Below the pieces are notes generated by a model. It saw only the letters and a program-made list of their open reading frames with translations. It was not told where the DNA came from and did not search any database. DNA of 42,152 nt from a virus, in IMG/VR virus record IMGVR_UViG_3300045141_000119, positions 1 through 42,152 of that record; one strand, written 5' to 3'. Shown in pieces: positions 1 to 42,152 of the stretch (position 1 is the stretch's first letter; each line of letters starts with the position of its first letter). The translations under genes were made by a program, and so were the position numbers.

Positions 1-127
1 GCCGAGAGGACGGCGGCTTCGAGCGCGGCGGCGATCATCGGTCGCGCTCCATTGCATCGTCGCGGCGGCGATCGAGTTCGTCATCCGGGTCGCGCCCATG
101 CACCGGGCACCACTCATCGCGGATCAA
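1..127. repeat. Direct terminal repeat, left copy
   Basis: The first 127 bases are identical to the last 127 (42026-42152). A perfect overlap of this length is best explained as the k-mer overlap left when a circular assembly graph is opened, since 127 is a common maximum k in short-read assembly. A biological terminal repeat of exactly this length is less likely. The 64-aa gene at 35-229 has its end inside the repeat and joins a 26-aa gene in the other copy by an ATGA overlap. Confidence 0.97.
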
Positions 128-229
128 CTCAGGCGGTTCGGTCGAGGCGCTGTTGACTGTTTCCATGCGACAAGTGCAGCGCGGGTCGTAGTAGTCGGGC
201 TCGGTCGTCTTCCAGTGGTCGTAGGTCAT
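35..229 (-). CDS. Small cysteine-containing hypothetical protein (64 aa)
   Basis: Third gene of the PL operon. The 64-residue acidic product carries CTC near residue 20 and CPVHG near residue 41, a spacing that could bind a metal, but I do not recognise a family. Its ATG overlaps the stop of the 73-aa gene upstream (ATGA, 226-229). Its TGA overlaps the ATG of a 26-aa gene that is complete only in the right-hand copy of the terminal repeat. These couplings on both sides support it as a real gene. Function unknown. Confidence 0.7.
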   Translation of the reverse strand: MTYDHWKTTEPDYYDPRCTCRMETVNSASTEPPELIRDEWCPVHGRDPDDELDRRRDDAMERDR

Positions 230-447
230 TGCGATCCTCTCCCATATTTGCCAGTGTTGGCGAACCTATACAGACGGCCACACCGCGCGCATTCCATAGC
301 TATACCTATGGTTGGCAGTAGCCTGTTATCGACGTGCCAATGATGGCCCCAATACTTACACATGAAACATCGGAATACCCATGTGAGGTATCTAGGACGG
401 GTTATAGGGTCACGCAGGAGATACTTATCGTAACGGAATAGGCTCAC
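226..447 (-). CDS. Small zinc-ribbon-like hypothetical protein (73 aa)
   Basis: The product has two CxxC pairs, CFMC near residue 27 and CARC near residue 53, as in a small zinc ribbon. The residues between and around them are basic and aromatic. It is coupled by ATGA overlaps to the 105-aa gene upstream and the 64-aa gene downstream, in the middle of the leftward PL operon. The base composition is more AT-rich than its neighbours, which suggests separate acquisition. A nucleic-acid-binding role is plausible but unproven. Confidence 0.7.
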   Translation of the reverse strand: MSLFRYDKYLLRDPITRPRYLTWVFRCFMCKYWGHHWHVDNRLLPTIGIAMECARCGRLYRFANTGKYGRGSQ

Positions 448-761
448 GGCCGCCTCCGAAACATCGGGCCGCGCGGCAGGCCGTCATAGCGGTCTTCGAG
501 CAGCCGCTCGGCCACCTGATTGAGCGTGCCTGCGATGTCGCCCGCGAGGTCTGACAGGTGCGCGTCGATGGTCGCGACCAGATCGGCGTGCTGCATGATG
601 GCGGTGGGGTCGTTCTCGGCCGCCTCCCGCACGATCTTGGTCAGCACTTCGCGGGCGCCGGACAGGACCAACTCGGCCATGGTGGCGCGGCGGGTGAAGT
701 CCTCGGGGCTCGGGTACGCGGGGATGGGCGGGAAGTCGTCGGGGTTTTGGAGGGCGGTCAT
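444..761 (-). CDS. First gene of the PL operon, hypothetical helical protein (105 aa)
   Basis: The product is mostly helical and acidic with a proline-rich start; no family recognised. I chose the start at 761 because a GGAG lies 8 bases upstream. The alternative ATG at 791 sits inside the predicted -10 element of PL and so could not be on the transcript. Being first after PL, it should be repressed in the lysogen and among the first proteins made on infection or induction. It ends in an ATGA overlap with the 73-aa gene. Confidence 0.75.
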   Translation of the reverse strand: MTALQNPDDFPPIPAYPSPEDFTRRATMAELVLSGAREVLTKIVREAAENDPTAIMQHADLVATIDAHLSDLAGDIAGTLNQVAERLLEDRYDGLPRGPMFRRRP

Positions 762-787
762 GGTGTCTGCTCCGTTCTGATGGAGAG

Positions 788-817
788 ACATTACGCCTAG
801 CGTAAGTCATACGTCAA
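788..817 (-). promoter_or_regulatory. Predicted PL promoter, leftward early operon
   Basis: Read leftward, TTGACG (817-812) is followed by an 18-base spacer and TAATGT (793-788). PR at 1515-1544 has exactly the same hexamers and spacer length. The -35 lies in the middle operator and the -10 in the gene-proximal operator, so a bound repressor would block polymerase. Transcription would begin near 781, twenty bases before the first start codon. Confidence 0.75.
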
Positions 818-839
818 GCGATAATTGCGCCTAGCGCAA
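791..839. promoter_or_regulatory. OL: three operator sites
   Basis: Three 15-bp sites with two 6-bp half-sites around a 3-bp centre lie at 791-805 (TTACGC-CTA-GCGTAA), 809-823 (ATACGT-CAA-GCGATA) and 825-839 (TTGCGC-CTA-GCGCAA). The outer two are perfect or near-perfect inverted repeats; the middle one is weaker. Start-to-start spacing from the gene outward is 18 then 16, the mirror image of OR. The XRE repressor and Cro-like protein are the obvious candidates to bind here. Confidence 0.8.
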
Positions 840-850
840 ATTAATTTAGG

Positions 851-1129
851 TCAATAGGTCTCGATGATCGGCAGAAAGCCGCGTTCGGCCATGCAGGCCC
901 GCTCGGCGCCAGCGTAAGTCATGAACTGGATCGCCACCGATGGGCTATTCACCGGCGTTTGCATCGCCCTGCCGTTGCAGATTTCGGAGGCCTGCCGAAT
1001 GGTGTCAGGGCTGACTTGGCGCCCATCCACAGGCTTCCACCCGACGACATGGGTGGTCGGAGCTGGGGGAGGCCGATTTGCGCATCCCGCTACCGCAATG
1101 CACAACATGGCAACGATAGCTTTCCGCAT
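851..1129 (-). CDS. Putative lysogenic-conversion lipoprotein, co-transcribed with the repressor
   Basis: The 92-aa product starts with a lysine/arginine-tipped hydrophobic segment ending in a lipobox (V-A-G-C at residues 13-16), so it should be lipidated and anchored to a membrane. A proline-rich linker follows, then a short domain with two further cysteines that could pair. Its ATG is one base after the repressor stop, with AGG 8 bases upstream inside the repressor gene, so both should be made from the same lysogen transcript. This is the place where lambda carries rex. A role in superinfection exclusion or surface change is inference; the domain itself is not recognised. Confidence 0.8.
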   Translation of the reverse strand: MRKAIVAMLCIAVAGCANRPPPAPTTHVVGWKPVDGRQVSPDTIRQASEICNGRAMQTPVNSPSVAIQFMTYAGAERACMAERGFLPIIETY

Positions 1130-1130
1130 A

Positions 1131-1457
1131 TTAATTACCTGTTTTTAATAGAGTTTTTGCTATTTCCACGATCTGTCGACGTTGGCCGGGTTTGGCTTGG
1201 TCCCAGATTGTCCAAATCGCTTCTGGGTCATTCGGATTTCTCATCAAAAGGGAGGCGGGATCGGTGCGGAGGGCATCGGCCAGGGCCTCCAGAAGGTCCT
1301 GCGTGTACGGCTGCCGGCCCGTCTCGACGCGAGATAAGTTGGCGGCCGACATATTGAGGCGTTCTGCAAGGGCCTCCTGCGTCAACATGCGGTGCTCGCG
1401 CCATTCCTTGATGAAATGGCGCCCACGCGCCGATTTTCCTCGATACCGTACTGGCAT
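1131..1457 (-). CDS. XRE-family prophage repressor (CI-like)
   Basis: The 108-aa product has an XRE helix-turn-helix over about residues 20-75, with TQEALAERLNMS and NLSRVETG as the two HTH helices. A short helical tail of about 30 residues follows. It is divergent from a Cro-like gene and sits between two operator clusters, which is the layout of a lysogeny repressor. It lacks the LexA/S24 peptidase domain of lambda CI, so RecA-stimulated self-cleavage is not expected and induction must work another way. There is no clear Shine-Dalgarno site, and the predicted -10 lies six bases from the ATG, so the message may be leaderless. Confidence 0.85.
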   Translation of the reverse strand: MPVRYRGKSARGRHFIKEWREHRMLTQEALAERLNMSAANLSRVETGRQPYTQDLLEALADALRTDPASLLMRNPNDPEAIWTIWDQAKPGQRRQIVEIAKTLLKTGN

Positions 1458-1463
1458 AGGGCG

Positions 1464-1492
1464 AGTTTACGCGTCGCGCAAACTAGCGTCCC
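1464..1492 (-). promoter_or_regulatory. Possible PRM promoter for repressor and lipoprotein
   Basis: Read leftward, GGGACG (1492-1487), a 17-base spacer and TAAACT (1469-1464) form a weak promoter. Its start point would fall at or within a base of the repressor ATG, giving a leaderless message. The extra operator-like site at 1467-1481 overlaps its -10, which would allow autoregulation. The weak -35 is compatible with a promoter that needs activation, but this is inference. Confidence 0.4.
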
Positions 1493-1541
1493 CAACGCTA
1501 GGCGAAAGTTACGCTTGACGCATGGCTTCCGTCTAGCGTAA
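1467..1541. promoter_or_regulatory. OR: three operator sites plus a fourth near the repressor
   Basis: Sites of the same 6-3-6 design as OL lie at 1527-1541 (TTCCGT-CTA-GCGTAA), 1509-1523 (TTACGC-TTG-ACGCAT) and 1493-1507 (CAACGC-TAG-GCGAAA). A further good site is at 1467-1481 (TTACGC-GTC-GCGCAA). Spacing from the cro side is 18 then 16, as in OL. The middle site matches the reverse complement of the middle OL site at 12 of 15 bases, so the middle sites appear to be conserved as a type of their own. Confidence 0.8.
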
Positions 1542-1544
1542 TGT
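1515..1544 (+). promoter_or_regulatory. Predicted PR promoter, rightward early operon
   Basis: TTGACG (1515-1520), an 18-base spacer and TAATGT (1539-1544) match PL exactly in both hexamers and spacer length. The -10 overlaps the site at 1527-1541 and the -35 overlaps the site at 1509-1523. The predicted start point is near 1551, three bases before the Cro-like ATG at 1554, so that message would be nearly leaderless. Confidence 0.75.
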
Positions 1545-1553
1545 TTCGGGACA

Positions 1554-1769
1554 ATGGCTCATCCTCTCAAAGCGTACCGCGAAGCGAACGGCCTCACCTT
1601 GGAGGCCCTGGCGGCGCGCGTGGGGGTATCGGCTCCGACGATTTCTCGCATCGAGACCGGTGAAAACTCGCCGAGCATGGCCTTACTCGGCCGATTGAAG
1701 GCCGCGACTGGTATCTCGGCCGACGAGTTTTTGCCCACTGAAACCGCCCCCGAAAAACAGGTGTCATGA
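1554..1769 (+). CDS. Cro-like XRE regulator (71 aa)
   Basis: The product is almost entirely an XRE helix-turn-helix. TLEALAARVGVS and TISRIETGEN form the two HTH helices at about residues 15-40, and ISADEFLPTE is typical of the end of the domain. It is the first rightward gene after PR and faces the repressor, as Cro does. It presumably binds the same operators with a different preference and shuts off repressor synthesis. The start has no evident Shine-Dalgarno site and lies about three bases from the predicted transcription start. Confidence 0.85.
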   Translation: MAHPLKAYREANGLTLEALAARVGVSAPTISRIETGENSPSMALLGRLKAATGISADEFLPTETAPEKQVS

Positions 1770-1853
1770 CCGATTAGTTGCGTTGCGTCCCGGCCCATCC
1801 CGGCCGGCGATCTGGGGAACATCCCCGTGAGCGTAGCGTCAGCGTTGCGTAGT

Positions 1854-1873
1854 AAGCCTCCCTCGGAGGGCTT
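1854..1873 (+). promoter_or_regulatory. Hairpin covering the ribosome site of the next gene
   Basis: AAGCCTCC (1854-1861) can pair with GGAGG (1865-1869) and CTT (1871-1873), with a CTC loop and one bulged G. This gives eight base pairs. The paired GGAGG is the only good Shine-Dalgarno for the ATG at 1878. Folding would hide it, so translation of the HTH gene could be regulated. A weaker hairpin, GGGG-AACAT-CCCC, lies just upstream at 1814-1826. Confidence 0.45.
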
Positions 1874-1877
1874 GAGT

Positions 1878-2156
1878 ATGCCCTCGGGGGAGGCGTCTGC
1901 AGAAAGTTTGTTTGGAGATTCCACGACAATCGTTGACGACGCGAGGCGCGCTGCGGCGGCCTTGGTAGATCGAGAGCGGGCAAACCTTCATAGCAAGATG
2001 CTGGCGTATCAGCGGATTGCCGAGCAAGTCGGGGCATCACCGGAATGGCTGAGAAAGTTCATAGCCGGGTACGCGGAGGCGAAGCCGAGCCTGGTGGTGG
2101 GCTTCAACATTCTTCGGCTCTACAGCCGAGTGCAGAGGAAAAACGAGCCGCTTTGA
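1878..2156 (+). CDS. Small HTH-type early regulator (92 aa)
   Basis: The C-terminal half contains a likely helix-turn-helix, RIAEQVGASPEWLRKFI at about residues 48-64, preceded by a charged helix. The ATG at 1878 is preferred because GGAGG lies 8 bases upstream; a GTG at 1827 would add 17 residues but has no such site. The gene lies second in the PR operon, where lambda-like phages often carry CII, but there is no sequence basis to call it CII. The helicase start overlaps its stop codon. Confidence 0.7.
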   Translation: MPSGEASAESLFGDSTTIVDDARRAAAALVDRERANLHSKMLAYQRIAEQVGASPEWLRKFIAGYAEAKPSLVVGFNILRLYSRVQRKNEPL

Positions 2157-3634
2157 GCGATTATGACGCTCAAGACGATTTAGCCAAGAGCCTCGATGTC
2201 GGCTACGCGGCCATCCGCGAGCGCATGGCGGCGGGTGGCGAGCCGTGGAGACCGAAAAACGATTATATGACGTTTCTCGAAAGCAAGGCGCTTCGGGCCA
2301 AGTCCCGCGGCCTTGCTTCGGTTCCTGCTCTCGCTGGCCATCTTTTCCCGTTCCAGCGGCATTGCGTTGAGCATCATCTTCGCACTGGCGTTGCCGGATG
2401 TTTTCTCGACACCGGCCTTGGAAAGACTGAGGTTCAGCTTGAGTTCTGCCAGAAGGCGATTGAGGCCACCAATTCCAAGGCACTGATTTGGACGCCGCTT
2501 GCTGTTGCCGGCCAGACCAAGCGCCGAGCTGACAGATGGGGCTATGAGGCACGGGTCATCCGCGAGCAGCGTGAAGCCGGTCCCGGCATTAATATCTGCA
2601 ACTATGATCGCCACGATAAGATCGATCCTCGCGCCTTTGATGTGGTTTCATGCGACGAAGCGAGCATTCTTAAATCATTTACCGGCAAGACGACGCGCGC
2701 CTTGATCGAAGCGCATAAGGGCGCGCGGTTCAAGCTTGTTGCCACGGCAACCCCGGCTCCAAACGATCACATGGAGCTTGGCAATTATGCTGAATTCCTT
2801 GAGATCATGGCCGCGAATGAAATGCTGTCGCGGTTTTTTATCAACGATACCTCGACGGCTTCGCATGAATGGCGGCTCAAGGGCCACGCGGTCACTCCAT
2901 TCTGGGATTGGATGGCGTCTTGGTCGCGAATGGGCGAAAAGCCATCCGACCTTGGCGATAGTGACGAAGGCTTCATTCTGCCGCCGTTCGAGTTGATCCG
3001 ACATCGATCGAGAGACAGCAACATCGACCGCGATTTGGCTGACATGTTTGGCCTACCGACGATGTCCGCAACTTCACTTCACGATGTCAAGCGGCAGACG
3101 ATCGAGGCTAGGGCCGAGGCCGTTGCGTCGGTTATTTGTCCGGCGTCGAATGAGCCTTGGATCATTTGGGTTGATACCAACTATGAGGCGGATGCAATTT
3201 CCGCGGCGCTGCCGAATGCAATCGAGATTCGCGGATCTATGTCGATAGATGAAAAGGAAGATCGCATTGCGGCATTCGAGACTGGAAATTACCAGCTTAT
3301 CGCCAAACCATCGCAATGCGGATTCGGCCTCGATTGGTCGCATTGTGCGCGCATGATTTTCGTCGGTCGCTCCTACAGCTATGAGACATGGTATCAGGCC
3401 GTCCGTCGATGCTGGCGGTTCGGCCAGAAACGCAAGGTCGTCGTCCATCTGATCGTTGCAGAGGGCGAGGATACGATCGGGCGTGTTATTGATCGCAAGG
3501 AAGGCGATCACGGCACTATGAAGCAGGCCATGCGTGCGGCGATGAAACGCGCAACATCTGCGTCTACCGCTGTGAAAATCCCCTACCTGCCAACCCGCAC
3601 AATGAAGCTTGCACCATGGATATCCGCTGCCTGA
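2153..3634 (+). CDS. SNF2-like superfamily 2 DNA helicase
   Basis: The product carries the standard SF2 motifs. Walker A is TGLGKTE at residues 87-93, a DEAS-type Walker B is near 169, motif III ATATPAP is near 197, and motif VI is QAVRRCWRFGQ near 415. The preceding FQRHCVEHHL is a Q-motif-like region. I place the start at the TTG overlapping the upstream stop (493 aa); an in-frame ATG at 2225 is possible. There is no nuclease domain. It overlaps a DNA methyltransferase gene by 19 bases, so the two are probably made together. No DNA polymerase, primase or DnaB is visible in this genome, so it may serve replication; a role in modification or defence is the alternative. Confidence 0.85.
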   Translation: MSDYDAQDDLAKSLDVGYAAIRERMAAGGEPWRPKNDYMTFLESKALRAKSRGLASVPALAGHLFPFQRHCVEHHLRTGVAGCFLDTGLGKTEVQLEFCQKAIEATNSKALIWTPLAVAGQTKRRADRWGYEARVIREQREAGPGINICNYDRHDKIDPRAFDVVSCDEASILKSFTGKTTRALIEAHKGARFKLVATATPAPNDHMELGNYAEFLEIMAANEMLSRFFINDTSTASHEWRLKGHAVTPFWDWMASWSRMGEKPSDLGDSDEGFILPPFELIRHRSRDSNIDRDLADMFGLPTMSATSLHDVKRQTIEARAEAVASVICPASNEPWIIWVDTNYEADAISAALPNAIEIRGSMSIDEKEDRIAAFETGNYQLIAKPSQCGFGLDWSHCARMIFVGRSYSYETWYQAVRRCWRFGQKRKVVVHLIVAEGEDTIGRVIDRKEGDHGTMKQAMRAAMKRATSASTAVKIPYLPTRTMKLAPWISAA

Positions 3635-4503
3635 ATTCAGCGACCGGCGAGAATTGGCAGGCCATACAAGGTGACTGTGTGGACGTGCTCTCGCAAGTGC
3701 CGTCCGAGAGCGTTGGCTTTTCCGTCTACAGTCCGCCGTTCGGCTCGCTGTTCGTTTATTCAGAATCCGCCGCCGACATGGGCAATTCGACCGACGAGGA
3801 ATTTGCTGAACATTATAGCTATCTAGTGCGGGAGAAATTCCGCGTTACAATGCCGGGACGGCTGACGGCCGTGCATTGCACGGACCTTCCTTTGACCAAA
3901 TGGAAGGATGGCGCGGTCGGGATCAAGGATTTCTCCGGTCAGATTATCCGCGCGCATGAAGACGCTGGATGGATTTTGCACGGCCGTCGCACGATCTGGA
4001 AATGCCCGGTTGTCGAAATGACGCGCACGAAGCACGTAGGATTGCTCTACAAACAATTGCAAAAGGACAGCTCGAAGTCGCGCGGCGGAATGCCGGATTA
4101 TCTTCTGACATTCATCAAGCCAGGTGAAAACGCTGATCCAATCAACCATACGCCGGAGGATTTCCCACTCGATCAATGGCAGGAATGGGCCTCTCCTGTG
4201 TGGATGTCTGTGCAGCAAGGGAATGTCTTGAATGTGCGTGCGGCTAAACAGATAAATGATGAACGCCATCTTTGCCCGCTACAGCTCGACGTGATCGATC
4301 GTGCTCTCATCATGTGGAGCAATCCTGGTGATATCGTTCTCTCTCCCTTCATGGGGATCGGATCGGAGGGCGTGTGCGCGCTCAAGATGGGCCGTCGATT
4401 TCTCGGCATCGAGCTAAAGGAGGCCTATTGGTCGCAGGCATGTCGATACATTGACGCTGAGGATCGGCAAAAGACGATGCTTTTTGAGGAGGCCGATCCA
4501 TGA
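3616..4503 (+). CDS. DNA N4-cytosine/N6-adenine methyltransferase
   Basis: The 295-aa product has catalytic motif IV SPPF at residues 39-42 and the SAM-binding motif I SPFMGIGSEG near 243-252, followed by GRRFLGIEL. Motif IV before motif I is the beta-class order of the N6_N4_Mtase family. SPPF is closer to the SPPY of N4-cytosine enzymes than to the DPPY of most adenine enzymes, so the target base is open. It overlaps the helicase upstream, and its TGA overlaps the next ATG. No cognate endonuclease is encoded nearby. It may protect phage DNA from host restriction or alter host regulation. Confidence 0.9.
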   Translation: MDIRCLNSATGENWQAIQGDCVDVLSQVPSESVGFSVYSPPFGSLFVYSESAADMGNSTDEEFAEHYSYLVREKFRVTMPGRLTAVHCTDLPLTKWKDGAVGIKDFSGQIIRAHEDAGWILHGRRTIWKCPVVEMTRTKHVGLLYKQLQKDSSKSRGGMPDYLLTFIKPGENADPINHTPEDFPLDQWQEWASPVWMSVQQGNVLNVRAAKQINDERHLCPLQLDVIDRALIMWSNPGDIVLSPFMGIGSEGVCALKMGRRFLGIELKEAYWSQACRYIDAEDRQKTMLFEEADP

Positions 4504-4814
4504 GCGCGCCGGTCGCCGTCATCACTGGTCTTGCGCTGGCCTCGATCCTGGTGGCGGCCGTGAGCGTGCGGCGCGACGAGGCGCGGCCCGTCCCCGCGGC
4601 GCGGCTCGAGGTTCCGGTGCCGCCCAAGGCCGATCGCCTGCCGCTGCCGGCGATCGCTGCCCCTGAGCCGCCGGCACCCGCGGTCGAGCCGCTGCCTTTC
4701 CTGAGAGCGCAGCTCGAGCCGCCCAAGCCGCACTCAGATCCGGTCTGCGGGGCGCGCGGGCGCACCTGGTACACGAAGGACAACGGCTGGAGGGCCTGGA
4801 AATGCAATCGATGA
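4500..4814 (+). CDS. Membrane-anchored proline-rich hypothetical protein (104 aa)
   Basis: One N-terminal hydrophobic helix (about residues 5-21) is followed by VRRDE, a proline/alanine-rich stretch of about 50 residues, and a small C-terminal motif with two cysteines and several tryptophans (CGARGRTWYTKDNGWRAW). This suggests a single-pass inner-membrane protein with a periplasmic tail, or an anchored one facing the cytoplasm. Its ATG overlaps the methyltransferase stop (ATGA). Function unknown; its shape resembles neither a standard holin nor a spanin closely enough to name. Confidence 0.7.
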   Translation: MSAPVAVITGLALASILVAAVSVRRDEARPVPAARLEVPVPPKADRLPLPAIAAPEPPAPAVEPLPFLRAQLEPPKPHSDPVCGARGRTWYTKDNGWRAWKCNR

Positions 4815-5134
4815 CGACTGAGCAAGAGAAAACGCCGCGCGCCCGTGACCCGCTCGCGCTCGCCGGCGTCACCGTCCAGGCCGTCGACCAGATCGGCGAG
4901 TCTGCCGCGGTCGAGATCGAGGAGGCGGCGGCGGCTGTCCAGGATGGCGCGGCCGCGATCGCCTTGAAGCTGCGCAAGCTCGCCGCTGCCGTGCGCGAGC
5001 ACAGCAAGATCGCCGGCGAGCAGGTGGCCGAGTTCGTGGCCCGCTCGACCAGCGTCATCGAGACGATCCGCGCCCTGCAGGAGCGCCTCGACGGTACGGG
5101 CAGCAAGAGCAACGGGCACGGCGATGATGTGTAA
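4802..5134 (+). CDS. Helical hypothetical protein (110 aa)
   Basis: The product is rich in alanine, glutamate and valine and should form long amphipathic helices, possibly a coiled coil, over residues 20-95. I recognise no family. GGAGGG at 4789-4794 is seven bases from the ATG at 4802, which supports this start over the ATG at 4811 that overlaps the upstream stop. It overlaps the previous gene by 13 bases, within the early rightward operon. Confidence 0.65.
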   Translation: MQSMTTEQEKTPRARDPLALAGVTVQAVDQIGESAAVEIEEAAAAVQDGAAAIALKLRKLAAAVREHSKIAGEQVAEFVARSTSVIETIRALQERLDGTGSKSNGHGDDV

Positions 5135-5146
5135 CCAGGAGGGGAA

Positions 5147-5440
5147 ATGAGCAGCGAATACGACAGGGATTTGCTGGACGAACAGGCTGAGATAATTGCG
5201 GCATTGGAGGCTGAGGTCGGGCGGCTGCGGGCCGCGCTCCAGCCATTCGTGGACTACGCCCCGTGGCTGCCGTCAACCATGCCGGATGATTTCAGGATCA
5301 CCTTTGGGGGGACCACACGGCAACTGACGATCGGAGATTGCCGCCGCGCTGCGCGCGCCCTCGATGAGAGCGCGAAGGAGAAGAACGCATACCCAACGGT
5401 CATCCCCCGCAGCAACAACAACGAGACTGGTAGTCCATAG
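5147..5440 (+). CDS. Hypothetical early protein with N-terminal coiled coil (97 aa)
   Basis: An N-terminal coiled coil (about residues 10-32, EQAEIIAALEAEVGRLRAAL) precedes a compact region ending DCRRAARALDE. A clear AGGAGG-type ribosome site lies just upstream of the ATG. It resembles small hypothetical proteins often seen in early regions of phages of alphaproteobacteria, with no known function. About 75 bases without a gene follow before the VPLPA-CTERM gene. Confidence 0.65.
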   Translation: MSSEYDRDLLDEQAEIIAALEAEVGRLRAALQPFVDYAPWLPSTMPDDFRITFGGTTRQLTIGDCRRAARALDESAKEKNAYPTVIPRSNNNETGSP

Positions 5441-5515
5441 CACCCGCATACGGCACGTCCTGATGCTGCCGAAGACAAGTCATTAGGGGCAACAACCGAA
5501 CCATAGGATACCACA

Positions 5516-6166
5516 ATGAGACGCCTACTTGCCACGACCGCCATCCTGGCGGCACTCACCCTGCCGGCCGCGGCCATCAATCTCGACTGGAATTTCCAGG
5601 ACCACCTCGGCCTACTGGGCAACACGCAGACCTTCACCTCTAACGGGTTCAGCCTGTCCGCGCGGGGGTTCACCTCCACTGATGCCGGGACTGCCCTGTT
5701 CGGCAAGAACGGCGGCGGCGACGAAAACGGCCTCGGCCTCCACAACGATGCATCCGGCGACAACGAGATCACCGGCGGCAACTTCATCCAGCTCAATCTG
5801 GACGGTTTGCTGGGCCAAGTTGGCTCCTTCACGTTCAACATGGGCTCGACCACCCAGAACGAGGGCTGGCAGGTGTTCGGCTCGAACGACGCCCATCCGT
5901 TCCAGTTCACCCTGCTCGCTTCCTCGACCGACCCCGGTGGCCAGGAAGGCTTCCACACTCTGGCCGGCGGCTGGGACAACTACAACTTCTTCTACAGCGG
6001 CCTGGGCGTCGGCCAGTGCGGCTCGGGCTGCAACGCCAACGTCCTGCTGGCCAACCTCGATGCCGTGGCCACCACCCCGCTGCCGGCCTCGCTGCCGTTC
6101 TTTGGCGCCGGCCTGGTGGGTCTCATGGCCCTGGTGCGCAAGCGCCGCTCCAATCGGCTTGCCTAA
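5516..6166 (+). CDS. Exported VPLPA-CTERM (exosortase-target) protein
   Basis: The 216-aa product begins with a Sec signal peptide (residues 1-20, ending PAAA). Its mature part is glycine- and asparagine-rich and probably all beta, with two cysteines (CGSGC near 171) that may pair. It ends with PLPASLPF at 188-195, a hydrophobic helix, and RKRR, the three-part VPLPA-CTERM sorting signal (a PEP-CTERM variant). Such proteins are sorted and cleaved by host exosortase and usually belong to biofilm or exopolysaccharide systems. I see no exosortase here, so the phage would depend on the host's. It is an accessory gene in the early operon, two bases from the Tad2-like gene. Confidence 0.85.
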   Translation: MRRLLATTAILAALTLPAAAINLDWNFQDHLGLLGNTQTFTSNGFSLSARGFTSTDAGTALFGKNGGGDENGLGLHNDASGDNEITGGNFIQLNLDGLLGQVGSFTFNMGSTTQNEGWQVFGSNDAHPFQFTLLASSTDPGGQEGFHTLAGGWDNYNFFYSGLGVGQCGSGCNANVLLANLDAVATTPLPASLPFFGAGLVGLMALVRKRRSNRLA

Positions 6167-6167
6167 C

Positions 6168-6395
6168 GTGGGCGAATACGACATCGGCTGGGCCGTCAGG
6201 GCGATGCAGGCCGGCGACAAGGTCTGTCGCTCAGGCTGGAACGGCAAAAACATGTGGCTGGCGCTGCAAGTCCCTCACGCCAACAGCAAGATGACGCTGC
6301 CCTACGTCTACATGAAGACGGCACCGGGACCGCTGGTCCCGTGGCTTTGCTCGCAAAGCGATCTCCTGGCAACTGACTGGGAGATCGCAAAGTAG
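6168..6395 (+). CDS. tad2: Tad2-like anti-Thoeris sponge (DUF2829 family)
   Basis: The 75-aa product fits the Tad2 (formerly DUF2829) family throughout. It opens with YDIGWAVRAMQAGDKV, followed by RSGWNGKNM at 21-29, PYVYMKT at 45-51 and PWLCSQSDLLATDWEI at 58-73. Tad2 proteins form tetramers that bind the cyclic ADP-ribose-type messengers made by Thoeris ThsB, so that the ThsA effector is not triggered; this is known for the family, not shown here. The GTG start lies two bases after the previous stop and falls exactly where family members begin, although no strong ribosome site is seen. Translation probably depends on the upstream gene. Confidence 0.85.
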   Translation: MGEYDIGWAVRAMQAGDKVCRSGWNGKNMWLALQVPHANSKMTLPYVYMKTAPGPLVPWLCSQSDLLATDWEIAK

Positions 6396-6430
6396 TCCTC
6401 CCGCCCTGTCCACAACTAGGCAAGAGGACC

Positions 6431-6483
6431 GGCCCACCGGGATGCCACCCCAAAGTCGCTCCCCCGGTGGGCCACCTTTTCTT
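6431..6483 (+). terminator. Intrinsic terminator after the Tad2-like gene
   Basis: GGCCCACCGGG (6431-6441) pairs perfectly with CCCGGTGGGCC (6463-6473), an 11-bp stem with a 21-base loop. TTTTCTT follows at 6477-6483. It would end or thin transcription between the first and second halves of the early operon unless polymerase is antiterminated. Confidence 0.75.
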
Positions 6484-6499
6484 CACAGCGAGGCCAAGC

Positions 6500-6814
6500 A
6501 TGAGCACGGCAGACGAAATCGCCGAAGTCCCGATCGAGAAGCTGCGGGACGCCATGAACGACGTGTCCATACAGCTCGAGGAGCTGCGCGAGCGCATGGC
6601 GGCCGTCATCAACGAGCTCGCCGAGGACATAGCCGAGATGGCCGGCCGCTTGCAGAACCCGCAGGGTGCGGACCTGGCGGACGCCGTCGAGGCGCTCCTC
6701 GACGAGGCCGTCCTCATGCCCGGCACCAAGCGGCCGAGCCTCCCGGACACCCCCGGCGCCCGCAAGGCGCTCCTCGCCCTCTACGACGCCGTGGGACGCG
6801 ACAAACCGGATTGA
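6500..6814 (+). CDS. Helical hypothetical protein (104 aa)
   Basis: The N-terminal 60 residues form a strong amphipathic helix or coiled coil (for example EKLRDAMNDVSIQLEELRER), and a short helical tail follows. No family recognised. I place the start at ATG 6500, where GAGG lies six bases upstream; a GTG at 6467 would fall in the terminator stem. The DUF1376 gene begins 20 bases after its stop. Confidence 0.7.
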   Translation: MSTADEIAEVPIEKLRDAMNDVSIQLEELRERMAAVINELAEDIAEMAGRLQNPQGADLADAVEALLDEAVLMPGTKRPSLPDTPGARKALLALYDAVGRDKPD

Positions 6815-6834
6815 CCCCATCGAGGGAGGCAAAA

Positions 6835-7470
6835 ATGTCACGCGCATGGATGCCGATGTATTGGGGCGACTACCTTCGCGACACGCGCGACCTGACCGCC
6901 GAGGAGCACGGGGCCTACCTGATGCTTATTGCCCACTACTGGAACCGGGGGCCACTGCCCGACGACCAGGAGGCCCTCTGCCGGGTGTCGCGCGTCGGAC
7001 CAAAACGCTGGCCGAGGGTGTGGAAAACCATCAGCCGGTTCTTCGATCTGAAGCCACTTTTGGCCGACCAGATAATGAATGGTTCGGAAGCAAATGCTGA
7101 GCAAATGCTTAGCAAATGCTGGCATCACAAGCGCATTGATGCGGAGATAGAAAAGGCCGAAATCATCAAAGCCAAGAGGCAGATAGCGGGAATGAAGGGA
7201 GGATTGTCCAACCGGGGGAGAACCAATGACGAAAGAATATTGCGGAAAGCAAATGCTAAGCAAACGGTCAACCATCCACAAAGTAAGAAGATAGATTCTT
7301 TCTTTACTGAACCGCGCGCGCGAGCAGAAACGCTGCCAGAAAGCGGACTTCCGAGGAAGGAAGCAAGGCAAGCAAACGGCCTGGGCGACGGGCGCAGCCT
7401 CGACCAGATCGTCCGCGACAAAGGCTGGACTGCCGAAGATCAACCCATCACGTCGAAGCTGCTCGCATGA
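6835..7470 (+). CDS. DUF1376/YdaU-type phage replication-region protein
   Basis: The 211-aa product has the N-terminal DUF1376 signature: WMPMYWGDYLRDTRDLTAEE (residues 5-24), then HGAYLMLIAHYW and a winged-helix-like segment to about residue 90. The C-terminal half is basic and probably flexible. Relatives lie in replication regions of temperate phages, where they are thought to help open or load at the origin; the exact activity is not established. GGGAGG lies five bases upstream of the ATG. The stop overlaps the next ATG (ATGA). A run of A-rich codons near 7080-7300 contrasts with the GC-rich flanks. Confidence 0.85.
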   Translation: MSRAWMPMYWGDYLRDTRDLTAEEHGAYLMLIAHYWNRGPLPDDQEALCRVSRVGPKRWPRVWKTISRFFDLKPLLADQIMNGSEANAEQMLSKCWHHKRIDAEIEKAEIIKAKRQIAGMKGGLSNRGRTNDERILRKANAKQTVNHPQSKKIDSFFTEPRARAETLPESGLPRKEARQANGLGDGRSLDQIVRDKGWTAEDQPITSKLLA

Positions 7471-8306
7471 AGCCGCTCGCCATCGACCTCTTCTGCGGCC
7501 TTGGCGGCTGGACCGAGGCGCTCCTGGCCGAGGGGTACCGCGTAGTGGGTTTCGACATCGAGCGGCACGACTACGGCGCGCACCGCTACCCGGCCCAGCT
7601 CGTGCTCCAGGACGTGCTGACGCTGCACGGCTCGCAATTCAAGGACGCCGCCCTGATCGTCGCCAGTCCCCCCTGCCAAGCCTACAGCTACCGCGCCATG
7701 CCGTGGAAGCGTGCCAAGGCGCTGCCACCGCCGGACAACAGCCTGTTCGAGGCGTGCTTTCGCATCCAGCGCGAGGCATCGGAAGCCGCCGGCCACAAGG
7801 TGCCGCTCATCGTCGAGAACGTGCGCGGCGCGCAGAAATGGGTCGGGCGCGCGCGCTGGAACTTCGGCTCGTTCTACCTGTGGGGCGACGTGCCGGCCCT
7901 GATGCCGATGACGGCGAAATGGAAAAATCCCGGCATGAACTTCAATCGCTACGGCAAGACAGGGGAGCCATCGACGGCTGATTGGACGCGCCAAAGCATC
8001 AAAAACAATGGCGGCTCGTGGTTCGCCATCGCCCACAACACGACCAGCGGCAAGGGGCAGAACCCGGATGGGCGGAAAGGCGTGCCGCACCGGACCAACG
8101 GGCATTGGACCAATCCAGACGAGCATGAAAATGGCGTCAAGCATCCTGAGTCGGGCCATGCTTGGTATCGCACAGGTCATGGGCGGCTGCCTTCCGCTTC
8201 GCCGCGCCGCAAGTTCGCCTCGGCCATGATCGCCAAGATACCGGAACCGCTCGCACGCCATATCGCGCGGACATTCCTAGCCGTCGACTACCCGTCGAAT
8301 AGGTAA
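7467..8306 (+). CDS. DNA (cytosine-5-)methyltransferase
   Basis: The 279-aa product has the C5-methyltransferase SAM motif DLFCGLGGWTEAL (residues 7-19), the catalytic SPPCQ at 67-71 with the nucleophilic cysteine 70, and ENV at 117-119. It is short for the family and lacks a large target-recognition domain, as is common in phage stand-alone enzymes. It overlaps DUF1376 by four bases. With no partner endonuclease it most likely shields phage DNA from restriction. It is the second DNA methyltransferase of this genome. Confidence 0.88.
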   Translation: MKPLAIDLFCGLGGWTEALLAEGYRVVGFDIERHDYGAHRYPAQLVLQDVLTLHGSQFKDAALIVASPPCQAYSYRAMPWKRAKALPPPDNSLFEACFRIQREASEAAGHKVPLIVENVRGAQKWVGRARWNFGSFYLWGDVPALMPMTAKWKNPGMNFNRYGKTGEPSTADWTRQSIKNNGGSWFAIAHNTTSGKGQNPDGRKGVPHRTNGHWTNPDEHENGVKHPESGHAWYRTGHGRLPSASPRRKFASAMIAKIPEPLARHIARTFLAVDYPSNR

Positions 8307-8334
8307 ATACCACTGTCGAAGGTGCCCGAATTTC

Positions 8335-8856
8335 ATGTCCAGAGCCGGCCGAAAACGCACCCAACGCGGATATTTGTCCAAGGAAGTCAAGGACATCAGC
8401 GGCCGTCTCGCAACCAGCGAGCAGCCGCACCGGCGGACGCTTCCGGCCAGCCTGCGGCTCTCCGAGAAGGCCGCAACGCCGCTCGGCCGGGCCAATCTGA
8501 CGGGCAAGATCACCGACGAGCAGCACGAGGCTGGGCAGCGCTTCCAGGTGACGGTGGGCGAGTATCGGGCCTCGATCGGGGCGCCTGGCAATGGCGCGCA
8601 CGGCAGCGGCTACGGGTGCGCGCCGCGGTGGGACGGCGAGCGGATGGTCTGCCTGGCGGCTGCTTGCGAGTGCCGGCGGCGCTGGGAGGCGTTTGACGGT
8701 GCCACGCGCGCGCTGTGGGGCGCAGGCGCCGCGGCATCGACCATGGTGCGCTGGGTGGCGGTGCTGGGCGAGGAGCCGGGCGCGATGGTAGACTGGCTGC
8801 GGGCCGGGCTTGAGGCGCTGGTGGGCTTCTACGGGCTCGATCGGAGGCGTGCTTGA
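8335..8856 (+). CDS. Hypothetical protein at the end of the early operon (173 aa)
   Basis: The N-terminal third is basic (SRAGRKRTQRG, then several arginines). A middle segment, TPLGRANLTGKITDEQHEAG, precedes a cysteine-containing loop (CAPRW, CLAAACECRRRW). The end is helical. I do not recognise it. It is the last gene before a terminator-bearing gap and the late genes, where many temperate phages place an antiterminator or late regulator; this is position-based inference only. Confidence 0.7.
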   Translation: MSRAGRKRTQRGYLSKEVKDISGRLATSEQPHRRTLPASLRLSEKAATPLGRANLTGKITDEQHEAGQRFQVTVGEYRASIGAPGNGAHGSGYGCAPRWDGERMVCLAAACECRRRWEAFDGATRALWGAGAAASTMVRWVAVLGEEPGAMVDWLRAGLEALVGFYGLDRRRA

Positions 8857-8921
8857 CGAACCGCGAAAACGGGTATCCTCTATGAAATATACAATCTTTG
8901 TGTTGCGCCCTGTCAGCACAG

Positions 8922-8980
8922 ACGGGCGGTTTGCCCTCACCCACCCATCCCTCAGCCCACTGAACCGCCCGTTTCCTTTC
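8922..8980 (+). terminator. Probable terminator between early and late genes
   Basis: ACGGGCGGTT (8922-8931) is fully complementary to AACCGCCCGT (8963-8972), a 10-bp stem with a 31-base loop, followed by the pyrimidine run TTCCTTTC. The loop is long. The rest of the gap (8857-9111) holds small GC-rich inverted repeats such as CCGCTTTAGCGG near 9017 and an AT-rich stretch before the next gene, where a late promoter could lie. I cannot assign one. Confidence 0.55.
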
Positions 8981-9111
8981 CCGGCCGGCAGCACGCCGCC
9001 GGACCTAGGGTGTGGCCGCTTTAGCGGACGGCCGCATTCCCTCAGGTTGTCAAGCGAACAAACGACAAACCGGAATTGTTGGCCAGATTTATTTTCTGAG
9101 AACAAACGAGC

Positions 9112-9852
9112 ATGGATGGCTTCACGATGTCAGTAGGGCACCTGAAGCATGAGGCGAAAACGACCGAAGAGCTGTACCTCATACTCGGCGAGGCCGACAC
9201 CTCGAAGCACTACGCCAAGCCGGTCAAGCTCGATACCAGCCACGACATCCCGTATGCGGGCGGCGTGTCGGTCGACAGTCGCATGGTCTACATCGATCGC
9301 CGGCTGTTTGCCGATGTGAAGGCCGGCAAGGTCTATGTCCGCGGCATGGGCTGGATGCAGCTCATCAACTGCTTCATCGAGCACGAGCACACCGAGAAGT
9401 CGGTCGACGACGGCGACAACCCGGTGGACGTCTACCAGGCGGCGCACGGCATGGCGACCGCCAAGGAATACGAGGCGGCCGAGGCGATCCTCGGCAAGGG
9501 CAAAGCCGACCGTTACGAGGAGGCGATCAAGCCGGCGCTGGCCGCGTGCGCCAAGCGCGATCCGGTCAAGGTGCCGAAAGACTTGTGGTGTGGACCGTAT
9601 TTGGATGAGCCCACCATGCGCGACAAGGAGCTGTTGCGGATACTGCGCGCCAAGGGCGTCGCGGACGCCTTCAAGCTGGCGAAGTCCGATCCGACCGTGA
9701 TGTACCGCATGGCTGGGCGCAAATGCGAGGACTGCGCCATGTACGAGCACCCCGGCAAGGATCTCTCGACGTGCGAGCTGGTCTGCGGGCTGGTGCGGAA
9801 TAACCGCCAATGTGAGCGGTGGGTTTCACGTGAAACCAAGGACAGGCGCTGA
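9112..9852 (+). CDS. First late gene; metallopeptidase-like region and HiPIP-like cysteine cluster (246 aa)
   Basis: The middle of the protein has IEHEHTEK near residues 93-100 and AAHGMATAKE near 113-122. The HExxE followed by H and E recalls a zinc metallopeptidase helix pair. The C-terminus has CEDC, 12 residues, C, 3 residues, C, 8 residues, C, then ERW (about 205-238). This resembles the cysteine spacing of high-potential iron-sulfur proteins. Both assignments are weak without a search. It is the first gene after the early-late gap, and its stop overlaps the next ATG (TGATG). A GTG or later ATG at 9127 is also possible as the start. Confidence 0.7.
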   Translation: MDGFTMSVGHLKHEAKTTEELYLILGEADTSKHYAKPVKLDTSHDIPYAGGVSVDSRMVYIDRRLFADVKAGKVYVRGMGWMQLINCFIEHEHTEKSVDDGDNPVDVYQAAHGMATAKEYEAAEAILGKGKADRYEEAIKPALAACAKRDPVKVPKDLWCGPYLDEPTMRDKELLRILRAKGVADAFKLAKSDPTVMYRMAGRKCEDCAMYEHPGKDLSTCELVCGLVRNNRQCERWVSRETKDRR

Positions 9853-10064
9853 TGCCGAGCGTATCGCAATCCCAGTCACGCCTCATGGCGGCCGCGGCGC
9901 ACACGCCCGGCGGCTATGGCGGCGTGCCGCAGTCGGTCGGCAAGGACTTCAACGCAGCCGACACCGGCAAGAAGCGCTCGGCGCTGCCGGTGCGCGTCAA
10001 GAAGCTCAAGAAGCGCGGCCTGATCTCGGATCGGGCGCTGGACAAGGCAAGGAAGTCGAAATGA
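9852..10064 (+). CDS. Small basic hypothetical protein (70 aa)
   Basis: The product is basic with a lysine-rich C-terminal half (KKRSALPVRVKKLKKRGLIS). It resembles small hypothetical proteins that lie upstream of terminase genes in phages of alphaproteobacteria. Function unknown; nucleic-acid binding is plausible from charge. It overlaps both neighbours (TGATG upstream, ATGA downstream), a sign of coupled translation. Confidence 0.7.
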   Translation: MPSVSQSQSRLMAAAAHTPGGYGGVPQSVGKDFNAADTGKKRSALPVRVKKLKKRGLISDRALDKARKSK

Positions 10065-10270
10065 ACGGCTTGCTGCCGCTGAAGGTCGTGGGCCGGCCGC
10101 CTCGTCACAAAGGGGAGCGCCTCAGCAAGAACCGGACGTTTCGCGTGCGCGGTGGTTTGGATGAACAACTGCGGGCCGCGGCTGATGCATCCGGCCGTTC
10201 TGTAAGCGAGGAAATTGAATATCGTCTGCAGGAATCATTCCGTTTGGATAAGGCAAGGAGCCGGACATGA
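10061..10270 (+). CDS. Arc/MetJ-type ribbon-helix-helix protein (69 aa)
   Basis: After a basic lead, residues 23-60 read as a ribbon-helix-helix: a strand KNRTFRVRG, helix LDEQLRAAADASG, then SVSEEIEYRLQESF. Such dimers bind DNA through the paired strands. There is no toxin partner beside it, so a transcription regulator is more likely than an antitoxin. It is coupled by ATGA overlaps on both sides in a run of small genes upstream of terminase. Confidence 0.8.
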   Translation: MNGLLPLKVVGRPPRHKGERLSKNRTFRVRGGLDEQLRAAADASGRSVSEEIEYRLQESFRLDKARSRT

Positions 10271-10554
10271 GCAAGAAGCAGGACAAGTACGAGGACAAGT
10301 ACGCCGAGCACGAGGACGCGCCGCTGGCCGAGCACGCGCCACTTGCGGAGGGTGACCTCACCCCGGCGCAGAACGCCGAACTCGGCGAGAAGGCCAAGCC
10401 GTGGATGGAGCGGTTCAAGGCGGCGGTTGACGATGTTGCCGCCCGTCACGCACAGGGCACGGCGCCGGCACCGGCCGTGGTGGCCGAGTTGCGGGCGCTC
10501 TACGGCGAGATGGCCGACCAGGCCACGCCCCCCGAGCCGGCACCCCAGGCATAG
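10267..10554 (+). CDS. Acidic hypothetical protein (95 aa)
   Basis: The N-terminus is highly charged (KKQDKYEDKYAEHEDAP), the middle is helical, and the end is proline/alanine-rich and probably disordered. No family recognised. Its ATG overlaps the stop of the RHH gene. The next gene starts 10 bases after its stop behind an AGGAGG ribosome site. Confidence 0.65.
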   Translation: MSKKQDKYEDKYAEHEDAPLAEHAPLAEGDLTPAQNAELGEKAKPWMERFKAAVDDVAARHAQGTAPAPAVVAELRALYGEMADQATPPEPAPQA

Positions 10555-10563
10555 GAGGCGATC

Positions 10564-10749
10564 GTGGCGAAGGACAAGAAATGCCATAGCTGCGGGGGTA
10601 AGTATGACTTTGGCTATGGGGCCAATGGCGGCGAGCCCGTGCCATGGTGCTGGGAATGTTTCCAGCGTGATTGCCCGGAGAAAATGAATTTTGTGCTTGA
10701 GGCACGGGAAGCGGCGCAAAAGGCTCTTGATCTTAGAAATGCGCAATAG
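10564..10749 (+). CDS. Small zinc-ribbon protein (61 aa)
   Basis: CHSC at residues 7-10 and CWEC near 29-32 form the two knuckles of a zinc ribbon, followed by a charged helix. The start is GTG, with AGGAGG five bases upstream. The same string TAGGAGGCGAT precedes the next gene, so the two ribosome sites may have arisen by duplication. The role is unknown; adapter or DNA-binding functions are usual for such ribbons. Confidence 0.7.
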   Translation: MAKDKKCHSCGGKYDFGYGANGGEPVPWCWECFQRDCPEKMNFVLEAREAAQKALDLRNAQ

Positions 10750-10758
10750 GAGGCGATG

Positions 10759-11217
10759 ATGGCGGAATCGATGAATGCACTGGCGCGCCGTGGCCTGGTG
10801 TCGAGCAACGCGGTCCTGCGCGCCACCAAGGTGCAGAAGTCCAAGATGGCGCCGTTCCATGGCCGCCAGAAGGACGAGGGCGAGGCGCACGGCCTCGGCC
10901 ACGCCATTGCCAGGGTCAATGAGATCAATGCCAAGGCCACGCAGGCCGACCGCGCCAAGTCCGCGCCGAGCACCAAGGGCCGCGCCAGCGCACCGCAGGG
11001 CGGCCACGTCGGGGCGAGCCAGACACCGACGCGCTATCAGATCGACAAGTTCCCGCGCGGCCAGGCCAAGACGTTTCCGGCCGGCGGGAAGGTGAGCGCC
11101 AAGGGCAAGAAGAGCGTCGGCGTCAAGGGCCCGGCGCCCAAGCGCACCGGCGGCCCGGCCGGCAGCGGCAGGAATTACTACGGCGGCAGCAACCGCAACC
11201 CACCCGAAGGCGGGTAA
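10759..11217 (+). CDS. Basic disordered hypothetical protein (152 aa)
   Basis: The product is rich in lysine, glycine, alanine and serine with no apparent fold after about residue 60. The C-terminal half (SAKGKKSVGVKGPAPKRTGG and similar) looks like a basic tail able to bind DNA or RNA. I favour ATG 10759 because AGGAGG is five bases upstream, as in the preceding gene; ATG 10756 is too close. Function unknown. Confidence 0.65.
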   Translation: MAESMNALARRGLVSSNAVLRATKVQKSKMAPFHGRQKDEGEAHGLGHAIARVNEINAKATQADRAKSAPSTKGRASAPQGGHVGASQTPTRYQIDKFPRGQAKTFPAGGKVSAKGKKSVGVKGPAPKRTGGPAGSGRNYYGGSNRNPPEGG

Positions 11218-11220
11218 AAC

Positions 11221-11478
11221 GTGGACGCTAGTCTTGCGACGAGGCTGAAGTTTTGCATGAAAAATGAGGGAATTGAAAGAATTGAAGACTTTGCAGGAAA
11301 AACTAGACGGGAGCTTCTTGCGATCCCTCATTTTGGAGAGAAATGCCTGCAATTGGTTGAGAAGGAATTAAAGATGCGCGGGCTTTCGCTCAAGGAGGAG
11401 GCCGCGACATCGATCGGTGGAGAGATGACGGAGGTAGATGAGCCATGGCCAACGCGCTGCGACGGGCTGATCGTGTGA
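11221..11478 (+). CDS. Stand-alone RNA polymerase alpha-CTD-like protein (85 aa)
   Basis: Residues 5-57 align without gaps to the C-terminal domain of the bacterial RNA polymerase alpha subunit (offset 257 to E. coli numbering). The matches include LKFCMKNEGIERIEDF, then ELLAIPHFGEK and MRGLSL. R8, C12, K14, G39 and K41 correspond to R265, C269, K271, G296 and K298. N268, S299 and E302 are replaced by F, C and L. In E. coli R265 and its neighbours contact UP-element DNA. The alpha N-terminal assembly domain is absent, so it cannot assemble into polymerase as alpha does. It may occupy UP elements or activators, or act as a phage transcription factor. The gene is clearly more AT-rich than its neighbours and starts with GTG. 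Confidence 0.8.
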   Translation: MDASLATRLKFCMKNEGIERIEDFAGKTRRELLAIPHFGEKCLQLVEKELKMRGLSLKEEAATSIGGEMTEVDEPWPTRCDGLIV

Positions 11479-11744
11479 AGGTCGAGACGATCGGCGGCGA
11501 GCAGTTCACGGACGCCGCCGAGACGGTCAATGACGTGCCGACCACGCTCTCGGTCGACCCGCAGGCCGACAAGCTCGCCAAGGTCAAGGCCATCCGGGCG
11601 CAGGCGCAGGCGTTCAAGGCATTGCTGCGGGAGTTCGGCTCGAGCCGATCGTTCTCGATCTCCCGGCAGCGGATAGAGGAGGCCGTCCACTGGGCGGTCG
11701 ATGGGATCATCAATGAGCGGACCACTGAAAGACACCCGACGTGA
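11445..11744 (+). CDS. Acb2/Tad1-like cyclic-nucleotide sponge (99 aa)
   Basis: The C-terminal half (about residues 46-90) matches the helical hairpin of the Acb2/Tad1 family. A first helix KAIRAQAQAFKALLREFG is followed by SSRSFSIS and a second helix RQRIEEAVHWAVDGI. The SR...S...IEEA..WAV pattern is characteristic. Family members form hexamers that bind cyclic di- and trinucleotides of CBASS, and in some cases the cyclic ADP-ribose messengers of Thoeris. Which ligand this one binds cannot be read here. The N-terminal 45 residues are unlike the family core. It overlaps the alpha-CTD-like gene upstream and terminase small subunit downstream. Confidence 0.7.
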   Translation: MANALRRADRVKVETIGGEQFTDAAETVNDVPTTLSVDPQADKLAKVKAIRAQAQAFKALLREFGSSRSFSISRQRIEEAVHWAVDGIINERTTERHPT

Positions 11745-12183
11745 GTTGCTTGCCCAGGCGCTGGCTTCCGGCAAGAGCATGGTGGAGGCCAATGAACTCG
11801 CCGGTTATGCGAAAGGTAAGCCCTGCACCGGCACGAACGGCCATCGCCTCGCGCACCATCCCGCGGTGAGAGCGCGCATCGACGAAATCCAGGCCACCGC
11901 CATGTCCCGCACGCTGAAGCTCCAGGCCATCGCCGCGGTGCGCTCCGCGACCACCGTAGCCTCGCTGATCGCCGAGGCCGAGGAGGCCCGTGTCCTGGCT
12001 ATGAAGATCAATAATCCAGCCGCTGCCGTCGCCGCCATCAAGGAGAAGGGCATTCTCTCGGGCATGCGGATCGAGAAGAGCGAGCATCTGAACCGCAATG
12101 TTGAACAGCTCACCGACGACGAGCTTGCCGCCTATCTCACCGCAGACGGCAGCGCGCCAGATCCTGAAACGACGACGCATTAG
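11713..12183 (+). CDS. Terminase small subunit
   Basis: The 156-aa product has an N-terminal helix-turn-helix-like region (RRELLAQALASGKSMVEANE, then AGYAKG and HPAVRARIDEI) typical of phage small terminases. A central helical part for oligomerisation and a C-terminal tail follow. It should recognise the packaging site and load the large subunit. It overlaps the sponge gene by 32 bases and the large terminase by 86. ATG 11713 is preferred over ATG 11701 because family members begin a few residues before the HTH. Confidence 0.8.
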   Translation: MSGPLKDTRRELLAQALASGKSMVEANELAGYAKGKPCTGTNGHRLAHHPAVRARIDEIQATAMSRTLKLQAIAAVRSATTVASLIAEAEEARVLAMKINNPAAAVAAIKEKGILSGMRIEKSEHLNRNVEQLTDDELAAYLTADGSAPDPETTTH

Positions 12184-13591
12184 GGCTTCGCTGGTCGCTT
12201 GGGCGCGCCATTGCGGCTATGAGCCGGCGCGCCACCACCGGCTGCTGATCGAGAAGCTGACGCAGGTTGCCAATGGCGAAATCGATCGTCTGGCTGTCTT
12301 TATGCCGCCCGGCTCGGCCAAGTCGACTTACGGCTCGATACTGTTTCCGCCGTGGTTCATGGCTCGTGCGCCTGGCCGCTCGATCATTGCGGCCTCGCAC
12401 ACCACCGAGCTGGCGCAGAAGTGGGGCCGCAAGGTCCGCAATCTGATCGCCGAGCATGGCCCGACGCTGGCGGCGGTTCTTTCGCAAGACAGCCAAGCAG
12501 CGGGACGCTGGGCGCTTGCGTCGGGTGGCGAATACTATGCGGCAGGCGTCGGAACAGGCATCACCGGCTTCCGTGCCGATGGAGCCATCATCGACGACCC
12601 GATCCGGTCGCGCGAGGACGCGGACTCCGAGACGGTGAGAGAGCGGACCTGGGAATGGTACAAGTCGGACCTGCTGACGCGGCTGCGCCCCGGCGGCTTT
12701 GTGGTGCTGATTCAGACCAGATGGCACGAAGACGACCTTGCCGGCCGGGTGCTCGAAGAGATGGCTAAAGGCAGCGGCGATCGCTGGAGCGTGCTCTCGC
12801 TGCCGGCCGAGGCCGAGGAGAACGATCCGCTGGGCCGGGCGCCCGGCGAATGGCTGTGGGATGACGCCTACGGCTATGCCAGGTTCCTGGCGCGGGAGAA
12901 GGCCACCCAGATCCCGCGCAACTGGTCGGCGCTCTACCAGCAGCGCCCGACGCCCGAGACGGGAGACTATTTCAAGGAGGAGTGGCTGCGGCCGTACAGC
13001 AAGGCGCCGGCGCGCGCCACGCTCAACGTCTACGGGGCTTCGGACTACGCGGTCACGAGCGACGGCGGCGACTATACGGTGCATGTGATCGTGGGCGTCG
13101 ATCCGGAAGGCAAGATGTGGCTGCTCGACCTGTGGCGCAAGCAGGCGTCCTCGGATGTCTGGGTCGAGGGCGTCTGCGACCTCGTCCTGGAATGGAAGCC
13201 GTGGCTGTGGGCCGAGGAGCAGGGCCAGATCAAGTCCGGCATCGGGCCGTTCCTCGACCAACGGCTGATCGAGCGCAAGGCCTGGATCGGGCGCGAGCAG
13301 TTTCCGACCCGCGGCGACAAGGCGGTGCGAGCGCAGTCCATCCGCGGCCGCATGGCGCTGCAGGGGCTGCACGTTCCGACCGCGGCGCCGTGGTATGCGG
13401 CATTCCGTTCCGAGCTGTTGAGCTTCCCGGCCGGCAAGCACGATGACCAGGTGGACGCGCTGGGGCTCTTGGGACAGCTCCTCGACCAGGTATCGAGCGG
13501 GCGCAAGCCCAAGGTGCCGGTCGTCGAGGAGGAAACCGGCTACAAGCCGTTCGAGAACGAGCCCGTCAACGACAGCTTCCTGGCAATGTAG
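12098..13591 (+). CDS. Terminase large subunit
   Basis: The 497-aa packaging ATPase-nuclease has Walker A MPPGSAKST at 69-77, Walker B AIIDDP near 163-168, and a coupling motif QTRWHEDDL near 206. The RNase-H-type nuclease includes GASDYAV with D316 and HDDQVDA at 448-454. It pumps DNA into the procapsid through the portal and cuts the concatemer. The first ATG at 12098 overlaps the small subunit by 86 bases; a TTG at 12125 would give the more usual N-terminus. The family suggests headful packaging and hence a circularly permuted genome, in line with the circular assembly, but I cannot prove it here. Confidence 0.95.
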   Translation: MLNSSPTTSLPPISPQTAARQILKRRRIRASLVAWARHCGYEPARHHRLLIEKLTQVANGEIDRLAVFMPPGSAKSTYGSILFPPWFMARAPGRSIIAASHTTELAQKWGRKVRNLIAEHGPTLAAVLSQDSQAAGRWALASGGEYYAAGVGTGITGFRADGAIIDDPIRSREDADSETVRERTWEWYKSDLLTRLRPGGFVVLIQTRWHEDDLAGRVLEEMAKGSGDRWSVLSLPAEAEENDPLGRAPGEWLWDDAYGYARFLAREKATQIPRNWSALYQQRPTPETGDYFKEEWLRPYSKAPARATLNVYGASDYAVTSDGGDYTVHVIVGVDPEGKMWLLDLWRKQASSDVWVEGVCDLVLEWKPWLWAEEQGQIKSGIGPFLDQRLIERKAWIGREQFPTRGDKAVRAQSIRGRMALQGLHVPTAAPWYAAFRSELLSFPAGKHDDQVDALGLLGQLLDQVSSGRKPKVPVVEEETGYKPFENEPVNDSFLAM

Positions 13592-13602
13592 AGGTGCCAC
13601 GT

Positions 13603-13785
13603 ATGCAGTATGACATCGACGTGTCGGCGAATGCCCTCTGCGTCATCCTTGAGGAATGCGTTGGCGTTGTGCTCAAGGCTGATGGTGATCGGGATTACAT
13701 GAACCCAAGCAATCTGTCATGTCAGCAAACACAAGCGATAGCGGACTACATGCGGCTGGCCATCAAGATGCTTGACGCGAGGTAA
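13603..13785 (+). CDS. Small hypothetical protein between terminase and portal (60 aa)
   Basis: No family recognised. The product has two cysteines (ALCVILEEC), a short helical N-terminal half and a helical end (QAIADYMRLAIKMLDAR). GAGG lies eight bases upstream of the ATG at 13603; a GTG at 13594 would overlap that site and is rejected. It lies 11 bases after terminase and 2 bases before the portal gene. Confidence 0.65.
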   Translation: MQYDIDVSANALCVILEECVGVVLKADGDRDYMNPSNLSCQQTQAIADYMRLAIKMLDAR

Positions 13786-13787
13786 CC

Positions 13788-15899
13788 ATGGCATTCGGCG
13801 GCCTCCCGGCACGATCGCAGAGCAACCCGGGCGATCAGCTCCCGAGGCGCAATATTCTCTCGGGCGTCGGCGTGCTCGGCGGGCGGCAATTCGGCGGCGA
13901 TACCATGGGGCGCCGGGCGGCGCAGAATAATTCCGGCTTCAAGTCGCAGACCGGGACGGTCGGCAACTGGGGCACCGAGGCGCCCGACGAATACGACTTC
14001 TCGGGCGACGAGGACGGCTATTTTCCGGTCACGCGGCTCAGACAACAATACACGGACTATCTGGCAACGAAGGTGCTGGAATATGAAGAGCAGAAAGTCT
14101 CGCGCCACTACTATCACGGCGCGCACTGGACGGCCGAGGAAATCCGCATCCTACGGCAGCGCAAGCAGCCGATCATCACGTTCAACCGGATCAACCGAAA
14201 GGTTGACGGCATCACAGCGCTTGTGCAGCGACTTCGCCAAGACCCAAAGGCTTTTCCCCGATCGCCTAAGAATGCCGGGGGCGCCGAGCTCGCAACGCAA
14301 TGCATCCGCGCCGCGCTCGATGGGATGGATTTCAAATACCTCGACTTCGAGTGCACCAAGCAGGCCGCGATCGACGGCATCGGCGGAATCGAGCTCAAGC
14401 TGATCGAAGGCGACCATGGCGATCCGGATATTGGCGGTGATTTTATTTTCGGCGATGATTTTTTCTACGATCCTCGTTCTTACAAGCCTGATTTTAGTGA
14501 CGCCCGTTATATGGGCATTGCTAAATGGCTGGACGTGGAGGCGGCGATTGAGCTTTTCCCTGATAAAGAGGATGAGCTGCGGACCCTTATGGTGGATACC
14601 GGCTTCGACCTTACGACGCATTCCGATCGTGAGTTCAAATGGGTCTACGTCAACGAACAAAGACTTCGACTGATCGAGCACTGGTACAAGCACAAAGGCA
14701 AATGGTACTGGGCATTCTATTGCAGCTTCATTCTGCTGGATCAGGGCGTGTCGCCGTTCCTCGACGAGCGCAACCGCCCGATGAACCGGTATGTCATGTT
14801 CTCGGCCGCGGTCGACCACGATGGAGACAGATATGGTTTCGTCCGCAACCTCAAAGGTCCGCAAGACGAAGTCAACCAGCGACGGTCCAAGGCGCTCTTT
14901 ATCTCGAACGTTACGCGCACTTTCGCGCAGAAAGGCTCGGTTGACGATGTGGAAACAGCTCGCCGCGAAAGCTCGCGCCCAGACGGATGGGTAGAATACA
15001 ACAAGGGCTTCGAGAAGCCGATGCCGGACGACCGGCAGGCCGACCTGGCGGCGCAACTGCAACTCATGCAGACAGCGACGAGCGAAATCGATGGATTCGC
15101 CAACATACGACCCGACGCCATCGGAGCGGATGACAGCACGTTTCATTCAGGGGTGGCGATTAACTATCTTCAAAAGGCCGGGATCGCCGAACTCGGTTCG
15201 TTCATACTGGCATATCGAGCGTGGAAACTGCGTGTTTATCGTACCGTGTGGAATATCGTCAAACGCACCTGGAACCAGGAGCGGTTCATCCGGGTCGGCA
15301 CCGACGACACCCAGAAGCTGATCCAGATCAACGGTTTCGGCAAAGACCAGTTCGGCCGTCCCGGCTTCATCAACGCGATCGGCGACATCGAGGTCGAGAT
15401 CGTGCTCGACGAGGGGCCGGACAACGCCAACCTGATGCAGGACGCCTACGAAGTGCTGGCGCAGCAGCCGCCGGGGACCATTCCGCCGCAAGTCCTGATC
15501 CAGATGATGCCGATCGCGGACAGCATCAAGAAGCAGCTCGTGCAGATGATGAGCCAGCAAGACCCGATGGCGCAGCAGGCCAAGCAATTGACCAACCAGC
15601 GGCTCGGCGCCGAGGTGGACGAGAAGAAGGCCGGCACGATCCATCGCTATGCGCAGGCCGCCAAGGCGGCGAGCGAGGCGCACACCAACGTCACGGCGCT
15701 GGTGCATCAGGCCATGGGCATCACGCAGGCGGGCGTGCTGGATGCCAACACGCCTGACCAGCCGGGGCAGGGTGGCCAACAGCCGCCATCCGGACTGCCG
15801 CCGCCAGTACAGCAACCTCAACCCGCTCGCGTCCAGCCGTTCGCCCGGCCAGCTCTGCCACGGCGTTTCGCACCAACCCCAATGCGGCGTCCAGCTTAA
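13788..15899 (+). CDS. P22-type portal protein
   Basis: The 703-aa product is close in length to the P22 portal (725 aa). It has the family's N-terminal region with ITFNRINRKVDGITALVQRL (about residues 126-145) and a later nucleotide-like core with RSKALFISNVTRTFA. A glutamine-rich helical C-terminal barrel region follows from about 590. The portal is the dodecameric vertex through which DNA enters and leaves and on which the short tail is built. GAGGT lies just upstream of the ATG. In P22 the scaffold and coat genes come next, but here a 6-kb block of exported proteins intervenes. Confidence 0.9.
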   Translation: MAFGGLPARSQSNPGDQLPRRNILSGVGVLGGRQFGGDTMGRRAAQNNSGFKSQTGTVGNWGTEAPDEYDFSGDEDGYFPVTRLRQQYTDYLATKVLEYEEQKVSRHYYHGAHWTAEEIRILRQRKQPIITFNRINRKVDGITALVQRLRQDPKAFPRSPKNAGGAELATQCIRAALDGMDFKYLDFECTKQAAIDGIGGIELKLIEGDHGDPDIGGDFIFGDDFFYDPRSYKPDFSDARYMGIAKWLDVEAAIELFPDKEDELRTLMVDTGFDLTTHSDREFKWVYVNEQRLRLIEHWYKHKGKWYWAFYCSFILLDQGVSPFLDERNRPMNRYVMFSAAVDHDGDRYGFVRNLKGPQDEVNQRRSKALFISNVTRTFAQKGSVDDVETARRESSRPDGWVEYNKGFEKPMPDDRQADLAAQLQLMQTATSEIDGFANIRPDAIGADDSTFHSGVAINYLQKAGIAELGSFILAYRAWKLRVYRTVWNIVKRTWNQERFIRVGTDDTQKLIQINGFGKDQFGRPGFINAIGDIEVEIVLDEGPDNANLMQDAYEVLAQQPPGTIPPQVLIQMMPIADSIKKQLVQMMSQQDPMAQQAKQLTNQRLGAEVDEKKAGTIHRYAQAAKAASEAHTNVTALVHQAMGITQAGVLDANTPDQPGQGGQQPPSGLPPPVQQPQPARVQPFARPALPRRFAPTPMRRPA

Positions 15900-15910
15900 A
15901 GAGGTTCCCC

Positions 15911-16315
15911 ATGCTCAGATTGCTTCTCGCCGCGCTGGCAACAGCGTGGGGCTTCAGCGCGTTTGCGCAGTCGGCGCCGCTCAAATACGACAGCGCCGCC
16001 TCCACCAATTCGACACTCGTGGTTTCCGGCTCCGTGCAGCTTCGCGTGCTCGGCCTGTTCAATACGACGGCCGCGATCTATTGGCTGAAGCTTTACGATC
16101 TCGCGGTGGCGCCGACCTGCGGCACCTCGGTCGTGAAGTGGAAGGTGCCGATCCCGTTCGGGGCCGCGAATGCCGGCGGCGGCGCCGTCATGCCGATCTC
16201 CGATGGCTTGGCGTTCGCCAATGGGCTGGGCTTCTGCCTCACCGGACTGCAGGCCGACAACGACACCACGGTGGCGGCGACCGGCTTGGCGCTCAATTTC
16301 GGCATCAAGCAGTGA
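15911..16315 (+). CDS. Exported structural-type protein 1 of the inserted block (134 aa)
   Basis: A Sec signal peptide (residues 1-19, ending AFA-Q) precedes a beta-rich domain containing IYWLKLYDLAVAPTCGT and GFCLTGLQADNDTT. This pattern resembles small virion-surface proteins found near head genes of many phages, but those usually lack a signal peptide. The mature protein has two cysteines that could pair. It opens the block of signal-peptide genes between portal and scaffold and is coupled to the next gene by a GTGA overlap. Confidence 0.75.
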   Translation: MLRLLLAALATAWGFSAFAQSAPLKYDSAASTNSTLVVSGSVQLRVLGLFNTTAAIYWLKLYDLAVAPTCGTSVVKWKVPIPFGAANAGGGAVMPISDGLAFANGLGFCLTGLQADNDTTVAATGLALNFGIKQ

Positions 16316-16761
16316 GAGGGCTCCTAACGGCGCTTCTTATCTGCCTGGCATCGTCGGCGCCGGCGCAATTGCTGACTACGGAATACGGCGCCGGGAGCTT
16401 TGCCAGCGGCGTGTTCATTGCGCTGTCCAATACCTCGATCCTGGAAATGTCGTCCAACGGCACCACGCTCGGCACCGCAAGCGTCGCCGGCGGTACGTTT
16501 TCGGGAACTCCGGCCTGGAGCTTGGTCGACGCGCTCGGGGTTTTTCAGATCAACTCGGTGACCGGCATCGTGACCGTGCTCAGTAACGTGAACCTGGTGT
16601 TTGCGACCCATCCGACCATCCCGATCACCATCTCGGTGACCGGAACGGTGCCAACGGTTCCTTCGCGGATCGTCAGCATCACCGTGTTGCCGATCGGCTG
16701 CACGGGTGCAGTCGATCTTTCCAAAGGTTGCCCAATGGCCCAGCTTGGAGGTGTGCCATGA
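16312..16761 (+). CDS. Exported cadherin-like protein (149 aa)
   Basis: The start is the GTG in GTGA overlapping the upstream stop. The signal peptide (LLTALLICLASSAPA) ends near residue 18. The mature part looks like one cadherin-type beta domain: FQINSVTGIVTVLSN, then PITISVTG and SRIVSITVLP. Such domains carry adhesive or spacer functions. Two cysteines near the C-terminus (GCTGAVDLSKGC) can pair. The cysteine inside the signal peptide is not in a lipobox. Its stop overlaps the next ATG. Confidence 0.7.
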   Translation: MRGLLTALLICLASSAPAQLLTTEYGAGSFASGVFIALSNTSILEMSSNGTTLGTASVAGGTFSGTPAWSLVDALGVFQINSVTGIVTVLSNVNLVFATHPTIPITISVTGTVPTVPSRIVSITVLPIGCTGAVDLSKGCPMAQLGGVP

Positions 16762-17567
16762 ACAAATGGCATCTACGTTTTCTAAGGCTGGCCTATTTCG
16801 GCCTTGCCGCCATCCTGCCGATCTACGCCCTGGCCGATTACAATGGCACGCAAGGCGCGGGCATAATCTTTCGCGCTTTTGATTCCACCCATGGCGGCAC
16901 TTCTGCTTGCGCTGCTGCCACCACTCAATGCGCAGCCGTCGGCTTGATCAATTCCGCCGGCGCCGAGATCGGCACCGCCGGCACCCCGGTTCGCGTCGAT
17001 CCGACCGGCACCACACCTCAACCCATCTCGGCTGCCGCGCTTCCTCTCCCTGCTGGCGCTGCCACCTCGGCCCTGCAAGGCACCAACACTGCCACCACCG
17101 CCCACACCTGCTCGACCGCGGGCTTCTCCGAGCTGGGCTGCCTCGGCCAGATCAACGACAGCATAAATCTGCCAATTCCTGCTGGCACCGCCCACATCGG
17201 CACCGTTGGCACCGCGCCGTATCCCGACACGGCCGTTCCCTACACCTCATCCACTACCGGCACCACCACGGCCATAACCGCCACCCTCGCTGGCGCAGCC
17301 TCCGTCACCACCTACATTTGCGGCTTCTCCGTTCGCGCCAATGCCACCGCCGCCCAAACCAACAACATCGTCGTTTCCGGCACCGTCTCAGGCTCGCTCA
17401 ACTTCACGCAATGGACCGCTCCTCTCGCCACCGGCCTCGGCGTTTCCGAGCAAATCTTCTCTCCCTGCATCCCGGCCAGCGCCGCCAACACCAGCATCGT
17501 CGTCACTACCGGCGCTGCCGGCGCCAGCGGCACCATCTCCGTCGCCGCCTGGGGCTACAAGCTATGA
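16758..17567 (+). CDS. Exported threonine/alanine-rich protein (269 aa)
   Basis: A signal peptide (residues 1-26, ending YALA-D) is followed by a low-complexity, threonine-, alanine- and glycine-rich beta protein. It has six cysteines in the mature part (near SACAAATTQC, HTC, LGC, YIC, SPC), an even number. The coding strand is strikingly C-rich, unlike the G-rich neighbours, which suggests separate origin. It might be a fibre or decoration protein. It is coupled by ATGA overlaps at both ends. No catalytic motif is visible. Confidence 0.7.
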   Translation: MNKWHLRFLRLAYFGLAAILPIYALADYNGTQGAGIIFRAFDSTHGGTSACAAATTQCAAVGLINSAGAEIGTAGTPVRVDPTGTTPQPISAAALPLPAGAATSALQGTNTATTAHTCSTAGFSELGCLGQINDSINLPIPAGTAHIGTVGTAPYPDTAVPYTSSTTGTTTAITATLAGAASVTTYICGFSVRANATAAQTNNIVVSGTVSGSLNFTQWTAPLATGLGVSEQIFSPCIPASAANTSIVVTTGAAGASGTISVAAWGYKL

Positions 17568-18514
17568 AGCCTCCCGTCTGGTGGACCCTTTGGTGGTTCG
17601 GCATTCTCGTCTGCCTAACCCCTGCGCTGGCCTATTGGCAGACGCGTGACACGACCTACAACGTCAGCATCAGTGCTGGCGGCGGAGGCTCCTGCGCCCA
17701 GTCCACCGCCTACTTCGCCGCCACCTCGCTCGATGCCACCCACAAGACCGCTATCGACACCCTGATCTGCGGTCGCGTTTCCAGCGGTGTCTTCGCCAAG
17801 CTCGATGTCTGGAACATGCTGGCCACCACCAACGCCGCAGACGCCTTGGTCAACATGGCGCAGCCGGGGACGTTCAATACTACGATTATCAGCACGCCAA
17901 CATTCACTTCCAATGCCGGCTATGCCGGTGTCGACGCCAGCACCTCCATCGCCCTCGATACCCACTTCAACCCATCCTCTTCCATGGGCGCTTGTGATAG
18001 GGGTGGGGGACTTCACCCCTGCTACATTCAAGACAGCGCCCATCTCTCTATCTGGAGCAACACAAATCACAATCCAGCAGCCAACGCTATCGACATCGGG
18101 ATGGACGATAGCGGTGCTGCCAACAACAGTTTCATCGCCGCGACGCTAACAAGCGGCACCTCTGCTGATTTCATTGTAAACTCAAACGGTTTTAGCGGAG
18201 GTTCTCCTATAAGTGACTCGCTCGGTCATTACGTAGCAGTTCGCACTTCCTCGACCAATTTGAACCCATACAAGAACGCCACAAATCTAGGCGCTCTTGT
18301 CCAGAACGACGCCACCGTTGCCAACGGAAACATCTACGTCCTTGCCCTTGGCATCTCCACTGGTGGCGTTATGACACTTCAATCCGGCTCCTCTCGTCAG
18401 ATTATGACCTTCTCTATCGGTGGGGCACTGTCCGGCGCGGACGTGACCGACCTCTGCCACGCAACCAATGTCTACCTTACCACCATCGCAGGACTATCAG
18501 CAGGAACATGCTGA
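17564..18514 (+). CDS. Exported lectin-like tail-appendage domain protein (316 aa)
   Basis: The signal peptide ends PALA-Y near residue 23. The mature protein resembles a recurrent phage appendage domain: FAKLDVWNMLATTNAADALV (about residues 85-104), then TPTFTSNAGYAGVDAS, SAHLSIWSN, and AIDIGMDD. In other phages this concanavalin/LamG-like domain sits at fibre tips or beside esterases and probably binds glycans. Six mature cysteines are visible, an even count. The ATG overlaps the stop upstream, and the stop overlaps the beta-helix gene. Confidence 0.7.
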   Translation: MKPPVWWTLWWFGILVCLTPALAYWQTRDTTYNVSISAGGGGSCAQSTAYFAATSLDATHKTAIDTLICGRVSSGVFAKLDVWNMLATTNAADALVNMAQPGTFNTTIISTPTFTSNAGYAGVDASTSIALDTHFNPSSSMGACDRGGGLHPCYIQDSAHLSIWSNTNHNPAANAIDIGMDDSGAANNSFIAATLTSGTSADFIVNSNGFSGGSPISDSLGHYVAVRTSSTNLNPYKNATNLGALVQNDATVANGNIYVLALGISTGGVMTLQSGSSRQIMTFSIGGALSGADVTDLCHATNVYLTTIAGLSAGTC

Positions 18515-21500
18515 TGCGGATAGCAACCCTGCTCCTTTCGCTTCTTCTAGCCGCTCCCGCCGACGCCTGGCCCCGCCATGGCGCTTCTGCTGGCGGCGGC
18601 GCCCTCGCCCCCGGCCTCGTCCTCGGCACCTATGGCGCCACTGGCGCAGCAGGCTGGACCCGCATCGGCCCGAGCAACGGAATGCAGGCCAGTGGGGCAA
18701 CCACCAACGTCATCTTCGTCTCCGACTTCCTGGGCAACGACAACCGCGACGGCTCGACCCCTACTTTCGTTGATGATGGCGTGACCGAGCAATTCAACAT
18801 CACCACCGGCAGCGCCACCGCCACCGCAGTCTACAAGGACCTTGTCAGCGGGCAGTCCTGCACAGTTGCTGTGACGATCGCCAGCAAGACTTTTATGCAA
18901 TGTGGAAGCCGAACCGGGACCCCTAGTGCGAGCGGAACCTTGACCAAGCAATCCGGGACCGGAGACGCCACGCTCACCTACAGCGCGGTCACCCTCGGCA
19001 TCCACGGCCCGGTCAAAACCCTAATCAAGGGATTCAGCGGCAGCGGCCCTGAAGCCCCCGCTAGCCTCGATAACGTCCTAGCGAACCAAGGCGACGGCAC
19101 CGGGCTTGGTACCATCGGCAACTGGCGAACGGCTGGCGGCGTCGGCTCTGCCTTCGCGTTGCGCGACGGTAAGCCCGATTGGCTCCTGCTGCGTATGGGA
19201 GACACCTGGGTTGGGCAGGCGATAGAGGCGGCCTGGACCTCTGGTGGCGGATCGGACAACTTCCAAAAGAGTGGTTTTTCTGAACAAGAGCCCATGGTCA
19301 TCTCAGCCTACGACGAGAACTTCCCCGTTGCTACCAACGGCCCGAATGTTGGCGCTCGCGCACGACCAATAATCTTAACCCCATCTGCAAACGACACTTA
19401 TGCCTTTGCCCAGCCAGCCGGGACCATACACCAGTTTTCCGGCCGACCAGGAATGAACCTCACAGCCGGTCGCGGCAACTACGTCGCTGTCATGGGGCTG
19501 TACTTCTACTCCGCGCAGCGAGACCCCAACAACACTCTTGGTGCCTATTATGTCGGCGCAGGCAACATAGACAACAACAGCAACATCGCCGTCGATCACC
19601 GCGGCGGCTTCACAGGCTCCCTGATCGAGGACACCCGCGCCAGTTGGTACACCAATGGCTTCACCTACGAAAACGCTTCCGGTTCGTCGCTCACTCCATC
19701 GAATTTTGACGTAACCGTCCGCCGCAGCCAGGTTGACCACTGCTATTCCACCGGCTCTGGACATCACAGCGGAATCATCGTTGACAGCGCTGGTTCCGTA
19801 GGTGGAGGCAGTGGCGGGGCCATGTCCACAGGGGTTATTATTGATGAAAACGTAATGGATCAATGCGGGTGGTCAAACAACATCTTTACTGGCGGGGACA
19901 GTTTCAGCCGCAATGCCTACCTCCAGTGGGACGCGGTTGCTGGTAGTCGACGTGGAAACACCAGCACCAGGAGTGCATCGGAAAGTATGCAGTTCAGGGC
20001 TGGCGGGACCATCGATAACAACTTTTTCTACAATGGCAGCTACGGCTCCGATGTCGGACACCAGGAAGGCGACCCGACACTGACCAGCAGCACGGTCTAC
20101 ACAAACAACGTGGTCATGGCTCCTGTGAACCCCATTGGTGTCGCGCCGGTCGGAGTCAACTTCTACAACTCCAGCAACGTAACCGCCTCCGGCAACATCG
20201 TCGCCAATCAAGACAGCAGCGTCGGCGCACCTGGGACGACTGTATATGTCCAGACCGATCCAAACAAAGGCAATGCCTATTACTTAAACCTAACGAATGC
20301 AGGAACCGGCGGCACGCCCGGCAACTACGCCATTGCCACTTGGAGTACTACAGGCGGAAGCTTTGGGTGTACCGGCTATCCCACGAATTTCACCGGGGGA
20401 ACAGGGACCACCGGTGGCATGGGCGTCTACAACATGGTCATCAACGGCGGCGGGACGATCACTCCCGACCCGCTCGTTGGAGGATTGAATTTTCTCGAGC
20501 CCAGCGTCGGCGGGACGTTCTCGGCCGGAGATGCTCTAACCCCGGTCGCAAACTACCCAAGTATCAACACCACCGGCACCTCGCTCACCGCTGTCGGAAC
20601 AGGCGGCACGCTGGGGGACTACGGGACAGCCTTCGGCCATTGCCCGCGTGATGTCTCAAACCCAAACGCTGGGGACACCCAGGTCGGCGTTCCCCTTGTT
20701 AATTTCAGCGGGAGTATGGCTGGCTCGGGAGCGGCAGCCACTTTCTCCACGAACACATTCACCGGCATCACGCGGGCACTTAATGGTGGAACAGGAACTT
20801 ATTGGGCCACTGGCCTGACCACCAACACCAACAACATAGGGCAAGGCGCACCATTTGGCGTCGGTGGCGTCGGTGGCGTTGGCTCTTTGAAGTTCACCGT
20901 CACCGGCGCAACCCCATCCGCCTACAACGGCACCTGGACAGCTCTTACCTCCAACCAGTTTGGGTTGATTTGGGACACCGGCCTCGCCGCCGACCCTGGC
21001 CCTGTCACCGTCCCCGGCAACGTAACCGCCTACGCCATCGTCGCAACCGGCAAGGGCTACGTCGCTGGTGATGTGGAGACGATCGCCTCGACCGACATCG
21101 GTGGCCAAACCGGCGTTCGCATCACGGTCGGCACCGTAGCGCACCTGAGCGGTTGGACCGTATCTGTCCGCACCCTCGAAACCCAAGGCGTCCAAGGACT
21201 GACGTGGACTGGCAATATCGTCTTCAACTGGGCTGGTCAAAATCCTCCCAACCTCAGTGATTGTGGTGGACCGAATAGCACTAACGCAGGCTGTGGCGGG
21301 AACATTCCTGCAGGAGGTGGGGTAGCCAACACCTTCACCGGCAACAGCAACTGTGCAGGATCGCAATTCACCGGGGTGATCACGGGGACGAATACTCTTA
21401 CGACAAGCGCCCTCGTCAATGGCCCAATTGCCATCGGCCAGAACCTCGCTGGCCCTGGTGTCATGGCCAATACCACCATCACTGGCGGCTCTGGTACGAG

Positions 21501-21762
21501 TTGGACCGTCTCGCCGAACCAAACCGCTCCCAGCGCGACAATGTACGGCTACACCTGCACCCCGACCAAGGTCTACGCCCATCCAGAGCGTACCGCTGCC
21601 ACTTACGCTGGCTCTCTCGGGATCACCCCCGCGACCCTCGACGGCTATCTCTACGGCGACGGCAGCCACCCCGGCGCGATGAACAACGCGAAGTGGAATT
21701 GGAACCCTGCCTACACCGCCAACAACGGCCTCAACCCCTACATCCGTCTCGGCTTTCAGTGA
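18514..21762 (+). CDS. Exported parallel beta-helix protein, possible depolymerase (1082 aa)
   Basis: A signal peptide (residues 1-18, ending ADA-W) leads into a glycine/asparagine-rich protein. Repeated turns such as IDNNFFYNGSYG, YTNNVVMAP and NVTASGNIVANQ, at about residues 440-570, are typical of a right-handed beta-helix like pectate lyases and phage tailspikes. The N-terminal 150 residues and the C-terminal 350 look like separate beta domains. Ten cysteines, an even number, are in the mature part. Polysaccharide binding or cleavage is likely from the fold, but no catalytic site can be assigned. AGGA eight bases upstream favours ATG 18514 over ATG 18508. It is the largest protein of the genome. 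Confidence 0.8.
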   Translation: MRIATLLLSLLLAAPADAWPRHGASAGGGALAPGLVLGTYGATGAAGWTRIGPSNGMQASGATTNVIFVSDFLGNDNRDGSTPTFVDDGVTEQFNITTGSATATAVYKDLVSGQSCTVAVTIASKTFMQCGSRTGTPSASGTLTKQSGTGDATLTYSAVTLGIHGPVKTLIKGFSGSGPEAPASLDNVLANQGDGTGLGTIGNWRTAGGVGSAFALRDGKPDWLLLRMGDTWVGQAIEAAWTSGGGSDNFQKSGFSEQEPMVISAYDENFPVATNGPNVGARARPIILTPSANDTYAFAQPAGTIHQFSGRPGMNLTAGRGNYVAVMGLYFYSAQRDPNNTLGAYYVGAGNIDNNSNIAVDHRGGFTGSLIEDTRASWYTNGFTYENASGSSLTPSNFDVTVRRSQVDHCYSTGSGHHSGIIVDSAGSVGGGSGGAMSTGVIIDENVMDQCGWSNNIFTGGDSFSRNAYLQWDAVAGSRRGNTSTRSASESMQFRAGGTIDNNFFYNGSYGSDVGHQEGDPTLTSSTVYTNNVVMAPVNPIGVAPVGVNFYNSSNVTASGNIVANQDSSVGAPGTTVYVQTDPNKGNAYYLNLTNAGTGGTPGNYAIATWSTTGGSFGCTGYPTNFTGGTGTTGGMGVYNMVINGGGTITPDPLVGGLNFLEPSVGGTFSAGDALTPVANYPSINTTGTSLTAVGTGGTLGDYGTAFGHCPRDVSNPNAGDTQVGVPLVNFSGSMAGSGAAATFSTNTFTGITRALNGGTGTYWATGLTTNTNNIGQGAPFGVGGVGGVGSLKFTVTGATPSAYNGTWTALTSNQFGLIWDTGLAADPGPVTVPGNVTAYAIVATGKGYVAGDVETIASTDIGGQTGVRITVGTVAHLSGWTVSVRTLETQGVQGLTWTGNIVFNWAGQNPPNLSDCGGPNSTNAGCGGNIPAGGGVANTFTGNSNCAGSQFTGVITGTNTLTTSALVNGPIAIGQNLAGPGVMANTTITGGSGTSWTVSPNQTAPSATMYGYTCTPTKVYAHPERTAATYAGSLGITPATLDGYLYGDGSHPGAMNNAKWNWNPAYTANNGLNPYIRLGFQ

Positions 21763-21950
21763 CCTACAACGCGCAATTCGCCCACATGGCCGCGCTCGAT
21801 AGCTGGCCGAAGCGCTGGCGCGAACTCGCCTACGAATACGGCTTCAAGATCGTCAAGGAAATGCGCGACGAGGGCGGCGGCTACCACGCCGTCAAGACCG
21901 ACCTGGAAACATGGCGCGAGCGCCGCCAGGACGAACTGTTGAGGAATTAA
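21759..21950 (+). CDS. Small hypothetical protein closing the exported block (63 aa)
   Basis: The GTG start lies in a GTGA overlap with the beta-helix stop. The product is helical and charged (WPKRWRELAYEYGFKIVKEM), has no signal peptide and no cysteine. It is the only cytoplasmic-looking member of the block, so it could be a chaperone or assembly factor for the exported proteins, or simply an unrelated small protein. It ends five bases before the scaffold gene. Confidence 0.6.
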   Translation: MTYNAQFAHMAALDSWPKRWRELAYEYGFKIVKEMRDEGGGYHAVKTDLETWRERRQDELLRN

Positions 21951-21954
21951 AGCA

Positions 21955-22968
21955 ATGGCACCGAGAACACAGCGGGGGACTAGTCCCCCAGCGGCGCAGG
22001 ATGTGGATGACGAAAGCCTTCTGGTCGCCGCCATGGCCAATACCGAGAGCGAAATCTTCACCGAAGCGATGGGCGACGACGAGGACGAAAACGACGGCGA
22101 TACCTCGCTCGAGCAGATGGAAGATCCGGTCGGCGACGACGAGGAGGACGCCGGCGAGGAGGAGGGTGACGAGGAAGGCCAGGAGGAAGCCGGCGACGAG
22201 GCAGAACCGCCGCGGGAGGCTGTCCGCGAGCCTCCCCCGCAGGACCGCTGGGCCCCCGGCTACCGCCTGCCGCCAGTTGATCCTTCCGCCCAGCGCATTT
22301 CCGAGCTCGAGGCCCGGCTGGCACGCATGGAAGCGCCCCGGCAAGAACAGCAGGCGCCTCCCCCACCGCAGGAACTTCCCGACCCCGTCCTCGACCCGAC
22401 CGGCTTCCGCGAAGGCATGGCGGCGCAGATGCGGGCCGAATATCAGCAGGCCACCAGAACGGCCATCCTGGAGAACAACTTCAAGGCAACCGAGGCGGCC
22501 TATTCGCGTGAGAACCGAAGGGACGAGTTCACGCTGGCAGCAAGCCAGTTGAACGAGCTCTCGTTTCGCGCCAGGACGGACCCGAATGCCGCGGCTACGG
22601 TACGCGGTATCGTGAATGCACCCGATCCCGGCTACGCGCTGATGCAATGGGCCGAGGATACCCTCGACCTCGAGAACTTCCGCCAGGAACAGGCGGAACG
22701 CAACCGCGAGCAGGCAGCACGCCTGCTCGGTGTAGACCCGGCAGACCTTGAAGGCATTGCCCCGCAACAAGCGCAGCGGCGACCATCAGAGAGCCAGCAA
22801 CGCGGTCAACAGGACCGCGCGCCCGCACAACGCGGCAGGGGAACTCCCCGGCTTCCCTCATTGAACTCAGCAGGCGGCGTCGGACGCGAGGGCGGCAATA
22901 GCCGCAACCTCGACCCGCGCGGCTTCGACGGTTCCGAGGAAAGCATCTTCCGAGACGCATTCAACTAG
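21955..22968 (+). CDS. Scaffolding protein
   Basis: The 337-aa product is very acidic over residues 30-85 (runs of D and E), then proline-rich, then coiled coil (about 110-130 and 225-260). It ends in a basic linker and the sequence FDGSEESIFRDAF. Acidic, extended, coiled-coil proteins with such a C-terminal capsid-binding tail directly before the coat gene are phage scaffolds. It should guide procapsid assembly and then leave or be degraded. A 16-bp perfect palindrome lies at codons 7-12. Confidence 0.8.
   Translation: MAPRTQRGTSPPAAQDVDDESLLVAAMANTESEIFTEAMGDDEDENDGDTSLEQMEDPVGDDEEDAGEEEGDEEGQEEAGDEAEPPREAVREPPPQDRWAPGYRLPPVDPSAQRISELEARLARMEAPRQEQQAPPPPQELPDPVLDPTGFREGMAAQMRAEYQQATRTAILENNFKATEAAYSRENRRDEFTLAASQLNELSFRARTDPNAAATVRGIVNAPDPGYALMQWAEDTLDLENFRQEQAERNREQAARLLGVDPADLEGIAPQQAQRRPSESQQRGQQDRAPAQRGRGTPRLPSLNSAGGVGREGGNSRNLDPRGFDGSEESIFRDAFN
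21974..21989. repeat. 16-bp perfect palindrome at the start of the scaffold gene
   Basis: GGGGGACTAGTCCCCC is an exact inverted repeat with no spacer, seven codons into the scaffold reading frame. It could be a protein-binding site or an RNA hairpin near the ribosome site. Nothing else in the sequence tells which. A related but weaker repeat, CCGAC-CTA-GTCGG, lies before the coat gene near 23028-23040. Confidence 0.6.
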
Positions 22969-23055
22969 CTACGCTTCGCGGCCCCCCAACAAGCCGCGCT
23001 CCGCTAAGAAGTCCGTAGCCAACCCCACCGACCTAGTCGGGGAAAGGGTCTGGCC

Positions 23056-24204
23056 ATGGCCATCACTACCGTACAAGCCCAAAATAAACTCATCGTCTTT
23101 CGCAAGGAAGTCACCAGAGAATACATCCGGCAGAACCTGTTCTCCCCCTACGTGGGAACGGAACTCACCGCAATCATCCGCGTCATCAATGACCTAAAAA
23201 AAGGCGGCGAACAGATCAATATCCCGCTGGTCGCAAGGCTCAAAGCCAACGCGATCTCGACCGGGACGCTCGTCGGCAACGAAGAGAACATCGACAATTT
23301 CGGCGATCGGATGTGGATCGACTGGGCGAGAAACGCCGTCCGCATCCCGAAGTCCGAAGAGCAGAAGTCGAGCATCGACCTGTTCGGCCAGGCGCGTCCG
23401 CTGCTCGAAGACTGGGGCAAGGAGCTCCAGCGCAACGAGATTGTCGACACGTTCAACACGATCCCGATCCAGAACACGCAGCCGGCCGCTCTCGGCTCGG
23501 CCGGCGGCCAGCGCGTCAACGGCGCGTTCTTCGACGCGGCTACCGCAGGACAACGCAACACATTCACCACCGACAACGCCGATCGCATCCTGTTCGGTGG
23601 CAGCCAAGGCAACCTGTCGCCCGGCAACTGGGCAACCTCGGCCGCCAATGTCACGTCCGGCATGACCTTCAGCGCGGCTGCCGCCAACAAGATGAAGCGC
23701 CTGGCCAAGAAGGCCAATCCGCGCATCCGGCCCTACAAGCTGAAAAACGGCCGGGAATATTTCGTGGTCTTCGTGGGGTCGAATTGCTTCCGCGACATAC
23801 AGCTCGACACCACGATCATCAACGCCAATACCCAGGCGCGGCCGCGTGAAGGCGACGGGCTCGACAAGAACCCGCTCTTCCAAGACGGCGATCTGCTCTA
23901 CAACGGCATGATCTTCCGCGAGATCCCCGAGCTGGATATCCGGCTGCCCACGACCTACACCACCGCAGGCGCCGGCGGCATCCAGATCGCGCCCGTGTTC
24001 ATGTGCGGACAATCCGCCATGGCCTGGGCGTGGGGCAGAATGCCTCGCCCGACGTTCCTCAAAGAGGACGACTACCAGTTCTTCCGCGGCGTCGGCGTGG
24101 AGATGGCCTACGGCCTCAAGACCATCGCCAAAGCGAACCCGGCCGGAAACTACAAGAGCTGGGGCATCTTCTACGGGTATTTTGCTTCGGCGAATGACAC
24201 ATAA
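23056..24204 (+). CDS. Major capsid protein (N4-gp56-like/DUF4043 type)
   Basis: The 382-aa product carries the pattern of the N4-gp56 coat family: LVGNEENIDNFGDRMWIDWA, then AVRIPKSEEQ and LLEDWGKELQRNEIVDTF at about residues 73-134. GREYFVVFVGSNCFRDI and a C-terminal FGYFAS-like end follow. The HK97-type fold is expected. It follows the scaffold as in all phages of this type. The pairing of an N4-type coat with a P22-type portal and tail shows the mosaic nature of this genome. A gap of 87 bases precedes it and may hold its own control signals. Confidence 0.88.
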   Translation: MAITTVQAQNKLIVFRKEVTREYIRQNLFSPYVGTELTAIIRVINDLKKGGEQINIPLVARLKANAISTGTLVGNEENIDNFGDRMWIDWARNAVRIPKSEEQKSSIDLFGQARPLLEDWGKELQRNEIVDTFNTIPIQNTQPAALGSAGGQRVNGAFFDAATAGQRNTFTTDNADRILFGGSQGNLSPGNWATSAANVTSGMTFSAAAANKMKRLAKKANPRIRPYKLKNGREYFVVFVGSNCFRDIQLDTTIINANTQARPREGDGLDKNPLFQDGDLLYNGMIFREIPELDIRLPTTYTTAGAGGIQIAPVFMCGQSAMAWAWGRMPRPTFLKEDDYQFFRGVGVEMAYGLKTIAKANPAGNYKSWGIFYGYFASANDT

Positions 24205-24323
24205 GAGCCGCAGCTGCCCTCGCGGTTCTATCGGCCCGGCGCTGCTGCTCGTCACCGGCTTAGCCGGCGAGGAGACGGCAGCGTCGGTTCCGTCCCTCAA
24301 CCCAACTTGAAAAGGCAATCCCC

Positions 24324-24902
24324 ATGAAGAATCTCATCTCGCGGGTGAGCGGCGGATTTCTTGCCGGCCTCGCCATTGCGTTGTTTCTCGTCGGCTCCGG
24401 GCTCTACGTCTCGGCGCAGAACATCATCCCCTCCAGGTCGTTCCCGACCCAGCAGCTCGCCTATACGCGGTTCACGGTCAACTTTAATAGTTGCGCCTAT
24501 GTGACGCTGACCTGCTCGTTTCGGGTCGCCAATCTCCCGTACAACACCTATGTGCTGCGGGCTAATTCCCAGGTCACGACGGCCTGGAACGCCGGCACCT
24601 CGGCGGCGATCGCGCTCGGCACGGCGTCCGGCGGCGGTCAATTGGTCGCCTCGGCCGTCACCGGCCCCGGCACCGGCGGCGGCACGGCCTCGACCGTGGT
24701 CGCGGGCGCGATCGGCACCGCCGTCACCGGCAACGGCATCGCACAGACCGGCCTCAATGGCGGCTTCGACGTATGGGCCACCATCCTGGTCGTCGGCGCG
24801 CTCCCGACCACGGGACAGACCAACTACGTCATGGAATGGGCGCAGCCGAACGACGGCCAATGCACCCAGGTCGGGCTCGGTGCCACCGCGCCAGGCTGCT
24901 GA
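24324..24902 (+). CDS. Exported protein after the coat gene, decoration-like (192 aa)
   Basis: A signal peptide (residues 1-31, ending VSAQ) precedes a beta-rich protein with AIALGTASGGGQLVAS, GGFDVWATILVVG and YVMEWAQPNDGQC. The position and pattern fit capsid decoration or head-fibre proteins found just after coat genes, but those are normally cytoplasmic. Four cysteines (SCAYVTLTC and two near the end) can pair. The 119 bases between coat and this gene contain a short inverted repeat (CCGGC-TTA-GCCGG near 24255) and no other gene. Confidence 0.75.
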   Translation: MKNLISRVSGGFLAGLAIALFLVGSGLYVSAQNIIPSRSFPTQQLAYTRFTVNFNSCAYVTLTCSFRVANLPYNTYVLRANSQVTTAWNAGTSAAIALGTASGGGQLVASAVTGPGTGGGTASTVVAGAIGTAVTGNGIAQTGLNGGFDVWATILVVGALPTTGQTNYVMEWAQPNDGQCTQVGLGATAPGC

Positions 24903-24909
24903 TGGCAAC

Positions 24910-24935
24910 GGGGCGGGCGCTCCCGCCCCTTCCTC
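24910..24935 (+). terminator. GC-rich hairpin after the decoration-like gene
   Basis: GGGGCGGG (24910-24917) pairs with CCCGCCCC (24922-24929) around a CGCT loop and is followed by TTCCTC. The stem is very stable, but the U-run is weak. It may partly terminate and so set high coat and low downstream transcript levels, a common arrangement in phage head operons. Confidence 0.55.
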
Positions 24936-24951
24936 ATGAAAGGATAAATCC

Positions 24952-25338
24952 ATGAGCCTAGCCAATAACGCGCTCCTCAATTCACTGTCGCTCGCTGGTA
25001 CGGTGCTCGACGACAACCAGACCGCCGGCGGCGCCACCGGCGTGACCGTGCAAGCGGGCGCCACCTCGATCGTCGGCGAGGGCATCCGCGTGCTGCGCGG
25101 CGGCGCCGGCACCAGCGTCATTCTCAAGAGCGTGCTCTCGGGTGACGCCGGCCCCTTGGTATGGATCGTCAACGACGGGCCCAGCTCGATCAATGCCTTC
25201 CCGGCCGCGGGCGAGTTCAACAATGGCACCGTCAATCAGGTGTTGGCAGTACCGTCCGGTCAAGGCGCCATTTTCGTCAGGGTGCCGAATAATTTGGCCG
25301 GGTCCAGCAGCGGATGGCGTAGTGCTGTGATCCCGTAG
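24952..25338 (+). CDS. Head-type structural protein (128 aa)
   Basis: A compact beta-rich protein (GGATGVTVQAGATSIVGEGI, later GQGAIFVRVPNN) without signal peptide or cysteine. It resembles small virion proteins next to coat genes, perhaps a second decoration protein or a fibre base. No family can be named. AAAGGAT lies upstream of the ATG. Confidence in a real gene is high; the role is inferred from position only. Confidence 0.7.
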   Translation: MSLANNALLNSLSLAGTVLDDNQTAGGATGVTVQAGATSIVGEGIRVLRGGAGTSVILKSVLSGDAGPLVWIVNDGPSSINAFPAAGEFNNGTVNQVLAVPSGQGAIFVRVPNNLAGSSSGWRSAVIP

Positions 25339-25355
25339 CGATATAGAGGTGAGAA

Positions 25356-25946
25356 ATGAACAGCACCGCAGAACTGACCCGCGCCAAGACCGCCGAACCG
25401 AAGTCGGAGCCGAAGGCCGAACTCAAGGTCACGTTACATCCCGGCCCCGAGGAAAAGGCGCAGCAGACCCTGAATGGCATCACTTTTTTCGCCAACAAGC
25501 CCGTCGTGATGTCCCGGAAAAACAAGCGGCATTACTTCGAGGACGACATGCCGCAACACCATGTCGCGGCCGACGGAACCCATACCACGCGCACCGTGAG
25601 GACACTCACCTTCATGCCCGATCGCCTGAAGGACAGTCCGTTTTTCGAGGTCGAAGGCTTCCCGCGATTCCACAAACCAATCGCGCACGGCCGCAAGCCG
25701 CAAACCGCGGAAGAATACCGATCCTGGGCGCAAGCCTGGTTCGCGGCGGCGGGAACCGATGGAAGTGACGAGCAGACCCCGCGGGAAATGATCAATCGCT
25801 GGGACGACGAGAAGTTGCTGCGCGAGCGGATCGGCGTCGGCGAGGAGGATATTGCGATGCTGCGGCCGTTCTTCGACATGAAGGTCGAGCAGATGAACAG
25901 CAACCTCGGCATCAAGCACGCCAGCAATGACGGCGGGGATGTGTGA
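25356..25946 (+). CDS. Hypothetical head-region protein (196 aa)
   Basis: A lysine/glutamate-rich N-terminus is followed by a mixed domain (TLNGITFFANKPVVMSRKNK, then LTFMPDRLKDSPFFEV) and helical charged segments. No family recognised. A GAGGTGAGAA ribosome site precedes the ATG. It sits between head and tail-factor genes and could be a completion or assembly protein. It ends 38 bases before the next gene. Confidence 0.65.
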   Translation: MNSTAELTRAKTAEPKSEPKAELKVTLHPGPEEKAQQTLNGITFFANKPVVMSRKNKRHYFEDDMPQHHVAADGTHTTRTVRTLTFMPDRLKDSPFFEVEGFPRFHKPIAHGRKPQTAEEYRSWAQAWFAAAGTDGSDEQTPREMINRWDDEKLLRERIGVGEEDIAMLRPFFDMKVEQMNSNLGIKHASNDGGDV

Positions 25947-25984
25947 ACTTCAACATGACTTCAACATAATGAAAGGACAATCAG

Positions 25985-26284
25985 ATGGCTAATACCAACC
26001 AAGCAGAACAAGACCGGCTCAATGATCCGGAACGGTACGCCTCCGAAGATCGCAAGGCATTTCTGCGCACGAGCGGCGCGCAAGTAACCGGTGACACGGG
26101 TATCTTCATTCAGGTGACCGGGAACCACCACAACAAGAGCAATCCGCACGACATCAATCAATTGTTGCGGGTGTTCGTGGACGATCTCAAGGCCAAGGGC
26201 CATAACGTCAAAACGGCTATCATGTTCCACGCGGACCATGAGGACATGCTGCATCCTTCCGGGACAACCCGATCCCCGAGGTAA
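25985..26284 (+). CDS. Hypothetical protein (99 aa)
   Basis: The product is charged and histidine-rich near the middle and end (TGNHHNKSNPHDIN, AIMFHADHEDMLH). It has no signal peptide or membrane segment. GAAAGGA precedes the ATG. It lies just before the gp4-like tail factor, in the late operon. Role unknown. Confidence 0.65.
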   Translation: MANTNQAEQDRLNDPERYASEDRKAFLRTSGAQVTGDTGIFIQVTGNHHNKSNPHDINQLLRVFVDDLKAKGHNVKTAIMFHADHEDMLHPSGTTRSPR

Positions 26285-26287
26285 CCC

Positions 26288-26698
26288 ATGGCTCCCTACG
26301 CCGGCCAGTACCGCACCCTCAACGATCTGATCTCCGAGGTGCTGGCGAAATTGGGCATTCTGTCGGCCGGCCAGCCCGTCGACCCCGAGGACTACAACTA
26401 TGTTTTCTCGGCCTATGACGGCATCCTGCGCAAGCTCGCCGGATTGGAGATCGTCACGCTGTCGAGCTACGATACGACCTCCATCCCCGGCGCCTGGTTC
26501 ATGGACCTGGCTTCGATCATCGCCGGCGAGGTGTGCTCGAAGTTCAGCTACACCGGGCAAGACCGCACCGAAATGATGAATGCCGGCCTCGGCGACGGCG
26601 TGACGGTCGAGGTCGGCGGCGGCGCTGCCGCGAAGTCGCTCAAGCAAATGACCAGGCTCAAGCCCACGCTCGAGCCGCTCAAGGTTACTTATTTCTGA
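26288..26698 (+). CDS. P22 gp4-like tail accessory factor (head completion)
   Basis: The 136-aa product starts YRTLNDLISEVLAKLGI and is helical, with a central LSSYDTTSIPGAWFMDLASI. P22 gp4, 166 aa, has the same kind of sequence and the same place, directly before gp10. It binds under the portal and lets the tail needle and spikes attach. It is shorter than gp4. Its stop overlaps the next ATG (TGATG). Confidence 0.65.
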   Translation: MAPYAGQYRTLNDLISEVLAKLGILSAGQPVDPEDYNYVFSAYDGILRKLAGLEIVTLSSYDTTSIPGAWFMDLASIIAGEVCSKFSYTGQDRTEMMNAGLGDGVTVEVGGGAAAKSLKQMTRLKPTLEPLKVTYF

Positions 26699-28437
26699 TG
26701 CCGAATACCCCGCACGTACCGATCCCATGGCCGTTGAGCTCGTTCCCTGGATCGAACCTGCATCCCGGCGACAACACGCAGGAGAGCGCGGGACGGGTCA
26801 TCAATCGCTATGCCGAAGCCCTGGGCGAGGCGCAGCACCCGACCGGCCCCTCACCGCAGGTCTGGCGACGATCGCCCGGCCTCACGCGCCACGCGGTAAC
26901 CTCGCAGACCGGCTATCGTGGTGGCCTGATCGTCAACAATCTGTCCTACGAGGTCTGGAACAGCAATCTCTCGACGGTCGACGCCGGCGGCAGCGTGACC
27001 TCGCTCGGCAGCATACCGGGGACGGTCCCGATCAGCATCGCACGCGATCTGGCTGTGACCGTCGATGTCGTGATCGTCAGTCCGGGCGATGGGGCGTTCT
27101 CGTCGACCGGCGGGGCGGCACCGGTCGCCTATAACGGCGGCGGCAATCTCCCAATTCCCAACAGCGTGGCGTTCCAGGATGGCGTGTTCCACTTCACGAT
27201 CGCGGACGGACGCGTGTTCGCCTCGGGCATCAATGCGCTGACGCAAAACGCGCTCACCTTCGTCAAGCTGCAGTCGAAGTCCGATGTCGTCTTGCTCCGC
27301 GGCATCGCCTACAACGGCATGATGTACTTCTTCACCACGGGCGGCTGCGAGGTCTGGCAGGACACGGCAGCTCCAACACCGGCTTATCCCTATACGAAAT
27401 TCATGACGCTGCCCTATGGTCTGGTGCAGCAATCGGCAATCGCGGGATGGGAAACCGGCTTCGATGACCTGATCTGGGTGGCGCAGGATTTCAACGTCTA
27501 TCATCTGCCGTACAACACCTTGCAGCCGGGTCCGGCGATCTCGCCGCCCGCGCTCAACACGCTGATCGAGTTTGCGGTCAAGACCAACGACACGATCAAG
27601 GCCGGCGTCCACATCTCGGCCGGGCGCAAGTTCTGGACGCTCACGTCATCCACATGGACGTGGCAATTCAATCTCTCGACGCAGAAGTGGAACGAGCGGC
27701 AGAGCCTCAACGCCACCACCGGGCTTTACGGCCCGTGGCGCGGCGTCGGCGGCCACAACGCCTTCGGCAAGTGGCTGATGGGCGATACGCAGTCGGGGAA
27801 CCTGATCTTCGCCGACAGCCAGAACTTCACCGAGGACGGGGCACCGCTGCGCTCCCGGATTGAGAGCGGGCCAGTCAACTCCTTCCCCGGCCAGACCCGG
27901 ATCGCGCGCGCGGATTTCAATTTCGTGTTTGGCGTCGGCGAGAATGTCGCCAGCTTCGTCACCAACGTGGTCGGAACGGCGGCCTCGCCCTCGCATCTGG
28001 TCCGGCTGCAGGTGATCTCGACCTCGGGCATGACGAACAACGATCAGGTCAACGTCAATGGCGTCGGCGGGACGACCGAAGCCAATGGCACCTGGGTGGC
28101 GACCGTCGTCGACCCGACCCACATCGATCTGCAAGGCTCGCTGTGGGCCAATGCATGGACCTCGGGCGGTACGGTGACCGATGTCACGGCGCCGCCGAAC
28201 ATGATCGCGCCGGTGTGCGCCATATCGTGCTCGAAGGACGGCGGCATCACCTGGGACTACCCTGCAATCCGGCAGATCGGGACGCAGCAGCACGTCAAGG
28301 GCGTGCGCGCCTCGGTAAAGTCGCGCGGCATGTCGGGCATCCAGGGCGTGCGCTGGCGGGTCGATTGCAGCGATCCGGTCTACGACGGCTTCTTGGGCGG
28401 CACGATGTCCACCAACCCGCTGGAGCCGCCGCCATGA
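26698..28437 (+). CDS. P22 gp10-like tail factor (packaged DNA stabilisation)
   Basis: The 579-aa product resembles P22 gp10. It has an N-terminal AGRVINRYAEAL, beta-propeller-like repeats to about residue 400 (SDVVLLRGIAYNGMMYFFTT, GWETGFDDLIWVAQDFNVYH), and the matching C-terminal domain. An insert of about 80 residues (near 430-510) contains TTEANGTWVATVVDPTHIDL, an FCCH-type domain found in many phage tails. gp10 seals the portal channel after packaging. The start at 26698 overlaps the gp4-like stop; longer in-frame extensions upstream run inside that gene and are not credible. Confidence 0.8.
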   Translation: MPNTPHVPIPWPLSSFPGSNLHPGDNTQESAGRVINRYAEALGEAQHPTGPSPQVWRRSPGLTRHAVTSQTGYRGGLIVNNLSYEVWNSNLSTVDAGGSVTSLGSIPGTVPISIARDLAVTVDVVIVSPGDGAFSSTGGAAPVAYNGGGNLPIPNSVAFQDGVFHFTIADGRVFASGINALTQNALTFVKLQSKSDVVLLRGIAYNGMMYFFTTGGCEVWQDTAAPTPAYPYTKFMTLPYGLVQQSAIAGWETGFDDLIWVAQDFNVYHLPYNTLQPGPAISPPALNTLIEFAVKTNDTIKAGVHISAGRKFWTLTSSTWTWQFNLSTQKWNERQSLNATTGLYGPWRGVGGHNAFGKWLMGDTQSGNLIFADSQNFTEDGAPLRSRIESGPVNSFPGQTRIARADFNFVFGVGENVASFVTNVVGTAASPSHLVRLQVISTSGMTNNDQVNVNGVGGTTEANGTWVATVVDPTHIDLQGSLWANAWTSGGTVTDVTAPPNMIAPVCAISCSKDGGITWDYPAIRQIGTQQHVKGVRASVKSRGMSGIQGVRWRVDCSDPVYDGFLGGTMSTNPLEPPP

Positions 28438-28943
28438 CGACAGGAGCAAAGCCGCTCGGCCCGGCCGGAATGCCGGTCATTCATCAGAACGGCGTTCCGA
28501 CCACCGAATTCGGGGCGTGGCTGGATTATATCAACCGTCTATTCAGTTCCGGTTCATTGTCGGTCGAGAATGGCGGGACCGGAGATACCGGCACCGCATG
28601 GGCATCCTACACGCCGATCATCACATCGGCTGGCGGGGTGGCTACCACAGTCAGTGCCACGGGACGCTTCAAGCAGATCGGCAAGACCGTATTTTGTGAA
28701 ATCGATGTCAACATCGTAAATAAAGGAACTGCCACCTTCAACGTCATTGCCACGCTGCCGGTCGCGGCCGCGGCGCACGTATATGCCGGAAGCGCTTATG
28801 AGTACAACGTCACTGGAAAGAGTGGAGCGGCTGTCATTCTCGCATCGGACGCCACTCACGTTTACATGAATGATGCGTCGGGCGGGTCATGGTGGGTCAA
28901 TGGATACAAACTTGGCGTGACCATCATCTACGAGGCGGCATAA
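28434..28943 (+). CDS. Tail-fibre-like protein (169 aa)
   Basis: An N-terminal GMPVIHQNGVPTTEFGAWLD is followed by ENGGTGDTGTAWASYTPII and GRFKQIGKTVFCEIDVNIV, the usual C-terminal pattern of small phage tail-fibre proteins. No signal peptide. It is coupled to the gp10-like gene by ATGA. Its TAA is followed by AAGGAG, the ribosome site of the next gene, whose start codon is unusual. Confidence 0.7.
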   Translation: MTTGAKPLGPAGMPVIHQNGVPTTEFGAWLDYINRLFSSGSLSVENGGTGDTGTAWASYTPIITSAGGVATTVSATGRFKQIGKTVFCEIDVNIVNKGTATFNVIATLPVAAAAHVYAGSAYEYNVTGKSGAAVILASDATHVYMNDASGGSWWVNGYKLGVTIIYEAA

Positions 28944-28955
28944 GGAGTACGTGTC

Positions 28956-29810
28956 ACGGGGATCTTCGACTATTTTTCAGGCACTGACGCGCAGAACGCT
29001 GCGGATGCGCAGAAGGCCGGCATTCAGCAGGGCTATAGCAATCTAACGCCGTTTTTCAGCCAGGGCCGTGACGCGCTCACGGGCGCGCTCGGCACCGGCA
29101 CCGGCAATCTCAACACCGCGCTCGGCAATGCGACGAGTGCCTATGGCACTGGGCTGACGGGAGCGACCGGTGCGCTCGGGCAATCGCTCGCCAACTCGAC
29201 GGCGCCGTTCCAGACCAATTTGCAGCAGGCACAAGCCGGGCAAGCGCAATACGGGAATGCGCTCGGTCTTGGCGGCGCAGCCGGTAACGCCCAGGCGCTC
29301 TCCGGGTTTCAGAACAATCCCGGCTACCAGTTCCAAATGGAACAGATGATGCAAAACCTGCTGCGCAATCAGCAGGCGACGGGACAGGCCAATTCGGGTG
29401 CGACGAATGTCGACACCTTGCAACAGGCGTCCGGCCTCGCCAACCAGGGCTGGCAAAGCTACCTGCAAAATCTGCAGCCGTATATTGGTGCTTCGAATGC
29501 GGCGGCGCAGGGTATCGCTGGCGCCAATCAGAACTACGGCAATCAAGTCGCGGGCGCCAATCTCGGCACGGCCTCGGGCCTCGCCGGCACCAACGTCAAT
29601 GTCGGACAGCTCCTTGCCAGCCTCAATCAGGGCACCGGCAGCCAGTTGAACCAGAGCCTGCAGGGCCAGGGCAACGCGGCCTACGGCGCCGCCACGGGAA
29701 TCGGCAACGCCCAGGCCAACGCGGACCTCGCTCAATACACTGCGTCCGGCAACTTGTGGAACACGATCCTCGGCGGTGCCAATGCCGCCGCCAAAATCGC
29801 CGCGGCGTAA
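28956..29810 (+). CDS. Ejection-type protein with apparent ACG start (284 aa)
   Basis: The frame opens right after the upstream TAA and has no ATG, GTG or TTG before 29220. Yet the sequence from 28956 reads as a normal N-terminus, (M)GIFDYFSGTDAQNAADAQ. The ACG at 28956 lies eight bases after AAGGAG, the ideal spacing. I therefore start it there; a start at the TTG at 29220 would lose 88 residues of the same low-complexity protein. The product is rich in alanine, glycine, asparagine and glutamine, like the internal ejection proteins that precede tail-fibre genes in podoviruses. A GTG at 28951 is out of frame. A single T-to-C change or a missing G in GGGG is an alternative explanation. Confidence 0.75.
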   Translation, partial: TGIFDYFSGTDAQNAADAQKAGIQQGYSNLTPFFSQGRDALTGALGTGTGNLNTALGNATSAYGTGLTGATGALGQSLANSTAPFQTNLQQAQAGQAQYGNALGLGGAAGNAQALSGFQNNPGYQFQMEQMMQNLLRNQQATGQANSGATNVDTLQQASGLANQGWQSYLQNLQPYIGASNAAAQGIAGANQNYGNQVAGANLGTASGLAGTNVNVGQLLASLNQGTGSQLNQSLQGQGNAAYGAATGIGNAQANADLAQYTASGNLWNTILGGANAAAKIAAA

Positions 29811-29821
29811 AGGACTGATCG

Positions 29822-31426
29822 ATGGCCGGTCCCCAAGACTATCTGACGGTGAAAGGACCGGATCCCGCCAGCTATTCGCTGCCGAAATTCGACCTCGGCT
29901 CGCAGATCGCGTCCATCCCGACTTCATATCAGGAGGGCCAGCAATACGGTGTCAAGCGCGCCCTGCAGACGGCGTTCAAGGACGGATTTCCTACCGATCA
30001 GCAGGGAAATCCAGATTACAATGCAATGGCAACCCGCTTGTTGGCGATCGGCGGCCCTGAAGCCGCGCAGCCATATTTCCAACTGGGCTTGCAGCAGGGC
30101 AATGCAGCCGGCAATCAAGCAGTTCTCGGCGGCCAGCCGGCGCCGCAAGGTGGCCAAGGCAATCCGCCGCAGACGTTCACACCGATGGCTCCGAACGCAG
30201 CGACCGGCCAGAGCGGCATCACGGGCGAGCACCCGAGCACGGGCGGCGGATCGATCTTCCCGTACAAGCCTGGCACTTCGCCGCCGCAGATCGTGGGTGG
30301 CGGACAGCCACAGGGAGGCACCGGCCTTGGCGGCCAGCCAGCGCCGTTTGCCGGCAATCGCGATCAGCAAGGTGCGCCGTCTCAGCCTCAGCTTTCGTTC
30401 AATGATCGTGTCCCGCCTAGCGGGGGAATGTCCAATCAGCCTTCAGTCGTCACGCAGGACGGCACCAGCGGCCAGCCTGCCGCGCCAACGTCATCGCGCG
30501 AGACGGCCAACAATGGCCAGCCGGATCGGCGCATAGTGGCGGCCGATCGACTCGACGCGCAAGCCGCACTAATTCAGCAGCAGGCCTTGGCCTATGGTCA
30601 ATCGCCGGCCGCAGTGAAGACGTTGCAGAATCGCGCGCAACAACTCACGGACCAGGCCAAGCAGTATCGCGAGGCGGCGCTGAAAGACACGGAGGCCACG
30701 CCTGAGCAAAAGAATCTTACTTCGGGCGCGACCCAAAAGAGCAAGGAACTCGAAGGCGACATCGCGCGATCGCAAAAGACCTACGGCGGTATGCACGCCA
30801 TCTCGAACCAATTCGAAACAGGACTTGAGCCGGCCATTCAGGTCGCGAAGGGCATCCTCAACCGGCCCGAGATGTATTCCGGTATCGGCGGCCAGTTCTC
30901 GCTCGACTTCAACAAGGTTCGCGCTGCGCTCGGTGACAGGGGAGCAGCAACCCTGCAGGAGGGCTTGCAGAAGATCAACGCCATCAGCGTGCTCGCCCAG
31001 GTCAACCAGCAAAAAGATGAAATGCAGGAAACAGGTGCGACGAGCTCGCGCATTTTCTCGCAACAGGTCGATCAGGTCGCCAAAGCCTCGGCATCGATGG
31101 AAAATACGGTGAACGGCAATCGTTTCCTGATAAATTTTCAGGACCGGATGGGACAATTCTCGAAGGCGCTCACGGCGCAGGCGCAGGCTTACATCCAGGC
31201 ACACGGCCATCTGGATGTCGGTTTCGACAAGCAAGTGTCGAACTACATCGCAAAAAATCCGATCTTCTCGCCGCAGGAGCGCGCCGATCCTCGTATCCTC
31301 GGGGCGCCCGATGCTCCACCCGGTCATCAGACAAAGGCTCAGGTGATGGGTTGGGCAAGATCCATGGGACTTTCATCTGGCGATCCGTTCCGCACCCCGG
31401 CGGGTGATGTGCGGTACATTCCATGA
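29822..31426 (+). CDS. Internal virion/ejection protein (534 aa)
   Basis: The N-terminal 110 residues (YQEGQQYGVKRALQTAFKDG and PYFQLGLQQGNAAGN) are typical of podovirus ejection proteins. A long Q/P/G-rich disordered stretch follows to about 245. A helical region then includes coiled coil from about 250 to 300 and a mixed domain to the end. No peptidoglycan hydrolase motif is visible. Likely injected with the DNA to cross the envelope; this is inference from position and composition. Confidence 0.7.
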   Translation: MAGPQDYLTVKGPDPASYSLPKFDLGSQIASIPTSYQEGQQYGVKRALQTAFKDGFPTDQQGNPDYNAMATRLLAIGGPEAAQPYFQLGLQQGNAAGNQAVLGGQPAPQGGQGNPPQTFTPMAPNAATGQSGITGEHPSTGGGSIFPYKPGTSPPQIVGGGQPQGGTGLGGQPAPFAGNRDQQGAPSQPQLSFNDRVPPSGGMSNQPSVVTQDGTSGQPAAPTSSRETANNGQPDRRIVAADRLDAQAALIQQQALAYGQSPAAVKTLQNRAQQLTDQAKQYREAALKDTEATPEQKNLTSGATQKSKELEGDIARSQKTYGGMHAISNQFETGLEPAIQVAKGILNRPEMYSGIGGQFSLDFNKVRAALGDRGAATLQEGLQKINAISVLAQVNQQKDEMQETGATSSRIFSQQVDQVAKASASMENTVNGNRFLINFQDRMGQFSKALTAQAQAYIQAHGHLDVGFDKQVSNYIAKNPIFSPQERADPRILGAPDAPPGHQTKAQVMGWARSMGLSSGDPFRTPAGDVRYIP

Positions 31427-31432
31427 TCGGCC

Positions 31433-33460
31433 ATGGCAATGAGTGACGTTTACAATATCGGCGTTATTCACCCCAGAGGATGGGTGCCGCCGCCGCCCGC
31501 ACCCGGTGCCCCTGGCGGTGGCCCCGGCGGCCCCGCCGAAGCCGATCCATATGCGGACTTTCCGACCGCGCCGAAGGGTGAAGCGAAGGCCCCGACGCAA
31601 GCCGCCGCCGGCGCCGACCCTTACGCGGATTTCCCGACTGAGGCACCGCAGGCACAGCCGCCATCCCGCGAGGTCGGGATAGGCGAAGCGCTGGGTAAGG
31701 GCTTCACAACAGGCGCGAGCTTTGGGTTTGCGCCTGCAATCGAGGGCCTGGCCGCGGCCGCGGGCCCCGACTACCAACCCAAGCTCGACCAAGACGGTAA
31801 CCCTGTCGAGATGCCCAATCCCATGGCGCCGATCGTCGGGGCTGCCAAGCTGATCAAGGAGTATTTTAGCGACCAAAAGCTAAGCGACCTGGTGACTGGC
31901 GGCCATCATGCTGTTGCCGATGCCTATACCCGTGGTCGGGAGGCGGCCTTGGCGGATCAGACGCTCGCCAAGGAGCAGCACCCGCAAGCCTACCTCGCCG
32001 GACAGCTCGCCGGCGCCGTAGCCATGCCGGTGCCTGGGGCAGGCGCCATGAAGGCCGCCACCGTTGGCGCGCGGGCGCTTGGCGGCCTCAAGGCGGGAGC
32101 CATTGGAGGCGGTCTGTACGGGGCTGGCGAGGCCACCAGTGAGGGACAGGCGCTCCCCGATGTCGCCAAGAGCGCAGGCCTGGGCGCTGCCGTCGGTGGC
32201 CCTCTAGGGGCCGGCATAGGCGCTGCGGTCGGACCTCGGGTGCGGGCCGCGCTCACGCCCGGTGAGCAGGCGGCCAGGACCGCGGAGAGCATCGGCGCCC
32301 CGATCCCGAAAGGCGTGGCCAGCGATAGCCGGGCGATCAGGTCCGCCACGTCTGCTACCGCCTCGGTCCCGATCATGGGCGCGCGGGTGCGCAACGCCCT
32401 CGACGCGACCAGGGAAGCAGCCGGCGATGTGGTGGGGCAATCCGGCGTGGATCAGGCCATCGCCGCCAACCGGAACCGCGTCAATGCGCTCTACGATGGG
32501 GTGCGCAGCCAGATCGACCAGACCGCCGTCGCGCCGATGCCGCGGACGGCGGCAGTCATTCAGCGAGTGAAGGCTAACCGGCAGGCGGCCGGATGGGCCG
32601 ACCCAGGGCAGGGCTTGGAGCAATTCGAGAACGTATCCCAGGGGGCGACCTTCAATGGCGCGCACCGGGCGCGGGTGGATGCCAGGGAGGCCGGCGACGT
32701 GGCCAATCCGCACCCTGGATACAATGCGGCGGACTTCAATCTGATCACCCGAGCAATGACTGCCGATCTGCGCGACATGGTCGGCCGGCTCGCGACCCGC
32801 AGTCCGCAGAGGGCGCAACGCGCCTTCGATCAGGCAGAGAAGCAATTCGGTCCGATCTCGGAAGCAAACAAGTTTCTGGCACGGATCGCCAAGACGCGCG
32901 GTCCTGGGGCCGGCCTTGACGAGCTCGGCTTCAATCCCGCGACCGGGGAGTTCAGTCTCGAGAAATTCGTGACCGCCTGGAACAAACTCAATCCGCAGGC
33001 TCGTCCGTTCGTGCCGGAACCGGCGCACGCCGCGAATATCGAATCCATCTTTCAGATGGGTTCTCATATCAAGAGTTCGATGCGGGAACGGAATGTTTCG
33101 CACACCTCGACGCCGCTGATCATGATGGATCTTGCGCGCGATGCCATCCTCGGTGGCGTAGCGATCGGGACGGGTGCGGTAGGGGCAGGATCAGCACTTG
33201 GGGGCGCCGTGATGGCCGCCCCCGCCATCATGTTCGCGCATTGGCTTTCGAGCCCGGCCATCGCCTCATCGATGAGCGCATGGTCAAGAGTCTACCGAGC
33301 AATGACTTTGGGAACGCCGACGCCGGCCAGGATCGCGGCGTTCAATGTCGCAACCCGGAACCTCGCCAATAATCTCGGACTTCCGGTCGAGAACGTCATG
33401 CGGGCCGCGCAACGGCGGCTTGCCGCTCCCGCGGGCGATGAAAATAAGAATCAGCAGTAG
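31433..33460 (+). CDS. Large ejection/DNA-transfer protein (675 aa)
   Basis: The N-terminus is proline/glycine-rich and repeats DPYADFPT at about residues 38-45 and 64-71. Residues 180-275 are glycine/alanine-rich with several hydrophobic stretches (AGQLAGAVAMPVPGAGAM and further) able to enter a membrane; others lie near 570-610. The rest is helical. The layout matches the large injected proteins of P22-like phages (gp16/gp20 class), which form a conduit for DNA. No enzymatic motif recognised. It starts seven bases after the previous stop. Confidence 0.7.
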   Translation: MAMSDVYNIGVIHPRGWVPPPPAPGAPGGGPGGPAEADPYADFPTAPKGEAKAPTQAAAGADPYADFPTEAPQAQPPSREVGIGEALGKGFTTGASFGFAPAIEGLAAAAGPDYQPKLDQDGNPVEMPNPMAPIVGAAKLIKEYFSDQKLSDLVTGGHHAVADAYTRGREAALADQTLAKEQHPQAYLAGQLAGAVAMPVPGAGAMKAATVGARALGGLKAGAIGGGLYGAGEATSEGQALPDVAKSAGLGAAVGGPLGAGIGAAVGPRVRAALTPGEQAARTAESIGAPIPKGVASDSRAIRSATSATASVPIMGARVRNALDATREAAGDVVGQSGVDQAIAANRNRVNALYDGVRSQIDQTAVAPMPRTAAVIQRVKANRQAAGWADPGQGLEQFENVSQGATFNGAHRARVDAREAGDVANPHPGYNAADFNLITRAMTADLRDMVGRLATRSPQRAQRAFDQAEKQFGPISEANKFLARIAKTRGPGAGLDELGFNPATGEFSLEKFVTAWNKLNPQARPFVPEPAHAANIESIFQMGSHIKSSMRERNVSHTSTPLIMMDLARDAILGGVAIGTGAVGAGSALGGAVMAAPAIMFAHWLSSPAIASSMSAWSRVYRAMTLGTPTPARIAAFNVATRNLANNLGLPVENVMRAAQRRLAAPAGDENKNQQ

Positions 33461-33518
33461 TCCCGACCACGGAAACAAGATCATTCCTTCAGTGATGGCA
33501 TAGACGGACACCAGACAG

Positions 33519-34652
33519 ATGAAAAAGAACATCATGGGCGCATTTTGCGCTCTCGCGCTGCTATTCGGCTTTGCCGGACCTGCCTCGGCGCAGGGCTCGC
33601 TGCCGATCGCGCTGCAGCAAGTCTCCGACCAGAACGGCCATCCGATCGTAGGCGCCTTGCTGTACTTCTATCAGGTCGGCACGGTCGCGACCCGGCAGGA
33701 CAGCTTCCAGGATACGGCGCTGGTCAATCCAAATCAATGGCCGCTCCCGACCGACGCCTATGGCCGGGTGCCGATGTTCTACGTGGCCTCGGGCTCGATC
33801 CATGTGCGGCTGACCGATCCGGGCGGCCTCGTTATCTTCGACTATCCGAACATGCTGGTCATCGGGCCATCCGGCGGTGGCGGCGGGGCCGGTACGGTCG
33901 ATCCGACCACAATTGCGTCGACTGGTGACATGAAGTTCCGGCCATCCGCCGAAGTGCTGATTGGCTGGGTGCGGATGAACGGCAACACCATCGGCAATGC
34001 CGTCAGCGGCGCGACCGAGCGCGCCAACGCCGATACGCAGGCTTTGTTCATCTACCTGTGGGGCTTGGGATTGACGCCGTCGGGTGGCCGCGGCGCCAAC
34101 GGTCTGGCGGATTTCAACGCCAACAAGACCATGGCTACCATCGACATGCGCGGCATGACCCCTGTCGGTCTCGACACGATGGGAGCGGCGGCGGCCGGCC
34201 GCTTGAACGGAGCACTGTTTGCCACGGGAAATTCATCGACACCGTTGTCCACCGGCGGCGAGGCCACTCATTCAATCAACCAAGCCCAATTGCCGGTAAC
34301 GGGTCAGACGTGGACCCAAACCGGCGGCTCGGCTACATGGACCCAAACTGGAACAGGCACGGCGACGTTCAGCGGAAATCCTGGCACGGCAACAAGTACC
34401 CAAGGTTTTGTTTTGTGGTCGGCCAATACGGGAGCGACGGGAGCACAGTTTTTGGCGACTGGCGGCCCGAGTGCTGGCGCCACTACAGTTTCTTCGAGTT
34501 TTACCCCCGCCGGTTCGGTCACCGGAGTTACCGGGATTGCTGGTTCAGTAAGCGGAGTTACAGTTTCTGGAACGATAAGCGGTTTCGGCGCGGGGTTCGC
34601 GATGAACGTCATGAACCCGTTTATCCTAGGGACATTTTATCTTAAATTGTAG
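33519..34652 (+). CDS. Exported tail-collar-type fibre protein (377 aa)
   Basis: A signal peptide (residues 1-24, ending ASA-Q) precedes a first beta domain (SDQNGHPIVGALLYFYQVGT). A tail-collar-like segment, MNGNTIGNAVSGATERANAD with LFIYLWGLG, follows near residues 155-190. The C-terminus is serine/threonine/glycine-rich and contains the repeat TWTQTGG/TWTQTGT. Fibres of this type normally have no signal peptide. The mature part has no cysteine. A 58-base gap before it shows nothing else. Confidence 0.78.
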   Translation: MKKNIMGAFCALALLFGFAGPASAQGSLPIALQQVSDQNGHPIVGALLYFYQVGTVATRQDSFQDTALVNPNQWPLPTDAYGRVPMFYVASGSIHVRLTDPGGLVIFDYPNMLVIGPSGGGGGAGTVDPTTIASTGDMKFRPSAEVLIGWVRMNGNTIGNAVSGATERANADTQALFIYLWGLGLTPSGGRGANGLADFNANKTMATIDMRGMTPVGLDTMGAAAAGRLNGALFATGNSSTPLSTGGEATHSINQAQLPVTGQTWTQTGGSATWTQTGTGTATFSGNPGTATSTQGFVLWSANTGATGAQFLATGGPSAGATTVSSSFTPAGSVTGVTGIAGSVSGVTVSGTISGFGAGFAMNVMNPFILGTFYLKL

Positions 34653-34659
34653 GTCAGCC

Positions 34660-35082
34660 ATGTATTCCGATCGCACGCTGCTGCCGCCGGTATCGAACCG
34701 GGAGGATTTGTACCTCCCGCTCTCGGTGTTCGACGACGATACCGGCCAGCCCATCGACATGGTGGCGCTGGGCTGGACGTTCCAATTCGAGATCCGGCGC
34801 GGCGGCCCGAAGAACACCGGCTCGGGATATATCCCATGGTACGACTGGGGCACGCCCGACGATCTCGGTCCGTTGATCTCGGCCACGCTCAATGCGCCGG
34901 TGGGAGCGGGCACGATCATCATCGATGACGTGGGCTTCATGCACGTCATGATCCCGGAGACACTGATGCGGACGCTTTCCTCGAGCACCTATCAGGCCGC
35001 CATGACGGCAACCGATGGGTTCAGCACACGGCAGTTGTTCCTCGCAAGGCTACCGGTGCTATTCGGCGGAGTTACCACATGA
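34660..35082 (+). CDS. Tail-region hypothetical protein (140 aa)
   Basis: Beta-rich with NREDLYLPLSVFDDDTGQPI and GWTFQFEIRRGG. This pattern recurs in small proteins beside fibre genes of many phages. No signal peptide and no cysteine. It is coupled to the collagen-like fibre gene by ATGA. Probably a fibre adaptor or minor tail protein; no direct evidence. Confidence 0.65.
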   Translation: MYSDRTLLPPVSNREDLYLPLSVFDDDTGQPIDMVALGWTFQFEIRRGGPKNTGSGYIPWYDWGTPDDLGPLISATLNAPVGAGTIIIDDVGFMHVMIPETLMRTLSSSTYQAAMTATDGFSTRQLFLARLPVLFGGVTT

Positions 35083-35675
35083 GCAATATGCCGGCGAACG
35101 TCCGCATTTCCGCGCAGTTCCCGTTCCCGGCGAGCGTGTCCGGCACGACGCCGATTGCCATCACCAAGGCCAACGGGATCTGGTCGGTGGCGCTGCCGAT
35201 CGGTGCGCTCGCAACGCAATTGCCGTCCGGCGGCAGCCTGACGACCGATTACGTGCTGGTCTGGGATTCGTTGACCAACACGTATTTCAAGATGCCGATC
35301 TCGAATATCCCGACCGGGCCGCCAGGGCCAGCCGGGCCAGCGGGTCCAGTGGGTCCAACGGGTCCAGCGGGCGGAATAAGGGTCCAGCGGTTGGTGACTG
35401 CTTCACCGATCGTGGTCGGCGGCGGGGATCAGATATTCAACTGCAACATTGGTGTTGCCGCGGCTTGCGCATTGCCGGCATCCGCTACTCGCACTGGAAA
35501 TCCGCTGACCTTCAAGGATGTTGGGGGACAATTCGGCGCCCACAATCTCACGATCACGCCAAATGGCGTCGAAACGATCGATGGAGCCGCCACTTTCGTT
35601 GCGACCGCGAACCGGCAATCCATCACGCTCAATCCGTTCAACGACGGGACCAACTCGGGGTGGTTCATCACTTAG
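35079..35675 (+). CDS. Collagen-like tail fibre protein (198 aa)
   Basis: An N-terminal beta segment is followed by about six collagen-type triplets (GPPGPAGPAGPVGPTGPAGG, about residues 82-101). A C-terminal trimeric beta domain (FKDVGGQFGAHNLTITPNGV, later NPFNDGTNSGWFIT) ends the protein. Collagen triplets make a triple-helical stalk in phage fibres. No signal peptide. The triplets are encoded by imperfect DNA repeats of 9 bases near 35319-35372 that could expand or contract. Confidence 0.8.
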   Translation: MSNMPANVRISAQFPFPASVSGTTPIAITKANGIWSVALPIGALATQLPSGGSLTTDYVLVWDSLTNTYFKMPISNIPTGPPGPAGPAGPVGPTGPAGGIRVQRLVTASPIVVGGGDQIFNCNIGVAAACALPASATRTGNPLTFKDVGGQFGAHNLTITPNGVETIDGAATFVATANRQSITLNPFNDGTNSGWFIT

Positions 35676-35688
35676 AGAGACACATCAT

Positions 35689-36870
35689 ATGATCAAAAAG
35701 CTTTTGGCGTTTGTGACAGGGGCCGCTTTTGCGGCCCTTTTTGTTACCCATGCGATCGCGCAAAGCTTCCCCGGCACGTTGCCGATCAACACCCAAACCT
35801 CAAACTACTCCATCGCTACGACTGACTGTGGCAAGACCATCCAGCTCGGCACCGGTTCGACGGGGTTCTTCACCCTGACGTTCCCGTCTACCGCAGGATT
35901 TCCGGCGGCCTGCTCCGTCCAGGTGGTCGACGGCGATACGGCCCGTGGCAAGGCTGTTGCCGGTCTCACCGGCATCACCAAGCTCTATCCTGCCCAGACA
36001 TTCGGCGCCAATATTGTCAACTCGGCGTGGTCTCTTTTCCAGAAGCCACCGCGCTGGCAGACCACACTCACAACCTTATTCGTCGACACCGGACGTGGCT
36101 TGGACACCAACGATTGCATGGCCGCCGGCACAAGCGCCTGCGCTACTGCCACGCAGGCAATGACCGACATTGCAAAGAACATCGACAATCAGGGCCAAGT
36201 CATCATCCAGTGGGGCTGTGCCAGTCCGCCCTGCACCTACGCCAATCTGCCTTTTCTCTCTCAAGCCTATGTTGGTAGTGGATTCATAACACTGCAAGGC
36301 GACACGACCACTCCCGACAATGTCGTGATGAGTTGCACTTCAGGCAATTGCAACAATGCACCCGGAGCAATTTTCAACATTCTACAGAATGGTGCGCATA
36401 CGAGTGCGGGAAATTGGATCATCCAGGGATTCAAGATCACCTCCAGCGTAGCCGGAATTAACGGCATCTTCGCGCAGGGGGCGGCGGCTTGGGTTGCTTT
36501 CAATTCGATCGACTTCGGCGCCATGACCACAGCCTCCCACATCGGCTGCATATCTCCAGCCAGCCTGCAGAGCAACGGCAACTTCACCATAACCGGAGGG
36601 GCTACGCACTTCACCGACGTCGAGGACGGCTGCGTTGTGCATATCGTTGCTGGCGTGGGGACCATATCCGGCACACCGGCGTTCACCTCGTTCATCTACG
36701 CCCACGGAGCCGGTGCGATCGTCGGGACGGTCAACACGAATTTCTCAGGCGCCGCGACCGGCAACAGATGCACGGGAGATTTGCTGGCGCTGATCGATGC
36801 GGCCGGCACGGGTGCGAGCCTTCCGGGCAATGGAACCTGCGGCGTGTCGAGCGGCGCTGTCCTGAATTAG
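35689..36870 (+). CDS. Exported cysteine-rich beta protein (393 aa)
   Basis: A signal peptide (residues 1-24, ending AIA-Q) precedes a small fibre-type domain (SNYSIATTDCGKTIQLGTGS). A larger beta-helix-like part follows (SGFITLQGDTTTPDNVVMSC, NWIIQGFKITSSVAG, AAAWVAFNSIDFGAM). The mature protein has twelve cysteines, an even number. It may bind or process a surface polymer. The signal-peptide codons contain a terminator-like hairpin at 35718-35742. The start is ATG 35689, thirteen bases after the previous stop. Confidence 0.75.
   Translation: MIKKLLAFVTGAAFAALFVTHAIAQSFPGTLPINTQTSNYSIATTDCGKTIQLGTGSTGFFTLTFPSTAGFPAACSVQVVDGDTARGKAVAGLTGITKLYPAQTFGANIVNSAWSLFQKPPRWQTTLTTLFVDTGRGLDTNDCMAAGTSACATATQAMTDIAKNIDNQGQVIIQWGCASPPCTYANLPFLSQAYVGSGFITLQGDTTTPDNVVMSCTSGNCNNAPGAIFNILQNGAHTSAGNWIIQGFKITSSVAGINGIFAQGAAAWVAFNSIDFGAMTTASHIGCISPASLQSNGNFTITGGATHFTDVEDGCVVHIVAGVGTISGTPAFTSFIYAHGAGAIVGTVNTNFSGAATGNRCTGDLLALIDAAGTGASLPGNGTCGVSSGAVLN
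35718..35742 (+). terminator. Terminator-like hairpin inside the signal-peptide codons
   Basis: GGGCCGC (35720-35726) and GCGGCCC (35731-35737) pair around a TTTT loop, extended by G-T and A-T outer pairs, and five T residues follow. It has every mark of an intrinsic terminator but lies 30 bases inside the 393-aa gene. Translating ribosomes would prevent it from folding, so it could stop transcription when translation is slow. Confidence 0.6.
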
Positions 36871-36882
36871 GGGAGAGATGAG

Positions 36883-37167
36883 ATGTACCGACTTGGATAT
36901 TTGTTTCTTGGCTTCATCCTGTCTTTTCCATTTGCTGCTTTTGCGACACTGCAGGGGATTGATCTGTCGGTAGCCAACAGTGCAGGTCTTTCCACAACCC
37001 CAACTTTGTTTTCAAGTCTACCCAGTTGCGCGATGGGAACGGAAGGCCAGCGTTTTGCCGTGACCGACAGCACGACGGCCGTTTGGGGAGGCACGATTAC
37101 CGGCAGTGGTGTGAACCACGTGCTGGCCTATTGCAACGGAACCAACTGGACCGTGGCTGCGAAATGA
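36883..37167 (+). CDS. Exported small fibre-type protein (94 aa)
   Basis: A signal peptide (residues 1-21, ending AFA) precedes a short domain with CAMGTEGQRFAVTDSTTAVW and CNGTNWTVA, a pattern seen at the C-termini of phage fibre proteins. Two cysteines can pair. The gene is more AT-rich than its neighbours. Its stop overlaps the ATG of the next, membrane-protein gene. Confidence 0.7.
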   Translation: MYRLGYLFLGFILSFPFAAFATLQGIDLSVANSAGLSTTPTLFSSLPSCAMGTEGQRFAVTDSTTAVWGGTITGSGVNHVLAYCNGTNWTVAAK

Positions 37168-37391
37168 ACCCCGGCATCCCCGAAGAGGCAGGCAAGGTCG
37201 CCGCCGGCGCGATCGAGGCCATGAAGAGCACGCCGCTCGCAATCGCGCTGCTGGTCGTCAATGTCGTGTTCCTCGCCTTCGCCGCCTATATGATCAGCGA
37301 AATATCGTCCAACGCGCAGGCACGCGAGAAAACGCAGAGCGACCTGATCGCCAAGCTCGTGACCGAATGTCGCCAGATGGGGCCGACGTGA
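37164..37391 (+). CDS. Single-span membrane protein, holin candidate (75 aa)
   Basis: The product has one transmembrane helix (LAIALLVVNVVFLAFAAYMI, about residues 25-44) with a cytoplasmic-type amphipathic N-terminus and a charged helical C-terminus. This is the shape of small class III-like holins or spanin subunits. It stands at the end of the late operon with two further small membrane proteins. No endolysin is next to it. It is coupled to the previous gene by ATGA. Confidence 0.65.
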   Translation: MNPGIPEEAGKVAAGAIEAMKSTPLAIALLVVNVVFLAFAAYMISEISSNAQAREKTQSDLIAKLVTECRQMGPT

Positions 37392-37430
37392 TGACGAGGC
37401 GTCTCAACATCAATCCGTAGGGAGAAAACC

Positions 37431-37601
37431 ATGTCGATCGGACTGCTGTTCTGGGTTCTGATGATCTTGTGGTTTTTTTCGTGGCTGGGTACGCGCTTTG
37501 GGGGCATCGGCGGCCCCTGGCTGCACGCCAGCGATCTGCTGTTCTTCGTGTTGCTGTTTCTGCTCGGGTGGCATGCCTTCGGATTTGTCATTCATGCCTG
37601 A
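37431..37601 (+). CDS. Two-span small membrane protein (56 aa)
   Basis: The frame from ATG 37431 encodes two hydrophobic helices, SIGLLFWVLMILWFFSWLG and SDLLFFVLLFLLGWHAFGFV, joined by a glycine-rich loop. GGAG lies seven bases upstream. Size, topology and place suggest a class II holin or antiholin; this is inference. Its stop is followed by the ATG of a third membrane protein one base on. Confidence 0.7.
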   Translation: MSIGLLFWVLMILWFFSWLGTRFGGIGGPWLHASDLLFFVLLFLLGWHAFGFVIHA

Positions 37602-37602
37602 T

Positions 37603-37719
37603 ATGAAATATGATCGGGCCATGCTGACGGCGGCGTCCATCTTCGTTGCGTTGGTCGTGGCGTTGGTCGCGATCTATTTTATCGCCGACCCTGAAACGGT
37701 TATTCCTCCTATCAACTAA
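37603..37719 (+). CDS. Tiny single-span membrane protein (38 aa)
   Basis: ATG 37603 opens a 38-codon frame with one helix (ASIFVALVVALVAIYFIA) after a charged start and before a short polar tail. It begins one base after the previous stop. It could modulate the two preceding membrane proteins. Its TAA overlaps the tail of the convergent GcrA-like gene, so there is no room for an intergenic terminator. Confidence 0.5.
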   Translation: MKYDRAMLTAASIFVALVVALVAIYFIADPETVIPPIN

Positions 37720-38185
37720 CCTTAGCAGCCGCATCCGGCGGCCGGCGGCCATCCCAGGAGTTTCCGCGCGCGGACGAATGCCCCACCGCTATCGCGGTGT
37801 GCTCCCGGCAATAGGGCCCGCCGGCCGGCTTGGTGGTGCCGCAGAAGCGGAACGGTGCCCGCTCCCCGAACGGCCACCGGCAGGTGAACGCGGTGAGCTC
37901 CATGATGCCGATCGGCCCGTTGGCAGGGGCGACCTCGGGCGCCGGCGGCGGGGGCAGGGCTCTCGGGCGTGTCATCTTGATCCACCTCTTGCGCGGTTTC
38001 CTGACGGCGGCCGGCTTCCTGACCGTAAGGAGCTGGAGCCCCATGCGGTGGATCTTGCCGATGGCGGCGTTGCGGGTGACGCCGAGCGCGGCGCCGACCT
38101 GGCGGGCGCTGTAGCCTTGCGCCACCAAGGCGACGAGCCTGCGGGTGCGCTCCTGCGGCCATACATTGTCGGGATGCGAGGGCAT
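37712..38185 (-). CDS. gcrA: GcrA-family cell-cycle regulator homologue (157 aa)
   Basis: The N-terminus (NVWPQERTRRLVALVAQGYS, ARQVGAALGVTRNAAIGKIH, RMGL) is the GcrA helix-turn-helix. The C-terminus has the GcrA end motif MELTAFTCRWPFGE, FRFCGTT and GPYCREHTAIA with its conserved cysteines, near residues 96-133. GcrA of alphaproteobacteria binds sigma-70 and activates promoters according to CcrM methylation at GANTC; this is known for the family. The phage copy may redirect that system. The start MPSHPD at 38185 fits; a frame opening at 38314 adds unrelated residues. It is the last gene of the leftward operon, 144 bases beyond integrase. Confidence 0.88.
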   Translation of the reverse strand: MPSHPDNVWPQERTRRLVALVAQGYSARQVGAALGVTRNAAIGKIHRMGLQLLTVRKPAAVRKPRKRWIKMTRPRALPPPPAPEVAPANGPIGIMELTAFTCRWPFGERAPFRFCGTTKPAGGPYCREHTAIAVGHSSARGNSWDGRRPPDAAAKVS

Positions 38186-38329
38186 CGGATTTCCACTTGG
38201 ACTTTGCCACTTTTGGCCATCTGGATCGTTTTGGCGCGTTTCTGAGTGTTGTGATATCAAAGACTTAGAAGTCCTTGACTTAACCGCCCGGTTTGTCCAA
38301 GCGAATGAAACCAACGGCTTTCAACCGAT
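38186..38329. other. Gap beyond integrase, possible attP region
   Basis: These 144 bases between the integrase stop and the GcrA-like start are AT-richer than their surroundings and contain short repeats such as GACTTAGAAGTCCTTGACTT near 38261-38280. Phage attachment sites often lie beside the integrase gene. No tRNA fragment is visible, so the core cannot be named. Confidence 0.3.
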
Positions 38330-39271
38330 TTACCTGGACATATTGATTTTCCGTTCGCTGAGCGTTCGCTCCAAGTGGATGACGGCCGCGACCGCATTCT
38401 CGCGCTGCGACGAGAACCGGCAGTAACGCTCCACCATGCGCCCCGACATGCCGATCATGTCCGCGATCTGGAGCATGGTTGCGCCGGCCTGGCGAAGGCG
38501 CACGCACGCCGTTCCGCGCAGGCCATGCAACACCAGCCCGCGCTCGTCGAGCGCACCCAGCGCCTCGTTGTGCTTGCGCTGCCAGTCCCAGGCCATGGTC
38601 AGCCCTTTGCGTCCCCAGGGACCGCCGTCAGGGCGCCGTAGGAACGGCCCTGGGCGCCTTTCCCAGGTCGCCATGGCCAGCGCCAGCGGCGAGGTGATCG
38701 GCACCCATACCTGGCGCCCGGTCTTGCGCTGGAGCACGTTGATCCCGTCGATGCCCTGAAACGTCTCGACATCGGTCGGCCCCATACGGATCAGGTCGGA
38801 ACCGCGCTGGCCGGTGTTGGCGGCGAGCGTGATGACGCGGGCCAGGTCGGGGCGCGCGCAGCGCTCGCCGAGCTCGACATCGGCGTCCGTCCACGGCAGA
38901 TGGCCGCCCTGAGGCCGCGCGGTCTCGACGCCCAGCATGATCTGGCGGGGCAGCAGGTCCCGCACGATCGCCCATCTTTCCAATTGGATCAGCGCGGCCC
39001 TGGCGACCGCCTGCTTGCCGGGGCGGCCGGCCAGCGCATCGAGATACGCCTGGACGAGCGCCGGGCGCAGCTCGTAGCGCGATTTGGCGCCGAGGGTGTC
39101 GGGCCGCGCCGCAAACCGGAGCTCGCGGCCCCAGGTGTCCTGCGTTCCCGCCGAATAGCCGAGAAATTTGGGGGAAAGCATATAGGCGCGCACCAGGGCG
39201 GCGAAGCTATCCTCAGTAACGAGCTTGGGACCTAGTCCCTTCGAGCGCCCGTCTGGTGGATTCTCGGACAT
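38330..39271 (-). CDS. int: Tyrosine-family site-specific integrase
   Basis: The 313-aa product has an N-terminal SAM-like core-binding domain (about 20-110) and the catalytic domain with R156 (NTGQRGSDL), K183 (QRKTGRQVW), the HxxR pair H249/R252 (LVLHGLRGTA) and the nucleophile Y283 (MVERYCRF). It should integrate the circular phage genome into the host chromosome and, with an excisionase, remove it. I start at the second of two adjacent ATGs because AGGAGG lies six bases upstream. It overlaps the excisionase-like gene by 59 bases. Confidence 0.93.
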   Translation of the reverse strand: MSENPPDGRSKGLGPKLVTEDSFAALVRAYMLSPKFLGYSAGTQDTWGRELRFAARPDTLGAKSRYELRPALVQAYLDALAGRPGKQAVARAALIQLERWAIVRDLLPRQIMLGVETARPQGGHLPWTDADVELGERCARPDLARVITLAANTGQRGSDLIRMGPTDVETFQGIDGINVLQRKTGRQVWVPITSPLALAMATWERRPGPFLRRPDGGPWGRKGLTMAWDWQRKHNEALGALDERGLVLHGLRGTACVRLRQAGATMLQIADMIGMSGRMVERYCRFSSQRENAVAAVIHLERTLSERKINMSR

Positions 39272-39479
39272 CATCGGCCTCCTGATCGGGGGAGCCACCG
39301 GGCCTGCCGTCGGTGAGGTAAGCATCAACCTCGGCCCATTTCCACATGAGTTTTCCACCGCGCTTGCGGGGCGGCGGCAGAATGCCTTGCTTGGCCCAGG
39401 TTTCGACCGTGGTCGAGGAGCACGAAATGAGATGGCAGAGCGTGGGCATATCGACCCACGCCGGGAAGGGCGGGTTCAC
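39213..39479 (-). CDS. Excisionase-like MerR/AlpA-type HTH protein (88 aa)
   Basis: The product has a winged-HTH start, DMPTLCHLISCSSTTVETWA, followed by KQGILPPPRKRGGKLMWKWA and EVDAYLTDG. This is the pattern of AlpA/excisionase-like proteins that pick a site and bend DNA. The gene immediately precedes and overlaps integrase, as many xis genes do. The start is a GTG overlapping the upstream stop (GTGA). Confidence 0.75.
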   Translation of the reverse strand: MNPPFPAWVDMPTLCHLISCSSTTVETWAKQGILPPPRKRGGKLMWKWAEVDAYLTDGRPGGSPDQEADDVRESTRRALEGTRSQARY

Positions 39480-39904
39480 TTTCGCTTCTCACGTTCGGCA
39501 AAGACCACGGCCCGCACGGCGCCGAGGCTCGGCGAGGCCGCGTACAGTTGTTGACACAGTGGCAAAGGGTCGAGCCCCAGGTCGGCCCAGAACCTCACCT
39601 CGCCTTTGCGGTGCTGCGCTCCGGGGCCGTCCGTATGGCATCGAGCACACAGTGGCAGCGTCCAGTGGTCGCCCGGCTTGAGCCCCGCCCCTGTGATCGG
39701 CTTGCCGGTGCGCGTCATGCGCACATGCGCGGCCACGCCGGCCGGGTCGGCATCACAGGACAGGCAGGGACAGCGCCGCACCAGCGCGAGGTAGACCGCA
39801 TCGTTGTGGACGCGGCCCTGGTTCGGGCTCCTGCCCTTGGGCGGCTTGTCGGCAGTCTTCAACAGGCTGCCAGGCGGGGCGATCGGCGACACGCGGCCAG
39901 CCAT
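39476..39904 (-). CDS. HNH/DUF968-like DNA-processing protein (142 aa)
   Basis: A CPCLSC pair (about residues 41-46) and LCARCHTDG near 80-88 make a zinc-binding HNH-like fold, with AAHVRM between and KGEVRFWADLGLDP after. DUF968 and HNH proteins with this pattern stand near recombination genes of lambdoid phages. It may nick or resolve DNA in recombination. The catalytic histidine assignment is uncertain. ATG 39904 overlaps the DUF1367-like stop (TGATG). Confidence 0.7.
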   Translation of the reverse strand: MAGRVSPIAPPGSLLKTADKPPKGRSPNQGRVHNDAVYLALVRRCPCLSCDADPAGVAAHVRMTRTGKPITGAGLKPGDHWTLPLCARCHTDGPGAQHRKGEVRFWADLGLDPLPLCQQLYAASPSLGAVRAVVFAEREKRK

Positions 39905-40368
39905 CAAGCGACCCTCCCGTCCACTGCATGCGGTCCATCGCACATCAGGATCAATTCATTGCGCACCGCTTGCGGCGTCGTTTTAGGCGGCATCCAACGG
40001 TGGGCGATGACGGCGCAGGCGGCGTCGAAAAACTGATTGAACTCGGTCTGATCCATGCTCGCAAACGACATCGAGCGCGGCATGTAGCCGACCTTACCAG
40101 TCTCGGTGTCCACGATCGTGTCACAGTGGCCGGTCGCGATCAGCAGAATGCCGCGCATCTTCTGGATCGGGACACGGCACATGTTGGGCGAGTGAAGCTG
40201 GATGAAACGCAGCATGGTGAAGAACAGCCGGTGATGCCGGGTATTGCGTGAGGCCGTCACGTCGACCATCACGTCGCGGCCGTCCTTGAGGCGCGCGAAC
40301 AGCTCGAGGCCGTCCTCGTCGACCGGGACGAGCGCCTGTCCGCGCTTTCGGCATACGATCTTGGTCAT
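39904..40368 (-). CDS. DUF1367-like phage recombination-region protein (154 aa)
   Basis: The product contains SRNTRHHRLFFTMLRFIQLH (about residues 40-59), the R..HHRLFF signature of DUF1367-type phage proteins, then YMPRSMSFASMDQTEFNQFF near 94-113. Such proteins occur in the ninB-like region of phage recombination clusters; the activity is unknown. It is coupled to ERF and to the HNH-like gene by TGATG overlaps. Confidence 0.7.
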   Translation of the reverse strand: MTKIVCRKRGQALVPVDEDGLELFARLKDGRDVMVDVTASRNTRHHRLFFTMLRFIQLHSPNMCRVPIQKMRGILLIATGHCDTIVDTETGKVGYMPRSMSFASMDQTEFNQFFDAACAVIAHRWMPPKTTPQAVRNELILMCDGPHAVDGRVA

Positions 40369-41822
40369 CAGCCACCCAGGATATTCTCGGGCGATATTTC
40401 ATCAAGCCGACCGCGGTACATCTTCACGGCCACTCGCCATTGATCCGGCGTCAGCTCGTCCTTGCGCGGGATCAGCATGCGGTCCTTGACCTGGGCCAAT
40501 TGCAGCGGCGTCTCCGCGCCCGACAATGCGCCGGCCAGATCGCCGACCAGCCACGTCTCGGCGTCGAACACCGGATTATCCGTCAGCCACTGCACCCGCT
40601 CGCGGAATATCGTCACGCCGTCAAGCCATACGCGGGGCGACACCTTGCGCTGCATCGTTGCGCCCATGTGCTCGGCCTGAAGGTCCATCATCGTCTGCAC
40701 GTCAGGCGCCGCGGCCGCGGCCGACCGCAGCAGATCGAGCCACAGGGCCTCCTCCTTGGGCGTCAGGCGCTTGAGGCCATCGGGGATGTCGAGCGGGTCA
40801 GGTGCCGGTCTCTCCCGGCTGTCCCCTGTATTCATGACCTGACGGGCAGGGATTTTAGCCCCCTCCAGGGCGTCAGGCTTGTGCGGGTGAACATCCCTGT
40901 TCAAAGGGCTCCGCACGGAATCTGCTATCTCCTCGGCGGTCGCCGGGCGCTCGCCGTCCTCGGTCCAGATGACCTGGTCGGTCACCTCGCCGGTTTCGGG
41001 ATCGACGGTCTCGGCGGGCTCGCTAGCGGGTTGCCCGTGATACTTGCCGTCTATCCGCAAGTTTTTGCGATGGGTGGCAAACGTCTCCCGAATGTCATCT
41101 TGGCAAAGGACGTTCAGGGTTCCGATAATGGGCGATTTTTCGTCTCCGAGCGCGAATAATTGATCGATCGACTTGCAAGCCAGAAACGCGGCCTTGATCT
41201 CGGCCGCGATTGGCTTCGAGGCATAGACGCTCTTGAGCCTCTCGCCACCGTTCCCGGCTGCCATTCCATCATCGTCGTTCGATGCCGCCAAGCCAAGCGC
41301 CGCCTTGAGCGCGTAACGCTGCAAATAGGTCAGCGTCGACCCGAGCGCCTGAATGCCGTTCTTGTTGCCGGTGTCATCGCGCCCGGCGCAAAGCGTATTT
41401 TCCTCGGAGTGGCCGAGCCGGTGCGATACGATGCACGTCACGGTGACCGGCTCGTTGGGCAGCGACGTGGTGCGAAACCGATATGACAGGCCATGCTTTC
41501 CCAGGATCGGGTCGACGGTGCGGGCGATCTCGGCCAGGTCTTCGTGCTTGTAGTTGGTGCTGGATTTTCCAGACACCTTCGCACCGAAGTCGACTTGGCG
41601 ATTTTTGACGATGATGGGCATCTCGGTTTTGGCGGCTGATAGCGCGTCGTCAAATGCCTTGCGGGCCTGGGTCTTGTCCCACCGCTCCTGCAAATCCATG
41701 AGCTTCGTGAGAACCTCGATGCCGGCGCCAGAGGTAATGGCGCGGTCCAGCATGTCCATGGGCGTGAGCGCCGAGCGGACCATCGGCAAAATCTCGGCTT
41801 CTTCGTTCGTTTGTGCGCTCAT
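40368..41822 (-). CDS. erf: ERF-family single-strand annealing protein with long C-terminal extension
   Basis: Residues about 30-200 are the ERF core: DALSAAKTEMPIIVKNRQVD, NYKHEDLAEIARTVDPILGK, and the hallmark QALGSTLTYLQRYALKAALG followed by NDDDG. ERF proteins anneal homologous single strands and help to circularise phage DNA. The product is 484 aa, about twice the length of P22 Erf. The extra 270 residues contain an acidic linker and two helical segments of unknown role. The ATG at 41822 overlaps the 49-aa gene's stop; an in-frame ATG at 41846 is less well supported. Confidence 0.85.
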   Translation of the reverse strand: MSAQTNEEAEILPMVRSALTPMDMLDRAITSGAGIEVLTKLMDLQERWDKTQARKAFDDALSAAKTEMPIIVKNRQVDFGAKVSGKSSTNYKHEDLAEIARTVDPILGKHGLSYRFRTTSLPNEPVTVTCIVSHRLGHSEENTLCAGRDDTGNKNGIQALGSTLTYLQRYALKAALGLAASNDDDGMAAGNGGERLKSVYASKPIAAEIKAAFLACKSIDQLFALGDEKSPIIGTLNVLCQDDIRETFATHRKNLRIDGKYHGQPASEPAETVDPETGEVTDQVIWTEDGERPATAEEIADSVRSPLNRDVHPHKPDALEGAKIPARQVMNTGDSRERPAPDPLDIPDGLKRLTPKEEALWLDLLRSAAAAAPDVQTMMDLQAEHMGATMQRKVSPRVWLDGVTIFRERVQWLTDNPVFDAETWLVGDLAGALSGAETPLQLAQVKDRMLIPRKDELTPDQWRVAVKMYRGRLDEISPENILGG

Positions 41823-41968
41823 TTCAGTCTGTCCCTTTGGTCGCATATGAGTGAGAAATAGACGCCGCAAAAGGCGGTTCGTTGGATGATCCGCCGTTGG
41901 ACGGCTGCAGCCCACGCGGCGGCCGAAACTCCGGGAAAGTCGCCCACCCAGATGATCAGCCGTTGCAT
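41819..41968 (-). CDS. Small hypothetical protein upstream of ERF (49 aa)
   Basis: ATG 41968 with GAGG eight bases upstream opens a 49-codon frame, MQRLIIWVGDFPG followed by an amphipathic helix. The longer frame that begins at 42142 reads through unlikely arginine-rich sequence and is rejected. Its stop overlaps the ERF start (ATGA). No family recognised. Confidence 0.55.
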   Translation of the reverse strand: MQRLIIWVGDFPGVSAAAWAAAVQRRIIQRTAFCGVYFSLICDQRDRLK

Positions 41969-41982
41969 GGCGATGTCCTCGA

Positions 41983-42063
41983 TCACGCGAAGGCGCCTGC
42001 GAGCGCCAGGACGGCGATGGTGAATGCCGAGAGGACGGCGGCTTCGAGCGCGGCGGCGATCAT
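41983..42063 (-). CDS. Very small hydrophobic peptide gene (26 aa)
   Basis: From ATG 42063 the frame encodes a 26-residue peptide that is almost wholly hydrophobic after a short start, ending AFTIAVLALAGAFA-like in character, with TGA at 41983-41985. Its ATG overlaps the stop of the 64-aa gene whose start lies at the other contig end (ATGA, in the repeat). It bridges the join of the circular genome. It could be a membrane peptide; coding status is uncertain because of its size. Confidence 0.4.
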   Translation of the reverse strand: MIAAALEAAVLSAFTIAVLALAGAFA

Positions 42064-42152
42064 CGGTCGCGCTCCATTGCATCGTCGCGGCGGCGATCGA
42101 GTTCGTCATCCGGGTCGCGCCCATGCACCGGGCACCACTCATCGCGGATCAA
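42026..42152. repeat. Direct terminal repeat, right copy
   Basis: Identical to bases 1-127. Merging the two copies gives a 42,025-bp circle in which the PL operon runs unbroken from 761 leftward into ERF and integrase. Confidence 0.97.

Follow-up and report, generated by a model that had tools for sequence, protein, structure and literature searches.

The gene directly 3' of the major capsid gene in the window (the whole stretch of DNA analysed, a virus record of 42,152 bases) encodes a head cement (decoration) protein, and this protein and a tail fiber of the same late region both begin with predicted signal peptides (SPs). The chances appear evenly balanced that these sequences reveal a clade of tailed phages which completes its virions outside the cytoplasm, sending cement and receptor-binding parts through Sec and fitting them at lysis. 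The late region is P22-like, with TerL (phrog_38), portal (PF16510), scaffold, capsid (phrog_334) and head-completion Hc3 (phrog_578) genes as well as ejection-type proteins, the fiber and a short spike. Among cultured phages, Pam5, Pan3 and Pam1 come nearest, with capsid identities of only 31–35%. The best explanation, to which we lean modestly, is that the window represents all or most of the genome of a P22-like podovirus, that this podovirus belongs to a Bradyrhizobium-associated clade, and that two compartments share in building its virion. The members of this clade are uncultured soil viruses infecting bacteria.

A sequence-only reading of the window had assigned nine genes with SPs to the late virion operon of a tailed phage, a placement that is supported. 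The nine run in one direction within the operon with short gaps (Table 1).

Table 1. Late-region features of the window discussed in the text (positions in the window; export is predicted from the SP)
Feature	Coordinates	Strand	Basis and remarks
Portal, no SP	13788..15899	+	PF16510 P22_portal 8e-90; phrog_156; 3 Cys
Predicted exported protein, portal-scaffold slot, 134 aa, 2 mature Cys	15911..16315	+	SP by sequence/scorer; SP-bearing orthologs in relatives
Predicted exported slot protein, 149 aa, GTG start, 2 mature Cys	16312..16761	+	SP by sequence; SP-bearing orthologs
Predicted exported slot protein, 269 aa, 6 mature Cys	16758..17567	+	SP by sequence and scorer
Predicted exported slot protein, 316 aa, 6 mature Cys	17564..18514	+	SP; match to phrog_26223 (function unknown)
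Predicted exported large slot protein, 1084 aa, 10 mature Cys	18508..21762	+	SP; start at 18508 or 18514
Scaffold, no SP, no Cys	21955..22968	+	Same place in the gene order (portal, scaffold, capsid) as in Pam5/Pam1
Major capsid protein, no SP	23056..24204	+	phrog_334 6.4e-62; capsid tree
Head cement (decoration) protein, predicted exported	24324..24902	+	SP residues 1-31; AlphaFold, Foldseek, homology, clade-wide SP
128-aa protein without SP, 3' of cement gene	24952..25338	+	Found in only part of the SP clade
Tail fiber, predicted exported	33519..34652	+	SP residues 1-24, then head-binding domain; phrog_8763 tail protein; 0 mature Cys
Predicted exported protein, 3' of fiber block, 393 aa, 12 mature Cys	35689..36870	+	SP; no family match
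Small predicted exported protein, 94 aa, 2 mature Cys	36883..37167	+	SP by sequence and scorer

Signal peptides and cysteine parity

The translations show a clear Sec-type SP, with an n-region, an h-region and an AxA motif, at all nine starts, in agreement with the earlier reading. SPs were called with a rule-based scorer written for this analysis, not with SignalP, and eight of the nine window genes received scores of 2.7–4.1; the ninth (GTG start at 16312) was outside the set of the gene caller, and its SP is clear by eye. The scorer was applied to 1,420 genes from relatives. Across 83 related loci it called SPs on no capsid (0/78), scaffold (0/66) or portal (0/46) protein and on 74 of 76 cements, the two exceptions (L069 and L070) being start miscalls, and the ejection proteins of the SP clade were likewise free of calls (0/69). 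This lack of calls among capsid, scaffold, portal and ejection proteins bounds the false-positive rate of the scorer, whose false flags were two borderline adaptors and two Wzy-like membrane proteins. Cleavage sites of the AxA type are general among the SP proteins, and the h-region of the cement is variable in sequence while its type is conserved. Export and cleavage of the SP proteins are well-supported predictions on these grounds.

The cysteine counts reported for the nine mature proteins (2, 2, 6, 6, 10, 4, 0, 12, and 2) proved exact, as did the odd counts in non-exported neighbors (three in the portal, one in the protein encoded at 28434–28943). Three of the full-length window totals are odd because one cysteine sits within each of these SPs, and removal of the SP takes them from 3 to 2 (16312), 7 to 6 (17564), and 1 to 0 (33519). 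The claim that even counts exceed chance held when families were compared: at 35% identity, 31 SP families with mature cysteines had even and 3 had odd counts, against 60 and 53 of the SP-less families (Fisher p = 3.6e-5), and clustering at 50% identity gave 48/4 against 74/80 (p = 3e-9), with both values ignoring phylogeny. Among 45 distinct SP proteins with a cysteine inside the SP, 37 odd totals turn even after SP removal, three are even both ways and five turn odd. Export with paired cysteines, as previously suggested, thus draws support from the SPs, the parity bias and cysteine columns that occur together, and oxidation of these cysteines in the periplasm is a prediction well supported by the same sequence patterns.

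The head cement and its signal peptide across the clade

AlphaFold modeling on 42 sequences gave a beta-sandwich for the cement (pLDDT 80); the mature protein is all-beta and the model shows an N-terminal helix. The top Foldseek match in the PDB was the cement of Pam1 (7eel_H, E 1.6e-4, probability 1.00), with further matches to the cements of GP4 (8h89_J) and KHP40 (7dou_4), both at probability 1.00; TM-scores to the target were 0.55–0.64 for these three solved cements. The GP4 structure is also matched by the cement of Pam5. Using hhalign, the profile of SP-bearing cements aligned with SP-less homologs at the same position in related phages (1.8e-18) and with the SP-less protein of L068 alone (1.9e-17), and the SP-less profile in turn reaches KHP30 cement gp15 (E 0.002). 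Direct hhalign comparison of the SP-bearing profile with the Pam5 cement alone gave no significant match, so the link to known cements runs through the SP-less homologs and the structure. In the joint alignment the start methionine of the SP-less proteins falls at the cleavage region of the SP-bearing ones, which retain the N-terminal arm together with a conserved arginine common to the SP-less homologs. The elongated N-terminal loop of the Pam1 cement touches the capsid E-loop (PMC9698820).

A reading of this gene as an Rz-like spanin, after its phrog_20969 label, was rejected. No SP-bearing cement has a cysteine at +1 (no lipobox), and the all-beta mature domain, with neither a coiled coil nor a C-terminal membrane segment, also contradicts it. 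The label itself is probably wrong, since phrog_20969 aligns to the cement domain.

A capsid protein search of viral contigs yielded 80 loci. Almost all have, next to the capsid gene on its 3' side, a gene for a protein of 170–220 amino acids with an SP; the SP is truly absent in L068, L084, and L085. A genome search added prophage-type loci. The cement bears an SP in L090 (Bradyrhizobium sp. YR681) and in L089, from a metagenome-assembled bacterium; the other loci with a recognizable cement are without one. All SP-bearing rows of the capsid tree fall in one clade (support 100/99) comprising 48 rows: 45 with an SP, two unknown and one SP-less (L068). As L068 is nested beside L061, L063, and L064, its lack of an SP probably represents a loss. 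An SP was found in 45/45 non-redundant clade cements, which are 23–65% identical to the window copy, and in 0/32 outgroup cements. Ten further SP-less homologs were found 3' of the capsid gene, in prophages from elsewhere in the same bacterial family; the SP therefore tracks the phage clade and not the host family, and a host effect as its cause was rejected.

The cysteines of the window cement fall into the pairs 57/64 and 180/192. Mature SP-bearing cements (n = 45) contain 0, 2, 4, or 6 cysteines in 4, 5, 25, and 11 cases, never an odd number, whereas the SP-less homologs (n = 32) contain 0, 1, 2, or 4 in 14, 13, 4, and 1 cases (13/32 odd). Six SP-bearing cements have a cysteine inside the SP, and five of these have odd totals that turn even on cleavage. 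The cysteine columns are perfectly co-occurring pairs, with 57/64 going together with 180/192, while 88/94 is confined to the same eight sequences, which lie on three or more branches of the capsid tree, and 82/118 to the same five, on two branches. The joint gain and loss of these pairs, unlike the p values, does not depend on a correction for phylogeny.

Two routes to a cytoplasmic cement were tried and rejected. The cement genes start with ATG (45/45) behind a ribosome site (44/45), and no internal ATG with a ribosome site occurs in the 45 cements, which argues against an internal start. The protein encoded at 24952 is missing from many phages of the SP clade and is not a general replacement cement. 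The SP-less profile matches the 24324 gene only, and no second cement gene was found in the window.

The fiber and the remaining proteins with predicted export

The fiber encoded at 33519 is homologous to the tail fiber of Pam5 (39% identity). Its model has an overall pLDDT of 60.7 and is reliable only in the N-terminal domain (75–90), which in Foldseek matches tail-complex proteins of Pan3 and Pam1 and the head-binding domain of the P22 tailspike. This head-binding-like domain adjoins the SP directly, so that the predicted export signal immediately precedes a virion-anchoring domain. Homologs of the fiber are general in these phages and those with an SP occur only within the clade; L063, L067, L068 and all outgroups have SP-less fibers. 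The SP-less orthologs start (MAG...) exactly at the cleavage point of the SP-bearing ones, whose mature form begins A^AG/QG..., and some fiber starts are ambiguous in the gene calls. In L063 and L067 an SP-bearing cement occurs with an SP-less fiber, indicating that export of the two is not obligately coupled. The fiber of L089 has three mature cysteines, against the parity.

SP genes occupy the portal-scaffold slot in 79/148 cases in the clade versus 1/15 in the outgroups. Slot genes of relatives include GDSL hydrolases (L019, L090), a protein with a pectate-lyase, tailspike-like fold (L038) and Wzy_C, which is envelope-modifying. The window copies matched no family of known function, and most of the nine SP proteins were without a family in Pfam, PHROGs, or NCBIfam. 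The likeness to fiber, lectin, beta-helix, and decoration domains seen in the sequence-only reading stands for the fiber and the cement, without a lectin or beta-helix match among the window copies. Similarly, an exported-appendage system finds support in these two families of the virion exterior, and a virion role was not borne out for the other seven proteins. The nine genes do not make up a single SP cassette: in related loci only the SP of the cement is constant, and the other SP genes vary.

A possible two-compartment assembly and its alternatives

Tailed-phage virions are taught as cytoplasmic assemblies. Judging from the sequence features described here, we give somewhat better than even weight to a scheme in which the core is cytoplasmic and the exterior, last-added parts are exported and docked at lysis. 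Portal, scaffold, capsid, adaptor, head-completion, and ejection proteins would be made in the cytoplasm and the heads filled there, while the cement, the fiber and, by extension, the other late SP proteins would be exported through Sec, lose their SPs and form disulfides in the periplasm (DsbA-type oxidation). Once holin and endolysin have opened the inner membrane, heads set free from the cytoplasm would meet the periplasmic pool, cement trimers would coat the capsid and the fiber would use its head-binding domain to dock on the tail hub. The membrane would thus keep cement and spike parts away from immature heads until lysis unites both, and the benefit may be a disulfide-hardened exterior or a delay of cement binding until heads mature. 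Presence in the virion, docking at lysis and this benefit are inferences. In known phages, cement and P22-type spikes join the particle late, and the P22 tailspike and T4 Soc/Hoc can join finished heads in vitro, which makes a periplasmic routing of such parts workable. Binding after lysis must outrun dilution, a point against docking at that stage. Of the fates proposed earlier for the exported proteins, joining virions during or after lysis is favored because the cement and the fiber keep their virion-docking parts; coating of the cell surface and release are not.

In the main rival reading, both proteins have been repurposed for the periplasm or cell surface, to block superinfecting relatives (as decoys that bind incoming tails, or by masking the receptor) or as a lysogen coat, and would no longer be virion parts. 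T4 Spackle gp61.3 is one precedent for an exported phage protein with such a role, an envelope-located fiber could mask its receptor, and some slot genes of relatives are envelope-modifying (Wzy_C, GDSL hydrolase). However, a capsid-binding protein has no obvious use in the envelope, the cement, its N-terminal arm intact, is still encoded directly 3' of the capsid gene within the late operon, the window holds no replacement cement (the candidate at 24952 being missing from much of the clade), and the fiber retains its head-binding-like domain. With capsid-binding and head-binding parts kept, we consider repurposing unlikely, at a level of doubt that still leaves it some weight. There is a slender chance that the hydrophobic N-terminus is an uncleaved membrane anchor or virion element, leaving the proteins in or at the inner membrane; the N-terminal helix of the AlphaFold cement model would fit, but the general AxA-type sites, a parity that is even only after SP removal (the 37 odd totals turning even) and an h-region conserved in type and not in sequence speak for cleavage. 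About as improbable, or slightly more so, is that these are lysogenic-conversion genes (morons) expressed from the prophage independently of the virion, as the variable portal-scaffold slot with its envelope-related genes in some relatives might suggest. Unlike morons, the cement is universal in the clade, the genes are unidirectional and tightly packed in the late operon, and promoter-like matches in the region (2 found versus 4.1 expected) are no more than chance. A start-codon artifact or chance parity, for which the ambiguous starts of L069 and some fibers could be cited, is scarcely credible, being contradicted by the conservation data (ATG starts and ribosome sites in the 45 cements, conservation at 23–65% identity) and by the parity difference at the strictest clustering (p = 3.6e-5, phylogeny ignored).

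Should the virion contain these proteins, some of its parts would be made beyond the membrane within which the others are assembled, and disulfides, normally denied to phage capsids, would be present in its exterior. The finding offers a test of when cement and tailspikes really join, would explain exported "hypothetical" genes in late operons, and could point to a way, found in nature, of making capsid display disulfide-hardened or periplasm-folded. The question is open to experiment now, as the isolate Bradyrhizobium sp. YR681 carries a clade member (L090).

As far as our literature search shows, the protein families are known and the export of their members is new: the search, which covered papers available without subscription, returned exported endolysins, spanins, and Spackle, and among tailed phages no exported cement, fiber or other structural protein. 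The coat proteins pIII and pVIII of filamentous phages are virion proteins with cleaved signal peptides; they are membrane-embedded and extruded without lysis, in an ssDNA virus with no tailed-phage head. T4 Spackle gp61.3, which is secreted with cleavage of its signal peptide (PMC7650644), also uses host Sec export, as do SAR endolysins and spanins, but these are lysis or exclusion factors, whereas the two window proteins identified here belong to capsid cement and fiber families. The Ig-like trimeric cements of the podoviruses Pam1 (7eel_H), Ralstonia GP4 (gp1, 8h89_J), and Helicobacter KHP30 (gp15, 7dn2) have the same fold as the window cement and are linked to it by sequence through the SP-less homologs; GP4 gp1 has been traced in virions from Ala2 (PMC9698820). 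The cement gene lies directly 3' of the capsid gene in Pam1 and KHP30 as in the window. The cements of Pam1, KHP30, and Pam5 are without an SP, unlike those of the window clade, which have one and have added 2–6 paired cysteines. The N-terminal anchoring domains of the P22/Sf6 tailspikes and the Pam1/Pan3 tail complex have a fold like that of the window fiber, but stand at the N-terminus of their own proteins, while that of the window fiber follows a predicted cleavable SP. Pseudanabaena phage Pam5 shares the window's gene order from TerL to tail spike and has a homologous fiber; it differs in that its scaffold gene is directly 3' of the portal gene with no insert and its cement and fiber lack SPs. 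A single SP gene, gp19, occurs in Pam5 after the spike.

Putatively exported proteins and the genes beside them

The domain of the head decoration (cement) protein was matched by phrog_20969 (E 1.5e-10 with the related locus L076), and the PHROGs label of this family, 'Rz-like spanin', looks like a misannotation. Extra signal peptide genes were found directly 3' of the cement gene in related loci L042–L047 and L025/L026, lying between it and the 24952-type gene for a protein without a signal peptide, with products of 236 aa and 129 aa.

A tenth signal peptide gene of the window is located outside the late region. Its 216-aa product has 2 mature cysteines, and its C-terminal tail resembles VPLPA/PEP-CTERM sequences, with a TIGR03370 match (E 0.028) that falls below the cut-off. 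Similar proteins are encoded by genes 757 and 1413 of the related locus L050, with matches to VPLPA-CTERM (7.8e-5) and FxDxF PEP-CTERM (4.7e-8), respectively, both below cut-off. Could these be phage-borne exosortase-type surface proteins? The window also encodes a spike-like protein lacking a signal peptide and containing a collagen-like GPPGPAGPAGPVGPTGPAG tract.

In L066 and L059, the variable portal-scaffold slot is occupied by O-antigen ligase-like membrane proteins, which possibly have a role in host surface alteration.

Coordinates of features in the window and related phages
Feature	Genome	Position	Strand	Basis
Tenth signal peptide gene	Window	5516-6166		
Spike-like protein	Window	35079-35675		
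GcrA-like gene	Window	37712-38185	-	By eye
Integrase-like gene	Window	38330-39274	-	By eye
ERF-type recombinase-like gene	Window	40368-41822	-	By eye
Wzy_C-like membrane protein	L066	7719-8705		PF04932, E 2.3e-9, above cut-off
Wzy_C-like membrane protein	L059	7767-8672		PF04932, E 0.001, below cut-off
gp19	Pam5 (L002)	17837-18304		Behind spike gene
gp20	Pam5 (L002)	18313-18642		Behind spike gene

Phage Pam5 and host assignment

Pseudanabaena phage Pam5 gp19 (2 cysteines) and gp20 possess N-terminal signal peptides. The trend may extend past the signal peptide clade. The window carries a gene that by eye resembles GcrA, Pam5 gp57 is annotated as GcrA and nearly all homologous prophages have Alphaproteobacteria as hosts. 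It may be worth re-examining the cyanobacterial host given for Pam1/Pam5.

Lifestyle

The presence of integrase-like and ERF-type recombinase-like genes within the minus-strand region (37712-41822) suggests that the window phage is temperate.
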